DNA from: Sinohyriopsis cumingii
Taxonomy: Eukaryota > Mollusca > Bivalvia > Unionida > Unionidae
Assembly: GCA_028554795.2 (NCBI GenBank)
Contig: CM068839.1
Location: 39,957,006 to 40,021,005, forward strand
Reading direction: 5' to 3'
Length of the DNA stretch: 64,000 nucleotides
The first letter of the stretch is position 1. Every line of letters begins with the position of its first letter. Made by a program: the position numbers and the translations under genes. The notes beneath the pieces were generated by a model. That model did no database searches, had not been told where the DNA came from, and was given only the letters and a program-made list of their open reading frames with translations. Below, piece after piece: positions 1 through 64,000 of this stretch.

Positions 1-39
<39 letters not shown>
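1..39. repeat. (TA)n microsatellite at the window edge
   Basis: Pure alternating TA from the first base to about position 39. The tract continues off the window, so its real length is unknown. Confidence 0.95.
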
Positions 40-41
<2 letters not shown>

Positions 42-918
42 TCCGACAAGTTTAATCATGCAAATGAAGCTGAAAATATGTCACAAGATTATGTTCAAAA
101 CGCTTAGTAAATATTAGCTTTAGTTTCAGACTGCTCTCCCGGCTGTACCTAAGTGACCCCACCCACCCCCATCCCCCGCAAAAGAAAAACTGACCCATTC
201 CCTGCAAACAATCCTGCAGGCGCCCATGTTTATATATGAACTATTACCATTATCTTGGACTGTCTTCACCGGGTAGGTAAATTTACCGATACTGTGTTGA
301 CACTATAAATAGCTGCAAGCAAGGGAATTAACTAGTAAAGGCATGGTCAAAAGCTACAGACTTGTCTCTTTTAGTACATAAGACCTGTCTCTTATGGACC
401 CTTGTCCATTGTCCTTTGTGGAAATCTTAATAATCTAGTATTAGATGTGTGTAATAATACCGCAATCTGAATAATATCAGATCTCCACTGTCCTACATGA
501 AGCTCTGACAGCGACCCTTATATGTTATGTGCTGGTGACCTTTGAATTAGCCAGTCCAATGCACAAAATTGATGCTCTTCAGCCACACTGCACAATCCCC
601 CTGAAGACAGACGACTTCACCTAATTGGCTGATAAAATTAGCGATTGTGGTAATGACAGAGATCACCAAAACATGATCCGCCGTCGGATCTTCACTTTGG
701 ACAGTGTAGATCTGATGTTAATCAGATAAAATAACGTTTTCAAGTTTAATCGAATAGTAATATTTAGAAGAAAGGCAAAACATATACATGGTTCTGTTTG
801 TAGGGTTTTGCAGTGAGCCATTAAGCTAACACGATGACAAAATGGAGCGAAGCCCCTGTTATGGTTGTGATTAATACGGTTGATTCAGGAATACACAAAC
901 TGGTCTTGAACCACCCGT
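40..918. other. Intergenic host DNA, no gene recognised
   Basis: A+T-rich sequence with frequent stops in all frames. I see no coding segment, RNA gene or clear repeat boundary before the MITE at 919. Confidence 0.6.
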
Positions 919-1141
919 CAGAGGCGTAGCTGGGGAGGGGGGGGGGGGGGCAGGGGGTACATATGTCCCCGGGCGCCAAGGTACAGGGGCGCCAAAATGA
1001 GGCTTACAACGTTACATTATAATAAGTAAACAAGGGTAATATTAAAAAATGTGATTAAAAAATGTGATTAAACGGGGAGGGGGCTGGGGCGCCAATTTTA
1101 TAGTTCGTCCCCGGGCGCAAAATATCATAGCTACGCCTCTG
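919..1141. mobile_element. hAT-type MITE, 223 bp
   Basis: The termini are inverted copies (CAGAGGCGTAGCT at the left, its complement at the right). The element is flanked by a perfect 8-bp direct repeat, CCACCCGT (911-918 and 1142-1149), as hAT transposases generate. The interior is G/C-rich with a poly-G run and has no ORF, so it is non-autonomous. Confidence 0.85.
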
Positions 1142-1363
1142 CCACCCGTATTTGCATGCGGATATTACTCCTCAATCTGCGGTATGTGATTTTTATTATA
1201 AGGTAGGCAGTCGTAGCTGTTTCAGTATTTCACAAGATGAAATACCTCTCAGGTCCCCCCCCCCCACCAATATTGTTTCTCTGTGATGTACACTTTCAAG
1301 TGCAATCACATCTTTATGGGCCAAGACATGTTTTGTGTTATATATATTCCATGTGAGATGTAA

Positions 1364-1441
1364 AACTTGCTTTGTAGGAATGTAAAAAGCAAATATATTT
1401 AAATAACTTGCTTTGTAGGAATGTAAAAAGCAAATATATTT
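1364..1441. repeat. 41-bp tandem duplication
   Basis: A 37-bp stretch beginning AACTTGCTTTGTAGGAATGT occurs at 1364-1400 and again at 1405-1441, separated by AAAT. The copies look identical, so the duplication is recent. No gene is associated. Confidence 0.9.
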
Positions 1442-3824
1442 CAATGTTCCCAAATGATGTATATAGTATGTGTACCAAGTTATTAGCGTTGATTACTGTG
1501 TCATTCAGATTATCATTGCATTTGAGGCTGTTGTCGAATTATTCCGAAATCTTTTTTCTTTTCCTTTTTCTTAACACGTGTATGACGCAGGTAGTTTGGT
1601 ATTAAGTTAGATAGACAGGATGGTAGTTTGATACGTATGTGATTCGTTAGATGTGAGCCAAGAAGCCTGAATGCATGTTAAGAATACAGATATAATTACC
1701 AACCTTGACACTGAGTCGGTGACGGCGTTTGCTCCGGGCTTGAAACTGTAAATATTTCGTTTTCTTTATCGGACATTTTTCTTGTAAAGTTAAAGTTTGC
1801 TGCAATGAAATATATATCATTCATACAATTATACAACGGAATGTCACGTGAATGACGATCATTAGTCACACGGAGTTCGCTGATAACACCTGACAAAATG
1901 TTAACGTATGCTTATCTAAATTTATCTAGACAAATCGATAGATCCCACCAGCTACAGTTGAAAAGCAAATATCATTTATTAATCATACTTTATGTGACAA
2001 TTTTAGTAGCTGCTACCAAATACGTATCTTTGAAATCTCTTGCACTTGGTGCATATATATGATTATACATGCATGCAACTGAACGACAAAGAAGATACAT
2101 ATTAATAAATGTTATCACAGAGGTCCTAACCGGTGTTTTCGTTATTGTTATGAATTGCAAAAATTTATGAACCCTTAATTTATTTTTTTATATATTTAGT
2201 TGTCAAACTGCAAAACCTTTTGAAACTGAGGCCGTAATGCAACCTAAATTACATGTATATCACTCCCTTTGCTCGGGTTCAATTTTCAGGTGGGTTTTTT
2301 TTTTTTTTTTCGTTTCTTGGTTTTCTTTGACGAACGCCATTCACGTTATCTGAATAAATTTGGAAAATATTTCCTTTTTATTTCTGCAGATAGGAAAACT
2401 GAAAATCCGCACATTTCCTGGAAAAGTTTAATTATTCTAAAAAAATAAATGGTATGGATCCTTATGCTATTTATTTAAGAAACTGAAGTGCTTTTACTTC
2501 TCAATGTTTATAATAAGATTGGATTCTATAAACATGATCGCGGCCCTTGAGTGTTCTCTGTATGAATCCCACATGCCTTTACTTATACAACTTGCAAACA
2601 TCCTTCACTTGGGCGCAGTAGTTGGTCATCTCATTCAGAGTCCTGAGTTTAAATCTCTGACCACATTTCTGATATCTTTGTAATGGGCTCAAGGAATATT
2701 GTACAAAAGTGTAAGAGTATGATCCGATATTTTTTCCTATATATTTCTTTCGTAAAAGAAACAATGTGGAAACCCATTCTTATGTTACATGTTTTGGTTC
2801 GAATAAACAGTAACAAAAGAGTGAAAACAACTAACTTTGAAATGTTTAACAAATAATTTATTTCCCTGGAAAAACTCTATAAAAAATGAAAAATTAAGAA
2901 CTTACGGTTTTAAGAATCAAATCCAAAAATATCCAAGAATAATCCACGAATTAAATTTTAGAAGTCCTTGTAATGGAGGATGTTTACATATAAAGAAATC
3001 ACGTAGCCATAGTATGACCTTGATATAAAAAAAACTTGTTTACTTCTCTTACTGATTTTTAAATCAAGGTCGGGAACTAGGTCAGCTTTAGGTGTTTACA
3101 ACTGAAGAGTCAAGGTCAAACTATTTTCTGAAAAAGTATTGAGTTCCTAGTAAACAAAACTACATTATTTTGACGTGTAATGAAATTAAAAAATAAAAAG
3201 ATTTTAAAACTTACAATCAATTAAATTAAATCAAATATAAATTAAATCAAATATAAATTAAATCAAATATACACAACACCATCCCCAAAACACACAGAAT
3301 GCATATGATGTTAAATTACATTTTCAGACGCTGAAACATTTATAGAAAATGAAAATGGCCTAGATTGTGAGAAGATATAGCATATTTACTATTGTGTCAA
3401 AAATATACAAAACTTAAGGAACAAAAAACTTCAGGATTGTTGTTAGTGAGCCATCAATTACCATGAATATACAAACTGTAACGTGCAACAAAAATTGTGT
3501 ACTGTCTTCAGTCCTACTCTGTGGGCACCTTAAACCACAATATAAACATTTTTAAATTACCACTTTCAATCTGTGTATACAGCTAGTGACCCTGATAACA
3601 CCAAATTAAACATGTGACTGATATTATACATTGCAGTTTATCTGTATCCCGGCCCTTCCTAAATATCGATCATCAGTACATAATCTGGAAAGCATTCGAG
3701 CTGCCATTTTATCATCATATGTGTATATTAAGCATTAAATGAAAACTGTTCAGAGTATTCACTGTATCTCTTTGGTACTTGGCCAAGTTACATTTCATGA
3801 GTTCCGTGTTTTACGGCACAGAAA
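1442..3824. other. Intergenic host DNA left of the Polinton
   Basis: A+T-rich, with a poly-T run near 2295-2310 and a short tandem repeat of AATTAAATCAAATATA near 3220-3268. The ORFs here are short and show no recognisable protein signature. I could not find a gene. Confidence 0.55.
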
Positions 3825-3830
3825 CACAGA
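3825..3830. repeat. Target-site duplication, left copy (CACAGA)
   Basis: CACAGA lies immediately outside the left TIR and is repeated immediately outside the right TIR (24201-24206). A 6-bp duplication is the known integration footprint of Polinton integrases, so this fixes the left boundary of the element. Confidence 0.95.
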
Positions 3831-3841
3831 AGTAGTGAAGG

Positions 3842-4099
3842 GGGATACTTTACGTACAATGGGAATTAGCATTACAGACCCCCTTGGGAACATATACGTA
3901 CAATGGAAATTTAACATGGCGAAAAATCGTGGGAACATATACGTACAAGGGGAATTAACATGGGAATAAATCGTGGGAACATATACGTACAAGGGGAATT
4001 AACATGGGAATAAATCGTGGGATACTATACGTACAAGGGGAATTTAACATGGGAATAAATCGTGGGTCACTTTACGTACAAGAGGAATTTAACATGGGA
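3842..4099. repeat. Six degenerate 44-45-bp repeats inside the left TIR
   Basis: Units begin near 3842, 3886, 3931, 3975, 4019 and 4064. Each carries GGGA(A/T)AC-like bases followed by the palindrome TACGTA and, in most, AACATGGGAATAAATCGT. The same array is mirrored in the right TIR. Iterated palindromes at the ends could be binding sites for the integrase or the replication machinery; that role is inferred. Confidence 0.9.
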
Positions 4100-4164
4100 T
4101 TTTTTTTTAAATTTTAAAAAAGGGGTAGGCAATTCAAAGGCTATCTCTTTTCGAGAAATAGGGG

Positions 4165-4180
4165 GGCCCTGAAAAGGGCC
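4165..4180 (-). terminator. Histone-type 3' stem-loop in left TIR
   Basis: On the minus strand the sequence reads CCAAA, then GGCCCT-TTTC-AGGGCC, then C-rich bases. It has a 6-bp stem and a UUUC tetraloop like the metazoan histone mRNA hairpin. A purine block (GAAAAGAGA) follows about a dozen bases later. The hairpin lies 24 bp past the stop of the minus-strand ORF at 4205-4438. The same module in the right TIR ends the gene at 23460-23795. Confidence 0.7.
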
Positions 4181-4186
4181 TTTGGG

Positions 4187-4214
4187 TTTATGTTAATGTA
4201 TTCATTAACATAAA
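4187..4214. repeat. 12-bp perfect inverted repeat at the inner TIR edge
   Basis: TTTATGTTAATG and its exact complement are separated by TATT. The palindrome straddles the point where left-right TIR identity ends. Its role is unknown. Confidence 0.8.
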
Positions 4215-4438
4215 TGGCACCGCATTGGTCTTCTTCTTGTCCTTAGGCTGCGTCTCACTGTTGGCCCGTAAACCAGCACTCTTTTCAGGCATCCTTGCCT
4301 CTCCACGTAAATCCTACGTATCCACAGGCTGGTGTTTGTCCTGTGGACAACGGTCCACTTGGATCGGACATACATGAGCAAGTCTGTCCGAAACATCATG
4401 GAAGACACAAGGGTGGATGACTCAACTGTGGTCCACAT
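4205..4438 (-). CDS. Small basic protein of unknown function, 77 aa
   Basis: I do not recognise a family. The protein is Arg-rich toward the C-terminus and has no clear domain or membrane helix. Two features favour a real gene over a chance ORF. A TATA-like box on the same strand lies at 4481-4490, about 43 bp before the ATG, close to the 45-60 bp spacing seen for other genes of this element. A histone-type hairpin lies 24 bp after the stop, inside the TIR. It points outward, the mirror image of the outermost gene on the right. No homologue can be named. Confidence 0.45.
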   Translation of the reverse strand: MWTTVESSTLVSSMMFRTDLLMYVRSKWTVVHRTNTSLWIRRIYVERQGCLKRVLVYGPTVRRSLRTRRRPMRCHLC

Positions 4439-4480
4439 CTTGAAGCGACGAGAACAGGTGAATCAATGCACTGAACTGCG

Positions 4481-4490
4481 CTTATTTATA
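4481..4490 (-). promoter_or_regulatory. TATA box for the minus-strand 77-aa ORF
   Basis: The minus strand reads TATAAATAAG, 43 bp upstream of the ATG at 4438. The position fits the element's usual TATA-to-ATG distance. Confidence 0.45.
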
Positions 4491-4588
4491 GGTACAGGTA
4501 GGATTGAAACGGATTGAGTTCATTCACCAATCCGAACACGCGTTACGAAATTCAGTCAGCCCGCATCCATTCCGAAGAGAGCAGTCTG

Positions 4589-4610
4589 TGACGTCACGTA
4601 GTCTATATAG
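4589..4610 (+). promoter_or_regulatory. CRE-like palindrome plus TATA box upstream of the Q-rich gene
   Basis: TGACGTCA (4589-4596) is the consensus CREB/ATF palindrome. CTATATAG follows at 4603-4610, about 50 bp before the ATG at 4658. The arrangement looks like a compact RNA polymerase II promoter. Confidence 0.6.
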
Positions 4611-4657
4611 ATTGGCTAGCGCTTGTGTGCAGTCAATCTATGCGACAGTGATTCAAC

Positions 4658-5242
4658 ATGACGGAAACTCAGAAAACGATCCTTTGGGGTGCACCAACAG
4701 GGGAGACTGCCCAAGGGAACCCGGACTTACTTTCAGAAGAGGTGAATTGGGATTTTGTGGATTTTCTCTCCTCGCAAGAATTTGTTCCGGAACCTTCGTT
4801 ACCTTCTTCATTACCGCAAGTGGAGAATTTTAGACAGAGACAGAAAGAAGAATTGGAGAAATTTATACAACGACAAAAGGAAGCGGAACAAGCTTTTCTC
4901 CTACAGCAACAGCAACAAGAAGAAGAGGTAAGAAAAAAACAACAGCAACAACAGCAAGAAGAAGTAGCAGCAAAGAAACAAGAGGGTGAAAATCAAACGG
5001 TCACGGTACTGTTGGACATTTTAGCGGAGTTAAGAAGTCTGAAACAAATGTATCAGACTTCTTTATCACGACCGAAGAGAATACGACCTTCCCGAGCTAA
5101 ACACGTCAACCCTGTGACTAAGCCTACCGTACCACCCTTAGTGATTTCAACCCAATCATTATCATCATCATCAACATTACGCAGTCCAGAAGTAGGCCTT
5201 GGCCGTGGCAAAGGCATAAGGCAGTTAAAGTTGATTGCTTAA
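4658..5242 (+). CDS. Gln/Glu-rich coiled-coil protein, 194 aa
   Basis: The family is not recognised. The N-terminal 50 residues are acidic. Residues about 55-115 are a highly charged, Q-rich predicted coiled coil with two glutamine runs. A short helical region with leucine spacing (VLLDILAELRSL) follows, then a Ser/Pro-rich basic tail. The ATG at 4658 is chosen because it follows the TATA box by about 50 bp. The gene ends at a canonical histone-type hairpin (5271-5286). It resembles in build, but not obviously in sequence, the three small coiled-coil genes at the right end, which end the same way. A regulatory or scaffold role is possible but unproven. Confidence 0.75.
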   Translation: MTETQKTILWGAPTGETAQGNPDLLSEEVNWDFVDFLSSQEFVPEPSLPSSLPQVENFRQRQKEELEKFIQRQKEAEQAFLLQQQQQEEEVRKKQQQQQQEEVAAKKQEGENQTVTVLLDILAELRSLKQMYQTSLSRPKRIRPSRAKHVNPVTKPTVPPLVISTQSLSSSSTLRSPEVGLGRGKGIRQLKLIA

Positions 5243-5270
5243 ACTCACCCCTACATCATAAAGAGAAAAA

Positions 5271-5309
5271 GGCCCTTTTCAGGGCCACCCACATTTCTCG
5301 AAAAGAAAT
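5271..5309 (+). terminator. Histone-type 3' stem-loop, ACCCA and downstream element
   Basis: AAAAA is followed by GGCCCT-TTTC-AGGGCC (5271-5286), ACCCA (5287-5291) and, after ten bases, AAAAGAAAT (5301-5309). This matches the known metazoan histone 3'-end layout: an A-rich 5' flank, a 6-bp stem with UUUC loop, cleavage after ACCCA, and a purine-rich element that pairs with U7 snRNA. It starts 28 bp after the stop of the Q-rich gene. Confidence 0.85.
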
Positions 5310-5534
5310 ACAATTTCAATTTGCCAATAACTCAAAAAAACCCACCCATTTTACCCTTGTAGTACGTGGTTTTGTATGAGTGCGTGAGTGTACGTTCTTA
5401 TTTTAAAATCAAAACTAAAAGACTCTTACCTTATATCATTCATTTATTCTTTTATCCATTTTTTTACAATCCAATTCACAATTCACAACACAACACTTTA
5501 ATGAAAAGTTCATTGACTTCTTCTTTCTCCTTGT

Positions 5535-6008
5535 TTAGTCTCTCTGTTTTTTGAATTTCTTCACCGTCTTTTCCTCATTTTCTTCCCTTCTTCTTTTCTT
5601 CTTCTCCTGTTTCTTTGCCTCTTTTAAATAGAATAGTCTTTTTTCTTCCTCTTCTTCCTCTGAAGAATCCCTCTCTTCTTCCGAAGAATCCCTCTCTTCT
5701 TCTAAAGAATCCCTCTTTTCTTCTGACTCCTCTTGTTTCTTTTTTGGGCAATCTGGAGACCAATGTCCTTTTTCTTTGCAATAATAACAGGTATCTTGAC
5801 TTTTGTCTTTTTTAGTCCCTGTTTTTGTTCTTTTTTGACGGTCTGGACACTCTGAAGACCAATGCCCTTTCTTCTGACAGATATAGCAAGTATCTTGACT
5901 TTTATCTCGAAAGGAAGGAGAGTAGTCCGTAGGCTGGTCTGAAGAGAATTTTCTAATGACCCCTCGCAAAGCTCTGACGAAACGTTCCATCTGGTTAGTC
6001 TCTTCCAT
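5535..6008 (-). CDS. Double CCHC zinc-knuckle protein, 157 aa
   Basis: Two CX2CX4HX4C zinc knuckles (residues 41-54 and 74-87) are each preceded by the same DKSQDTCY stretch, so the module was duplicated. Knuckles of this type bind single-stranded nucleic acid. A strongly acidic tail with repeated RDSxEEE units, good casein-kinase-II-type sites, follows, and then a lysine-rich end. The ORF stays open back to 6056, but that first Met would sit at or before the expected transcription start set by the TATA box at 6061-6070, so the Met at 6008 (A at -3, G at +4) is preferred. AATAAA occurs on this strand at 5443-5448. The gene diverges from the polymerase and may encode a nucleic-acid-binding accessory factor; that is inferred. 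Confidence 0.75.
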   Translation of the reverse strand: MEETNQMERFVRALRGVIRKFSSDQPTDYSPSFRDKSQDTCYICQKKGHWSSECPDRQKRTKTGTKKDKSQDTCYYCKEKGHWSPDCPKKKQEESEEKRDSLEEERDSSEEERDSSEEEEEEKRLFYLKEAKKQEKKKRRREENEEKTVKKFKKQRD

Positions 6009-6060
6009 CGTTGTGCTCGGCTTGAGAGTGAAATGAATAGTGAAAGGACAAGACACACAC

Positions 6061-6095
6061 CCTTTTATATACGCTGGTCTGCTATGACTATAAAG
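6061..6095. promoter_or_regulatory. Divergent promoter with two TATA boxes
   Basis: The minus strand reads ATATAAAAGG at 6061-6070, serving the zinc-knuckle gene. The plus strand reads CTATAAAG at 6088-6095, about 48-55 bp before the polymerase ATG at 6143. The two genes therefore share about 130 bp of control DNA and are likely expressed together. Confidence 0.65.
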
Positions 6096-6142
6096 TAGCT
6101 CATGGTGTTTGAACTTGAGTCATTTGACTTTTTGCTTTCAAG

Positions 6143-9100
6143 ATGAAACGATCTAATTCATTCGAGAAGAAAGAAGAAGAAAGTAAGAGGCAGAAACGTG
6201 ATCTATCGTCTCGTACCAGGGCTGAAATCTTGGCACAAATTCATGCCAGTGATTTTGAAGAGGACATGAGTGAACCAGAATCAGAACCCTCTAAACCAAG
6301 TTCACCACCCTTAGTCAACCCTGAAAAGTACTATTCCATTCGAGAGACGGAAAAGCGCTCCTCTAGAAAATTTAGAACCACGGCTTACACCTACACAGTG
6401 AAGTTTAAAGATTTCAAGGCTGAAGTGCCGTTAGAGAAAGCAGAAGTGTTCATCACTGAGGTGTGGGATTCTTTGCTCACTGCACTCAAGCGACAATGTC
6501 ATCCCAAAGAAGACGATCGCTTGAGACTTTCCATACAACACGATGGTTTGAAATCCCCTGTTTGGATCGAATTTAGCACCCCTGCAGAATTGACTGCTTC
6601 CAAAGTCATGGACAAGATTCAACACGTACAACAATCTAATGATCAGTTTGACATCACCGATGGTAAAGCCACACTGGACATGACCCACGTCTCTCCTCCT
6701 CAAGGGACTGGACGCAAAAAGATGTTATTGGTGGACGACCTTCGCAACACCAAAAAGAGTCTCGTCCGAATTAACAACCCTCATGACCAGATGTGTTTAG
6801 CCCGTGCCATCGTGGTGGGACGAACCTATGCCAACAAGAACGACACGGTAGAATGGAAAAGAACCTGGAACACTATTCAACGTTCCGACCGAGCCAAACA
6901 ACGAAACGAAGCAGAACTCCTGTTACAACAAGCTGGACTGTCCAAAGACACACCCTGTGGCATTCCTGAGATGCAAAAATTGCAAGATGCCCTAGCTCCA
7001 CGCTACACCTTGAAAGTGCACCCTCAAGAAATGCGCGGGCCTCTGTTGTTTCGAGGCCAAGATTTTAAGGACGGAAAATACATTCACCTTTATCAACACG
7101 ATAACCATTTCGATACCATTACCAGTATCACCGGATTCCTGGGATACGGTTATAACTGTGAGAAATGTGACCATGGTTATAACAATCGAGAGCAACACAA
7201 GCATTGTGGATCGAAATGCACAGGATGTTTGGCCTCTTCACCCTGTCTGAGCGAAGAACCAGTGCCTTGTTCAACTTGTTTGCGCACGTTTGTCAGCCCT
7301 ACCTGTTACCAACAACATTTGAAGACGCAAGGTTCACAGAAAAAATGCGCTTGTCAACTCCTGAGATTGTGCTCTACGTGTGAACAAGTCATACGTACCA
7401 ATAATACCAAGGCACACGTATGTTCAGGAAAGAAAAAATGTCACATTTGTCACCACATTGTGGACTTGGAACACGAATGTTACGTGCAAAAATACCAATC
7501 CCCAACAGAGAAAGAGGACGGTCACAAGAAGAAAGGCAATTTCATCTTTTTCGATTTCGAATGCATGCAAGAGACTGGCATTTACATTCCTAATTTCTGC
7601 GTGGCTCATCGAGCGTGCGAGAAGTGCATTCAAGAACCTATCTTCAGTCATTGCCCTCATTGCAGCAAGATTCCCGGAGGGCGTGAAAAAATCTTTCGGG
7701 GACCGAACACGTTAGCCGATTTTGCCCAATGGGTCTTAGACCCCGTCGACAAGACGTGGAGCCAAGAGGACATCGAACTTTACGGAGATTGTCATCGTCA
7801 TGCCACAGTGATGGCTCACAATTTCTCCGGATACGATGGACAGTTTCTTTTGAGGTACTATACGGAACATGGCACCGAACGTCCTAAAGTCACTTTGAAC
7901 GGAGCCAAAATCATTTTCATGCAAGTGGGACAAGTGCAGTTTAAAGATTCGATGAGCTATTTGGCCATGCCTTTGAGTCGAATGCCTAAAACGTTTGGAA
8001 TGACAGAAATGGCTAAAGGGTACTTTCCACACTTTTTCAATACGGAAGCCAATCAACACGCCGTTCTACCCCATTTGCCTGAGGCTCACTATTACGACCC
8101 CGACAACATGCGTACCGAACAACGAGAAGCTTTCTACGCTTGGTACCAGATTCACGCCTCGGACCCTTTCGACTTTCAGGAAGAAATGCTAAAGTATTGT
8201 CGTTCCGACGTGGACATTTTACGGCGTTGCTGTGGAAAATTTCGAGAACTGTTCATGGAACACGGAGGGGTCGATCCTTTGAAAGAAGCTTGCACCATTG
8301 CCAAAGCGTGTTCCTTAGTGTATCGACAACGATTCATGCCTGAAAACACCGTGGCTGTCATCAGCCCTCAAACGACCCACTTTGTCAAACGTCAATACTC
8401 GGTCAAAGCCCTACGCTGGTTACATTACTTGTGCGACAAGGAAGACAAGTGGATTCAGCATGCCCGCAACGGAGGGGGCGAAAAGACCATCGGAACGTAT
8501 TCGGTCGATGGCTGGGACTTAGAAAACCCCAAGATCGTGTACGAGTTTAACGGTTGCTTATTTCACGGATGTCCTGTTTGTTACCCTGACCGTGGTACTA
8601 AAAATCAGTTTTTGCAACGAACCATGGAAGACTTGTACCAGGACACTTGTCAGCGACGCCTAAAGTTAGAACAGCAAGGATACCAAGTGGTGGAAATGTG
8701 GGAACACGAGTACGATCACCGTATGAAAACCGATCCCGAGTTTAAACGCCTCGTGGAAAGTTACCAGTTCATGGACCCGCTGAACCCGAGGGATAGTTTG
8801 TACGGAGGAAGGACCAATGCCACCTGTTTGCTGTACCAAGCCGACGAAGAGAAAGGAGAAGAAATCAAATACTTGGACGTGTGTTCGCTGTATCCCTACG
8901 TGTGCAAATATTGTCGCTTTCCTGTAGGGCACCCGCAATTGCTGACGGAACACATCGACCTGAAAAACATTCGACAATACGAAGGCTTGATCAAGTGCAA
9001 AGTTTTGCCTCCCACGAACCTATACCATCCCGTCTTACCTCACCATTGTCAAGGCAAACTGATGTTTCCCTTGTGCCGTACTTGTGCCGAAACGTGCAAC

Positions 9101-10180
9101 CAAGACCAAGCTTGTCAGCACAGCCAGGAAGAACGGGCCTTGACGGGAACCTGGGTCAGCGTAGAATTGTTCAAAGCTCTGGACATGGGATACCAACTGT
9201 TAGAAGTTTACGAAATTTGCCACTTTCCCAAGACACAACAATATCGCAAGGGTGACCCTACTCAGAAAGGCATTTTCGCCGACTACGTGGATGCCTTTTT
9301 GAAACTGAAGCAAGAAGCCAGCGGCTATCCTTCCTGGTGTCACACTCCCGAAGACCAAATAAAATTCAAAGAGAAATACTACGAACAAGAAGGCATCACT
9401 TTAGACCACATCGAGAAAAACGAAGGCAGGCGATCGTTTGCCAAAGTGATGTTAAATTGCTTGTGGGGTAAAATGGCACAACGACCGTGTTTACCCAAGA
9501 CGGAATATTTGACAGAACCTTCCCGCTACTTCCAGATGATTCACGACAAAACCAAATACATGAAACACGTGGACGTCGTTCAAGAGAATTTGATCTTGGT
9601 CAATTACGAAGAAGATCTGGACTTTGTACAAGACGACCCTTTTGGAAATGTCATCATTGCGGCTTACGTGACAGCTCATGCTCGCTTAAAATTGTACGAA
9701 GCTTTAGAACTGTTAGGGGAATGCGTCCTGTACTTTGACACGGACAGTTGCATTTACATCCATCACCCGATTCAACATCACCCTGACATCGAAGGAGACC
9801 GTTTAGGAGCCTGGACAGACGAGCATCCCGACGACAAGATTCTAAGTTTCGTCAGTGGTGGTCCCAAAAATTACGGCTACGAATACCGTGACAAACAAGG
9901 AGAAGTGCACACGACGTGCAAAGTGAAAGGACTGACTCTGAATTATCGTACCAGTCGAGTGGTCAACTTTGGCGTATTGAAAGAAGCCTTGCAATCGGGA
10001 GAGGATGGAAACTTTAAAGTGACCACCTATCAACCGAACAAGATTGTACGTTTACCCACTCATCACATCGTCAGTCGACCCTTGGAAAAAGTCTATCAAA
10101 TTGTATACCAAAAGCGAATTCGACTTCCCAATCATTTCACCTTACCGTATGGACACGTTGGTATAAAACATTGGTTGTAA
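6143..10180 (+). CDS. PolB: Protein-primed family B DNA polymerase, 1345 aa
   Basis: This enzyme replicates linear Polinton DNA from a protein primer. Exonuclease motifs: FFDFE with D471/E473, NFSGYD at 560-565, YCRSD at 685-689. Polymerase motifs: DVCSLYP at 912-918, the KVMLNCLWGK motif at about 1101-1110, and DTDS with D1199 and D1201. A Cys/His-rich zinc-finger-like block fills about residues 338-445. Between the exonuclease and palm lies a segment with D789, E801, FHGCPVCY and MWEHE near 852. This segment recurs in Polinton polymerases and looks like a restriction-endonuclease-type insertion; the fold is inferred. The N-terminal 300 residues are unassigned. All catalytic residues checked are present and the ORF is uninterrupted, so the enzyme looks functional. 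Confidence 0.97.
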   Translation: MKRSNSFEKKEEESKRQKRDLSSRTRAEILAQIHASDFEEDMSEPESEPSKPSSPPLVNPEKYYSIRETEKRSSRKFRTTAYTYTVKFKDFKAEVPLEKAEVFITEVWDSLLTALKRQCHPKEDDRLRLSIQHDGLKSPVWIEFSTPAELTASKVMDKIQHVQQSNDQFDITDGKATLDMTHVSPPQGTGRKKMLLVDDLRNTKKSLVRINNPHDQMCLARAIVVGRTYANKNDTVEWKRTWNTIQRSDRAKQRNEAELLLQQAGLSKDTPCGIPEMQKLQDALAPRYTLKVHPQEMRGPLLFRGQDFKDGKYIHLYQHDNHFDTITSITGFLGYGYNCEKCDHGYNNREQHKHCGSKCTGCLASSPCLSEEPVPCSTCLRTFVSPTCYQQHLKTQGSQKKCACQLLRLCSTCEQVIRTNNTKAHVCSGKKKCHICHHIVDLEHECYVQKYQSPTEKEDGHKKKGNFIFFDFECMQETGIYIPNFCVAHRACEKCIQEPIFSHCPHCSKIPGGREKIFRGPNTLADFAQWVLDPVDKTWSQEDIELYGDCHRHATVMAHNFSGYDGQFLLRYYTEHGTERPKVTLNGAKIIFMQVGQVQFKDSMSYLAMPLSRMPKTFGMTEMAKGYFPHFFNTEANQHAVLPHLPEAHYYDPDNMRTEQREAFYAWYQIHASDPFDFQEEMLKYCRSDVDILRRCCGKFRELFMEHGGVDPLKEACTIAKACSLVYRQRFMPENTVAVISPQTTHFVKRQYSVKALRWLHYLCDKEDKWIQHARNGGGEKTIGTYSVDGWDLENPKIVYEFNGCLFHGCPVCYPDRGTKNQFLQRTMEDLYQDTCQRRLKLEQQGYQVVEMWEHEYDHRMKTDPEFKRLVESYQFMDPLNPRDSLYGGRTNATCLLYQADEEKGEEIKYLDVCSLYPYVCKYCRFPVGHPQLLTEHIDLKNIRQYEGLIKCKVLPPTNLYHPVLPHHCQGKLMFPLCRTCAETCNQDQACQHSQEERALTGTWVSVELFKALDMGYQLLEVYEICHFPKTQQYRKGDPTQKGIFADYVDAFLKLKQEASGYPSWCHTPEDQIKFKEKYYEQEGITLDHIEKNEGRRSFAKVMLNCLWGKMAQRPCLPKTEYLTEPSRYFQMIHDKTKYMKHVDVVQENLILVNYEEDLDFVQDDPFGNVIIAAYVTAHARLKLYEALELLGECVLYFDTDSCIYIHHPIQHHPDIEGDRLGAWTDEHPDDKILSFVSGGPKNYGYEYRDKQGEVHTTCKVKGLTLNYRTSRVVNFGVLKEALQSGEDGNFKVTTYQPNKIVRLPTHHIVSRPLEKVYQIVYQKRIRLPNHFTLPYGHVGIKHWL

Positions 10181-10204
10181 GAGGATAGTTACCCCACTAG
10201 AAAG

Positions 10205-10663
10205 ATGACTTCGCCACAGCAAGAATCGAGTGAGAAACCCGATGAGAACTCCAAGTTCAAACCCTACCATTTTCCAGTCTTCTTACCTGACTATTGTCAT
10301 TGTGCCCGTCGATTGGACACGTTTCAGAAATGGCCTACGGATAGGGAAGGATTACCTTCTTCACATGTTTTAGCTAGAACAGGATTTGTCTACTTGGGAC
10401 CTGAGTCAGGATTGGGATACGAGGTACAGTGTTTCGCTTGCGGACTGAAGTTACGAATGGATCTATGTATCTATAAAGATTCAGCTATTCTGGAACATAC
10501 TCGATGGTCTCCGCACTGCCCTTACCTTTCTATGGCCTTTCCACCCATCACACTACGGTACAATGTTGACGGTACCTTAGAGACGGTACCTTCCAGAACA
10601 GGACATAAAAAACGTAAAAAAGGAAAGATGTACAAGCTGGAGACTGCATTGAGACTAGTATAA
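10205..10663 (+). CDS. BIR-domain (IAP-like) protein, 152 aa
   Basis: A single BIR domain spans about residues 24-108: an RLDTFQKW start, ARTGFVYLG in the middle, then zinc ligands C76, C79, H98 and C105. The C-to-H spacing is 18 instead of the usual 16, and the usual Trp after CG is not evident. BIR domains bind caspases or IAP antagonists, so an anti-apoptotic or immune-modulating role is plausible. There is no RING finger. The tail is short and lysine-rich. It lies 24 bp after the polymerase stop, and its own stop codon is embedded in the TATA box of the next gene. It is one of two BIR genes, probably paralogues captured from a host IAP. Confidence 0.88.
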   Translation: MTSPQQESSEKPDENSKFKPYHFPVFLPDYCHCARRLDTFQKWPTDREGLPSSHVLARTGFVYLGPESGLGYEVQCFACGLKLRMDLCIYKDSAILEHTRWSPHCPYLSMAFPPITLRYNVDGTLETVPSRTGHKKRKKGKMYKLETALRLV

Positions 10664-10667
10664 AAAA
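10659..10667 (+). promoter_or_regulatory. TATA box overlapping the stop codon of the first BIR gene
   Basis: TATAAAAAA contains the TAA stop of the upstream gene (10661-10663). It lies about 55-60 bp before the ATG of the second BIR gene (10722). The same overlap occurs at 14983 and, more weakly, at 15430. Confidence 0.6.
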
Positions 10668-10721
10668 GGGCTATGGTCAAGATCGATAGTTCATTGTGAC
10701 TACCAAGACCGAGCGAACAAG

Positions 10722-11459
10722 ATGAATACTTTGAAAGAGACATCGTTCCAGTTTGGGGATTGTAAAAAAGTTGTATCTTCCTCTAGTGTGACTAATATTG
10801 GATGGATAAGACCCATGCATTGCGACGGAAAATGTCCGGAAGGAAACTGCGATTGTCCATGTGGTTACCATTGTAATTGCGTAACGGAGTTTGCAGACGA
10901 GTGCGATTGTGAGCCTTGCGATGGATACGATGCTGTACCTTGTGACCTGAGCGATGCCGTAAAGCATCATGGGAACTTTGTTCTCACTGCCCCTATCATG
11001 GAAAGTGATGCTGTGCGTGTCAAACCTGAGGGATGCGAAAGCGATGCCGCTCGTCCTCTTAGACATTTTACCGGGTTTAAAGGGGAATGTCGACCTTCAC
11101 GTTTACCTCCCTACGGATGTCATCCAGCCCTGAGCAAACTCCTGTTCCTGTCACCCAACCCTCATCGAAACGAACCTGTGAAAGACGAATATTCGTTTCC
11201 TGTGCGTTTGTCGGAATACTGCGACTTTGAAAATCGTCTTCAATCGTTCAAAGGAAAATGGCCTAAGTATCTGGGAGGACCGACCCCCGAAGAATTAGCC
11301 AGAGCCGGATTTTTCTACTTGGGCGAAGGAGATAAAGTCAAGTGCTTCAGTTGCGGTGTGTCACTTCACCACTGGCAACCGCAAGATTCGGCCTACGTTG
11401 AACATGCTCGATGGTCACCGAATTGTCATTACTTACCTTTAGTGGGACCGAGACATTGA
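10722..11459 (+). CDS. Cys-rich plus BIR-domain protein, 245 aa
   Basis: The C-terminal BIR domain (about residues 160-240) is canonical, with zinc ligands C208, C211, H228 and C235 (CX2CX16HX6C) and the W218/D222 groove region. The first 75 residues hold at least eleven cysteines in closely spaced pairs and triplets between positions 34 and 74, resembling a metallothionein-like or knotted metal-binding segment. A linker of about 80 residues joins the two. There is no RING finger, so ubiquitin ligase activity would need a partner. The start is taken at the ATG about 55 bp after the TATA box. It is probably an inhibitor of cell death, with the Cys-rich part of unknown use. Confidence 0.88.
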   Translation: MNTLKETSFQFGDCKKVVSSSSVTNIGWIRPMHCDGKCPEGNCDCPCGYHCNCVTEFADECDCEPCDGYDAVPCDLSDAVKHHGNFVLTAPIMESDAVRVKPEGCESDAARPLRHFTGFKGECRPSRLPPYGCHPALSKLLFLSPNPHRNEPVKDEYSFPVRLSEYCDFENRLQSFKGKWPKYLGGPTPEELARAGFFYLGEGDKVKCFSCGVSLHHWQPQDSAYVEHARWSPNCHYLPLVGPRH

Positions 11460-11487
11460 AGTAACTTCTTACCATAATAATTTGTTC

Positions 11488-11943
11488 ATGGATACTTTAC
11501 AAGAGAACATTCGTGCTTTGCCTGTGGAGTTGAGAGAACGCATTTACCGAGAGCTGGTCAAAATACAAGTGAAACGTAAAGAACAATTGCATCCGTTACG
11601 TCACCGGTGTTTGAACCACTGGTACCTTCAGGCTATACAAGGACTGATTGAGTTGAAAGTGTTCCATTGGACAGACATTGATCAACGACCTCCTGGTTAT
11701 AAAAAGGAATGGTTTGGTATTGACGATTCTATCTACTACATTGTAAACGTACTGCATCGAATTTCAGAGGAAGAGTTAACGAATTACCAACATCTTTCAC
11801 GCAATGTCAGCTTGGTGAAAGAGGAAACTTCTGAACGAATTGCAATGTGTAGATTAGTGGTGAAACGATTTAGATTCGACAATGAATTAAAACCATGTTT
11901 GTGCAAACAGTACATTTCTTGTGTCAGACCAAAGAGGATTTAG
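11488..11943 (+). CDS. F-box-like protein A, 151 aa
   Basis: The first true ATG is at 11488. The N-terminus reads ENIRALPVELRERIYRELV, with LPxELxxxIxxxL spacing like an F-box or related Cullin-adaptor helix. The rest, rich in aromatic and charged residues, is not recognised. An immediate tandem paralogue (11956-12474) is almost identical over the first 100 bp and then diverges fast, though it keeps short shared words (NYQHL/DYQHL, FRF). A substrate-adaptor role with a variable target-binding C-terminus would fit this pattern, but the F-box assignment rests on a short motif. Confidence 0.7.
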   Translation: MDTLQENIRALPVELRERIYRELVKIQVKRKEQLHPLRHRCLNHWYLQAIQGLIELKVFHWTDIDQRPPGYKKEWFGIDDSIYYIVNVLHRISEEELTNYQHLSRNVSLVKEETSERIAMCRLVVKRFRFDNELKPCLCKQYISCVRPKRI

Positions 11944-11955
11944 TATGACCTATTC

Positions 11956-12474
11956 ATGGATACTTTACAAGAGAACATTCGTGCTTTGCCTGTGGAGTTG
12001 AGAGAACGCATTTACCGAGAGCTGGTCAAAATACAAGTCAAACGTAAAGAACAATTGTATCCGATACGTCACCAGATCTTTAACCACTGGTACCTGAATG
12101 GTATAAGAGAACTGATTCGTCAGAAATTCTTTCAATGGTCAGACATTGTTCAAAACTTTGAGGTCGCTAATGATCGACATGTTCATGATTATGGTTACTT
12201 CGAGATTCACCTACAGCAATACATTGAGGAAGACAAGGTAAAGGATTACCAACATTTGTTACGTGGAATCTACTTAGCGGAAGAGGAAACACCTAAACGA
12301 ACTCTGACGTTTCGGTTACAGTATGCAAGATTTAGATTCCCTACTGGAGAACGAAGATCTCTGGCTAGAAAGTACGTGTATTGCATCCAAAAAAAAGAGA
12401 ATATAAAAACAGGCTGCCATGCCACGGTTTATGTCACATGTCATCCAACAGATTCCGTGGAAGGAACTCAATGA
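11956..12474 (+). CDS. F-box-like protein B, 172 aa
   Basis: Tandem paralogue of the preceding gene. It starts 12 bp after that gene's stop and shares the same TTCATGGATACTTTACAAGA start region. The N-terminal 35 residues are nearly identical to protein A; the remainder is only distantly similar. The last 55 bases overlap, in another frame, the small ORF beginning at 12419. The role is inferred as for protein A. Confidence 0.7.
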   Translation: MDTLQENIRALPVELRERIYRELVKIQVKRKEQLYPIRHQIFNHWYLNGIRELIRQKFFQWSDIVQNFEVANDRHVHDYGYFEIHLQQYIEEDKVKDYQHLLRGIYLAEEETPKRTLTFRLQYARFRFPTGERRSLARKYVYCIQKKENIKTGCHATVYVTCHPTDSVEGTQ

Positions 12475-12643
12475 CCATATTCAAACCGTGGATCATTACC
12501 ATCAATTATTACAAGAACTGTATCCATTCAATTTGGGACGACAATTGGTGTGTGTCTTAGTGACTTGTTTCTTGGGATTTCGTTTACCAGCCGATTCTTT
12601 GTGGACTCTTTACGATCAGTACTTACCACCTCCATGGCCTTAA
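12419..12643 (+). CDS. Small ORF of unknown function, 74 aa
   Basis: The ATG at 12419 overlaps the 3' end of F-box-like gene B and the ORF stops at 12643, overlapping the ATG at 12634. A TATA-like ATATAAAAA lies only about 10 bp upstream of the ATG. The sequence has a hydrophobic stretch (VCVLVTCFLGF) and a Pro/Trp end. No family is recognised. It may be part of a gene whose frame I cannot resolve, or a chance ORF. Confidence 0.35.
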   Translation: MPRFMSHVIQQIPWKELNDHIQTVDHYHQLLQELYPFNLGRQLVCVLVTCFLGFRLPADSLWTLYDQYLPPPWP

Positions 12644-12957
12644 ATGGTCACGAAAAACTAATTTTGCTCAAAGCCTTGCGTTTTCATCTGGATACTTCTC
12701 GACCTCAACAGGAAAAAAAGATTCGTCAACTTTTAGCTACCCAAGACGTGTATGACGATGTGTGTGTAGCTTGTGACTTACATCCCCATTGGACAGATGT
12801 CCGTGCCTGGAAAGAATGGGGTTTTGAGGCTTGGACCCAAGAAGTGGCCCAGTATGCACGAGAGTTGTTCAAGGAAAAAAGTTACTTTTCAACCCGTGTT
12901 AGTGACGGTGCCAGAAGAACCCGTCACCCAGGACAGGACTGTCGTCGACAGACCTGA
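12634..12957 (+). CDS. Small helical protein of unknown function, 107 aa
   Basis: Starts at the ATG in CTCCATGG, overlapping the end of the previous ORF. The N-terminal 90 residues are rich in Leu, Trp and charged residues and look helical (HEKLILLKALRFHL; AWKEWGFEAW). The C-terminus is basic. The block sits beside two BIR genes, so a helical death-domain or Bcl-2-like fold was considered, but no diagnostic motif is visible. It shares DNA with the next ORF in another frame. Confidence 0.45.
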   Translation: MALNGHEKLILLKALRFHLDTSRPQQEKKIRQLLATQDVYDDVCVACDLHPHWTDVRAWKEWGFEAWTQEVAQYARELFKEKSYFSTRVSDGARRTRHPGQDCRRQT

Positions 12958-13147
12958 AAGACCCTTTCGGGAGGACACTTGTGTGACCTTACCCCCTACT
13001 ATAGAACTGGTTAGAACATTACCCAAAAGATGTGGTTGTTGTACAGACACTTGTGTTTATTCCACGTTCATCGTTATCATGTGCCTTTTATCCTTGTACT
13101 TAAGCCTTTGGCTTTTATGTATTTTTGTCTTTCGTATTCATGTTTGA
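12797..13147 (+). CDS. Tail-anchored membrane protein candidate, about 116 aa
   Basis: The C-terminus contains a strong single membrane helix (FIVIMCLLSLYLSLWLLCIF) with only a few residues after it, typical of tail-anchored proteins. A Cys-rich patch (CGCCTDTC) precedes it. Upstream the frame overlaps the 107-aa ORF, so only the part after about 12957 is unshared. The ATG at 12797 is the first in frame; 12854 is an alternative. It is followed by AATAAA at 13160. Confidence 0.5.
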   Translation: MSVPGKNGVLRLGPKKWPSMHESCSRKKVTFQPVLVTVPEEPVTQDRTVVDRPERPFREDTCVTLPPTIELVRTLPKRCGCCTDTCVYSTFIVIMCLLSLYLSLWLLCIFVFRIHV

Positions 13148-13159
13148 TAAAAAACATTC

Positions 13160-13165
13160 AATAAA
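13160..13165 (+). terminator. AATAAA polyadenylation signal
   Basis: AATAAA sits 12 bp after the stop at 13147, with a GT-rich stretch just downstream. It closes the PolB-to-membrane-protein block with ordinary poly(A) processing. Confidence 0.65.
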
Positions 13166-13180
13166 CGTGTTCTGAAAAAG

Positions 13181-13188
13181 TATATAAA
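13181..13188 (+). promoter_or_regulatory. TATA box of the packaging ATPase gene
   Basis: TATATAAA lies about 50 bp before the Kozak-type ACCATGG at 13236. It directly follows the poly(A) signal of the previous block. Confidence 0.65.
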
Positions 13189-13235
13189 CTCTTGTCTTGT
13201 TTGTTTTTCGTGTCACAAGTGACATTTCTCACACC

Positions 13236-14987
13236 ATGGCTACCTCTGCTGTCTCTGCTCCCTCTTCCTCTACTGTCAAAGTCATCGACGAACATTTAGA
13301 TCGTGCCAGTTGGGAGGCTTTATATCTTCGCCATCCCTTTAACATGCTCATTGCTGGACCTAGCGGTTCTGGCAAAACCGAATTCGTCAAACGTTTGATC
13401 GAACATAAACATCATTTGATCGATCGGCCCCCTCAAAGGATCGTGTGGTGTTACAAAGAGTGGCAATCGGCGTACAGCCTCTTGCGAGAAAGTCAAGGCG
13501 ATTCCATCGTGTTTGTGGAAGGCATTCCTAAAGAAGATGACGGCATCGTCTCTGACTCCCGTCAAACCCATTTGGTCATTTTCGACGACATGTTAGGAGA
13601 AGACGAAGAAGAAATTAAATTGTGGTTTACGCGCAAAGGGCATCACCGTAATGCCAGTGTCGTTTACATCACACAAAATTTGTTTCAACAAAGTAAAGCC
13701 CATCGCACCATCAGTCTCAATGCGCATTACGTGGTCTTGTTTAAAAGCCCTCGAGATAAATCGCAAGTGCAAGTCTTAGCCAAACAGTTAGGAACGCCTT
13801 GGCTAACTCAGGCGTACGACGATGCCACTCAAACGCCACACGCCTATTTACTCGTCGATTTGAAACCTACGACCCCCGAGGATTCGCGATTTCGTACCCA
13901 CTTGTTTCACCACTGGTGCCAAGACGGAGGGCCTGTCCTGTACACGTCTCCGTCCTCGACTTCATTTCACTCCCCATCAAAAAAATCTATAAAAACCTCA
14001 GACCCTTTTTCGTCTGTCTCACACAGTGTGAACATGACGTCCCTTCAGTCGCATCTTCCCGTCAAATTGATTCGTGCCTTGTATGGCATCAGTCGAGAAA
14101 AAGACCCACAAACACGAGCTCGTGTCTTAGAAGCTAGTCTCAAAGAAGTCTTACGATGGTTCACGGTGACGGCACGTCAATTACTCCAAGGAATCATTCA
14201 GATTCCTCATCAAACCAAACGCTTTTTCGATCGAAACAAAGTCGCTTTGGTCCAACTGGCCGATCCCCGCATCGACACTCAAACCAAAAAACAAATCATT
14301 TTGAAACCTGGAGGGAGCGGTACTCTAGGAGGGGTCATCATTCGCTCACTCTTAAGATGGGATCCTAATGCCCCCAAAGTTATCCCCAAGACAAAAGTCC
14401 AACGAAGCCCCAAGAAGAAAAAGAAAAAGACCAGGTCCCCAAGAAGAATAACTTCTCCAGTGGCAGGACCCTCCTCTTACCAGACACCACCCCGGAAAAA
14501 GAAAAGAAGCCCCCAGAAAAAGAAACAGAGAAAAAGTCCTCAGAAAAAGAAAAGTCCACAGAAGAAAACTAGTCGCAAGAGAGGCACTTCGGCCAGGACG
14601 CAACCTTACACTCGCAAACCACGACCTGTCACAGCGGTGACTGCGTCTCCGGCAGCCTCACGTTTGTCCACTTCTCCGTTAATGACACCCAGAACTGAAG
14701 AGTACTTGGAGACGTTGATCACACCAAGAACTTCTCCGTTGATGACCCCCAAAAGAACTTCCCCAGTGGCAGGACCCTCCAATTTAGCGGCAGTGGCTGC
14801 TGCTCACAAAGTACCTTCTCCCAAAATCAAAGTCCATGAAAGATCGGGCATGTTACAAAGTTTACTGGATTTGTCCAAGCAAGAACTGGCTCGATTTAGT
14901 CCGTTACGTACCCCTGCACGACGTGTCATGCCTGTCCTCAAACTGATACGACGTAAAGACAATCAGTGGCGACGCGTTCCAGTATAA
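13236..14987 (+). CDS. FtsK/HerA packaging ATPase fused to a basic core-protein-like module, 583 aa
   Basis: Residues 1-240 are the Polinton genome-packaging ATPase, with Walker A GPSGSGKT (41-48) and Walker B LVIFDD (113-118). The ATG in ACCATGG at 13236 is the start; the frame is open slightly upstream but without ATG. The usual protein ends near here. This ORF runs on through Met267 into a second module (about 267-380) whose pattern (LLQGIIQIP, then KK and a GG-rich end) resembles the pX-like protein encoded at 15046-15434. A Lys/Ser/Pro-rich tail with repeated SPKK/SPQKK motifs, like histone H1 DNA-binding tails, completes it. A TATA box at 13987-13995 lies 39-47 bp before Met267. The C-terminal module is therefore probably also made as a separate DNA-condensing virion protein from an internal promoter. 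Confidence 0.9.
   Translation: MATSAVSAPSSSTVKVIDEHLDRASWEALYLRHPFNMLIAGPSGSGKTEFVKRLIEHKHHLIDRPPQRIVWCYKEWQSAYSLLRESQGDSIVFVEGIPKEDDGIVSDSRQTHLVIFDDMLGEDEEEIKLWFTRKGHHRNASVVYITQNLFQQSKAHRTISLNAHYVVLFKSPRDKSQVQVLAKQLGTPWLTQAYDDATQTPHAYLLVDLKPTTPEDSRFRTHLFHHWCQDGGPVLYTSPSSTSFHSPSKKSIKTSDPFSSVSHSVNMTSLQSHLPVKLIRALYGISREKDPQTRARVLEASLKEVLRWFTVTARQLLQGIIQIPHQTKRFFDRNKVALVQLADPRIDTQTKKQIILKPGGSGTLGGVIIRSLLRWDPNAPKVIPKTKVQRSPKKKKKKTRSPRRITSPVAGPSSYQTPPRKKKRSPQKKKQRKSPQKKKSPQKKTSRKRGTSARTQPYTRKPRPVTAVTASPAASRLSTSPLMTPRTEEYLETLITPRTSPLMTPKRTSPVAGPSNLAAVAAAHKVPSPKIKVHERSGMLQSLLDLSKQELARFSPLRTPARRVMPVLKLIRRKDNQWRRVPV
13987..13995 (+). promoter_or_regulatory. Internal TATA box within the ATPase ORF
   Basis: CTATAAAAA lies in frame with, and inside, the long ORF, 39-47 bp before the ATG at 14034 (AACATGACG). 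The spacing equals that of other genes in this element, which suggests independent transcription of the 316-residue basic module. Confidence 0.5.
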
Positions 14988-14992
14988 AAAAG
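14983..14992 (+). promoter_or_regulatory. TATA box overlapping the ATPase stop codon
   Basis: TATAAAAAAG includes the TAA stop of the ATPase ORF (14985-14987). It is about 55-60 bp before the ATG at 15046. Confidence 0.6.
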
Positions 14993-15045
14993 GCCTGTGA
15001 CCAAGTAGGGTATCAGTGTTTTTAGGTGCTCCTAAAGACTCAAAG

Positions 15046-15434
15046 ATGTCACCCTCCAGAAAACCCCAAGGAAAGAAAAGGAAAGGACTGCCACCACGTT
15101 TAGCCAAACATGGGGACCTGTTATCTGTCCTGTCCAAAGCTTCTCCACCCCTACGAAAAAAAAACTCATTCAAACGGCCTCCAAAGAGGTCATCGATACC
15201 GTGTGCGAATGTTGTTTGAACGTTTTGAAAGGCACGATCCCTTTGTCCAAACACCAGAAACAATGCTTAGGCAAACATCGTCACGTTCTTCGCCAAATGG
15301 TTCGAAAGAAAATTCCCATTCGTCAAAAAAAGAAGATGTTGGTCCAACGTGGAGGCATTTTACCTCTCTTGTTAGGCCCCATACTGAAAGGAGTCTTGGG
15401 AACCATGTTGGGAGGACTGGTGGGAGCAAGATAA
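15046..15434 (+). CDS. pX-like small virion protein, split between two frames
   Basis: The ATG at 15046 opens a basic N-terminal part (MSPSRKPQGKKRKG). That frame alone would end at 15219 after 57 aa. The conserved Polinton pX-like core (CCLNVLKG, then basic residues, then a glycine/leucine-rich hydrophobic end after QRGG) is in the -1 frame, open from before 15165 to the stop at 15434 with no upstream ATG. The frames meet at A9 (15156-15164). There AAAAAAC at 15159-15165 is phased exactly as a -1 slippery heptamer, and a 6-bp hairpin follows at 15176-15191. It could be programmed frameshifting, an indel mutation or an assembly error. The known family is a small membrane-active or core virion protein. 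Confidence 0.65.
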
Positions 15435-15439
15435 AAAGG
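15430..15439 (+). promoter_or_regulatory. TATA-like box overlapping the pX-like stop codon
   Basis: GATAAAAAGG includes the TAA stop at 15432-15434. It is about 50 bp before the ATG at 15484. It is a weaker match to TATA than the others. Confidence 0.45.
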
Positions 15440-15483
15440 CCCTCGGAAGTCCCAAGATCTCAGAATTGACCCCTGACAACCCC

Positions 15484-16116
15484 ATGGAAGGACGAAAACT
15501 AGCTTTAGTGCCTTACAAACGATGGATGGAATACCATCGGTGGCAAGAACAACGCACCCCGCATTTACCTCCCAATCCCAATTTGAGCGAGATGTCCCAG
15601 TTACAACACGAATTGCAGTCCTTGATGGATCGCCAAGATTTGTCCGAAACAGAAAAATCGCAAAAGTACGGTCAACTATTGCAACGATTGCAACTCTTTC
15701 ACCAGAAAGCTTTAGACGAAACAGCTCTACCCACTTTGAAAGATTTTAAGACCTTGATGAAAAGTCCAGCACCATCACCAGTACCAGTACCGGTACCAGT
15801 GGTCAAGACAGAAAAAGGAAAAGAAGAAGAAGAAGAAGGGTTTCAAACTCCACCAGAAAAAGTACGCAAGTTAACAACACCACCTACCTCCAGAATTGGA
15901 TGGATTAAAAAGATGATGGCCACCCCTTCTTCATCACAAGAGAAAAAGAAAGTGAAGACAGAAGTGAAGACAGAAGTGAAACAAGAACCGATATCCCCCG
16001 TTCAGACATCCTCCTCTTCAACACCTATTGCTGGCCGCACACGCAAAGCATTGCAATCCAAGAAAATACCCCAAGAGAAAAAGAGTAGCATCCTCCAAGA
16101 GTGGGTGACTTATTAA
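15484..16116 (+). CDS. Conserved Polinton protein with SUMO-type motifs, 210 aa
   Basis: Starts at the first ATG (CCCATGG, 15484). Residues 1-90 (LALVPYKRWMEY, then a Leu-rich helical region around LSETEKSQKYGQLLQRL) resemble a protein often found next to Polinton integrases; its function is not known to me. The C-terminal half is low-complexity: a (PV)n stretch, an acidic patch, and four psi-K-x-E SUMO-acceptor motifs at 107-110, 157-160, 161-164 and 165-168, the last three back to back. It ends in a Ser/Lys-rich tail. It lies ten bases upstream of the integrase and is probably co-transcribed. A virion or chromatin-associated role is a guess. Confidence 0.75.
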   Translation: MEGRKLALVPYKRWMEYHRWQEQRTPHLPPNPNLSEMSQLQHELQSLMDRQDLSETEKSQKYGQLLQRLQLFHQKALDETALPTLKDFKTLMKSPAPSPVPVPVPVVKTEKGKEEEEEGFQTPPEKVRKLTTPPTSRIGWIKKMMATPSSSQEKKKVKTEVKTEVKQEPISPVQTSSSSTPIAGRTRKALQSKKIPQEKKSSILQEWVTY

Positions 16117-16126
16117 CACACAAAAA

Positions 16127-17059
16127 ATGGAAAAAGTCTTAGCCAACATTTACTACGATCCCTCCCATCCTGCAGGTTACGCAGGAGTTCAAAAATTGTA
16201 TCGTGCTGCCAAAACGCGAATGAAAAGTCTCCGTTTACCTCAAGTGCAACGATGGTTACAAGAACAAGCTACCTACACTTTACACAAACCCATTCGACGC
16301 AAGTTTGCCAGAAGTCGCACCCGAGTGGAAGGCATCGATCATCAATGGCAAGCCGATTTAGCCGATGTCTCTCATTTGGCCATCTACAATCGTGGTTACA
16401 AATATTTGTTTTGTGTCATCGACGTCTTTTCCAAATTTGCCTGGGTCGTGCCCTTGACTTCCAAATCCAGCAGCGAGTTAGTGCGAGCCCTGCAACGGGT
16501 GTTGAAACAAAGCGGTCGTCACCCTCTTCGATGGCAAACGGACAAAGGCACCGAATTTCTGAACCAAGCTTTCCAAAAAGAATTAAAGAAACGTGACATT
16601 CATTTTTTTACCACCGAGAATCCCGAAACCAAAGCCAGCATCGTGGAACGTTTTCAACGCACTTTGAAAGAACGCATGTGGAAATATTTTACGCATCACC
16701 ACACTCTGAAGTACATCGACATCTTACCGCACCTGGTGCAAGCGTACAACCAATCTTACCATCGAAGCATCGGACGTGCCCCGCAAGACGTGACTCCCGA
16801 CAACGAAGTGCTGGTGTTTGAGCACCTGTTTGGTACGTCCCCGACGAGGGCTGTCCCCAAGAAAAGTGGAGAGTTGGCCGTAGGAGATTGGGTGCGCATT
16901 GGCAAAACCAAACGCACTTTCGACAAAGGTTACTTACCTAACTGGACGACCGAATTGTTTCGTGTCACTGGACGAGTGCATGGCCGTCATCCTGCCGTCT
17001 ATAAATTGGAAGACATGAACGGAGAAGTACTCAAAGGAACGTTTTATGTGCCCGAGTGA
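16127..17059 (+). CDS. INT: Retroviral-type (DDE) integrase, 310 aa, ending at a TGA before its chromodomain
   Basis: Catalytic core with D77 (ADL), D139 (QTDKGTEF) and E174 (ASIVERF), the last two 35 positions apart, as in rve-family integrases. It inserts element DNA and makes the 6-bp duplication seen at the ends. The N-terminus lacks a clear HHCC finger. After the core comes the usual SH3-like region (GDWVRIGK to LKGTFYVPE). At 17057-17059 a TGA interrupts the frame. The same frame then continues for 59 codons encoding a chromodomain. Either this copy carries a nonsense mutation, or readthrough makes a minor chromodomain-bearing isoform. Confidence 0.95.
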   Translation: MEKVLANIYYDPSHPAGYAGVQKLYRAAKTRMKSLRLPQVQRWLQEQATYTLHKPIRRKFARSRTRVEGIDHQWQADLADVSHLAIYNRGYKYLFCVIDVFSKFAWVVPLTSKSSSELVRALQRVLKQSGRHPLRWQTDKGTEFLNQAFQKELKKRDIHFFTTENPETKASIVERFQRTLKERMWKYFTHHHTLKYIDILPHLVQAYNQSYHRSIGRAPQDVTPDNEVLVFEHLFGTSPTRAVPKKSGELAVGDWVRIGKTKRTFDKGYLPNWTTELFRVTGRVHGRHPAVYKLEDMNGEVLKGTFYVPE

Positions 17060-17239
17060 CAACGTGTCACCAAAAAAGAAGACGACGTGTACGACATCGA
17101 AAGCATTCTCGAACGCAGAACCCGTAAAGTGGGCAAACGACGTGTCAAAGAAGTCAAAGTACGTTGGAAAGGATATCCACCCAGTTTCGATTCTTGGATC
17201 GACGCTTCGCAAGTCATCGACTATAAAAAGAAGAAGTGA
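17060..17239 (+). pseudogene. Chromodomain of the integrase, downstream of the in-frame TGA
   Basis: Continues the integrase frame with no ATG of its own. It reads as a chromodomain: DDVYDIESILERR, then VKVRWKGYP and SFDSWIDASQV, ending in Lys-rich residues at a TGA (17237-17239). Chromodomains bind methylated histone tails and target integration to chromatin. It is expressible only by stop readthrough, splicing or reversion; otherwise it is a disabled fragment. Confidence 0.85.
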
Positions 17240-17244
17240 CCATC

Positions 17245-17655
17245 ATGCCCTTTCACACAGCAGACGCAGCTACGTCGACCAGTCCTTCTTCACCTAGTTC
17301 TTCTGTGCAAGATTTACAAAAACAACCCTTGTGGGTGTGGTGTGGAGAACGTGTGCCTAAAACGCAAATCGTCTTTTTCTGCCAAATCTTCGTGGTGTAT
17401 TGTGTCATCGGGGCAGCCATCGCCAATTTGAGTTTGCAACAAGAAGACAAACAATTGTGGACCATTTTATTGAGCAGTTTCATCGGTTACCTGCTTCCTA
17501 ATCCCTCCCTGAAATTCTCCTCGAACGGGAACGTTGTGTCCAGCGCCAGTGTCAGTCACCACTCCAACAACCACAATCAGAACCCCATTTTAGACGGAGA
17601 CACGCCTCTGACGTCCACTAACCCCTCGGACAGCCACAGAACTCTGGAATTATGA
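17245..17655 (+). CDS. Conserved Polinton two-helix membrane protein, 136 aa
   Basis: The first ATG after the chromodomain is at 17245. Residues about 41-63 (TQIVFFCQIFVVYCVIGAAI) and 73-88 (WTILLSSFIGYLLP) form two hydrophobic segments separated by a short polar loop. The flanks are Ser/Thr/Asn-rich. Proteins with this WxxLLSSxxGYxLP pattern commonly sit between integrase and minor capsid genes in Polintons; their function is unassigned as far as I know. The stop overlaps the minor capsid start (ATGA), which implies coupled expression. CTATAAAAAG at 17221 may be its TATA box, though the spacing is short. Confidence 0.75.
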   Translation: MPFHTADAATSTSPSSPSSSVQDLQKQPLWVWCGERVPKTQIVFFCQIFVVYCVIGAAIANLSLQQEDKQLWTILLSSFIGYLLPNPSLKFSSNGNVVSSASVSHHSNNHNQNPILDGDTPLTSTNPSDSHRTLEL

Positions 17656-18626
17656 GTCACCAAAACCAATTTTACTTAACTTTACCCAGTGACAGTTCCA
17701 TGGAGGTGTTTCCCAACAACACGTTGTGCTGTTACACGGCCAAATTACCTCAAGCCATCCCGTTAGATCACGAAGCCCATTGGGAAGTGGCTTTAGTAGA
17801 AATGATTCACCCAACACAAATCCAAAACATCACTGAAACTCAGAACACTTTTTACGTCGAAATTTTGGACCCAGCACTGCAGCAAAAGATGACGGGCAGT
17901 CCTCAACATAACTCACATTCTGCAAAGGAGCTATTATCCCGCAGCAGTGACTCTTCTTCTTCTCCTCCTCCTCCTCCTCTTTTCGTTTATCACTTTAAAA
18001 TTAACCCAGGCCATTATTTTAGTGGTCAACATCTGGTGGAAGCCATCGCTGACAAATTCTATGCAACCTTTGACAAAGTTCTGACCAATGCAAAAAAACG
18101 TGTCACCGTCGAGTACCACAAACAGTCTCACCGTCTACTCATCAGATTTGAAAGTGATGAAAAAAGTATACGTATTAAATTTTGCCCTGGATTGTATGAC
18201 ATTTTGGGTGGAGACCTCAAAATGGTCATGGATAAGGACACCAAAAAGATTAAAATGGCAGAGATTGACAACGACGGGCATTTTGCAAGGTATTTTCGTT
18301 ACCCGGTAGAACTGAACGAAGGACTGAATTTGATCTTCGTGTACTCCGATGTGGTGGAGTACAACGTGGTGGGACACACCTCCGTACCGTTACTACGTGT
18401 CATTCCTTTCAAAGTAAATTCTGCCACGGCCACTGACGAGGAAGGTAGAAACACTTACCACATTCACCGCGAATTTGTCCATCCTCACTATTTGCCCGTC
18501 AGCAAGTCTTATTTGGACACGGTCAACATTGCTATAAAAGGAGATCTGGGACAAAATATTCCATTCACCAAAGGAAAAGTCACGGTGAAACTCCATTTTC
18601 GAAAACGGTTCTCTCACGACTCGTAA
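17652..18626 (+). CDS. mCP: Minor capsid (penton) protein, 324 aa
   Basis: The N-terminal pattern FYLTLPSDSSMEVFPNNT, followed by WEVALVEMIHPTQIQNI, is characteristic of the Polinton minor capsid protein, a single jelly-roll that forms the icosahedral vertices. A low-complexity Ser/Pro insertion occurs near residues 95-115. The C-terminus contains the usual LNEGLNLIFVYSDVVEYNVVG segment. The length is normal for the family. The start overlaps the preceding stop by four bases (ATGA). No damage is seen. Confidence 0.92.
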   Translation: MSHQNQFYLTLPSDSSMEVFPNNTLCCYTAKLPQAIPLDHEAHWEVALVEMIHPTQIQNITETQNTFYVEILDPALQQKMTGSPQHNSHSAKELLSRSSDSSSSPPPPPLFVYHFKINPGHYFSGQHLVEAIADKFYATFDKVLTNAKKRVTVEYHKQSHRLLIRFESDEKSIRIKFCPGLYDILGGDLKMVMDKDTKKIKMAEIDNDGHFARYFRYPVELNEGLNLIFVYSDVVEYNVVGHTSVPLLRVIPFKVNSATATDEEGRNTYHIHREFVHPHYLPVSKSYLDTVNIAIKGDLGQNIPFTKGKVTVKLHFRKRFSHDS

Positions 18627-18633
18627 GTAAGTC

Positions 18634-19050
18634 ATGTATCCAGTGTACCGAGGGGTTGCTCGACAGCGAGGACACGGTTTAGGAGACATGTTAAAATCGG
18701 CCTTTCGTTCGGTGGCTCCGGTGTTGAAACCGATGGTGACACGCGGATTGCACGCCTTGAAAGATGCGGCACTGACGCAAGGCAAAGAATTTCTCCAAAA
18801 TGTCATCATCGACAAACAAAACCCTAAAGAAGCCTTCATGAGGGCAGGCAAAAATGTCTTGCTGCAAACGGGCAAAGACATTTTGGGCCGACGAGACACA
18901 CCTATAAATGCCCTGCACGCTACCGAGTCTGGCATTCAGCAAGGACAAGGCAGAAAGAGACGACGAAGAAAACACCCTTTCACCAGACTTCAAGCTAGAA
19001 AGGTCAAGAAAAGAAGAACCGTTCGAGACTTAGACGTTTTCGATTATTGA
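18634..19050 (+). CDS. Basic virion protein, adenovirus pVI-like by position and composition, 138 aa
   Basis: Starts eight bases after the minor capsid gene. Residues about 10-60 form a Gly-initiated amphipathic helix pattern (GLGDMLKSAFRSVAPVL and following). The C-terminus is very basic (RKRRRRKH, KVKKRR), like a DNA-binding or nuclear-localisation tail. Small proteins at this position in Polintons and adintoviruses are considered relatives of the adenovirus membrane-lytic cement protein; here that rests on position and composition. It is probably cleaved by the element's protease. Confidence 0.7.
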   Translation: MYPVYRGVARQRGHGLGDMLKSAFRSVAPVLKPMVTRGLHALKDAALTQGKEFLQNVIIDKQNPKEAFMRAGKNVLLQTGKDILGRRDTPINALHATESGIQQGQGRKRRRRKHPFTRLQARKVKKRRTVRDLDVFDY

Positions 19051-19063
19051 AACACAGAGAAAA

Positions 19064-20383
19064 ATGATGCACCGAGAGTCTTGCGCTTGTTCCAAGACGG
19101 AACTGGATCTGTTTGCCATGCCCCCCACCATGATGACCATGCAAGAATCCCAGTGGGTGGAATTTCACCCGGTCTCCTCATTGACCGATTCCGCTCCCAT
19201 CGAGTTCGAAATCAAAGGACAGCCCGAAGATTACATCGATCTGAATAGCAGTTACCTGTACTTGAAAGTCAAAGTAACCGAAGCGAACAACGGTTCCATA
19301 GACAATGATGATGTAGTAGCTCCCGTCAATAATTTCATGCATTCCTTGTTTAGCGAAGTGGACTTGTACTTGAATAACAAACTGGTCAGCAGCAGCATGG
19401 ATACTTACCCTTACCGAGCGTACCTGGAAAATCTCTTGACGTACGGAAAAGAAGCCAAGAACACTCATCTGGATGCTTGCGTGGTATGGAAACCTGACAA
19501 AGCGACTAAGTTCAACGGCGTTGTACTTGCTGGGGATACTTCAAATTCAACGGGATTTGTAGAACGACGAGCGAAAACTCATCTAAGTCGTAGTTTAGAA
19601 CTGATGGATCGCTTGCATTTGGACATGTGGTTACAAGAAAAGTATTTGCTGAACGGGGTGGATGTCCGCCTGAGACTGAATCGCAGCAGTGCCGCTTTGC
19701 ATTTGATGGCTGCAGAAAATTCCACTTACAAAACCGTCATCCAAGAAGCCAGGCTCTACGTACGTCGCGTGGAAGTGTTACCTAAAGTAGGTAACGACAT
19801 CAGTCAGACGTTGAGCAGAACGACCGCCAAGTATCCGATACGACGCGTAGAAGTGAAAACCTTCACCATTCCTGCTGGACAGCGATCCATGATCCAAGAT
19901 CATCTGTTCCAAGGACAGTTACCCAAACGTTTGATTGTTGGTATCGTCAAGAATTCAGCCTTCAACGGAGCCTACAAGGAAAATCCTTTTGAGTTTCAAC
20001 ATTACAATGTGTCCAAGATTGAAGTCAGTCGCGATGGCAAGACTTTGTGTACCCGACCCTTTGAGCCTAAGTTTGCTGACAGAAATTACTTGAGATCGTA
20101 CTTGTCCCTGTACGAAGCCACCGGACAGTTAGGAACCAACACCAGTCACGGCATTACGTACGAGGATTATGCAGGAGGCTATGCTTTGTGGGCTTTCGAT
20201 TTCACTCCAGACCAAGGCAGCGACGAGGGACATTTCCACCCTATAAAATCTGGCCAGATTCGTGTGGAAATTCAGTTTGCGAGTCCACTGGAAGCAGATA
20301 ACACAGTGAACGTCATCCTGTATGCAGAATTTGATAATACCATAGAAATCAACAGTTTGAGAGAAGTCATTCTAGATTACTAG
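19064..20383 (+). CDS. MCP: Major capsid protein, double jelly-roll, 439 aa
   Basis: The opening TELDLFAMPPTM (residues 12-23), SAPIEFEI and EDYIDLNSSYLYL are typical of the Polinton double-jelly-roll major capsid protein that forms the capsid lattice. Further family segments (FMHSLFSEVDLYLNNK; YRAYLENLLTYG; the GYALWAFDFTPD region) occur in the expected order. Length and frame are intact. It lies between the pVI-like gene and a Cys/His gene. Its presence with ATPase, penton and protease genes shows the element encodes a complete virion assembly set. Confidence 0.95.
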   Translation: MMHRESCACSKTELDLFAMPPTMMTMQESQWVEFHPVSSLTDSAPIEFEIKGQPEDYIDLNSSYLYLKVKVTEANNGSIDNDDVVAPVNNFMHSLFSEVDLYLNNKLVSSSMDTYPYRAYLENLLTYGKEAKNTHLDACVVWKPDKATKFNGVVLAGDTSNSTGFVERRAKTHLSRSLELMDRLHLDMWLQEKYLLNGVDVRLRLNRSSAALHLMAAENSTYKTVIQEARLYVRRVEVLPKVGNDISQTLSRTTAKYPIRRVEVKTFTIPAGQRSMIQDHLFQGQLPKRLIVGIVKNSAFNGAYKENPFEFQHYNVSKIEVSRDGKTLCTRPFEPKFADRNYLRSYLSLYEATGQLGTNTSHGITYEDYAGGYALWAFDFTPDQGSDEGHFHPIKSGQIRVEIQFASPLEADNTVNVILYAEFDNTIEINSLREVILDY

Positions 20384-20388
20384 AAGTC

Positions 20389-20874
20389 ATGGAAGACTGT
20401 TATCCCTCTTTACCTAGTGGAGAAACTTTGGACATGGAATGTAAGGAGATTGTAGAAAAAGAAGAAGTGATCATGATGAAGTCAAGATGGCCAGAACAAG
20501 AAGCCCATTTAGTCTCCTGTTTTGCCAAACACTTGGTCGACAAAATGACGGAATTGATCAAGAAAAATTGCTATGGATGTCAAAACGATCATCCCAGTCA
20601 AATTCAACACGATAAATGCCTAATGTTAAGTCAAGAAGAAAAATTGGACGAGTATCTGGACGAAGCTTGGAGTCTCATCTCGAACAAAGACGTGTTGCAC
20701 CAGTGGTATAAAGACTTGCGTGAACATTCTTGTCCACCATTAACCACTCAAGAGATCCATCGTATCGAAGCTCTCCTGAATCAGAGTGAGGAAACAGAAC
20801 GAATAACCGTTTATTCGTCAGACATTTTTAAGCAAAAAGTCAGGATCGAATTGACAACTTATTATTACCTGTGA
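20389..20874 (+). CDS. Cys/His-motif protein of unknown function, 161 aa
   Basis: Begins five bases after the MCP stop. The centre holds CYGCQNDHPSQIQHDKCLM, a CxxC-H-H-C arrangement near residues 62-80 that could bind zinc. Similar motifs recur next to capsid genes in Polintons, but no function is known to me. The flanks are acidic and helical. It is probably co-expressed with the capsid genes. Confidence 0.7.
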   Translation: MEDCYPSLPSGETLDMECKEIVEKEEVIMMKSRWPEQEAHLVSCFAKHLVDKMTELIKKNCYGCQNDHPSQIQHDKCLMLSQEEKLDEYLDEAWSLISNKDVLHQWYKDLREHSCPPLTTQEIHRIEALLNQSEETERITVYSSDIFKQKVRIELTTYYYL

Positions 20875-20892
20875 AGAAGAAAACACAAAACA

Positions 20893-21453
20893 ATGGATAC
20901 CTGGGAACTTTATTACCTTTTGAACCACAGTTCGTATACGTCTTCTTGGAATCCTGTCGTCTGTGCTAAAGATGAACTCCCTCATCGCAAACCTAAAGAC
21001 CATCAAGCTTACGTGATCAACACGGACGACAGTCATCTCCCAGGAACCCACTGGGTAGCCGTCTACTTTCCTCAAGAAGGATGTGTGGAATATTTCGATT
21101 CGTACGGATTGCCCCCTTTGGAAGACGATATCATCGACTTTATGAGAAGAAATGCTCAAACCACCCGATTCAATAATGTGAAATTACAAGGCACAGATTC
21201 CTTGGTGTGTGGACAGTACTGTGTGTATTTTCTGCATCATCGCAGCCTGGGCTATTCCTTAGAACATTTAGTGACTCATTTCGATCCTCGTTCTTCTGCT
21301 AGAAACGATGTGAAAGTAGATCGATGGTTTTGTGACCATTATGCTTATCTTTTGTCTCAAGCTAGGAAACGTAGTGTCCATCAATGGCCTAATGATTTCC
21401 AACAGTGGAAATCACAATTTCATTCACAACGTTGTCAGCCCTGTTCTAAGTAG
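20893..21453 (+). CDS. PRO: Adenain-like cysteine protease, 186 aa
   Basis: The catalytic layout matches the adenovirus protease/Ulp1 fold: H53 in GTHWVAVYF, D69 in EYFDSYG, Q99 as probable oxyanion-hole residue, and C106 in LVCGQYC. The enzyme processes virion precursor proteins during capsid maturation. Length is close to other Polinton proteases. The frame is intact and starts 18 bases after the Cys/His gene. The likely poly(A) signal for the capsid block is at 21568. Confidence 0.92.
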   Translation: MDTWELYYLLNHSSYTSSWNPVVCAKDELPHRKPKDHQAYVINTDDSHLPGTHWVAVYFPQEGCVEYFDSYGLPPLEDDIIDFMRRNAQTTRFNNVKLQGTDSLVCGQYCVYFLHHRSLGYSLEHLVTHFDPRSSARNDVKVDRWFCDHYAYLLSQARKRSVHQWPNDFQQWKSQFHSQRCQPCSK

Positions 21454-21567
21454 ATTGTTAATTGAGAAAAAAATGTTTGTGATTAGAAAAAAATGTTTGA
21501 TGTTATAGTGTTATATTATTGTTAAAAAATGTTAGAGTTGTTCTTGTTTAGTGTTAAGTGATTTTTG

Positions 21568-21573
21568 AATAAA
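21568..21573 (+). terminator. AATAAA polyadenylation signal after the protease
   Basis: AATAAA lies about 115 bp past the protease stop and is followed by a GT-rich stretch. The DNA between is A+T-rich with repeated AAAAAAATGTTTG-like words and has no ORF. Confidence 0.6.
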
Positions 21574-21690
21574 AAATGTTGTGTTTTGAAAAAATGCTTT
21601 TGTCTTTTGTTTAGCTATAAGAATGTTGGATTGATGCTCTTTCATTTCTTACTATCCCTCTCATGAACGTTGCGGCTCGAAAAACCGTGT

Positions 21691-21730
21691 GGGGATGTTT
21701 TCCTTCACGTCCGCGCTTTGACTTTAAGAA
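21691..21730 (+). promoter_or_regulatory. Shared promoter cassette, copy A
   Basis: GGGGATGTTTTCCTTCACGT is followed by CCGCGCTTT and a degenerate TATA (CTTTAAG). The ATG at 21782 lies about 60 bp downstream. The same cassette precedes the next two genes. Confidence 0.7.
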
Positions 21731-21781
21731 CCGGTTTGTTCCCAGTCTAACCATCCATTGTCGACTCATCCTCCTACGAAG

Positions 21782-22150
21782 ATGTGCTCCAAACTAGCTA
21801 AGCTCAACGAAGCCTACGTGAATTTGCATAGGGTCAGACACAGTCTGATACCGAAGCCAGAAGAAATAGAGAATGTGAGAATGTTAAAAATCACTGAAGA
21901 CCTGATAGAAGAGCTCTTCAGAGAAGAAATGAACAGGGAGAAAGAAGAATGGACAGAGAAGTACAGACTTCAGAGACAGCAGCAACAGCAGCAACAACAG
22001 CAACAACAACAACAGCAGCAGCAACCTGAAGCTGACAGAGGCTTTGTCGATTGCCGTATCGACACCAAAGAGTTCTTCTTCTCTTTCCGAAGAAGCAGAC
22101 CTATCGCCAGAAAGTCTATCCTCAGAGGACATCGCATTCTTAGAAACTAA
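21782..22150 (+). CDS. Small coiled-coil protein with poly-Q, 122 aa
   Basis: The first ATG after the cassette is 21782; the frame is open upstream but without ATG. The N-terminus (KLAKLNEAYVNLHRVRHSL) resembles the next gene's KLLELHVHLEYARRML in heptad spacing, so the two are probably paralogues. An acidic/basic coiled coil leads into a run of 16 glutamines encoded by mixed CAG/CAA codons (21974-22021), then a Ser/Arg-rich tail. No family is recognised. It ends at a histone-type hairpin at 22179. Confidence 0.7.
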   Translation: MCSKLAKLNEAYVNLHRVRHSLIPKPEEIENVRMLKITEDLIEELFREEMNREKEEWTEKYRLQRQQQQQQQQQQQQQQQQPEADRGFVDCRIDTKEFFFSFRRSRPIARKSILRGHRILRN

Positions 22151-22178
22151 AAAAGAATGCCATAGCAAACAAAAAAAC

Positions 22179-22217
22179 AGCCCTTTTCAGGGCTACCCAA
22201 TACTCTAGAAAAGAAAT
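22179..22217 (+). terminator. Histone-type 3' stem-loop, second copy
   Basis: AAAAAAC is followed by AGCCCT-TTTC-AGGGCT (22179-22194), ACCCA (22195-22199) and GAAAAGAAAT (22208-22217). AATAAA follows at 22259 as a possible backup poly(A) site, an arrangement also known from metazoan histone genes. It starts 29 bp past the stop of the preceding gene. Confidence 0.85.
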
Positions 22218-22565
22218 AACGATCAATTTGCCAATGTGTGTAGGTAGAGTAGTGTGAAAATAAACACTAACTCTTTTTCAAAAAAAATGTGAGGGTATGT
22301 GTTTGTGTATAGGATTGTGTGTTTGTAAGTGATAAAGTAGGTTGGTGTGGATAGTAGATTAAAATGATGTCTTTTTTGGTGTTTGAGGTGTATATTTGGG
22401 GTTAGATTGGATTGATTTGCTTATGTGGATAGTCTATTGAAGTGATTTATAAAAAATTTTACAATAGTGATGGGTAGCATAAAAAAGTGAGTGAGTGTTT
22501 CTTTTAGGTCCGCGCGTTGTTGTTTTTTTGGTCATGATCTAGGTAAGATGAGTTTTATGTTTTTA

Positions 22566-22605
22566 GGGGATGTTTTCCTTCACGTCCGCGCTTTCAGTAT
22601 AAATT
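22566..22605 (+). promoter_or_regulatory. Shared promoter cassette, copy B
   Basis: Same 29-bp core as copy A, followed by AGTATAAATTG, a good TATA box about 55 bp before the ATG at 22656. The spacer from about 22220 holds the duplicated post-hairpin segment and G/T-rich low-complexity DNA with no ORF. Confidence 0.75.
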
Positions 22606-22655
22606 GAAACTCGTTCGGCAGTCCAGCTACCCTTGTTGATTGATCAACACCAAAA

Positions 22656-23024
22656 ATGAACACGAGACTGGAGAAACTGTTGGAACTTCATGTGCATCTG
22701 GAATATGCCAGGCGCATGTTAAATGAACTGGCCGCGGAAGCCATTGTCGAGGAGGGAAGGATAAGAGAGGAGGAAAGAAGAAACAAAGAAGAGGAGGAGA
22801 GAAGATATAAAGAAGAAGAGGAAAGAAGATACAAAGAGGAGGAGAGAAGATACAAAGAAGAGGAGGAGGAAAAGGAGAGAAGAAAAAATTTCAGAATCCC
22901 AGAGAGCGAAAATTGGGATTCTGAAGCGACATATCCTGCCTCTGCTCTCTCCCCCCAAAAGGTAAAAAGTAACTGGGGGATAAGATGTGTATGTGGCGCC
23001 AGGCCTGGAAGGTGCCACCATTAA
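22656..23024 (+). CDS. Small Arg/Glu coiled-coil protein, 122 aa
   Basis: Starts at the first ATG after the cassette (AAAAATGAAC). The N-terminal 30 residues have leucine heptads similar to the upstream paralogue. Residues about 40-80 are four near-repeats of RRYKEEE, a highly charged single helix. The C-terminus (CVCGARPGRCHH) has three cysteines and paired histidines. Function is unknown. It ends at the histone-type hairpin at 23054. Confidence 0.7.
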   Translation: MNTRLEKLLELHVHLEYARRMLNELAAEAIVEEGRIREEERRNKEEEERRYKEEEERRYKEEERRYKEEEEEKERRKNFRIPESENWDSEATYPASALSPQKVKSNWGIRCVCGARPGRCHH

Positions 23025-23053
23025 CCAGGTGTCCATGAAGTTCCAAACAAAAC

Positions 23054-23091
23054 AGCCCTTTTCAGGGCTACCCAATACTCTAGAAAAGAAA
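23054..23091 (+). terminator. Histone-type 3' stem-loop, third copy
   Basis: AAAAC is followed by AGCCCT-TTTC-AGGGCT (23054-23069), ACCCA (23070-23074) and TAGAAAAGAAATA from about 23081. AATAAA follows at 23134. It is nearly identical to the copy at 22179 for about 100 bp. Confidence 0.85.
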
Positions 23092-23303
23092 TAATGATCG
23101 ATTTGCCAATGTGTGTAGGTAGAGTAGTGTGAAAATAAACACTAACTCTTTATTAATAGTGGAAGTGTATGTGTTTGTGTTTGTGTTTGTGTTTGTAAAT
23201 GCTGAAGTAAGTTTGTGTGAATAGTAGATTATGGGTTTATTTATTGATTCTTAGCGTATGTAGAGAGTATAGTTGTGGTTATATTATATGAAATGAGAAA
23301 GTA

Positions 23304-23410
23304 GGGGATGTTTTCCTTCACGTACGCGCGATGTTCGGTCATGATCTAGGTAAGATCAATTTTATGTTATTAGGGGATGTTTTCCTTCACGTCCGCGCTT
23401 TCACTATAAG
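23304..23410 (+). promoter_or_regulatory. Shared promoter cassette, copy C, preceded by a partial copy
   Basis: A partial copy of the core (23304-23330) with CACGTACGCGCG is followed by GGTCATGATCTAGGTAAGAT and then the full core at 23373 with CACTATAAGAACC as TATA region. The ATG at 23460 is about 55 bp downstream of TATA. The doubled core may raise or tune activity. Confidence 0.7.
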
Positions 23411-23459
23411 AACCCACAGTGTTCGTTGTTCAAACCATTCTGCAAAGAATAAAAAGAAG

Positions 23460-23795
23460 ATGGCGTCAAACCAAATGGACAAAATACAAACCTTGCAAGA
23501 CGTTTTAGACAACTTAGGAATAATGGAACAGATGCTAATAAGACTCGTTGAAGACCATTATTCCTATAGTCCCCATCGTGTAAAGATGGAAATTAATAAC
23601 TTAAGAAAAGCAAAGGACAAGATTAGTGGTGTAATGAAAGAGATAAAGGAGGAGAAGGAGGATGAAGAGGAAAGAATAAGAATACGCAAATGGAACGAAA
23701 AAATTGAAAAAGAAGAAGAAAATGAAAAGAGGAAGAAAGAAGAGAAGAAGAAAGAAGAGGAGGAGAAGAAAAAAAGAAAGGGAAGAAGAGTGTAG
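23460..23795 (+). CDS. Small Lys/Glu coiled-coil protein, 111 aa
   Basis: Start chosen at 23460 (AAGATGG), after the TATA box; the open frame back to 23331 runs through promoter DNA. Residues 1-50 hold Leu/Ile heptads. Residues 55-111 are an almost uninterrupted Lys/Glu helix ending in KKKRKGRR, a likely nuclear-localisation signal. No family is recognised. It is the outermost right-end gene, and its hairpin lies inside the right TIR. Confidence 0.7.
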   Translation: MASNQMDKIQTLQDVLDNLGIMEQMLIRLVEDHYSYSPHRVKMEINNLRKAKDKISGVMKEIKEEKEDEEERIRIRKWNEKIEKEEENEKRKKEEKKKEEEEKKKRKGRRV

Positions 23796-23842
23796 GAGAT
23801 AAAATAAGAACTTGGTGGAGAAAAGAAGAAATTAGAAGAAGA

Positions 23843-24200
23843 AAACCCAAAGGCCCTTTTCAGGGCCCCCATATTTCTCGAAAAGAGATAGCCTTTGAAT
23901 TGCCTACCCCTTTTTAAAATTTAAAAAAAAATCCCATGTTAAATTCCCCTTGTACGTAAAGTGACCCACGATTTATTCCCATGTTAAATTCCCCTTGTAC
24001 GTATAGTATCCCACGATTTATTCCCATGTTAATTCCCCTTGTACGTATATGTTCCCACGATTTATTCCCATGTTAATTCCCCTTGTACGTATATGTTCCC
24101 ACGATTTTTCGCCATGTTAAATTTCCATTGTACGTATATGTTCCCAAGGGGGTCTGTAATGCTAATTCCCATTGTACGTAAAGTATCCCCCTTCACTACT
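23843..24200 (-). repeat. Right terminal inverted repeat
   Basis: Reverse complement of 3831-4189, 358 bp, ending in CT at the CACAGA duplication. It carries the mirrored 44-bp repeat array and, at its inner edge, the histone-type hairpin that ends the last gene. Confidence 0.97.
23852..23889 (+). terminator. Histone-type 3' stem-loop in right TIR
   Basis: CCAAA is followed by GGCCCT-TTTC-AGGGCC (23852-23867), CCCCA in place of ACCCA, and CTCGAAAAGAGAT from about 23877. The 5' flank CCAAA is the full histone consensus. The hairpin starts 57 bp past the stop at 23795. Confidence 0.8.
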
Positions 24201-24206
24201 CACAGA
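24201..24206. repeat. Target-site duplication, right copy (CACAGA)
   Basis: Same six bases as 3825-3830, directly outside the right TIR. Confidence 0.95.
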
Positions 24207-24209
24207 TAT

Positions 24210-24355
24210 GTTATTGAGTTCCGAGGCAATGGGAGTAAAGTGCTTTGCTCAAAGAGACACTACAGTAGTTGACCCTGGCTAATCCGATAGTTGGATTCAA
24301 ACCTGCACCCGTTCGACTGTAAGGCACGCTAACTACGGAGTCACCGCATGTTCCG
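24210..24355 (-). mobile_element. tRNA-related SINE fragment
   Basis: On the minus strand a weak A-box (CGTAGTTAGCGTGCC) is followed by a B-box-like GGTTTGAATCC and a body containing GAGCAAAGCACTTTACTCCC, a pattern common in SINEs. The Polinton inserted next to it. No clear ends were found. Confidence 0.45.
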
Positions 24356-24987
24356 TAAATTACAGAAGCCTCTGATATTAATGTGTATGAAAACATTATC
24401 AGGTCTGAAAGATATAGTAGTAACATACCGACTTCGCATCTCTGTGCTCAAATGTTCTATTTCAGGCGCCACAAAGGAGGAGAGTACATTGCTGACCTAT
24501 CCACTGTCCATTTCTGCTGTTATCATGGATTATTTCCACCGAAATGACCACATGATAACAACATAGGTGCTGTTAAAGGCAATCAGTATGTGCAGAGGAG
24601 GACAACTACCAAGCCCAGCCAGCTCGGACTAGTATAAATAATTGCTTGGCATGCAATATATCATGTAAGAACAATAAACTGACATATACAATTATACAAC
24701 ATCCTAGTTTCAATATCATTTGTTGCAAATCACCATTGTCATGACAGTAGGTCAATATTTACACTGGTCGCCCATGAAGTCTACCAGCTGCATTAAATCG
24801 CTTTCTTATATATTGCTTTCCAAAGCCCCTCATGCATCTGCCAATGACTAAACTGTACGACGATAACGATAAACATTAGCTTTTACAGTGACACATAAAA
24901 TATCAATAGCTATTTATCCCAAATACCAACAAAAAAATGAAACTCAAACAATGTGTATATAAGTACTCTTATAAATAAGTGTCAGCT
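24356..24987. other. Intergenic DNA, no gene recognised
   Basis: Contains only short ORFs without protein signature. Confidence 0.5.
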
Positions 24988-24999
24988 CTTTCCCTACAT

Positions 25000-25254
25000 G
25001 GGGCCCCGAGTGGCCGAGTGGTCTAAAGCGCTCTCCGTTACGGATCACTGCCATCTCACCTCTGTCTGCGCCGGTTTGAGTCTCGGATTCAGCCAATGTT
25101 GGTGTGTGAGAAAGCTTGCCAGTAGCTTCTCGTGGGACGGTGGTTCTTTCTGAGGTTTTCCAGGGTTCTTCCTCAACCATTAATACTGGCCGCCATGTAT
25201 AGCCTATCGTGTGCTGAAAAATGGCGTTAAACCCCACAACAACAACAACAACAA
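25000..25254 (+). mobile_element. tRNA-derived SINE, family A, full length
   Basis: The head reads like tRNA (A-box TGGCCGAGTGGTC; B-box GGTTTGAGTCT). A conserved body follows with TATAGCCTATCGTGTGCTGA and an (AAC)n tail. It is flanked by the 12-bp duplication CTTTCCCTACAT (24988-24999 and 25255-25266). Six copies of this family occur in the window. Confidence 0.9.
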
Positions 25255-25331
25255 CTTTCCCTACATAAAAAAGCTGTAAAGAAAACATAAAACACGGCAT
25301 AATCACCGTCTCTGAGGTCTTATGCTACACT

Positions 25332-25342
25332 CAGGGCCGGCG

Positions 25343-25378
<36 letters not shown>

Positions 25379-25605
25379 CTGATTTCAGGGGGCGCATTTG
25401 TCCAAATCAACAACAGTTATGAAAAATAAATAAATAAATTTCAGTTTTATTGTGGGTCGTTTTTTATCCTGGTTTATTTCATACAGGGACAAATAATCGG
25501 GTAGATTCAGTCAGACCGAAACACCGAAATAGTACCGCCGGGGGGTGGGAGGGACGCCAGAATCTAACCTTGCCTAGGGCTCCAGATAGTCTGGCGCCGG
25601 CCCTG
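25332..25605. mobile_element. hAT-type MITE, 274 bp
   Basis: Ends CAGGGCCGGCGC / GCGCCGGCCCTG with the 8-bp duplication GCTACACT on both sides. The interior shares long stretches, in inverse orientation, with the copy at 30493-30947. No transposase ORF is present. Confidence 0.88.
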
Positions 25606-25749
25606 GCTACACTTATTTTAATATTCACGGTTAGTGACAATAGCAAGATTCAAAATAGCTAAATGGACTACCTTTGTCTAACGTATGCAATAATTAATAG
25701 AGCTTACCTGATCAGTTCGCAATTTTCTTAAAATTTATCATCGACTATT

Positions 25750-25821
25750 GTTGTTGTTGTAGGGTTTAACGCCATTTTTCAGCACACGATAGGCTATACA
25801 TGGCGGCCAGTATTAATGGTG
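25750..25821 (-). mobile_element. 5'-truncated family A SINE
   Basis: Only the 3' 70 bp and the (AAC)n tail remain, yet a perfect 11-bp duplication CATCGACTATT flanks it (25739-25749, 25822-25832). Truncation therefore happened at insertion, as in LINE-type target-primed integration. Confidence 0.88.
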
Positions 25822-26264
25822 CATCGACTATTGAACGACAATCTTGCCTTGCGGGAAGTGCTTCTCACGCACTAGAGGAAAAACATCGTACAATTACATT
25901 GGTACCCATACTTAAAAACAAGATTAAATATCACCCATTTATGTACATTTAGCTAATGTTAGGTACTTTTTCATTATCTTTACAGTGGTATTAAGAATGA
26001 AGGACTGATAATATCTGGAGGTATATAGTTTGGCGGATTAATATTTATAGAACTACATACAGTGAAATGAGGAAAAGAAGTGAAATATACACAAAGAAAT
26101 AAGCCATTTTAGCGTGCGTATTTCACTGATGTTTAGGAACTTACTTCACTATTGATGGTACCGACCACAACTGAACTTTCTAAATCGAAAGTTTGTTAAA
26201 CCATCGGGATGTGCATGTAATGCAATTCATGCGTCATGGTACTGTATCATTTTCGCTCGCCAAG

Positions 26265-26737
26265 GTTCCGATGTGATAACCCTATCTACACCTTGGCGTA
26301 TCGAGCCAATATGCATGGTCTGTAAATTTAATTGGATACGACGGCAACCCACCTCATCCAATCAAAATTAAGTTGTTCCAATTTGAACACTGCTCCTATG
26401 ACCGAGACAAGAGTACCACACAATCAGAATGTACTAAAAAAAAACAAATTTCCTTTACCGGTCCGCGTTTTCACAAATACCTTTCATTCAAATACACACG
26501 TAATGGCTCCCCTCTGGTACATAGTCATACTTTCGATGTTAAACTTCCTAAGTATACTTTTTAGGTTTGCTACCCACACCATTTCAGTCGATATCCAATG
26601 CACAACGCTGTTGGTTAGCTGGCATTACATATTAAGGGAGGCAACTCAAAAAATACAATAGAAGTCGCTAGGACAAAGCACCAATATATCTGTTCGATCC
26701 GCCAAGGTGTAGATAGGGTTATCATATCGGAACATCG
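26265..26737. repeat. Inverted repeat pair, possible MITE
   Basis: A stretch of about 45 bp including GATAACCCTATCTACACCTT (near 26275) recurs inverted near 26696-26737 with few differences. The 380 bp between has no ORF of note. A non-autonomous DNA transposon is likely; exact ends were not found. Confidence 0.6.
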
Positions 26738-27354
26738 GCTAGTAAAGATGGGTACTGTATTGACTGGAAGAAAGCCAATATTTTAGCTTCCATTACATGA
26801 TATTGTTATCTTTCCCGTATGCGCCGTACATAAGGCAAATGCCTACGCAAATTCTAATACTCGATGCATCTTGTTTAGTGTTCATGCAACACAATAATTA
26901 CAATGAATTAACTCAATTTTATCTCAGTGCCGTTATCTACTCTGCGTAAAATACAATTATCAATTTCCCACTTTCGGTCTATCTAAATACTATTTCTGCA
27001 AAACGGATTGCATTTGCACATTTAATTTACAGTTTGCTTGTTTTATAAAAAGTAAATGCAACATTTTCCACTTATTACGCAATATACTTGATATTTTGTT
27101 ATACAACAAGCACCCACCCTATGCAGCCTATTCACTTTATCAATAGCCATTACAAAATGATTTTGACCGCATAGTTTCATAGATTTTATGTTTTTGACCT
27201 TTCTCTTTTATTTTATAGTAGTCAAACAGAATTTTAACATATTTTATCTTGTATTCTTGCAAGTTACATTTAAGGGTTTATCTTCCTAACATATTTTGCC
27301 CATTTTTTATATATATAAAAATTTACTCATTCAACTTTTAATGCATTCAATTAG

Positions 27355-27461
27355 GAAATCAAAGACTTTGATGGTACGGTTATGCCTGCGCTCATAAATT
27401 TCCGGGCTTTCGTTCAAGCTGCTGCAGATAATTTAGATTTGAATGAAGAAACTCTAGATGG
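27355..27461 (+). other. Candidate host exon or transposon remnant
   Basis: An AG acceptor after a T-rich tract precedes 107 bases open in one frame (EIKDFDGTVMPALINF and following), ending at GTAAAT. The composition looks protein-coding, but I cannot name a family and no neighbouring exon was found. Confidence 0.2.
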
Positions 27462-27974
27462 GTAAATACACCGCCGCATGCTAAAAGCTTGTGCCGAAGG
27501 CAACATGAAAAGAGTGCTGGTAATATGGACACCGATGTACGCTGTGACAGGAAAACATAGCGAAGGTCCTTAAAACATTCTGAGGTTGGACAAAATGTAT
27601 TAGATTTAATGTGTCATGGACGGCTACTGTCATCACAATATTCACCAGGACTGGTGGCAACAGAGTGGTTCGTAGATGCTACTGTTGTTTAGCACGCCAT
27701 CATGTTTGACGCTGTTTGAATTTTGGCTTGATTGGGTCTGCAATATAGTTTTGGTGTGTAACTAGGATTAAAAAAAGCAGTTAGATGCAGGTTTCTCGAC
27801 AGATAATAAATGTATAACGAGAATTCCAAAGTAAACTATTATCGGATATTGCCTATCGATTCCAAAAACCAAAACAATTCAGCAGACTGTATTAATGACT
27901 GTATTCAGTCAGAATGATTTTGTCCTCACTCTTGACTAGGTTATCTGCTGTACGGCAAAAGAGACACGATAGAG

Positions 27975-28286
27975 CAGGGGTGGGCCAAGGGCTTTCATGC
28001 GGCCCGCCAAGGGTTTTCATGCGGCCTAGGAACAAATCATCATTCGCACTGACTCTGTTTATGTTACTCTGTTTATCAAATAAATGTGCTTCTTTTGAAA
28101 TTTAAGTTTAAGTTTTCAAATATTAACGACATATTAACAAATGAAAATTAATTAGATGTTATTTAGAAACACCTTTTGTTTTTGCTATTTCAAATATTAC
28201 TTATTTTACTTAATGAACTATGCGGCCCGCGACAAGGTGTAAATTTGTGTGTGCGGCACTTGCGCTGGAAAGTTTGCCCACCTCTG
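27975..28286. mobile_element. hAT-type MITE, decayed
   Basis: Ends CAGGGGTGGGC and GCCCACCTCTG are inverted copies. The flanking octamers CGATAGAG and CTATAGCG are imperfect. The interior has repeated ATGCGGCC words. Confidence 0.6.
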
Positions 28287-28623
28287 CTATAGCGGTATTA
28301 GAACGAGTGTGGTCATTCGATTCGGAAAGTTTCATTTTGGCTCTGGCGTTCCTTGAGCATTCAGAAGAACTCTGCACAAACGGTAGCTTGGATGATCTTC
28401 TTACGCAAGCTGACGTATATGAAGACAGTCAGTTTTTTGGGAAGTCATACGTCACTTCATGTGACTTCCTTTGCAAGGTGGATTCAGAAACGCGAATCGC
28501 ATTCGGAGATTATTGAAAATAAAACCCTGTTAACATAACTCACTGATCAGCAATGCAGAAGATTTAACAATGAAGAAAATACGACTAACACCCATTCCTG
28601 CAAGTGTAACACTGGTCTAAAAC

Positions 28624-28980
28624 ATGGCCCATGCCTTTTACATGCGCAGTTTAATATCTGAAATGAGCATTAAGTCAAACACATGTAGATTTTTGGTGGA
28701 ACAGACAGGACTTGATTCAGAATCTTCTCCCCTACATACGAGGGACCTCTGGGAAATACATTTATCAGCCGTCAGTCAAATGATCCCAAGCTTCTTTGTT
28801 CTGGGCCGCGTAAATTATGTCAAATGGGTCATTATATAACTTGCTGGTATGCTTAGATTGGCAAAAACATCAACTGCAGTCTATGATGAATTTCTTGATG
28901 GACTCAATCGTTCAGACGATCAAAAAAGGCTTGTCTCAGGTATCGACTTACCTGGCATTTAACAAAGTGCAAACACAAAA
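28624..28980 (+). pseudogene. Degraded coding remnant, family unknown
   Basis: Two short adjoining open frames contain protein-like words (DLWEIHLSAVSQMIPSFFVL and then a Leu/Met-rich stretch), separated by a frame change near 28830. The style recalls a repetitive element-encoded protein, but I cannot assign it. The rest of 28287-30030 shows nothing else. Confidence 0.25.
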
Positions 28981-30043
28981 CGCAAGACCAATGAAGGTAT
29001 AGTGGGTTTCAGCGAGAAATTCGGATATTTCAGTCGGTGGTTTCTGACCGTCCATGAACGTCCAGCGCGCTGCAACCGATTGAATAAGTCAGCCTTCACC
29101 GTCGTCATGTCTATAAAAGGTAGCAAGTAGCTGCAGATTATGTTCAGAGGATCATCCAAATGACTGTTAATCAAATAACAAATCCTTTCGTGGTGAAAAG
29201 CACGTAGTTGTGAATAGTATAACTGGTTACTTGTACCGGAAGAAAGTGAAATGTGGAATATCTTAGATTCTGGCAAAACTGCAACGCTCACATCTGTGTT
29301 GAAACCAGGTTAAAAATGGAAATATGTATTTCTTTGATACATTGCACAAAATAAAATTAAAGACATCTGACACCCTCGTATGTGAAACTTTAGTACAATT
29401 ATGAAAATTGCTACACTGAATGCTGATACAGAAATATTCAGTAGAATATTTGCCGTTGCAAAGACATCAAAGTAGATCTTCTAAATGTCTTTCGATATGA
29501 ACTAGCCTTGGTACCGTACTACGTTGCATGTAGATGACACTCTCATTAAGGTTACAAAGATCACTACCTGCCGAGTTCGATAAAGTGTAGAATGTCAATG
29601 AAGGTTTAAACTTTGTGCAGAGGAGAGGACTGCATGGATTGTAGCTGGAATGGGTTATTATCCAAAACGATGGGAAACATTGGTACTTCAATGTTTGAGG
29701 AGCTTAGTGCGATGAACATTGTCGCAAAGCAGTTAGGTAATTAACATTGCAATCCCCTGGATGTTTGTGGGACATTCATTTGAGAATTGTCGAGAGTTAT
29801 ATTTGTGTACGAACTGAATTAAGAAACTTCATGATCATGTATCATCAGACACAATCTCCATCTTTTGAGAGAATGCGGTCTAGATAAGAAAATCTGACCA
29901 TACATTTTTAAGAATTTTACATGCTTTACTTTTATCTTTTATTTCATGTACCTTTTATAGAATATTTAAATCACGACCTTTGAACTTCCATCGTTTATTA
30001 CTTCATGTTTATGTTTTGTTGGAACGCCTAATCTTGTTAGAGA

Positions 30044-30376
30044 CCGCTCCGGTGGCCTAGTGGTTAGAGCGTACGCCTCGGATGCAGGCGGTCGGGGATT
30101 CGAACCTGGCCGAGTCATACCAAAGACATAAAAATGGTACCAACAGCTGTCTCGCTTAGCTTAGCCATAAGAGGTTAGTGTTGGGACTGGTCGGTCTGGT
30201 GTATGGATAATGTAACTGGGAGACATCATGCTACATGTCTGCGGCATGATGCCCCAGTGCTAGACATAATTATAAACTGCCACAATACAGACATCGTAGC
30301 GATATAAGTGCAAAATTGTTAAAACTACGTTAAATATCCAAATTACACACACACACACAAAAACACACACGCACTT
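30044..30376 (+). mobile_element. tRNA-derived SINE, family B
   Basis: A-box TGGCCTAGTGGTTAGAGCG and B-box GGGATTCGAACC are about 45 bp apart, followed by a conserved body (GACATCATGCTACATGTCTG) and a (CA)n-rich end. It is flanked by ATCTTG(T/C)TAGAGA (30031-30043 and 30377-30389). Confidence 0.85.
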
Positions 30377-30492
30377 ATCTTGCTAGAGATTTTTTTAAAT
30401 ACTGAATTCATCAATTTATATTCTTATAACTTTACTCTTTAATTGGCATCACATAGCCAGTATTGTGTTGATATGCTATTAAACCTACTACT

Positions 30493-30900
30493 CAGGGCCG
30501 GCGCCAGACTATCTGGCGCCCTAGGCAAAGTTAGATTCTGGCGCCCCCCCCCCCCCCCCCCCCCCCGTTTATACCATTAAAATAAGGAGTTACCCCCCAC
30601 AATTTGGTTTCCGCGGCAAACTGAAGGTTTCGTATAAACGTGATTCCACGGAAAAACTCGTGGCCTATAAAAACACGCGAACGTAATTATGTCCTGAAAG
30701 TTTCGTATACGCGCGATTTTCACTCACTCATTTTGCTTGTTCCGGTCAGCCTGGTGTTTCGGTCAGACTGAATCTACCCGATTATTTGTCCCTGCATGAA
30801 ATAAACCAGGATAAAAAACGACGCACAATAAAACTGAAATTTATTTATTTATTTTTCAAAACTGTTGTTGATTTGGAGAAATGCGCCCCCTTGAAATCAG

Positions 30901-30935
<35 letters not shown>

Positions 30936-30947
30936 ACGCCGGCCCTG
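30493..30947. mobile_element. hAT-type MITE, 455 bp, with poly-C tract
   Basis: Same CAGGGCCGGCGC ends as 25332-25605 and opposite internal orientation. The 8-bp duplication CTACTACT lies at 30485-30492 and 30948-30955. A long poly-C run sits near 30543-30566. Confidence 0.88.
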
Positions 30948-31009
30948 CTACTACTACTACTACTACCACTGCTGCCTCTTATGTTTCATACTACATGTTT
31001 ACTTTTGTT

Positions 31010-31266
31010 GTTGTTGTTGTTGTTGTTGTAGGGTTTAACGCCATTTTTCAGCACACGATAGGCTATACATGGCGGCCAGTATTAATGGTGGAGGAAGAAC
31101 CCGGGAAACCTCCCAGTAAGAACCACCGACCCACGAGAAGCTACTGGGAAGCTTTCTCACATACCCACATTGGCCGAATCCGAGACTCGAACCCACGCAG
31201 ACAGAGGTGAGATGGCAGTGATCCGTAACGGAGAGCGCTTTAGACCACTCGGCCACTCGGGGCCCC
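31010..31266 (-). mobile_element. tRNA-derived SINE, family A, full length
   Basis: Reverse-oriented full copy with (GTT)n at its left end. It is flanked by GTTTACTTTTGTT (30997-31009 and 31267-31279). Confidence 0.9.
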
Positions 31267-31279
31267 GTTTACTTTTGTT

Positions 31280-34200
31280 TGGAAGGGTTTATCCTTAATT
31301 TTATTTTACGTTGTTTGTTTTTTTTAAACAGTTTATAAATATTTTACGCCTAGCTTTGCAGCCAGCGACCGGGTGCTATTCACTCCAAGCTGGCCTCGAG
31401 TTGACATGTGATTCCAGACCATACACTTACTATGTATTGGCGAGAGTATGACTGAAATCACCTGGGTCGCCTTTGTATCAACATAGCCTTTGATATAGGT
31501 AACTGACACACCAGAGTCTCTGGCTTCCTGGTTCTGGTTGATTTCGGCCAGGTTCTTATCTATAGCGCCTCGCGGCTTCAATATAAAATCGTGTTATCTT
31601 CGGATATTACAAGTTCGCCCATGTTGAAGTCAACAAAAACACGGCTTACAAACATAAATGGCAAACCTGGTTAGATCCACATCAGGGCCATGTCGAATCT
31701 GAGTTATAGAGTCCATAAATGTTAATAGGCATTTCGTATTCTGTTAAGCGTATTTTCAAAGTAATAATGCAAACTTAACTAGTGTGGTGTCCATAAACGC
31801 TCGAGTGCACTCAACCAGAGCCGGATTATCCATAGGGCAAAGTGGGCAACGTGCCCATGGTCCCCGAGGCTAAAGGGGCCCCGTATAGTATCGTCAGATT
31901 TCACAGACAGTGTTGTTATTAGTACTGTAACCATATATATGGGCAAGGCAGGATAGCTATGGGCCCCTATGTTGGATGTGCCCAGGGTCCACAAAGGCCT
32001 TAATCCGGCCCTACACTCAACAAGATATTCATATATAGGCCTTTCATCACAGTTTGTAACTGCAGCATTGAATTAAACGGCGAAAACCACATAGTCCTCT
32101 TTGTAAATAGTCAAAAATGTAAAGTGTCGGTACACACTCGTATGAGTCAAATTATAATAGATGTCACGGACTTACCAGGTACGAGACCCAATGAGTACCA
32201 GGCCAGATGCTGTTGTCAAAATCCAGGATAACAATCCCGGTTTTCCTCGGACGGGGATTATTGATGCAAGTTCATTTCGCATACAAACACACTGGAAATG
32301 CTTGACTGACTTTGCCATAGCGAGTAAATCAAAACTGGTCAACGGATACACGAGAAGCTTCATTTCTATCTGTTGATGTTGATGGAAGTGTAACTGCTTG
32401 TTGAATCCTAAATGCTTTTGGTGGTGTTCGAGTTACTAAACGTCGTGGTCGATCTTTAATCGATTGAATCGCTTGCAATAACAGATTTTTCAACCGATCC
32501 GAAAAAACGATTTTGATTATATCAATAACTCGCATTGCAACTTGTCAGCAAACACCTCTGTGGCTTCTGTAAATAACACCGGACAACATCGCCAAGGTCA
32601 TTTTCATAATATGTCGCGTGAACAGCTTTTCTCGCGTAGTCAACACATACGGGTATTATACATGTCCACGTATGACTGTCATTTTATTTGATTGTCAGGT
32701 CGATCTCTAATGTAGTTATATCGTCAAGAGCTTCCATCAGAGATCTTCCACGTGCTAGTCCTTGTCTGCAAGAGTAAATCAAATGTATGTCATGGAAGAT
32801 ACACCGACGCCGAAAGATTAACCGACAAAGGATCACCCAGTTCCACAGATAGAAACCCAAACAGTATGTAACCCGAGAGGCTAAGCCTGCGGAAGCACCG
32901 CTTTTGTAACTACCACTGATGGCGTTACAATTTAAAGGAATCTGTATGGTTGAGGTAGTCCTAACAATTTCTCGCGCGACAGGATATCTATACCCCCAGG
33001 TCATACACTCAGAATTTGTTTGTTGAGGAAATCTCATTAATATTTTCATGCCAACATAGAAATGTTCTTAGCGACAACCTTGTCATGTCAACCGGGTACG
33101 GCGCAGTTTTAATGGAGATGACAGCTGATTATGGTATTCGCAATGAAACTTGTAAAGTCATTGCCAGTCTTTTAAAAAAAATCTCCACTGGGTCTCGTAT
33201 ATAATAAATTCCATGGCATAAGCGCCCATGGAAAGTTCAACAGTGTCCCAGATTACACCATCGTCTATCGAAACACGAAAAAGAGTTATTCGCGGGAAAA
33301 ACTCCGAACATCTGGGATCAAATATGAGGCCAGCTGTAATACACACGCAACAGCACTAGTGCAACCTCGTGTGTACGGGATTTCCCCGCGGTGATTGATT
33401 TAGAGAAATTCTCATCGAATTCTGGCTTCGTTGATGATATTGTAATCATCAGGATAACTCCCGGGGTTGTATTTACAACGACACACTGCATCGCGACAGA
33501 GTTCGGTCGAAATATGAAGTATTTCTAAGGAAAGCATGTTTCAATAGAAAGCGCTTAGAAACTCATTATCAGTGTCTCAATATACAACACTGATGTCTTC
33601 AAATTTGTCGTGGATCATCGTACGAATCGTACCTCGGGTATGTGTTATCGTTGGTGAGCAACCGCTGAGATATCGACTCAGCATCATTGATAACTTGTGG
33701 TGCGTTGTTGCTCGCACAAACTGACCCTATGAGTGTTTCCAGTCGATTCATTTACCTAGTGTTGGTCTACAGACATGCATTTTTACCCTACCATAAAACC
33801 TTTGGACTTCACGGAATCATTAAGTGTCCACGTTTGCGTACACGGCCAGAGAAACATGTTCCATGGTTGAGTGGTTCCTCCACCATTGGGGTGAGAACTT
33901 CTTCGGAGGCACGTTCATTGGCAGGGTCCCCAAAAATTAGACCAATGGATGTTTTGCAAACGTATTTTGAGTATGGGGGCAAAATTATTATACTGTTGAT
34001 TGCTTGGTCTTTTCGTCAACTAAGATTGGAAAGATGTTAAAAAGCCTCTCAAACTCAGACCACATACAGTAGTATCTGGCTGTTTTGTTTTGCTTCTTTG
34101 TAGTCCACTCCTTATATACATACGGGCCAATTATTATTGAAGTAAAATGGACGGTTATTCGTAACTCCAGCTAATGCTTTGTAATTCTTTGACATTGGGT

Positions 34201-34830
34201 ACTTTAGTGTCAAACCTTAAGACATTGTTGAATATCCCATATATACGTTTTGTGGTTAAATTGGTTAAGTTATATGCTTAGCTTTGATATGTAGTCGGTG
34301 GGTTGCTCCTTTAGAACACGCAAACGTGTCCCTCTGGCATCCTCTTATGGACCTTCCAACCTTTATTCAGTTATGCTAATTGTGCTGGTGACGTCTGATC
34401 ACACGAAGATCTTCTGTTTCCATCATCCCTGTAGTAGTTTCCGCGACATTTTGCGCTTTTTTCTGGCCATGGTTGAGCTTTCTTCTGTTGACTTGATCAG
34501 GGGTGTAAACGTTGTTGAAACCCCACTGTGAAGTCTTCCCCGATTGGTCGGCGGCACACCAAGTCCAGTGAATCTTTGCAAGACCAAGCACTACCACGAA
34601 ATATTATCAACATGTTTCAGTTTTCTCGGATTACTTTAGACACGTGTGCGTATGCTTGAGTCACACACAAACACACATGCATTATATCCTGTAATAGAAA
34701 TAATCATCTATCCTCTGTAGTGATGGTGTGCATACCTTCTCGGCGGCAGTAAGTAGTAAACAAACCTTTCGACCTAGCTGCAAAAACCAAAGATTTTTGC
34801 TTGATCCAGCATTTGACCAAATCACTGCAT
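31280..34830. other. Intergenic DNA, no recognised gene
   Basis: Apart from the MITE at 31816-32013, this stretch holds only scattered ORFs of 60-120 codons on both strands. The longest (32684-33049, minus, 121 aa) matches nothing I know. Some may be decayed exons or transposon pieces, but splice signals and domains are not evident. Confidence 0.4.
31816..32013. mobile_element. hAT-type MITE, 198 bp
   Basis: Inverted ends (CAGAGCCGGATTA and TAATCCGGCCCTA) with the 8-bp duplication CACTCAAC at 31808-31815 and 32014-32021. Confidence 0.85.
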
Positions 34831-34844
34831 GCTGAACCAGTATA

Positions 34845-35162
34845 TGTCATGTGATTTTGATTTTTTAACGTAGCTTTAACAATTTTTCAGTCATATCGCT
34901 ACGATGTCTGCAGTGTAGCAGTTTATAGTGATGTCTAGCACTGAGGCATCATGCCGCAGACATGTAGCATGATGTCCCACCCATTCACATTATCCTGACA
35001 CCAGGCCGACTAGTCCTAACACTAACCTCTTAATGCTGAAAGCCAAGCGAGCCAGCTGTTAGTACCATTTTTGTAAGTCTTTGGTATGACTCAACCGGGG
35101 ATCGAACCCACGACCTCCCGCATCCGAGGCGGACGCTCTAACCACTAGCCCACTGGAGTGGT
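34845..35162 (-). mobile_element. tRNA-derived SINE, family B, reverse copy
   Basis: Reverse complement of the family B element: body ACATGTAGCATGATGTC, then B-box GGGATCGAACCC and the A-box region. It is flanked by TGAACCAGTATA (34833-34844 and 35163-35174). Confidence 0.82.
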
Positions 35163-35174
35163 TGAACCAGTATA

Positions 35175-36376
35175 AAGCATAACACCAAATCGTAAGTGAT
35201 CACCGCGCCTATAATTACGTTTAAACATCTTATACTTTTAATATATTGAGGCCATAGCTTGGGTATCTTTTTATGTGAAATCTTTTTTCGTAAAACTCCC
35301 GACATAGCATCCACTGCTTTGACTTTGCGTTTTGTGAATATTTGCGTTTTGTGAATATTTGTCATTTTTATGTAAATGTGTTGTTGGTATTGCGTATTTT
35401 ACGATTCTGGATGCATCTCGCTGATTAATTTAATCATCGGTGTTGTCTTCACTAGTTATTTTAGTGTCATCACTGTGTTTATTACCTTTGTTATATGACT
35501 CTGTTAAAGTCGGCAACTTTAGGTATTTTTGCGTAATCTGATAAAAATACTTTTTCTCTGTGCTTTTACTATAAGCTTCACCAATATTTTACGTCGTTCT
35601 TCCAATCCAATTCCCAATTCGATTAATCTATCTATACTGATATATATTTGAAAAATCATGCAGCATCTTTTGAGTCTCTTGAACAAATCTGTATGACACA
35701 CTGAACGCGAAATAGATATTTATTCTTTTCTGTGACCTTACCGTTATAAACACTTCGTTGTGTAGGTAATATGATTCTCGCATTAGTTACGTTCATAAAT
35801 CCTTCCAAGATGATATAAGCATCAATCGGTGAAGGTTTCGGCATTTATATAATATGTACAGACATAATCCTCTAATATATTATATTCTAATGTAAAAGGG
35901 GAAGAAAAAAAACATAAATAAATATACTATTTAGAAATATAGCCACAACCAATAGACTTATCGTTACAAAAAGCAAACAATATCAGCAGAATATTTTGTA
36001 TACATTCTGTAGTAGTATTTTGGTCTCACACAAAAGGAATGTCCGCAAAAGGAATTATACAAAGGAGAGTAATAACAATACACAGGCCTGACTCCGGTGC
36101 CTCACGGTAATTTCGCTTGTGGTTCTCAAACGTGTGTGTGTGTGGGGGGGGGATACACTAGAAGATTATGTTTCGCTTTACGTTTCCGTTGGCAGCATTT
36201 CTGTCGATATTGACAGATTCGCCATTTAAATTTTAAAAAAATAAAATAATTGGCTACATCGTTTAGGCTAGATGATTTTCCTCTCAAAAATCAATCACTC
36301 CAGCTTTCTAGGTAGGTTTTACTGCCTAAATTTTAATCCCATGGCACTCATTCGCATACGAAGTGAGATTCAACAT
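35175..36376. other. Intergenic DNA, nothing recognised
   Basis: A+T-rich with short ORFs only, and a GT/G-run tract near 36133-36150. Confidence 0.5.
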
Positions 36377-36871
36377 CAGTGCCTGTGGAGGCCCTTAGGC
36401 AGTCGAAATCTTGGCGCCCCCCCCCCCCGCAAAATATCTAATACGTTTTTAATTTTACCAACGATTTTCATAAATCAATTTTATTACAAAAACAAATATT
36501 AACAATTATTAATATTATTAAACAAATTAACATTTTATGTTATTAAACAAAAATTATAAAATATTATTATACAATATTACACAATATTATTAAACAAAAT
36601 TTAAAAAAAAATAATTTTAATAAACCAAAAAACTTTAAACATTCACTTTCCTCAATTGTTTGTGGTGAAATCTTTCAGGATATCCTTAACATTAAGTTTT
36701 CATTTCTTTGCTTCATTTTTTTCTATCTTTTGGAAACAATTTAAGAAAGCTTGATTGTAATTTTCTTCCAAGATCAAATCAATATTATTTTGATCTGTTG
36801 TCGCGGGGCCCTTAGAAGGGGTGGGGCCCATACATCAGTGCCTACTCTGCCTATTTGGTAATCTGGCACTG
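36377..36871. mobile_element. Possible decayed hAT-type element
   Basis: CAGTGCC at the left and GGCACTG at the right are inverted. A poly-C run and an A+T-rich core lie between. The flanking octamers match at only about half the positions, so the call is weak. Confidence 0.35.
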
Positions 36872-37699
36872 AGCAATATTAGTGAAGTCAAGAGGTATTG
36901 AAGGCGTTGACCTTATTAACTTAAATCTAAACCACCCATTGTAATACTACCCCTTCTGAAATGATGTCTTCGAAACTGTGAACACTAACATTTCCTTGTT
37001 TGCCAAAATTACAGACAAGCCTAAGCTCAAAATAATTGTTAATTGTTCGACGGGTCATTATAATGGCTTCCTGATCCGTTTTCTCTGTTTTCAAAAACTC
37101 AAATTTACGTCTATACTGTCAAGCTAAACTTATATTATAATTATTCTTATGATACCAGACTAACTATCTATAATTATTCTTGTCACACCAAGCAAGTTTT
37201 AATATTTATTTATATCACACACAAAAAATAATATAAAAACGGAAAAATTGATGGACTGGGTATTAATAACAATTTTAATTTCAATATCAATCAAGCCCCA
37301 TATTAAATTTCTTGAAGATAAAATTGGTTAACTTTGAAGGACTATAATGTTACTTTATATGTTAAACATATGCATAATAAAGCAGAACAGAGAAAACTCC
37401 CACTGATAATAAATATATTAATTAAAACACAAATCTAAATGCTACAATGGAGCATTTTAGAAGCCAAACCTCAACATTGATGCATAGAACCATATATAAT
37501 GCATGTACTGTCATCTTTGTTAATGCTTAACTACTTTATTTATTTATGAAATTAAAGAACTTGATATTTGTTTCAATTGCCAGAAGTTTAAACTTTATTC
37601 CATTTGCTATGTATCATAAAATGAAATGCTATATCTGTATTATGGAACAGTGGTACTAAATTTGCTTTGTTTTGGTAACGAATTTTAGTACCAGAAAAC
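36872..37699. other. Intergenic A+T-rich DNA, nothing recognised
   Basis: No ORF, RNA or repeat boundary that I can support. Confidence 0.5.
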
Positions 37700-37711
37700 A
37701 AATAATTCCAG

Positions 37712-37966
37712 TTGTTGTTGTTGTTGTAGTAGGGTTTAACGCCATTTTTCAGCACACGATAGGCTATACATGGCGGCCAGTATTAATGGCGGAGGAAGAA
37801 CCCGGGAAAACCCCGGAAAGAACCACCGACCCACGAGAAGCTACTGGCAAGCTTTCTCACATACCCACGTTGGCTGAATCCGAGACTCGAACCCACACAG
37901 ACAGAGGTGAGATGGCAGTGATCCGTAACGGAGAGCGCGTTAGACCACTCGGCCACTCGGGGCCCC
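37712..37966 (-). mobile_element. tRNA-derived SINE, family A, full length
   Basis: Full-length reverse copy flanked by AAATAATTCCAG (37700-37711 and 37967-37978). Confidence 0.9.
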
Positions 37967-38019
37967 AAATAATTCCAGACAAAATGCGATAAAAATAATT
38001 TACATTAACAAATTATATA

Positions 38020-38229
38020 ACGGATCACTGCCATCTCACCTCTGTCTGCGGCGGTTCGAGTCTAAGATTCAGCCAATGTGGGTATGTGAGAAAGCTTGCC
38101 AGTAGCTTCTTGAGGGTCGGTGGTTCTTTCCGGGGTTTTCCTGGGTTCTTCCTCTACCATTAATACTGGCTGCCATGTATAGCCTATCGTATGCTGAAAA
38201 ATGGCGTTAAACCCCACAACAACAACAAC
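38020..38229 (+). mobile_element. tRNA-derived SINE, family A, 5'-truncated
   Basis: Starts inside the tRNA-like head and ends in (AAC)n. It is flanked by ACAAATTATATA (38008-38019 and 38230-38241). It lies only 53 bp from the previous copy, in the opposite orientation. Confidence 0.88.
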
Positions 38230-38439
38230 ACAAATTATATATTTTCTGAAACATTACATGCATACAAAATATAATATTTTTTATGATTAATTGCCAGATT
38301 TATCAACGATAATGTGGTTTGGGTAGTGGGAGGTTTTTATTATAGGGGTACGGGTACATGTTACACTCTTTAGTCCAAACTGTTTCATATATCAGATATG
38401 TTCTATTACCTTAAGTACAAGTGACAAAACAAAATTTGA

Positions 38440-39930
38440 TCGAGTTACTTTTTCCAGAATAAAAGTTATTCTTCAAAACCCATTTTTTAAGGTCAGAACT
38501 ACCCTGACCTTTTGACCATAAAGCCAATATGCCTATATCCATGCCTCAATTGCAAGCCATCCACAAAAGTTAGTTCAAATTCATAGTCTAAAACTAAAAT
38601 TATTATGCAATTTTGTTATATTTTTTCAGTCACTGACCTTGATTTTTGACACCAAAATCAACAGGATTTGTATTAGCCCAATGTGCAAATTATTATGCAG
38701 TTGTTTCCCTTTCTCATACAATGACCTTGACTTTTGACACCAGAATCATTAGGATTTGTTTTACCCAATGTGCAAATTATTATGAAATTGTTTTCCTTTT
38801 TCAGACAATGACCTTGACTTTTGACACCAAAATCAATAGGATTCTTATTAACCCAATGTGCAAATTATTATGCAATTGTTTTTCCTATTTTCAGACTGTC
38901 CTTGACTTTTGACACCAAAATCAATAGGATTCTTTTTACCCAATGTGCAAGCCATCCACAATGCTTGTACAGCTTAATAATGGAGAACTTAAATAATTTG
39001 TACTCAGAAACCTTGTTTTAGTCTCAGAGAACTTGACCTTTGACCCTTGCCATTCTAAAAGCTTAACAATGGATCAGGTACTTGATCTAATTCAATTAAG
39101 GGCAACACAAATTTCCAAGGAAATATGTCTTATCTGATCCCCTGTCTGATACAGACATGTTGTTCATTTTCAGATGACTTTGTACTTAATGGATAAAGGC
39201 TGGTATAGGTGCATTGATTTTCTTAAGACAGCATAATATGATAGCTATTCTTTCCAGACCCTGGGGCCTATGACCATACTGAAAATCATCTTTTACAAAT
39301 ATTTAAGAACGATTTTTACATACACTTGACTGAGGGTAATATGGAAGGATAGAGTACAGAGATATGAAAGGAAGATTAAATATTAAATAAATAGGCTTTT
39401 GCCTTACCCCATCTACAGAGGTTGGTCCAGGTCTGTGATGTTGAACTAAAGCACTTGTGTGGAAACCAATTTTCTATTTTGTCATAGTGATATTGTTATT
39501 TGACATTTTGACCCCATAATTGACAGGTTACTTCTTTATCCCATGTGCAAGTCATAAAACTAATGTTCTTTGTGCAGAAACCATTTTTAAGTCACATTGA
39601 CCTTGACCTTTGAACACTTCACCTAACATTGATATGATCTTTCCTACTTCAAATGCAAGCCATCTACAAAATTTGGTCCATGTACGTGATGTAAAACTAA
39701 TGCTATTTTGCATCAAATATTTTTTCTTCTCATCACAGTGATATTGACCTTGACCTTTGTATCCCAAAATAATTATGATTCTTCCTCAACCCATGTGCAA
39801 GGCATCCACAAAGTTTGATACATGTAGAAAATGTAAAACTCAAGTTATTATTCTGCAGATACCTTTTTTTCCCTTTAAGTCTTTGACCTTAACCCTTGAG
39901 CTTTTGACCCTAAAATTTATAAGTTCATCC
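38440..39930. repeat. Degenerate tandem array rich in GACCTTGACCTTTGAC
   Basis: At 38625-38950 about four copies of an 85-90-bp unit (TTGACACCAAAATCAAYAGG, then CCCAATGTGCAAATTATTAT) stand in tandem. Around it, longer and looser repeats of about 190-230 bp share GACCTTGACCTTTG and GCAAGCCATCCACAAA. Short ORFs here are by-products of the repeat. Confidence 0.7.
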
Positions 39931-40032
39931 TTCTCTATGACACAAGCAATTAACACAAGTCTCTTAAGTGAATATAATAAAAAAATTGGTTATTGTGCAG
40001 AAATGAACTTGGTAACAACCAAATGAATAGAC

Positions 40033-40193
40033 TAGTGCTGTCCAACCTTTTTGAAACCATGGGCCGCTGCAAAATGTTTTTTTCTTGAAGCCGAGGGCCG
40101 CAGCAGAAAACTGAAAAGCAGCAACTATATAGCTGCTTGAGCTGTAGCGGTCCATTTAAAACTAGCCCGCAGGCCGCAGGGTGGACAGCACTG
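40033..40193. mobile_element. hAT-type MITE, 161 bp
   Basis: Inverted ends TAGTGCTGTCCAACC and GGTGGACAGCACTG. The flanking octamers GAATAGAC and GGATAGAT match at six of eight positions. Confidence 0.65.
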
Positions 40194-40201
40194 GGATAGA
40201 T

Positions 40202-41564
40202 GAATGGATAAACAGAAAACATAACATAATAGTGTTCCACCTTACCGAGGACACCTAAAATATTTGACATGTTTCATTGGCTTTGAGATCTTACAAAAAT
40301 AATTTGTGAATGAACTCACAAATAAAGGTTAACAAGGATGACAACTTTTACTACTTTTGCATTCAGATGTTAAACCAACTAGTCAAAAGAAATTTTAGGA
40401 AACTCAATCTTAATGCGGATTGCTGGATAAAAAATATTCTAAAACTCTGAAAATGACAAAAAACTCAAAACTTCAGCAGTTAGTTTTTTTTATTCATATA
40501 ACATTTTTCATTAAATATTTCATTGCCAAATAAAATTGTCTTATATCAGCAAATGTACCATTTTGAATATATTTTCTCAGAAATACTGCATTTGCTGGAA
40601 TGTAATATGATAAACATGTTATTGAACACTGTGTGCCACTGAATTCAGAATAACTTAATAGATGTTGCACCCAGTATTAAAATGATTTCATTAACAGATA
40701 CATATATGAAAATGATATAGAAACAACTTAACAAGAGATCCAAGTAGGCCTGAAATTGCTTATGTGACTTGCATCTGCCTAATAATCAAATGCAGCTGGC
40801 CAAGAAATGTGGGTTAGTAGGACAGTGTGCTAATATTTTGTTCACTGCTAAGGAAAACGATTTTAATATTTCTGAAGTTTTGTGTCATCATCCATATTTG
40901 ATGGTATATCAGCATCATATATAAACAAATGAAAATACTTATTCCAGGATTTGTTTGCTAAAAGTTGGCCAAATTCAATAGAACTGTTCTTGAGAAATCA
41001 TGTAAGGGTTTTTCCAATTTTAGTAATAAAAATGGTAGCAATTTGGAATGGCAGATCAGTAGCATTTGAATAAAATATGTACTTTTATGCATGGGTGTTA
41101 TATGTAAAATATCATCACTTCTTGTTGAGCATTATTGAGAATAAGCCTTAAACAGGATTTTCTATTTTCAGTAATGGTGGCTGTACTGGATCACAGAATA
41201 GTAACATTTGTATGAACTTGAAAATCTTGTATGCTAGAATGATATCAAATAAATTCTGTGAAATTCTACTTAGCAGTGTTTGTAATAATGTGTTCAATAG
41301 ATTTTTTAAAATATATTGACAGACTGGATGATAGGTCAGCATCATTTGTAAAAAAGGCCTTTGTTAAATACTATATTTATGCATGCAAGATAAAAAGGGA
41401 TACACAAGCTTAGATGATCTGAAAATATTTTTAAAAACCACTATAAATTGGAGAAATGCATGTATACTGCAGCAGTTAATTATCATAAGGACACTTTTAT
41501 GTTGACTTAGGAATAATGGAAACCATTATTCCAGTTATAACAAAGTACCACTGCAGTTCTTATG
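40202..41564. other. Intergenic DNA, nothing recognised
   Basis: A+T-rich with no coding or repeat signature that I can support. Confidence 0.5.
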
Positions 41565-41747
41565 TACGGTAGAACCTGTCTTGAAAGACCACCTTTTTTT
41601 CCCAAAAAATTATTGTCTCTCAAGACAGGTGGTCTCTCATAACAGGTCACAATCCTATATAATCAATAAATTTGTGCACTGAGAATGTGGTCTCACAAGA
41701 CAGGTGGTCTCACATAGCAGTGGTCTTTCAAGACAGGTTTTACTGTA
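41565..41747. mobile_element. Palindromic MITE, possibly mariner-like
   Basis: The 28-bp ends are inverted with few mismatches, beginning TACRGTARAACCTGTCTTGA. Each end starts with TA, so a TA target duplication is possible. The interior repeats AAGACAGGTGGTCT-like words. Confidence 0.7.
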
Positions 41748-42359
41748 ATACTGTAGAGATTATATATGTATGATGTGTGCAAACATACAGAATAATGAGT
41801 TTGAGCCCAAGTTTTCAAAGTTTTTCTCAAGTATGCTGGCAAATGTTTACACACAATAAATGACGTATTTTCAATATTCTCAACAAATCAATTACTAAGC
41901 ACATAAATTATACACCAAACTGCCTACAGTCGGAGTTTTTAAACACACACACCTGTACTTGAACAGCAAATAAAATTATGATGACTGAATACAACTGATG
42001 TCACAGAATGGAACCCACCTGCTAAGTAAAATTAATAGTTAAAACACATAAAAATGAGTCATTAGAGAACATTTTGAATGGCGTTGGAAGCTGACTTTGG
42101 ACTTGGAAGCCGATTTTTTTAAAAGGATATCAATACAAAGGTTATTTTATTGCAAAGCAAGCTGACCTCAGATGCCGACTACTAGATTCTTTTAAGTGTG
42201 CTGATTTATTTTTTTAGCTTTGAATATACAAAGACGGTCGAGATATGGAAGCTAACTTTGGTTCCTTTTCAACAGTATTCACAAAAAGTTTGACAATAAA
42301 GTAAAACAATGGAACAGTTTTTAAAGTTGCACAATATAGTGTTTTGTGCATGAACATCA

Positions 42360-42760
42360 ATGACCCAGCATCATCCAGAAGATGTGGAGAAAATAAAATC
42401 ACGTGATGAATTCGTGAAGGCCAAAAGAGAAACAGATCATTTTGCCGACAATATGATCATTAACATGGATGAAACTCTAGTGTACTTTGATCGCATTCCT
42501 GGATGGACTGACGATAAGATGGGCATCAAAAGTGTGAGAATTAGCAAGACTAGTGCAGATTTGAAAAAAATCTTCCTTTTGTTCTTGCAGTTTCCACATC
42601 AGGTGGTGTGTTGCCTCCAACAATTTTTCACGGTATGAGAAAGTTAAAAAAGTATTTCATGTACCAAAATAATAGACGGTACGTGTGCAGGAGAAGGGTT
42701 GTGTTGATGAGATGCTGCTGCAGTGGATTAAAGAGTTTTATCTCAAGTACAGTTTTATAT
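42360..42760 (+). pseudogene. Pogo/Tigger-like transposase remnant
   Basis: The translation contains IINMDETLVYFDRIPGWT, then GIKSVRI and a TSADLKK stretch, the pattern of the DDE domain of pogo/Tigger transposases (NMDETPVxFD). After a frame change near 42580 the same family continues in another frame (FVLAVSTSGGVLPPTIF), and near 42680 again (VQEKGCVDEMLLQWIKEF). The copy is broken by frameshifts and cannot make active protein. Ends of the original element were not found. Confidence 0.75.
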
Positions 42761-43794
42761 TTAAAAAATAAAATTTCAATTGGATTGCAATTTCCGACAT
42801 GTAATTTTCGAATGATTTAAAAGGTGTCCCACAACTTACGACTTGAAAACAACGATGTGTCCCAGAACATACAGTGCAAAAAAAAATTACTTTTAAAATT
42901 AATTTATGGTGTCCCACCAAATACGGTGTCCCAACATATGCGGTAAATACGGTATTAAAAATCTAAGACGTACCATCCATCAGACTTGGTTATTTTCAAA
43001 GACTTAAAATCTCTGTGTCAGACAAGAATTTGGTATATAATTGGAATAGGAATTTTGACAGCGAATACAAAGTCAACACTAGTGGTTTATATGTGCATAT
43101 GGTCTGAATGCATGCCAGATAATGTGCTGATACGTTACTCTCAATTACTTGTCAAACTGACAAGGCCACAAAAATTACATTTTTATTTTCCTGTCACTGG
43201 AAATTTCTAGAACTAGTTACATGACCAATGTATTTAATTATATGTTTGTATCTTTTTTCCAATTATTTGTTGTCTAAAATCTGGTTATTTCAACAACAAC
43301 AAAAGAGAAAGAAAGGAAATACATAAACTTGAAAACTATTTGCTATATTAAAAAAATTTGTAGTTTCAAGTTTCCTCAAAATTAAAGTTGACCTTATTCC
43401 TATCTATCAATGTACTATAAATTATGCAATTCATCAATATGTACATGAATCATAATCAGGAAAACATTTTTTTAATTAATAAATCATTATGCAGGCACAT
43501 ATTGCAAAAGAGTTTTTGTCTAGATTATCTATAATATATAGCAAAGTAAAAAAAGAAAATGCATTGGATAATGTTGCATTGGATTGGATCTTCTGACAGT
43601 TCATGTTTGTCTACATACTATAGCAACTTTAAATTTATTCAAATTTGGAATATTTACCAAATCTGCATTCCACGGCTATTTTAATATTAACATGAATTGA
43701 ATTTTTAAAATTTAGTTCAATTATAAAATTTGAAAAAAAGAACACACCTATAGACACATTGTAACTGAAAGTTTACTGCACTCTCAATTAAGAA
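42761..43794. other. Intergenic DNA downstream of the host gene
   Basis: A+T-rich. A minus-strand AATAAA (TTTATT at about 43634-43639) may be the poly(A) signal of the oxidoreductase gene, about 155 bp past its stop. Confidence 0.45.
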
Positions 43795-46249
43795 TTATCT
43801 CTGTGTATTTAGAGTTTTTGGCCTGTGGACAGGGGCATTGGACCTTGGGAGTGGCAGATTCCCAAGAATAATATCAGCTGTTTTCTCAGCCATCATGATG
43901 ACAGGTCCATTTAAGTTGCCACTGATCATGCTTGGCATGATAGAAGCATCCACTACTCGTAGCCCTTCCAGCCCAATCACTCTGGTCTGTGGATCTACCA
44001 CAGCCATTGGATCATTTACACTGCCCATTTTGCATGTACATGATGGGTGATATGCACTGTCAGCCATAGTCCTATTAAAGTTGTCAATTTCTGCATCTGT
44101 TTTTACATTTGGTCCAGGTGCCAACTCTTCACCACGAAAAGGATCAAAGGCTTTCTGTGCCAAAATCTCCCTGGACAATTTTACTGACTCCCTCATTTCA
44201 TGAATGTCATTTTCTGTTGATAGGTAATTTGCAACAATTTTGGGGTGGTCTTTTGGATTTCTGGATTTTAACTTTATATACCCTTTACTTGTAGGCCTCA
44301 TTGGCCCTACATGTACTTGGTATGCATGACAGTCTCCTGTCTTCCTCCCATGATCTTTCACAACTGATGGCAGAAAATGAAACTGAATATTAGGATGTTC
44401 AACACCAGGGCAACTCCGAATGAATCCACCTGCTTCCAAGTGAGCAGTAGCCCCATCCCCAGTCTGTCTTAAGAACCATTCAAGACCAATACGAATCATA
44501 TTATGTGGAAACTTCCACTGTGCCGAGTACAGTGTTATTGGCCGAGTACACTTTTGTTGTACATACACCTCAAGATGATCTTGCAGATTCTCCCCAACTC
44601 CTGGAAGATTGACCACAACTGGGATCTCCAATTTTTTCAACTCATCTGCATTTCCAATTCCAGACAGCATCAAGACCTGTGGAGTATTGATGGCACCACC
44701 ACTCAGTATCACTTCTTTCTCAGTGTAAACTTGTTTTGTAATGCCTTTTTGTTGATACTCAATTCCAATAACTTTATTTTTGTCAGCAAGCAATCTGGTA
44801 ACAAGGGCACCTGTCTCAGCTTTCAAATTATTTCTTTTGAGTGCTGGCCAAAGATATGCCACAGAAGCACTCCATCTGCGTCCTTTATAAATCGTCATGT
44901 CCATCCATCCTACGCCTTCTTGCTGAAAGCCATTCATGTCATCTGTGAAAGGATAACCAGTCTGTATACCAGCTTCAATGAATGCCTTGAAGAGGGGGTT
45001 GTTACTTTTTCCTCGGGACACATACAATGGACCGTCTCCCCCACGATAATCGTTTGGCCCAAGCTCATGAGTTTGTGCCTTACGGAAATATGGCAAGCAA
45101 TCTGCATAAGACCAGCCGATGGCTCCTTCCTTTTCCCAGCGGTCATAGTCATATGCATGTCCTCGAACGTAAACCATAGCATTCAGAGACGATGACCCTC
45201 CCCATACCCGCCCGCGAGGCCAGTACATGACACGATTATTCATCCCTCGTTCTGGCTCAGTATGGTAGTACCAGTTGTATTTCTCATCACACAGGTTATA
45301 CATCAATGCAGCTGGCATGTGAATTGTCCATGTATAGTCCTTGGGGCCAGCTTCCAAAAGAAGAACTTTGTTGTCTGGATTTGAACTGAGCCGATTAGCC
45401 AAAACACACCCTGCAGATCCAGCTCCGACAATAACATAATCATAGTTAGGAATATTGTTTTTAATCTGAGCTCTTTTTGATGATGTTGTACAGAAGTCTC
45501 TCGTGGAAATTTTGAACGGTAAGGGACTGACAGATGTGGAGTAATATCGAGCACCCGTCTTTCGTTGTTTACCAGAACCATCATCTAATAAAGGCTTGTT
45601 CCGACCGCAATCTTCACCATCATCAAGGATGTAAGTGACTGCTTCACGAACATTGTTCACAACGTAGTCTGCATATGCATCCAATTCTCCTTCTTTACCA
45701 ACACCTGTTAGGACAGCAATTTTTCTCTTGACCATGGCATTGTTAGCCATCTTCAGGTCATCCAGTGAGTCGCCTACAACCACAACTTGAGAGGGGTTAA
45801 CACCAAGTTCTTCACAAATAAGATGGATGTTGTGAGGTGATGGTTTTGCTTCAAAGAGAGGGTCGTCACAACAAACCATGATGTCCACATAGTTCAGAAC
45901 ATCAAGAGTTTTAAGATCTTTAACTGCCAGCTCTCGGACTTCCCCAGTGCATATTGCTATTTTTACTCCAGCTTTCTTCAATGTCTTGAACACATTTTTA
46001 ATGTCAGAATCAAGAGCTTTGGTAGTTTTTTCAGTTCTGGTATCCAACTGTGTCCAAATCTGATTCACAATTATCACAGCTTCTTCATAATTGATACCTT
46101 CCTTCCTTAAGATTTTGACTAAAGCACCTTTGACCATGCTTGGGCTACCATCTGCCAATATTCCCTTCTGGAGCTCTTTCTTCTGTAAGCAAAATCCAAG
46201 TTCTTTAAAAATCTTGTCCCTAATTTGCAGGCTTGTTACTTCTTCCAAT
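43795..46249 (-). CDS. Last exon: HAD domain 2 plus choline-dehydrogenase-like GMC oxidoreductase
   Basis: An acceptor (TTTATAG) precedes 46249; 818 codons follow to the stop. The first 200 residues complete a HAD-type hydrolase (ICTGEVRE; KPSP; GDSLDD). A Ser/Thr/Arg-rich stretch (ARYYSTSVSPLPF) follows, then a full GMC flavoprotein: FAD-binding VIVGAGSAG, signature GGSSSLNAMVYVRG, SGGAINTPQVLMLSGIG, catalytic-His segment YHPSCTCKMG and NGPVIMMAEKTAD. Among GMC enzymes it looks most like mitochondrial choline dehydrogenase, which oxidises choline to betaine aldehyde. The GMC part contains no intron, unlike typical animal CHDH genes, which suggests a retro-copied origin. Substrate is inferred. 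Confidence 0.9.
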
Positions 46250-46978
46250 CTATAAAAATAGAAATAATGAATAGATCTTAGATAAAAACAAAATAACATT
46301 TCTATCTACAATAATCGTGTTGTGAAAAAAAATGCATAGTAATTGTCTTTTGACCTTGAACCAACCAATGCTTTTTCATGCTACTGTATAAATTAACTGG
46401 CTGAGTGCGATACAAATCAACTGTGACAAATGGGACTTGCTACGTATTCTCAAACTCATGCTGGTGGTTCAAGACTAAAAATGTGGACATTTTGTAAATT
46501 AAAGTACAAGAATACAAGAATCACAAAAGTTTAGGATTTTTATGACCCGAGTTCTTCAACTAGCATACCAAATTTTAGCATGGATGTAGTGTCAGTGTCA
46601 TACCCAATTCTGAGTTTTTCAAATTAAGCATGAGTTTCATGATGAGAACTTTATAAAGCATATACCATGTATATACTCACTTATATGTCAAGCACAGCTG
46701 CAAGCAACACCATAATTTGTGATTTGTTGAAACAATATCTTAAGCTCAAACTCAAGAACAACCATTTTATGATTTGCAGGCCTAGTGTTTATGAAAATTT
46801 TAAACTTCAGTTTAAGCTTGTTTCAGCCAATCTAAATTAAGTCCCTTATCATTGGTTACACACAAATCACTAGTATTTTAATACAGCCATTTCTTAAATC
46901 TTCAGTAAAATAAATCATGTAACTGGCTAAATAACAGTTAAAATATATGGAGGGAGCTATGTTTTACCATTGTTACAG

Positions 46979-47228
46979 GGCCCCGAGTGGCCCAGTGATC
47001 TAAAGTGCTCTCCGTTACGAATCACTGCCATCTCACCTCTGTCTGCGCCGGTTTGAGTCTAAGATTCAGCCAATGTGGGTATGTGAGAAAGCTTGCCAGT
47101 AGCTTCTTGTGGGTTGGTGGTTCTTTCCGGGGTTTTCCCGGGTTCTTCCTCCACCATTAATACTGGCCGCCATGTATAGCCTATCGTGTGCTGAAAAATG
47201 GCATTAAACCCAACAACAACAACAACAT
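46979..47228 (+). mobile_element. tRNA-derived SINE, family A, intronic
   Basis: Full-length copy with an (AAC)n tail, flanked by TTGTTACAG (46970-46978 and 47229-47237). It lies antisense to the host gene. Confidence 0.9.
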
Positions 47229-48445
47229 TTGTTACAGATACAGTTAGGAAGAATATCAAGGACTAACTAGAATATTGTTCTAACAACACATGTACCCCAT
47301 CAATAAGGAATATCTGAAGACAAATTCAAGATGCAAGACCAATCAGTGAAGTCCATAGTGTCACAACTTGGCTCAATTTTGACAAAAATGAAAAGGTGAA
47401 AACCGAATTTGACTTTGGACTTCCTTTTTACTAACAGCCATACAAAATTTGATTCAAATGGATGTAGATCTACAAAAGTTATCAAGGAGAAGCATTCTTG
47501 ATCCATTGTCAAACTTTCTAGTCAAAGAGGGAGTCCATAATTGAGTCAAATTTAAACACACAAAGTTAATTAGATTTGTGTTTGTAAACTGCCCAACCGA
47601 AAATCAAAAAGATCCACAAGTTTTTAGTTTATGAAAATGTGGACAAAAATGCTATAATGGCATTACAGATTCATTCAGCTCAAGTGTACTTACATACAAA
47701 CATGTCTACCAAATTTCATTTGTCTATCTAAAATGCCTAATGCTGAATCACGCTATCAAGGTTTTCGTTAATAAATTTAGTCCAAAATCCAAATAAAATT
47801 TATCAAACAATTATGGATGCTAGTGGTGGATGGGGTGGTATAAAAATTGAACTTATGTTCATATCATATTAATCCTCATTCCAAATGAGGATCAATACAT
47901 GAAATCCTTATGTGGTTACCTGGCAAATGATAACTCATTATGCAAGGAAAATTTATATTTCTTATTAGGTTTAATGGGGGACCAAAACTAAATAAAAATT
48001 TAAAGAAAGAAAGGTAAAAACCAAACCTGATATTGATTCTTATCACATTAATCCCCACAAGTCTTAGAGCACCTTAGTAGAATAGTTGCTACATGGTGTT
48101 AACTAAAGGATAATTTTTAAAAATTTACAACTGACCTAGTTTTTCTCAATTTTAAGCCTCAAGACAAATTTTGTTTAAATCAACTAAGTCCTTTCAACAC
48201 TTTTTTTTGTGGTGGAAACTAAATTTCTGTTTGACAAGGTGAAAATGAACTTCAGCCATTTTATGAAATAAGGCAGAATATACAGGCCACAGTAACGACA
48301 ATTATGTTTGGATTTTTAAAATCCTACTTTATGTTACATTTGTTAAATTTATGCAAACTTTCTTTATAATTTTACATTTCTGCATGATTTTTTTTGTCAA
48401 GAAAGAACTTTAAGTACAACAAGATGCATTACATTTTTCACTTGA

Positions 48446-48535
48446 TATGTTTCAACATAGGAATGTACCATCTGCTATGTTTCAACATAGAAATGAACCG
48501 TCTGCTATGTTTCAACATAGAAATGTACCGTCTGC
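48446..48535. repeat. Three 30-bp tandem repeats
   Basis: TATGTTTCAACATAG followed by (A/G)AATG(T/A)ACC(A/G)TCTGC, three times in exact 30-bp register. Each unit contains the palindrome CTATGTTTCAACATAG-like core. Confidence 0.9.
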
Positions 48536-49096
48536 TACAGGCCATATATTTTGAAAAGAAAACCCTTTACTCTTTTTCATTTTGAATTTGGTCTTGTAGA
48601 AAAGATAATAAAAGCTAGCTCACAACTTGGCAAAAAATGGGGAAAAAATCCTGATAGAGAAGCTGATAGTAAGCAGACAACATATTCAACTTCTGAAACA
48701 TTTTAGCACTTTTATGGAATTATGAATAAACACCAGAATGCAAACCATACTGATCAATTTGAAGTGCATCATCCATTATTTTCTTAGGTTTTACCAACAC
48801 TTCAACCTTCAATCTTCAGGTATAATTACTGACTATTACCAAATAAAAATCTGTTTAAGAACGTTTTGAAAAACTAGAAATGTGTTTGTGCAACAATGAT
48901 GTCCAACAACCACAGAACCTGAAAAATGACCAAAGCAAAACTTAACTGGACAGATAAACTTCTGGATGAAGAGACAGGGACAACACTATATGCCCATCCA
49001 TATCATTACTATGGCTTCATCTCTAAATTTAAATGCTTCCTTTATCATCTTTTTTCTTAATTTTTCTTTTGTTTCTTGTTTTTTTTTTTCACTCAC

Positions 49097-49927
49097 CTCT
49101 TACACAAAAGATCCATCCAATTCAAAAACCTTGAATGGGTGCAAAGTAAAGTTCCATGGAGGTCAAAAATAGCAAGCTGTATTGGCAATTTCTTGGCTGA
49201 ATTTTCTGTGGGCTGTGCATTTTCTGTCCTGACATCAAATGGTTCAATAAGAAAACGCTCTTCAGGTAGGTACTTATAGTACTGGACCCAGTCCTTTTCT
49301 GGAAGAATGAGAGGAAGTAAATCAGTCACACTCTGAATCACATGATCTGCATCAGGGAGAAGATCATGAGAGTTTCCAACACCACTCAGAACCCCAATAT
49401 TCCAGCCAAGTTTTGCAGCTTTCCCCATTCCAACATCTGCCTTTGTGTCCCCTACCATGACAGCATTGCTGGGATCAACCCCAAGTTTCTCACAGATTTT
49501 TAATGCTGAAAAAGGGGACGGTTTTGGTTCTATGTTAGGATCATCTCCGCACATTATACAGTCAACATATTGCTCCAGATTGAGCGCTTTTAATGCATTT
49601 GTGGTTGATTCTCTCGAGTCTGAAGTTGAAAGTGCAATTTTTACACCATTTGCTTTAAGAATCTTGAACAGTATTTCCAGATCTGTTATAGACTTCAAAG
49701 TTTTTGAAGAATTTGTGTTTCCCTCTTCCCAGCAAGCACTTAAGATTTCTTTTGCTTTTTCTTCAGTGTATCCTGCCTCCTCCTTGAGAAAGGATACAAG
49801 TTCTCTTGTGATTATTGATTTAGTGGACTCTGCCAGAAGGCCGGGAAGAAATTTCTCACTATCAGAAGAATAACCTAGCAGGGAGTTAATCTTGTCCTCC
49901 AGCATCAATCCAGTCTTGCTTTCCAGT
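49097..49927 (-). CDS. Internal exon: body of HAD domain 1 and start of HAD domain 2
   Basis: The exon runs from an AG acceptor (before 49927) to GTGAGT. It carries the cap and core of HAD domain 1: ALSTSDSRE (motif II), EPKPSP (motif III) and VMVGDTKADVGMG (motif IV). A linker follows, then a second motif I, LAIFDLHGT. In that second motif the second aspartate of DxD is histidine, so domain 2 may be inactive or altered. The exon starts and ends in phase 2, and both exon junctions fall at the same place in the two HAD domains (after KK/KR, before LE). Confidence 0.85.
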
Positions 49928-50559
49928 CTAAGCAATTAAAAGAAGCACTGTCAGTTAAATAATATCCTAAAATAAACAGCTGAAACTTAAATGTGAAAAT
50001 CATTGAGCACAGAGGAGAAACTGTTCGTAATACATGCAAAGAAAAAAACATGTTTAAAAATTCAACTTCGCCAAAATTCTCTTCAAAAGAATTTCAATGA
50101 CAGGCAGCAAGGCTTATTGATGGGCAGTGTGACGGACTGAGACTATGAGTCCAGGATTCACCATATTGGCTTATTTTGTACATGAGCAAGGCACACACAC
50201 ACACCACCCAATTTATCCAACTGTAAACTGACTAGGTTTGGGGAGTTAAACCTACTGAAATCTCTGATCAACGAAGAGTCATTTAAATCAAAAAATCATT
50301 GAATTTAGGTTTCTTCAGGCCATGAAAATTTGGATAAATTGGGGGTATGTGAAATAATGAAATTCACAAGAAAAATTTAAGCTTGTTTTAACTAAAGCTA
50401 CTTCCATGGCTCGACCAGGCCAAATGTCCATTCTTTTTACTACATATTCCACACTCTAGAACCATGACTCTGGTATTGTAACCCAAAATCTATTATATGT
50501 CTTCCACTATAACTGCATAAACAAAGTTTAAAAAAATAACAAAAGTCAACTCTACTGTC

Positions 50560-51420
50560 TCAAAAGGAATTCCAGGAATTCAAGGTAAAGACTTTTTGTT
50601 TAAAAAGATGAGTGTTGCAACCATCTTTGATAATCTTAGTGAGAAGATTTTTAAATTAGCCACTGTGGCAGTGACAATGGATGTTAAGATTGGCACCATT
50701 TTCATTCAGGATATGCAGATACAGTTGGCACTTTTGAGGAAAACCTCATCCTGAGAGGACCATCCATTCAGGAGAATTCCTGACAAGATTTTCATTATGT
50801 TTAATGTGGCAGCCATACTGGAGGTCAGATCAGCATCATTTTCATCCAGAACTAACTAAATATCATAATTAATCTTCCGGTGAAAACCCCATGCTGATAT
50901 GACTGTCCATTTAGGAGTAGCAAAAACAATATTTTCAAGATGGCTGCCATGATGGCCATAATGGATGCCAAATCGATACCATTTTTATCTAATGCCAACT
51001 CAGCAACTTAAGAAGTCTTGTGGTGAAATGCCATGCTGATATGACTTTCAATATGGCTGCCATGTTTACGCTATATTAGACATCACATGAGCACCATTTT
51101 CATTTAGAACCAAGTAGACATGATTATAGACAGTCTTTTAGTGAAAACCCCATTTCGATATGACAACATATCCAACAGGAGTAGTGATAACAAAGATTTC
51201 AAACTGATTACCACGGTTATATTGGAAGACAGGTGGCACCATTTTCATTTGGAACCAAGTAGAGTTCATAAAAAGTGCTTTAGTGGAACAAAAAATGTTG
51301 ATACAACCAAACATTCAGGAGAAGAAGCAATAAAAAGATGTCCAAAATGGTAGCTATGGCAATATTGAACATACTGAATATCTGAGCAGCACTATTTTCA
51401 TTAAAGATCAACTTGACTTT
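50560..51420. repeat. Degenerate tandem array, about 120-170-bp units
   Basis: Recurring words (ACCATTTTCATTTAGAACCA, GATATGAC, AAGATGGCTGCCATG) repeat about six times with drift. Related single copies lie near 57540-57660. Confidence 0.6.
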
Positions 51421-53010
51421 GGGATAAATGTATGTACAACATTCTTTGGTTGTCCTCCAAGTAATTTAGAATAAGTAGCAATAGGAAACTTGTGATAGCA
51501 GACAAATCAATTTTTAATGACAGGTGGCAGACAACAGGTCATCTCAAGGCACTTTTGGTCTATGACCAGTATATGCTAAACTATAAAAATTAAAAATGTC
51601 TGTAAATTTTTATATTTGGCCCTAACATGATATCATCTTGCAGGTATAGGGGGTTTCACGGTTAGTATCTCCCCTTGGAAACACCAGAGGGCATCTTGGT
51701 GCAACTCACTTCTGGATAGTTCAATCAATTAAGATGGTAGACGTAGATCAAGAAAATGTGACAGACCACTCACATTATGCAAGCAGGATCGATATCTCAC
51801 TATCTTAAAGAGAAATTCTATCAATATTTATTTGATCAATTGTTTTTATATCTTTTATTTTTTTTCACTAACTTATGCTGCTCCCAGCTTTCCAATAAAT
51901 ATTCTCTGCCCATTTCAGAACTTCATTATCTTTCCATTACTACCTTATGCTCTAGATTGTATTATCTGATTGTGCGAAAGTGTATCGCTGCTGGTGGCAA
52001 TCAGAAATGATGTCTAAAGACCCCAGCAAATTTGAGAGTTATTATGTGTCAGCATAAGAAAAATCATGCTGAAAGTTACTGCATGTACCGTCCGATACTT
52101 GATGTTTCAAAAGTATTTAAAAAAAGGAAACAAAAAAAACGTCATTGGGCATGTTATTTAATCTAAATATTGTACGATATTTAAACCCAAATATAAATAA
52201 ATATTCTGTCTGCATTAATTACACTCCTTCATCATTATGATAGCTAATATAATTATTTCTTTGTTAAGTTCCTCTGAATATATTAAAATACCATGTTCCA
52301 TTTTTTTGAAAAAAACTTTTCTGGTTTAAAATATTCAGCATTACAAATCAGCTGACATATCGATTTCATGTTATAATTTTCTTATTGAACTTGTGTTATA
52401 ACTCGTGTTATAAATGAACTAACTCAGAAAGAAGGATATATCAACATATGAAGAATGCAAATTGTTGAGATTGTTTTTGTTAAAGATATATAGCCAAAAA
52501 TGTGCAATAAATGTTTAAAACCAGAGAGCAAAGTGAAATATTCCTACAAATATATCTGAAATAATGGATAATGAATCTATATTATCAGGTATGGACAGTG
52601 TATTTAATTAATTGATATCATTTAAGTATCGAAAGTAAATATTATTTCATTATCTGATATAATGTAAGTATGGACACTGAATCTAATTATCTGATTTAAT
52701 GTCTATAATTATTATTCTTGTATGAACACAAGATGTTTGACATATATAAATGATTTATTGGTTTAACCATAATGATCTGTAGTACAGCTAAGATTCCTTC
52801 CTTTGTTGACTTTATGTTTCGCTAACCAAATGTAAAACAGTGAATCATCTGGAACTGGAAATTTTTTGTGGGCATGCGCTTTGGAGCTAAGGGAGGTAAT
52901 TTTAGGTGCTACGCTCAGTAACTCCATTGCAACTGTGAAACCCCCTATAGGCAAACATATAGCAAGTTTGGCAAATTTCCATCCAGTGTTGTAGGACAGT
53001 TAAATGGTCA

Positions 53011-53238
53011 GATGGACAGATAGACTGACCAACAGAGGGAGATAGACTGACAAACAGAGGGACAGATAGACTGACCAACAGAGGGAGAGATGAGACTGAT
53101 AAACAGAGGGACAGATAGACTGACAAACAGGGACAGATAGACAGACCAACAGAGGGATAGATAGACTGACCAACAGATAGACTGACCAACAGAGGGACAG
53201 ATAGACTGACCAAAAGAGGGTATCAGATAAACAGAGGA
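53011..53238. repeat. Minisatellite (AGATAGACTGACCAACAGAGGG)n
   Basis: About ten imperfect copies of a 20-26-bp unit built from GATAGACTGACCAACAGAGG. A 103-codon ORF on the minus strand is a by-product of the repeat. Confidence 0.9.
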
Positions 53239-55096
53239 TATGATTAGGGCAAGAAACCTACTTTCTAATCTATGCTGTGGTTTGTAGTGGTCAGGAATAG
53301 TGAGCTGTAAAGATTCTCTTACACTACTGAGGAAGAACTTTAGTGTGACTGATTATAGACGTACATTATTTCTGAAACATGGCTACAATAAAATTATCAT
53401 TTATAGCATTCCTCTCATTTTAAAGCAAAACATTTATACCCATTGACAGCTATGCAATTAGCTTTAATTGTACTTGTATAGCAATAATTATTAAACTAAG
53501 CATAATTGTAAGTAATTGTGAACTCACGGTAAATGATCATAATCTTTGTCATTTTCAGTTCAAATACTGTTTAAATTAGGCCGAAGAATCAAGCTGTTAG
53601 ACTCTGCCCTAAGGGGATTGTTTACTTAAAATCTGTGAAAACTGTGGAAACTTTAAAACCTCCTGCTTTTAGAGTATGAATGTTATAAATGTCACATTAC
53701 AATCTTCTAAATGAGTCATTCAAATTCTTGTCATATTACAATCTTTTAAAATAGTCAAACAATTTCTTGAAATCTTACACTCTTTTATAAATGTCACAAA
53801 AGTTTTTGTCATAATATAATTTTCAAAATAAGTCATAAAAGTTCTTCTTACATTACAGTCTTCCAATTAGTCATGCAAGTGTTTGTCACATTACAATCTT
53901 CTAAATGAAATCATAAAATTTATTGAGTTCTAAATTTTCTAAATGAAGTCATAAAAATTCTAATCACATTACAATTTTCTTATTGGGGGCGCTCACCAGT
54001 TATTATGTACTTTTGAGAGAGTGACGTATGTAAGGTGAAGTTGTTTGCATTTAAAACATGCACAATGGAGAGAATGTTGGCATACCTCTATGCTACATTA
54101 ATGTAATGTGGATGATATTTCTTTGGATATTGTACTTTTGGAAATTGTACATGATTTAAGCACACTGCTAACTAAAATGACTGCTCCCTTGTGCTAAAAA
54201 AATCAGCCTAATTAGTCTAAAGTACACTATACATAGCAGCTATAAAAATAGGGAAAATGAATTTTGCCAGACTAGACAATACCAGCTTCTGAAAGTGCAA
54301 TGAATGAATTACCAAATATATAAATGTAAAAAAGTTATCAGCTCTTTTTCATACAATTTACCTCTGAAGTTCAGGAAGTGAAAAAGACCAAGTGGAGCTG
54401 TGAAAGGTACACATCTGGAGTAAGGTCAAGCTGTAGACTCTATAACCCATATTACACCCATCAATCATACACCAAAATAAAGGGAATTAAAGGTTCTTGG
54501 AACAATACCTACGATATACAAGGTCTTTTTTAAATAGGCAGTATAACCAGTGAAGAAACCTGAGGAAATTCTTTTTCTTTAAAATTCTAACTCAAAATAT
54601 GAAACTGTAGAGCACCAACTAAATGAAGTCATAAAAGTTCTTGTCACATTATAATTTTACAAAATTACCTTGAGTACAGATGATTTAATCTTTCTGATAA
54701 CTGTGAAAATTAAAAAATACAATCTAGACTGAGTTTGAGCAATTTTTTACAGAACAGTATTAAAATAACAAAATTTTATTATAGTGGTACAACTCATGTG
54801 AGGCCCTTCTCAAGTGATGTCACCTCTTTTATAAGGCCAACACCAGAATAATATATTTTAGCCATTTGTTTCCCTCAAGAGAAGCTACTCATTCTATAAG
54901 GTCACAATATTTAAAGCAGAAGGGGCGTTTCTAAGAATGGGAAAAATGTGCCTCCAAAATGAGAGTTTTTAACAAATAAATAATAACTAATGGTTCACTA
55001 TGTCACACTGGAATACTGAATACACCCGTTAATGTTATCATTTACCCCTTGGAACCTCAGGAAACAATTCTACAATATGTAGTATTTATTGCTTAC

Positions 55097-55304
55097 TTCT
55101 TTATTAGACGCGTTATCCATGGCTTCCACATGGAATGAAAGCAAATTAATGTCCCATCTTTGTCAAATATCACCAGCTCTGCCTTTTTATTTTTCCATGT
55201 CTCCTTGGTTCTGACACTCTTAACTGTATCTGACTTGTGTCTGAACAAAACTCCATTCTTGCTCTCTTTTCTTAAGCCTGACTTTGAATGGAATGCTTGG
55301 TAGA
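55097..55304 (-). CDS. Internal exon: start of HAD domain 1
   Basis: Preceded by TTTGTTTGTAG and ended by GTAAGC, this exon encodes a basic stretch and then motif [18 protein letters not shown]. Its phase joins cleanly to the exon at 49927. It begins with two bases completing a codon, so at least one more coding exon lies upstream on the minus strand. I could not find it in 55305-64000 or it lies off the window. Confidence 0.8.
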
Positions 55305-57117
55305 CTACAAACAAAAAAAGCAACACAAAATGAGTGACATTGAATGGGTCCCCTGCCGACTGTGTAAGGTCACCCTAAGTGTACAGTCATGATGAAATCT
55401 GTGCATGACTTTTGTGACAAAGCTATAAAGTTAGAATACAGATTTTGAAAGTATCCATGTTTTATGCTTTATCTCTTAGAACATTTGAGTCAAAATGAAC
55501 AAAAGGAAAAAAGGAATCAGTGACCTTGATCCTGAATCAAATTTACTGTCTAAGGTACAAGAAATGCCATCAGCAGAGAAAAAGAGCTGTACCCCATGGT
55601 TCTTCTATGTACCTAATACAGCTTTAAAAATAAAATAAAAGAATTCCTAAAATACTGACCTATTGCCATGACATTTAAGATAGGACACTGAATTGAAGAA
55701 TGCAATATATCATCAAGTGGCAAAATATTTTATAAAAGGACATTTAAAAAAATGACATCTATTGGCCTTAAACAGCTCTTTAACCATGAATACAATCTAA
55801 AATACAATGAGCTGGCAATGGTTTGAATATGGAGCCTGCTCCCAAACTTCAATAAAAGGAAAGTAAAAAACATTAACAATGAATCTAATCAAGGATGAGG
55901 TCAGACATATAGATGGCTATTCACATGGATGCCAAAGTGTTTTCTATGCTGAGCTTCCACCATTGTTACACACCATGAGCAATAATCCATTTGCTGCTTT
56001 ACTGCCTGTGACTACCTATACCATGATTTCCTCATTTTTCATGAGCATGCATAAAAAATGTGTCATCAACAACACATTATGGAACATTATGTAACATTAT
56101 GTAACAATATCCAGCACATCAATGAAAGCATCCATTTTATTATTTTATAAGATTTTGGACTTGGAAGAGAAAGTGAAAAAGAAGCAAAGTAGATTATTGC
56201 CCATGGCCTGAGACAATGATATTCTGACAAGCTGGTTTCAACAATAATCCTGTGATATTAACCTAGAAGATGGACCCACATTGTGGTTTGCAACATGGTA
56301 AAGATGTACAAGTATACCAAGTTTACACTTTAATCTTGAGCCATGACTCTGACCTCAAAGATATCACCCCCTTAAGAAGTATTAGCATTACCTTCTAGCC
56401 ATGATATACAAATATACCCAGTGTCATCTCTTTATCTCTTAGAATTGAAAAGAATATGATCCCAGTCTGATTCCTTAGTCACACTCAACATAGTCAGAAT
56501 ACCTTCTTCTTTTGACTGGGACCAAACTACAAAACATCAGAACTGGGTGGAGGCTGGAATGTTTGCAATAGTAGCATGCAAAGTATTACATAATTACAAT
56601 TAGGTTACTCCCCCCCCACAATAACAAACATTCATTTTAATAGCAGCCGAATTTATTATTTAAGAGGAATGCTGACAGTCTCAACAAAAACTGGTTTAAG
56701 AAACCAATGCACTTAACCTTCTCATAGGAGAATTCACTACTGTACGCTGGCAAATGACTTGGCCACATTTTGGCTGTCACAATTTGACCCAACAAGTAAA
56801 TGCCTTCACCCTGGTGTATCAAAGATCAAAGGTAAATGTATAACAAGGTAGTGTGAGACTGCTAGTAGGCTGCTCTCATAACATACTCTGAAAAGTGGAA
56901 ATTCAAGTATGCCCAAGATGCAGCAATAGCTATAACCAGACAGGTTTTTATTCTCATGAAAGAAAAGTGGAGAATCTGAAGTTTGCTTTGAAGGAGACAA
57001 TCCCAAGCAGTGACAGCAAAAATCACTCCTCTTTGGTAATCTCCTGGAATCATTTACCAACATGCTAAGTAGATAAGTATGTATTATGGCTGGGGAGGGG
57101 GGATCTGTTGAATCATT
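55305..57117. other. Upstream or intronic DNA of the HAD-GMC gene
   Basis: A+T-rich with short ORFs. No exon with start codon or targeting peptide could be supported. Confidence 0.4.
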
Positions 57118-57312
57118 GAGAAAAGGTGAGAAGGTTTTAGCAGACTGATGACCCAACTTTGACTGAGAGTGTCCACTGCCAAGGCTCTCTGATCTAGCAC
57201 TGGAAAATTGGAGTTTGTTATTTAGTTTTGTAGTGAACATGTCTACTAATGGTTTCCCACATAGTTTTAAAAGCACCATGTGCTATGAATTGGTGCAGAG
57301 CCCATTCAGTGA
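57118..57312. repeat. Direct repeat, first copy
   Basis: About 195 bp including CAGACTGATGACCCAACTTT and ending AATTGGTGCAGAGCCCATTC recurs at 58357-58549 with about 90 percent identity by eye. It may be a dispersed element; no ends or target duplications were recognised. Confidence 0.75.
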
Positions 57313-58356
57313 GGCTGGCATAGCCCCATATAAACAGGCTATTCACAAGGATTTTCCTCTTGCCCAAAATATGTGGGTCTCAGAGTGATCTCTTCCATGA
57401 CTGCCCACTTGAGGAGTTTTCGGACTTCCACACAAAGAGAAGGAGCAAACTTGAGGCGCACTACCATGAATGTGCTGTCAGAGCCAACAGGCAGCCATAA
57501 CTCTATTATGACTTGTGTGGCTGAACTAGACATTATGAGAAGCCTCTGGTGAAACCCCCATGCTGATACAACTCTCTGTTAGGTAAAGTAGCAAAAGCAA
57601 GATTTTAAAGATGGCTCTCATGGTGGCTGATACTGGATGTTAGATCACGATCGTCTTCATTCAGCATCCACTAGACCTTCAGATGAATGAACCATAAAGA
57701 CTTGCTTATAAGTAGAGTCAAACTGCAAACAACAAAGATCCCAATCTGCCATTGCATAATGCAATTGCAGAGCAGGTATATGTTGCTTGCTCTGCTGATA
57801 TTGCTCCAAGAAACTGCACAGTGCAGCTGGACTTGACTTTGTAGGTGAGTATATATGATACATGTAAAGTTTCACAGAAAGCCTGTAATTAACAGTAGAT
57901 TAGTAGTAGTGATAATAAACTTCTGCTAATAGATGGGTCATGGACAAATGACCATCCCAAAAGCTCTTCTGGGCTATGACAAGTAGAGCTAAAAACTTGA
58001 CTTAACGTAATCATATTTCATGTTAACTGGACAAATGACCAATTCAATTGCTGGCTAATTGTAAATAGCAGGCTGGACCACTGACCAATTTAACAGCTGG
58101 CAAAGTGTGAATAACATACTGGACTACTGCTGGCTAAGTGTGACTAGCTGACTGATTCCCTAGCTCACCCACCTCCCTTTTGGCATCCGCTAATTGTTGT
58201 TTATTCAACATTCCAAAAGACGTCTGCCCAAAATGAAGCTCAGCTATGTGTCATTTGTAAGGTCATAACATCTTGTGTGTTAAGCTTTTTAGAATATTGT
58301 GGTATACCAAAGGTCTCGCAAAATCACCAAATTAGGATGTAGAAACTAAACAGTTG
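57313..58356. other. Spacer between the direct repeats
   Basis: Includes a stretch (57540-57660) related to the array at 50560-51420. No gene recognised. Confidence 0.45.
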
Positions 58357-58549
58357 TGAGAAAAAGTGAGAAAGTGTAAGCAGACTGATGACCCAGCTTT
58401 GACTGAAAGTGTCCACTGCCAAGGCTCTCTGATCTGGAATTGGAAAATGTGAGTTTGTTTTTTAGTTTTGTAGTGAACATGTCCAGCAATGGTTTCCCCC
58501 ACAGTTTTCAAAAGCACCATGTGCTATGAATTGGTGCAGAGCCCATTCA
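58357..58549. repeat. Direct repeat, second copy
   Basis: Partner of 57118-57312, 1.24 kb downstream and in the same orientation. Confidence 0.75.
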
Positions 58550-59511
58550 GCCCAATATTCATGAAATTTTCAGTATGAGGCAAACATTGCTGGCCCTTTA
58601 AAAGGTATTACAATTTTCAAAATAAATTGATCATTTTGTGAAAAATACCATGTTAATTATGGGCCATAACTCAAGTTAACAATTATGCAGAAGGCTGAAA
58701 ATAAAACCCTTTATAGTTCTCATCAAAACAATGTTTCATACCAGATTTGTTACTAGTGAAGTTATCTTATGGAAACCAAACTCACAGTTGATGGGCAGAC
58801 GGACGGAAAAACAAACTGACATACTAATGTGATTCTGACAAGACTCTACCCACATTAGTGAATGGTCAAGTTTACCAAAACCTAAGGTATATAAATATAC
58901 AGCAATTTCTGGTTTGGTTCAATAACCTTTTTTTTAAAGACATTAACTGTAAATACAATGGCCCTGATGGCAGACCAGATGATCATAACAAAAGCTATAC
59001 TAGTATGTCTTCTTCTGTGGAGGGTGGTGGCATATATAACTTGGCATTTCTTATTCAATTTTCAAGAATGTTTACTGTATACTCCAAATTTATATATGCT
59101 TAAGCACAAATTACTTTTTTTGATTTAAAAAATATTCAAATGTGAAAAAAGAGCAATTTAACTATCAAATTAGCATCTTATCAGGGTCTATCTTAAACTA
59201 TGACAGTTGTGTTCCTATGGGTGCTTTATTGGACAGGTACCGCTGTACTACTCTAATATTTCTTGGTTCACAATACCTGTTGGGAGGAACCTTGTTTCCT
59301 GTCTCTTGATCAAGCTTCTTGCTAATACAGACTGCCTAAACAAGAAGGGAAAACTCTTCAAAACTCCAGTTGGGACACTTGCCATCTCAGATGTTTACCG
59401 TTGCAATAGATCTTCAATAGCTTATTACCTACAGAAAAAGAGAAATTAATCATCAGGAGAGCTAAACATGGAAAATACTTTACTGCAAGGATATACATAC
59501 ATACATACATT

Positions 59512-59545
<34 letters not shown>

Positions 59546-60061
59546 TGTATAGTCACAAAACAATCCTAGTTGTCATGGTGACACCAATACAAATCAGCAT
59601 TTTCAATCTGACAATGGCCAAATATTTTGCAGTGTACTGAATACAATCAGTGATTTGTCATTTGATAAAGAAGGTATTACAGTGGTGCTCATTTAATGTA
59701 AAACCAAGGACTGACATACACTGAATCATTTCTCACAAAGGACTACAAAATATTTAAAATTTCACTTGTCTAATAAATTTCCACAATAAATGATCATCTC
59801 CTTTGGACATTTTTTTTTAAATTCATGAATTTGTACATGATAAACTTGGTTCAAAACCAGCATTGCTTAGTTAAGATATGCTGTGGAAACCAGTCAGGAA
59901 GAAACATGATCAGGGGCCATAACTCTTAACTTATAATGTAGAATATTGGAAATCAAATTCCTTCAAAGTCTCATCAATAAATAACTGCATGCCAAATTTG
60001 ATTAAAATCCATTAGTCTTATGTAAAGCTGCAGTGTGTAAGTATGTATGTGTTTGTAAGTT

Positions 60062-60123
<62 letters not shown>

Positions 60124-60637
60124 ATGTCAGTATTTATGTATGTATGTATGTATGAATTTATTTTCCAGAAATACAAAGTGAAATATGTAAAATGAAATTA
60201 TGGTACTGCAAAATAAATCACCCCAAATCCTAGAATTTCTAACACAAGTCCTAATAGCTAAAGTTCTGAATAAACTTCATTGGTATTCCAAAATAAAATC
60301 AACACTGGAAGTGTTGATGTGCCTGTAGTGGCCCGTACTGTGTTGATGTGCCAAGTCTTTTGTTTGATCACAATAATACAATCAAAGAATATATCCTTAT
60401 TTGAATTTCACTATAAATCCAAGTCTCTTCTGCCAAGAATGTTATTTTGAGCATTTTGTATTTCCAGGGAAGAATGAATTAAATTAAATAATTTGAATAA
60501 ATTCCAGCCCAAATGAAATACCAGACAAAGCAATAATATAGCTGATTCTGCTCAGATCCTACAGCATGAATCAATAGTTTCAAGATAAACAAAATTATAT
60601 AGTCCTCTACATGACCTCATGTTACAATCAGTGTTTT
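58550..60637. other. Intergenic DNA with microsatellites
   Basis: Contains (ATAC)n at 59493-59540 followed by (AT)n, and a (TA)n run at 60064-60120 followed by (TATG)n. No gene recognised. Confidence 0.5.
60064..60120. repeat. (TA)n microsatellite
   Basis: Alternating TA for about 55 bp, followed by a TATG tetranucleotide run near 60138-60156. Confidence 0.95.
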
Positions 60638-61460
60638 CTAAAAAGAACTATTACCTAATGAAAATTTCATTCTGGAAGGTTCCAAACGCTTACAAGATAA
60701 AATCATGCCGGTATTGTATTCCTGCAACATCAAACTTAATAATCTTTGATTTGTTTTTTTTTTTTTTTTCATCTTGCCAATGAAAGTAAGGGGATTGTGA
60801 TCACTAAACACAATAATCAGAGAAGGAACTGAACTAATATACACTTCGATGTGTTGCAAAGCCAATATCAAAGCCAAACATTCATTCTCACTAGTAGAAT
60901 AATGTCTCCGACGCTTGTTTAATTTCTAAGTAAAATATGGATGATCTACGCCATTTTTGTCCTCTTGAATCTATAATGCTCCAACCCCAACATCACATCA
61001 AAAGCATCTTGACATTTTTTCCGACCAATTAAACTTTCTACTGTTACTCAGTAACTTTGTCCGCATTTCAGGAATTATGGAAAAATTGGAACAACATTTC
61101 CGATAGCATCCAGCCATACCCAAAAATCGCATCAGTTACATTTACTGATATGCAGAGGGAATTCAAAGATAGCCTTGAACTTAGCATCTATAGTTTTAAC
61201 GTGTCTGTGTCCGACGATATGTCCACGAAACGTAACACAAGCAAGATAAAACTCGCGTTTTGATAAATTGATTGTCAAATTTGCATTAGTGAGTCTGTCA
61301 AAGGATTTCTGAATTGTCTTTAATTGATCTTTCCAGTTGTCGCTGTAGATGATAACATCATCGATGTAAGCATCGCAATCATTTAGGCCAGATGTTATCT
61401 TCATTAAACATTGAAAAGTACAAGGCGAATCTTTCGTCCCAAATGGCAACAAGTTACATT
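60638..61460 (-). pseudogene. Decayed Ty3/gypsy retrotransposon pol fragment
   Basis: On the minus strand the reverse transcriptase shows MLPFGTKDSPCTFQCLM and the catalytic AYIDDVIIYSDNW, then LTINLSKREFYLA. Downstream comes a FLGMAGCYRK-like stretch, and near 60850 an RNase H piece (ALILALQHIEVY, then FSDHNPLTFI). The order RT then RNase H is that of Ty3/gypsy pol. Frame changes and stops between the pieces show it is dead. LTRs were not found. Confidence 0.8.
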
Positions 61461-64000
61461 AATAAAGTCCATCTAGTGTTACGGATGCCGAAATTCCCTT
61501 TGTCTTTTCCGTCAGTGGAATTTGCCAGAATCCTTTCAAAGGTCGAATATTGTGACATATTTTGCATTTCCAATTTTATCAATGCAGTCACCGATTCTTA
61601 GCAATGAAAATAAATCTATTTTTATTTAGCCTTCTGTAGCCAAGGGATCCATCGTCCCAAACACTTTCAACTTGTTGGCGTTTCGAATCAAACGGGGGAT
61701 TCTTTAGTAACACGGTCATCACATTTGTATGGGCGATTCTATGTTTTTAAGCAACAGGTGTGCTTGAAACGTCGACAAGTTGACAGTGTTTGGGACACCC
61801 TGTCGACAATCGGGTCAAAGTTATAAATAAATAAATGAAACGAATAAGGCTTGTGCATCTTTTTATTATCTGTATGCTTTTCGTTTTTTGATGGAGGTAC
61901 AAATAAACGGGAGGGTGTGTCAACGCCGGCCACTTCCATCAGGTACTCTACTAAATCGCAGTCCAAGTGGAGATCCTTCTATTTTTTCGAACAAAGATAC
62001 TAATGTGAATACTTAATATTGAAGCAAGGTTTGACAAAATGGGAATACATATTTATCTTTTAAATTATTACTTAATAATTTAACAATTTATTCTTACTAT
62101 GTTATTTGTGGATTCATCCAAGTCTTTCCCAGCACACATGGCTGGTTAAAGCTTTTAGAGGAATCCCCTCGTAACTTTCAAGATACCTGCAGGTTTAAAA
62201 ATATAAAGTTTCGAGGTTGTTCTAAAATTCTTAAATTCCGTTTCTATACTCACCTCCCTTCATGTGTTATATCTGCTGATCGGCTTTCCTTCCCGATCGT
62301 CTTCGCCCAGTAGATCTTTATGACATAGTTTTATTTTATAATTTTGCTTTTAAAACTTTGCCGTATATGCTTTTCGTTCGAGTATAATTCTGGTCTACAT
62401 AGTCAAATCTGTTCCGAGTTGTCATTATTTATCGTTAGCTAAAATATTTTAAACTGAGTGCATGTTTGTAAATTTACGCCGTGGAAACCAGAGTCAGGAG
62501 GTTGGCCAAACAAGGGCCAAAACTTCTAAACTTGGTATTGCAAAACACTGGAAATGAAACCCATTCAAATTTTTCTGTTAAAACTGCTTACTAAATTTGA
62601 CTGAAATCCAACAATCTGTGGCAAAGTTATGCTGTGGAAGCCAACTTAAGGACAGGCAAGTAGACGGTGTAATTTCTGTAAATGTTGAGGAATACTTAAA
62701 ATCGACGTCATTCACGGTTTCAGCGATATAAAGCCGCATGCTAAATTTGGTTAAAATTCAAGGAATTCTGGTACAGTTATGCTATGGCAACCAATGGGAG
62801 GAGGATGGTTTTGTTCTTGTTTTTGTTGTTGCTGTTGCTGTTGATTTCAATGGCACCTTTAATATATTACTGGTCATATAATGCCGTGGAAATGGGAGCA
62901 AAGTGCCTTTCCGAAGTTTCTAACAAGCCAACTGACCAGGGCTGGCCAGGACAGGCAATGAAACCTTGACCCTTAGTATACAAGGCCAACTGAGCTCCCG
63001 TGAACGATAGGACATGCGGATATGATATCTTAGGGCCTCCATCAACTTTATCATGCAGGGCCCTATTTTCGTGAAGGCTAGAACTTATATGTTAAGTACA
63101 CACTCCTGTGTAAATATGTGACCCTGACTACAAGGTCAAGGAAGAGAACACGTGTATAAAATAATGAATTGGTTGTTCTTTGTGATGAGACAACCCCATC
63201 CATAAATAACGTTAAATCAAGAAAACAACCTGTAAATAAAACCTTATGTGTTACAAAAAAAGTAAAGGACTCTGATTTTGACAGCAAAATAAAAGAGGTT
63301 AAGAAAACAAATTCTGAAACAAATGAGGGAAATATGTTTTACAACGAAATGGACATTTTTAAAAATAACATGCTCCTGTATTAACAAAACTCATTTACAT
63401 GAATGTTCACTCAAACTCAAAATTGCGTTTTCATAGTCTTTTATTTGTTATATTGTTACAAAATTAACTATATGCATATAGTACTATCTTGAAGTCTTTA
63501 TTATTATATTATATTTCGATTTAATTTAGTTACTCTGATATGCTGAGTCTGAGTATGCGCCAAGGCTGAGGTGCGTCAATACAACACGGTCATTCGTATA
63601 ACACGTATATGATCGTGGATCCCATTTTGCTGGTTGAATTATATTTTTCCATGTAATTTACTTCAGTATAAGACAGCCTCTCCTGCATCACAGCACTCTT
63701 CTGACTCCACTAAACAGCGTTATAGGGCGATGTTAAGATTCTAGGTCTTAAACTATCTAACAGAAACATGCGAAACCAGCAAGTTTAGTAACGCTAACAA
63801 ATAATTTCTCTGACCTACAAACTGAACATCTAAGAGGAACTTACAGTATTGCTAATTAAATCCCAAATAATCTTAAATTCCTATTACAAGTCCAAATGTT
63901 CCTAATGAACTCCAGTAGTCTTAAATCTGCTGATGGATTAATAGTCTTCAATGTGTTGATATACCAATAGTCTTGACTTTGTTCCTGTACCACAATGACA
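61461..64000. other. Intergenic DNA, possibly more decayed retroelement at the left
   Basis: 61461-61970 may hold upstream pol remnants of the Ty3 fragment, too degraded to confirm. Beyond that I see only short ORFs, one with a Leu-rich run (62784) that looks like chance coding from CTT/TTG repeats. Confidence 0.4.

Follow-up and report, generated by a model that had tools for sequence, protein, structure and literature searches.

A Polinton element of the bivalve Sinohyriopsis cumingii carries, behind five small genes, modules that are quite likely to be histone-type mRNA 3′ ends, which would use the host SLBP/U7 machinery and couple these genes to S phase. To our knowledge, such 3′ ends are regarded in animals as nearly private to histone genes. 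Histone-type 3′ processing of the small genes is well supported by the sequence evidence, and histone-like promoter blocks, which three of the five genes carry, lend support to the predicted coupling to S phase.

The element lies in a window of 64,000 nucleotides (the whole stretch of DNA that was analysed) and has a type B DNA polymerase, an rve integrase, an FtsK/A32-type ATPase and a capsid gene, together with TIRs and a 6-bp target-site duplication, as in Polintons/Mavericks (table 1). The F54H12.2-like relatives of its capsid protein we take to be Polinton capsid genes. The TIR arms are 99% complementary between 3831–4124 and 23907–24200, and 96% between 4101–4189 and 23843–23931. The element is multi-copy in the genome, and young copies are almost identical.

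Table 1. Features of the Polinton element in window coordinates; bits are Rfam Histone3 scores.
Feature	Position	Strand	Remarks
Polinton element	3831–24200	.	TIRs, target-site duplication CACAGA, core Polinton genes
Left TIR	3831–4189	+	contains hairpin module 4141–4185 (minus)
HDE-like block	4146–4155	−	CTCGAAAAGA
Hairpin	4165–4180	−	GGCCCU UUUC AGGGCC; 24 nt past g77 stop; 31.4 bits
g77	4205–4438	−	small gene, reads outward into left TIR hairpin
Divergent g77/g194 promoter	4439–4657	.	TGACGTCA at 4589–4596, CCAAT, TATA; conserved in copies
g194	4658–5242	+	conserved N-terminal block (NWDFVDFLSSQEF); basic C-terminal block (PKRxRPSRAK)
Hairpin	5271–5286	+	ACCCA 3′ flank; 28 nt past g194 stop; 41.2 bits
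HDE-like block	5297–5306	+	CTCGAAAAGA
AATAAA	5443	−	past zinc-knuckle gene
PolB	6143–10180		DNA_pol_B_2 match, 5e-42
Two BIR proteins	10205–11459		
A32-type ATPase	13236–14987		Pox_A32 match, 6e-7
Retroviral-type integrase	16127–17059		rve match, 7e-15
Major capsid protein	19064–20383		relatives F54H12.2-like
C5-like protease (weak)	20893–21453		Peptidase_C5, E 0.0084, 16.3 bits (cut-off 21.3)
AATAAA	21568–21573	+	past protease gene, end of virion block without hairpin
Histone-promoter block	21694–21716	+	GATGTTTTCCTTCACGTCCGCGC, before g122a; 23/24 identical to host H2B promoter (including next T)
g122a	21782–22150	+	small gene; histone-type promoter block and 3′ end
Hairpin	22179–22194	+	AGCCCU UUUC AGGGCU (basal pair A–U in place of G–C), ACCCA 3′ flank; 28 nt past g122a stop; 31.0 bits
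HDE-like block	22205–22214	+	CTAGAAAAGA, same as host H3, H4, H2B
21-mer	22498–22518	+	TTTCTTTTAGGTCCGCGCGTT, same as host H4 promoter
Histone-promoter block	22569–22591	+	before g122b, then TATAAA
g122b	22656–23024	+	C-terminal CVCGARPGRCHH
Hairpin	23054–23069	+	AGCCCU UUUC AGGGCU, ACCCA 3′ flank; 29 nt past g122b stop; 33.0 bits
HDE-like block	23080–23089	+	CTAGAAAAGA, same as host H3, H4, H2B
Histone-promoter block, distal	23307–23329	+	before g154, ACGCGC variant
Histone-promoter block, proximal	23376–23398	+	before g154, then TATAA
g154	23461–23795	+	right-end gene, K/E-rich; start most likely 23461 (ORF-list start 23331)
Right TIR	23843–24200	−	contains hairpin module 23847–23891 (plus)
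Hairpin	23852–23867	+	inside right TIR; 56 nt past g154 stop; 32.2 bits
HDE-like block	23877–23886	+	CTCGAAAAGA

The five 16-nt hairpins that the initial annotation had located in the element are all there, in position and orientation, each with the UUUC loop described and each in sense past the stop of a small gene, at distances within the 24–57 bp proposed. ACCCA directly follows hairpins 5271, 22179 and 23054, and CCAAA precedes both TIR copies, again as claimed; the 3′ flanks of the TIR hairpins read CCCCTA and CCCATA, the A of ACCCA being missing. The suggested scan with Rfam Histone3 (RF00032; gathering score 34), run over 21 kb, recovers all five hairpins. One match, at 5266–5310, exceeds the cut-off (E = 3.2e-9) and is the sole match at the gathering score in the whole window; the other four lie slightly under it (31.0–33.0 bits, E = 3.8e-6 to 2.1e-5). 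Rightward of the element, 39 kb (24,700–64,000) contain no match up to E = 10, and bases 1–3,499 were scanned at the gathering score only.

Host H3, H4, H2B, H2A and H1 end with the same kind of hairpin, 27–38 nt past their stops. The purine block, noted about 10–15 bases past the hairpin, begins (as GAAAAGA) 12–13 nt past all five Polinton hairpins, compared with 13–14 nt for GAAAAG[A/G] in the host histone genes; the purine-rich HDE-like block of the element stands at nearly the host spacing. All five occurrences of CT[AC]GAAAAGA in the window lie behind a hairpin, and the combination of hairpin and block, observed five times, reaches a maximum of 0 in 100 dinucleotide shuffles. Self-folding of the block into a small hairpin is possible in three modules, the one at 5271 and the two in the TIRs, and might hinder U7 pairing; no such fold forms in H3, the sole host gene folded. 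A genome search for host U7 snRNA gave no credible candidate, the highest of its three matches scoring 29.3 bits at E = 0.27, and the same search finds matches in 12 of 14 prokaryote controls.

The resemblance extends to promoters, which the initial annotation had not mentioned. Before g122a, g122b and g154 stand histone-like blocks of the form GATGTTTTCC[A/T]TCACGTCCGCGC, found also upstream of host H2B and, with one mismatch, host H1. Promoter sequences of the element are identical to those of the host at 23/24 bases (H2B), 24/26 (H1) and, for the 21-mer TTTCTTTTAGGTCCGCGCGTT, 21/21 (H4). In BLAST (8.3 against 64 kb) these matches have moderate E-values between 1e-4 and 0.007, and two low-complexity matches also reach 0.007. 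There are 6,101 genomic occurrences of the exact host-H2B 23-mer, counting those in host arrays, and none of its reversed control; the ten sites sampled all belong to right-end genes of Polintons, eight of them with a hairpin downstream (0–1 mismatch). TCACGTCCGCGC may be a site of the HINFP (histone H4 factor) type. With the HINFP site given as CAACGTCCGCGG or GGTCCG, ACGTCCGCGC and GGTCCGCGC are present; a literature search for this motif definition yielded nothing. The left-end genes, g77 and g194, have a promoter other than the histone block, and its TGACGTCA is absent from the host histone repeat.

Three of the small genes are under purifying selection, with a median dN/dS of 0.32 for g194 (89 pairs), 0.24 for g122b (10 pairs) and 0.31 for g154 (4 pairs only). 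The product of g194 is a putative nuclear regulator. Matches to g77 are 80–91% identical over 59–77 aa, at 11 loci among the matches listed; an overlapping 34-aa ORF (4188–4292) is an alternative to it.

The modules recur well beyond this locus. A genome-wide Histone3 search scored 75 places, all over the cut-off, of 589,472 candidates; one of 14 prokaryote control genomes had a match, and none had one over the cut-off. All 35 places retrieved are Polinton (29 match a gene of the window Polinton and six its TIR), with no histone gene at these places among the matches listed. A second hairpin lies beyond the query in 28 of 30 near-copies (26 exact, two with a U–G pair). In diverged copies the hairpins are conserved more than their flanks: mean pairwise identities for hairpin, block and upstream sequence are 0.97, 0.96 and 0.82 at g194 (n = 6) and 0.98, 0.91 and 0.58 at g122 (n = 8). 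Stem variation mostly preserves pairing; 98% of stem cells are paired, against 94.8% when shuffled, the basal pair is G–C in 16, A–U in 6 and unpaired in 3, and two stem pairs have both-side changes, one of them through host H1. Two of the five covariation measures are unremarkable (further pair types, 478/500 shuffles; both-side changes, 36/500), and the alignment left out the decayed copies L002, L004 and L046, which, with L111, are among those whose hairpin is decayed or lost. The initial annotation had held that hairpins absent from all related elements would speak against it; in this genome they recur in diverged copies, while elsewhere no Histone3 match at E ≤ 1 turns up in four partial contigs of distant Polintons living in other hosts.

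Poly(A) signals bear on an alternative in which the hairpins mainly stabilise or replace poly(A) in dividing cells, AATAAA being used otherwise and S-phase coupling being weak. The AATAAA noted behind two hairpins is indeed found about 108 nt past the g122a and g122b stops (22259–22264 and 23134–23139), possibly as a back-up poly(A) signal, and PMC9756948 describes overlapping poly(A) signals in human histone genes; the left-end genes, lacking a histone promoter block, also fit such dual use. We nevertheless consider it unlikely, as three of the five modules have neither AATAAA nor ATTAAA within 160 nt past the stop on the sense strand. The statement that the replication and virion blocks show AATAAA instead is true for block ends only, because just two of the 16 hairpin-free ORFs checked (the protease and zinc-knuckle genes) have it within 160 nt past the stop; another AATAAA, at 13160, lies behind ORF 12797–13147, outside this check. 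The genes for replication and the virion seem to have conventional ends.

The modules could also be leftovers of host histone gene ends that hitch-hike unused. A multi-copy element with nearly identical young copies would carry along whatever passenger sequence it contains, and decayed hairpins do occur, but five modules at five gene ends, in sense and at histone distance, outconserving their flanks with pairing mostly kept and with matching promoter blocks at three genes, make this very improbable. Polinton ends are expected to bear replication and integration signals, and two of the five hairpins sit at the inner TIR edge. That the hairpins act at the DNA level, as replication, packaging or integration signals in or near the TIRs, is nonetheless scarcely credible: three are internal, all five lie downstream of a gene in sense, and loop, flanks and block all resemble those of the host histone module, a likeness for which DNA signals would have no obvious reason. 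As for the promoter block, it might be of Polinton origin and have been acquired by host histone promoters. The abundance of the 23-mer and the Polinton identity of every sampled site favour this direction, yet variants of the block in H2B, H1 and H4, with differing flanks within one histone repeat, look like an old host element, and several separate acquisitions would be required; such a reverse transfer is quite improbable.

Under the preferred reading of the modules as histone-type 3′ ends, SLBP would bind the hairpin in the pre-mRNA of each small gene, U7 snRNA would pair with the GAAAAGA block, and cleavage a few nucleotides past the hairpin (after ACCCA where present) would leave an mRNA lacking poly(A). 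Transcription of three of these genes would begin at a promoter block of the host histone type followed by a TATA-like box; with block and 3′ end combined in three of the five genes, the histone cassette would therefore be copied at both ends. Given histone-type hairpins and histone promoter blocks, the small genes are probably on the host DNA-replication timetable, and expression in S phase would place dNTPs and replication factors at hand for a DNA element that encodes its polymerase itself. We infer SLBP and U7 binding, the cut site, the tailless mRNA, promoter activity and S-phase timing. To a stronger version, in which this family of Polintons reproduces the whole host histone cassette of promoter block, short intronless gene and SLBP/U7-type 3′ end and expresses early genes through the histone locus machinery as S-phase-only tailless mRNAs, we give slightly less than even credence. 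The elements, with probably thousands of promoter copies, may compete with histone genes for factors. If a DNA virus-like element does use the histone-type 3′ end together with histone promoter blocks, viruses or transposons would have a new means of linking their genes to S phase, and standard RNA-seq with poly(A) selection would fail to pick up these transcripts. As host and element modules stand within one genome, the claim is directly testable.

The replication-dependent histone 3′ end (RF00032; SLBP, U7 snRNP) and the Polinton modules have in common a 6-bp stem, UUUC loop and HDE-like block, with AAA or AAC 5′ of the hairpin and, in three copies, ACCCA 3′ of it; the layout, 24–56 nt from the stop, is that of host H3, H4, H2B, H2A and H1. 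Unlike the RF00032 norm, the modules belong to non-histone mobile-element genes, their processing being predicted from sequence, the block can self-pair in three of them, and the TIR copies begin CCC rather than ACC. Host H2B, H1 and H4 promoters likewise share GATGTTTTCC[A/T]TCACGTCCGCGC or TTTCTTTTAGGTCCGCGCGTT, then a TATA-like box, with the element, whose blocks differ in preceding small Polinton genes and in often being doubled. In related elements the same RNA family has been named: a section of PMC12220804 counts six histone 3′UTR stem-loops in a PLV/virophage collection, as a bare listed count with no positions, genes, host comparison, interpretation or discussion in that section. The earlier suggestion that such ends are undescribed in Polintons has to be qualified accordingly; small end genes with 3′ ends of histone type and promoters partly of that type were not found in the titles and abstract openings of the papers surveyed. 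With Polintons/Mavericks and adintoviruses the element shares PolB, an A32-type ATPase, an rve integrase, F54H12.2-like capsid relatives, TIRs and the 6-bp duplication, and it differs from them in its end-located small genes, whose 3′ ends are of histone type and whose promoters are partly so.

All five hairpins that the initial annotation had placed in the Polinton were recovered at their positions. Each has a UUUC loop, lies sense to a gene and stands 24–56 nt past the stop codon, and a scan of the window with the Rfam family Histone3 (RF00032), a check which that annotation had proposed, matched all five. The genes concerned are g77 and g194 at the left end of the element and g122a, g122b and g154 at the right end. 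Among 22 open reading frames (ORFs) checked, a hairpin follows within 160 nt of the stop in six, namely these five genes and g34, a 34-aa ORF that overlaps g77 and has the same hairpin at its end; it is absent in the other 16. That the Histone3 matches are hairpin noise of AT-rich DNA is ruled out by shuffled sequences and by the stretch to the right of the element: the hairpin followed by its GAAAAGA-type purine block (HDE), together termed the module, occurs five times in the window and in none of 100 shuffles, and Histone3 has no match at 24.7–64 kb up to E = 10. Self-pairing of the block is possible in three of the Polinton modules.

The element encodes PolB, two BIR proteins, an A32-type ATPase, an rve integrase, a capsid protein and a C5-type protease (weak match). 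The BIR-domain genes, of inhibitor-of-apoptosis type, lie between the PolB and ATPase genes. Among 120 listed of 1,100 capsid relatives, those for which an animal is named are from bivalves (Mercenaria, Crassostrea, Ostrea and Saccostrea), and one comes from a symbiont assembly. Together with a likeness of the host's H1, these relatives indicate that the host is probably a bivalve. A PHROGs search with seven Polinton proteins gave two weak matches, one between the Q/E-rich g122a and phrog_332 (connector; E 4e-5) and one to phrog_9180 (function unknown; E 0.007), and homology was accepted for neither. Outside the Polinton are two further ORFs, the first with HAD-like hydrolase and GMC oxidoreductase domains and the second HAD-like; intronless fusions of this sort look unusual for an animal and may have a foreign or retro-copied origin.

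Positions of features in the window and in host histone repeats (L039, L042)
Feature	Position	Remark
Polinton	window 3831-24200	~20.4 kb; inverted repeats and 6-bp duplication CACAGA
Left-end promoter	window 4439-4657	divergent
g194	window 4658-5242	
BIR-domain genes	window 10205-11459	
g122b	window 22656-23024	
Promoter block GGGGATGTTTTCCTTCACGTCCGCGCT	window 21694, 22569, 23376 (starts); variant at 23307	H2B/H1 type
Promoter 21-mer TTTCTTTTAGGTCCGCGCGTT	window 22498	H4 type
Promoter blocks, host	L039:2201, 3030, 6429	H2B/H1 and H4 types
Extra downstream block, Polinton	window 5317-5326, 22224-22233, 23099-23108	3′ of HDE
Extra downstream block, host H2A	L039:4520-4530	3′ of HDE
HAD-like/GMC ORF	window 43795-46299	minus strand
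HAD-like ORF	window 49093-49905	minus strand
986-aa ORF	L042:1504-4464	interrupts histone repeat

Host histone genes, found with a PF00125 search (150 of 662 candidates scored), sit in tandem repeats of ~8.27–8.29 kb each, and their 3′ ends were read in repeats L039–L042. The hairpin is GGCCCT-TTT(T/C/A)-AGGGCC in H3, H4, H2B and H2A and GGTCCT-TTTC-AGGACC in H1, at 27–38 nt from the stop in all five. It is followed by CTAGAAAAGA in H3, H4, H2B and H1 and by CCCGAAAAGG in H2A, with GAAAAG starting 13–14 nt past the hairpin. The Polinton modules thus have the histone 3′ end form used by this host; complete host hairpins score 35.0–39.4 bits with Rfam, below the best Polinton module. An extra block ~30 nt past the hairpin is common to both, reading CAATTTTGCCA in host H2A and CAATTTGCCA or CGATTTGCCA in the Polinton. 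The likeness of H2A to the Polinton beyond the HDE (CAATTTTGCCA against CAATTTGCCA) suggests capture, and the extra block may mark an origin of the module in an H2A-like gene. Repeat L042 is interrupted by a 986-aa ORF, probably a LINE-type protein judging by its start.

The three right-end genes are preceded by promoter blocks of host histone type. Host H2B GATGTTTTCCATCACGTCCGCGCT and host H1 GGGATGTTTTCAATCACGTCCGCGCT precede TATA-like boxes; the Polinton block lies 84–88 nt from the ATG of g122a, g122b and g154, with TATAA next in two of the three, and a 21-mer of host H4 recurs in the window as well. A blastn comparison of one histone repeat with the window gave promoter matches at E 1e-4 (H4), 4e-4 (H2B) and 0.007 (H1), the last a value shared by two matches of low complexity. 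When as many as six mismatches are allowed, the block is found at five places in the whole window, all inside the element and four at 0–1 mismatch, versus 0, 0, 1, 0 and 0 in five first-order shuffles. Four copies of the word GTCCGCGC are present in the element, always before g122a, g122b or g154, and three in the host histone repeat, whereas the 39.8 kb to the right of the element has none. The core of the block resembles the site to which HINFP, a transcription factor for histone H4, binds; a literature search for this site found nothing. The left-end genes, g77 and g194, have a different, conserved promoter, in which the palindrome TGACGTCA, mostly with a TATATAG-like box, is kept in 10 of 12 copies scanned (L002, L007, L073, L074, L076, L078, L079, L084, L091 and L097), and which has only short words in common with host histone promoters.

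Hairpins of this kind recur in other Polinton copies in the genome (2.9 Gb, 1,138 contigs). A Histone3 search scored 75 of 589,472 candidates; one of 14 control prokaryote genomes had a match, and none was above the cut-off. Thirty-five of the 75 places were fetched (the best eight, the weakest six and the next above, and 20 spread between). A Polinton gene of the window was matched by tblastn in 29, the remaining six match the Polinton terminal inverted repeat by blastn (71–88% in the longest matches), and no histone was among the three best families per locus. The promoter block lies upstream of right-end genes in nine of the 35, the others having been fetched around other hairpins, being short, or giving no block match at four mismatches. 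Thirty near-identical copies were found with the g194 end (40 of 1,337 candidates scored), and 28 have a second hairpin outside the query, 26 of them exact and two with a U-G pair; the two lacking such a match are L046, with a decayed hairpin, and L050. An exact host-H2B 23-mer from the promoter occurs 6,101 times genome-wide (host arrays included) versus 0 for the reversed control. Ten sites were fetched among those listed, all on contig C1, the hairpin playing no part in the choice. All ten are Polinton right-end genes (blastn 75–96% plus ORF), with a hairpin (≤1 mismatch) downstream at eight; of the other two, one was fetched over too short a stretch to include the place where the hairpin should be, and one has lost it.

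Hairpin ends of the window were aligned with those of diverged copies, each copy being represented by a hairpin that had not retrieved its locus. In g194 ends (n = 6), the hairpin has a mean pairwise identity of 0.967, the block 0.956, the linker 0.833, the upstream flank (mostly coding) 0.816 and the downstream flank 0.829; in g122 ends (n = 8, of which the window supplied two), the corresponding values are 0.984, 0.908, 0.804, 0.584 and 0.763. The hairpin identities are somewhat too high because the decayed hairpins of L002 and L004 fall outside these sets. Such conservation might be an artefact of picking loci by Histone3 score, a reading countered by the non-retrieving hairpins and by the ten promoter-sampled loci. 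Stem pairing was assessed in 28 hairpins, 25 distinct (five host, five window and 18 others chosen among intact ones), in which 98.0% of cells are paired versus 94.8% when shuffled. The basal pair is G-C in 16, A-U in six and unpaired in three; the third is C-G in 23, U-A in one (host H1) and U-G in one. With relatedness not removed, the covariation score and the count of both-side cells lie above all 500 shuffles, while the observed values for pairs with both-side change and for further pair types were reached in 36 and 478 of the 500, respectively.

Intact frames of g194, g122b and g154 are under purifying selection, with median dN/dS of 0.32 (89 pairs with dS > 0.05), 0.24 (10 pairs, median dS 0.77) and 0.31 (4 pairs). 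The g194 protein has no Pfam match at E ≤ 0.1; its conserved NWDFVDFL..QEF block and basic PKRKRPSRAK block (alignment A3) look like those of a small nuclear regulator. A C-terminal motif, CVCGARPGRC(H/Q)H, is present in g122b and its two listed relatives, P0141 and P0142, behind a highly variable middle, and is possibly metal-binding.

In another lineage, a module with a changed hairpin probably also follows g194, since the source's gene prediction for the metagenome relative P0131 extends into ISGPPTSLEKRYYVNCQ, which resembles an in-frame reading of the window hairpin-plus-block, FSGPPTFLEKKYNFNLP. Searches of viral_contigs for hairpin patterns and for relatives of PolB and of the capsid gave no match. 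Bacterial assemblies, probably through contamination by host DNA, contain relatives of the capsid that led to four partial distant Polinton contigs, which have no Histone3 match at E ≤ 1 and no promoter block at four mismatches; given the lack of Histone3 in these, histone-type ends are quite possibly not a trait of all Polintons.

An Rfam search of the host genome did not find U7; its three weak places were judged chance, and such matches mean little because the same search gives matches in 12 of 14 prokaryote controls. Among the papers listed, titles and abstract openings mention neither 3′ ends of histone type nor histone promoters in Polintons. In histone mRNA, AAA before the stem is part of the SLBP site, the processed transcript has an ACCCA tail and the HDE pairs with U7 (PMC9756948). 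Six histone 3′UTR stem-loops in PLV/virophage genomes are given without comment in the part of PMC12220804 that names them.
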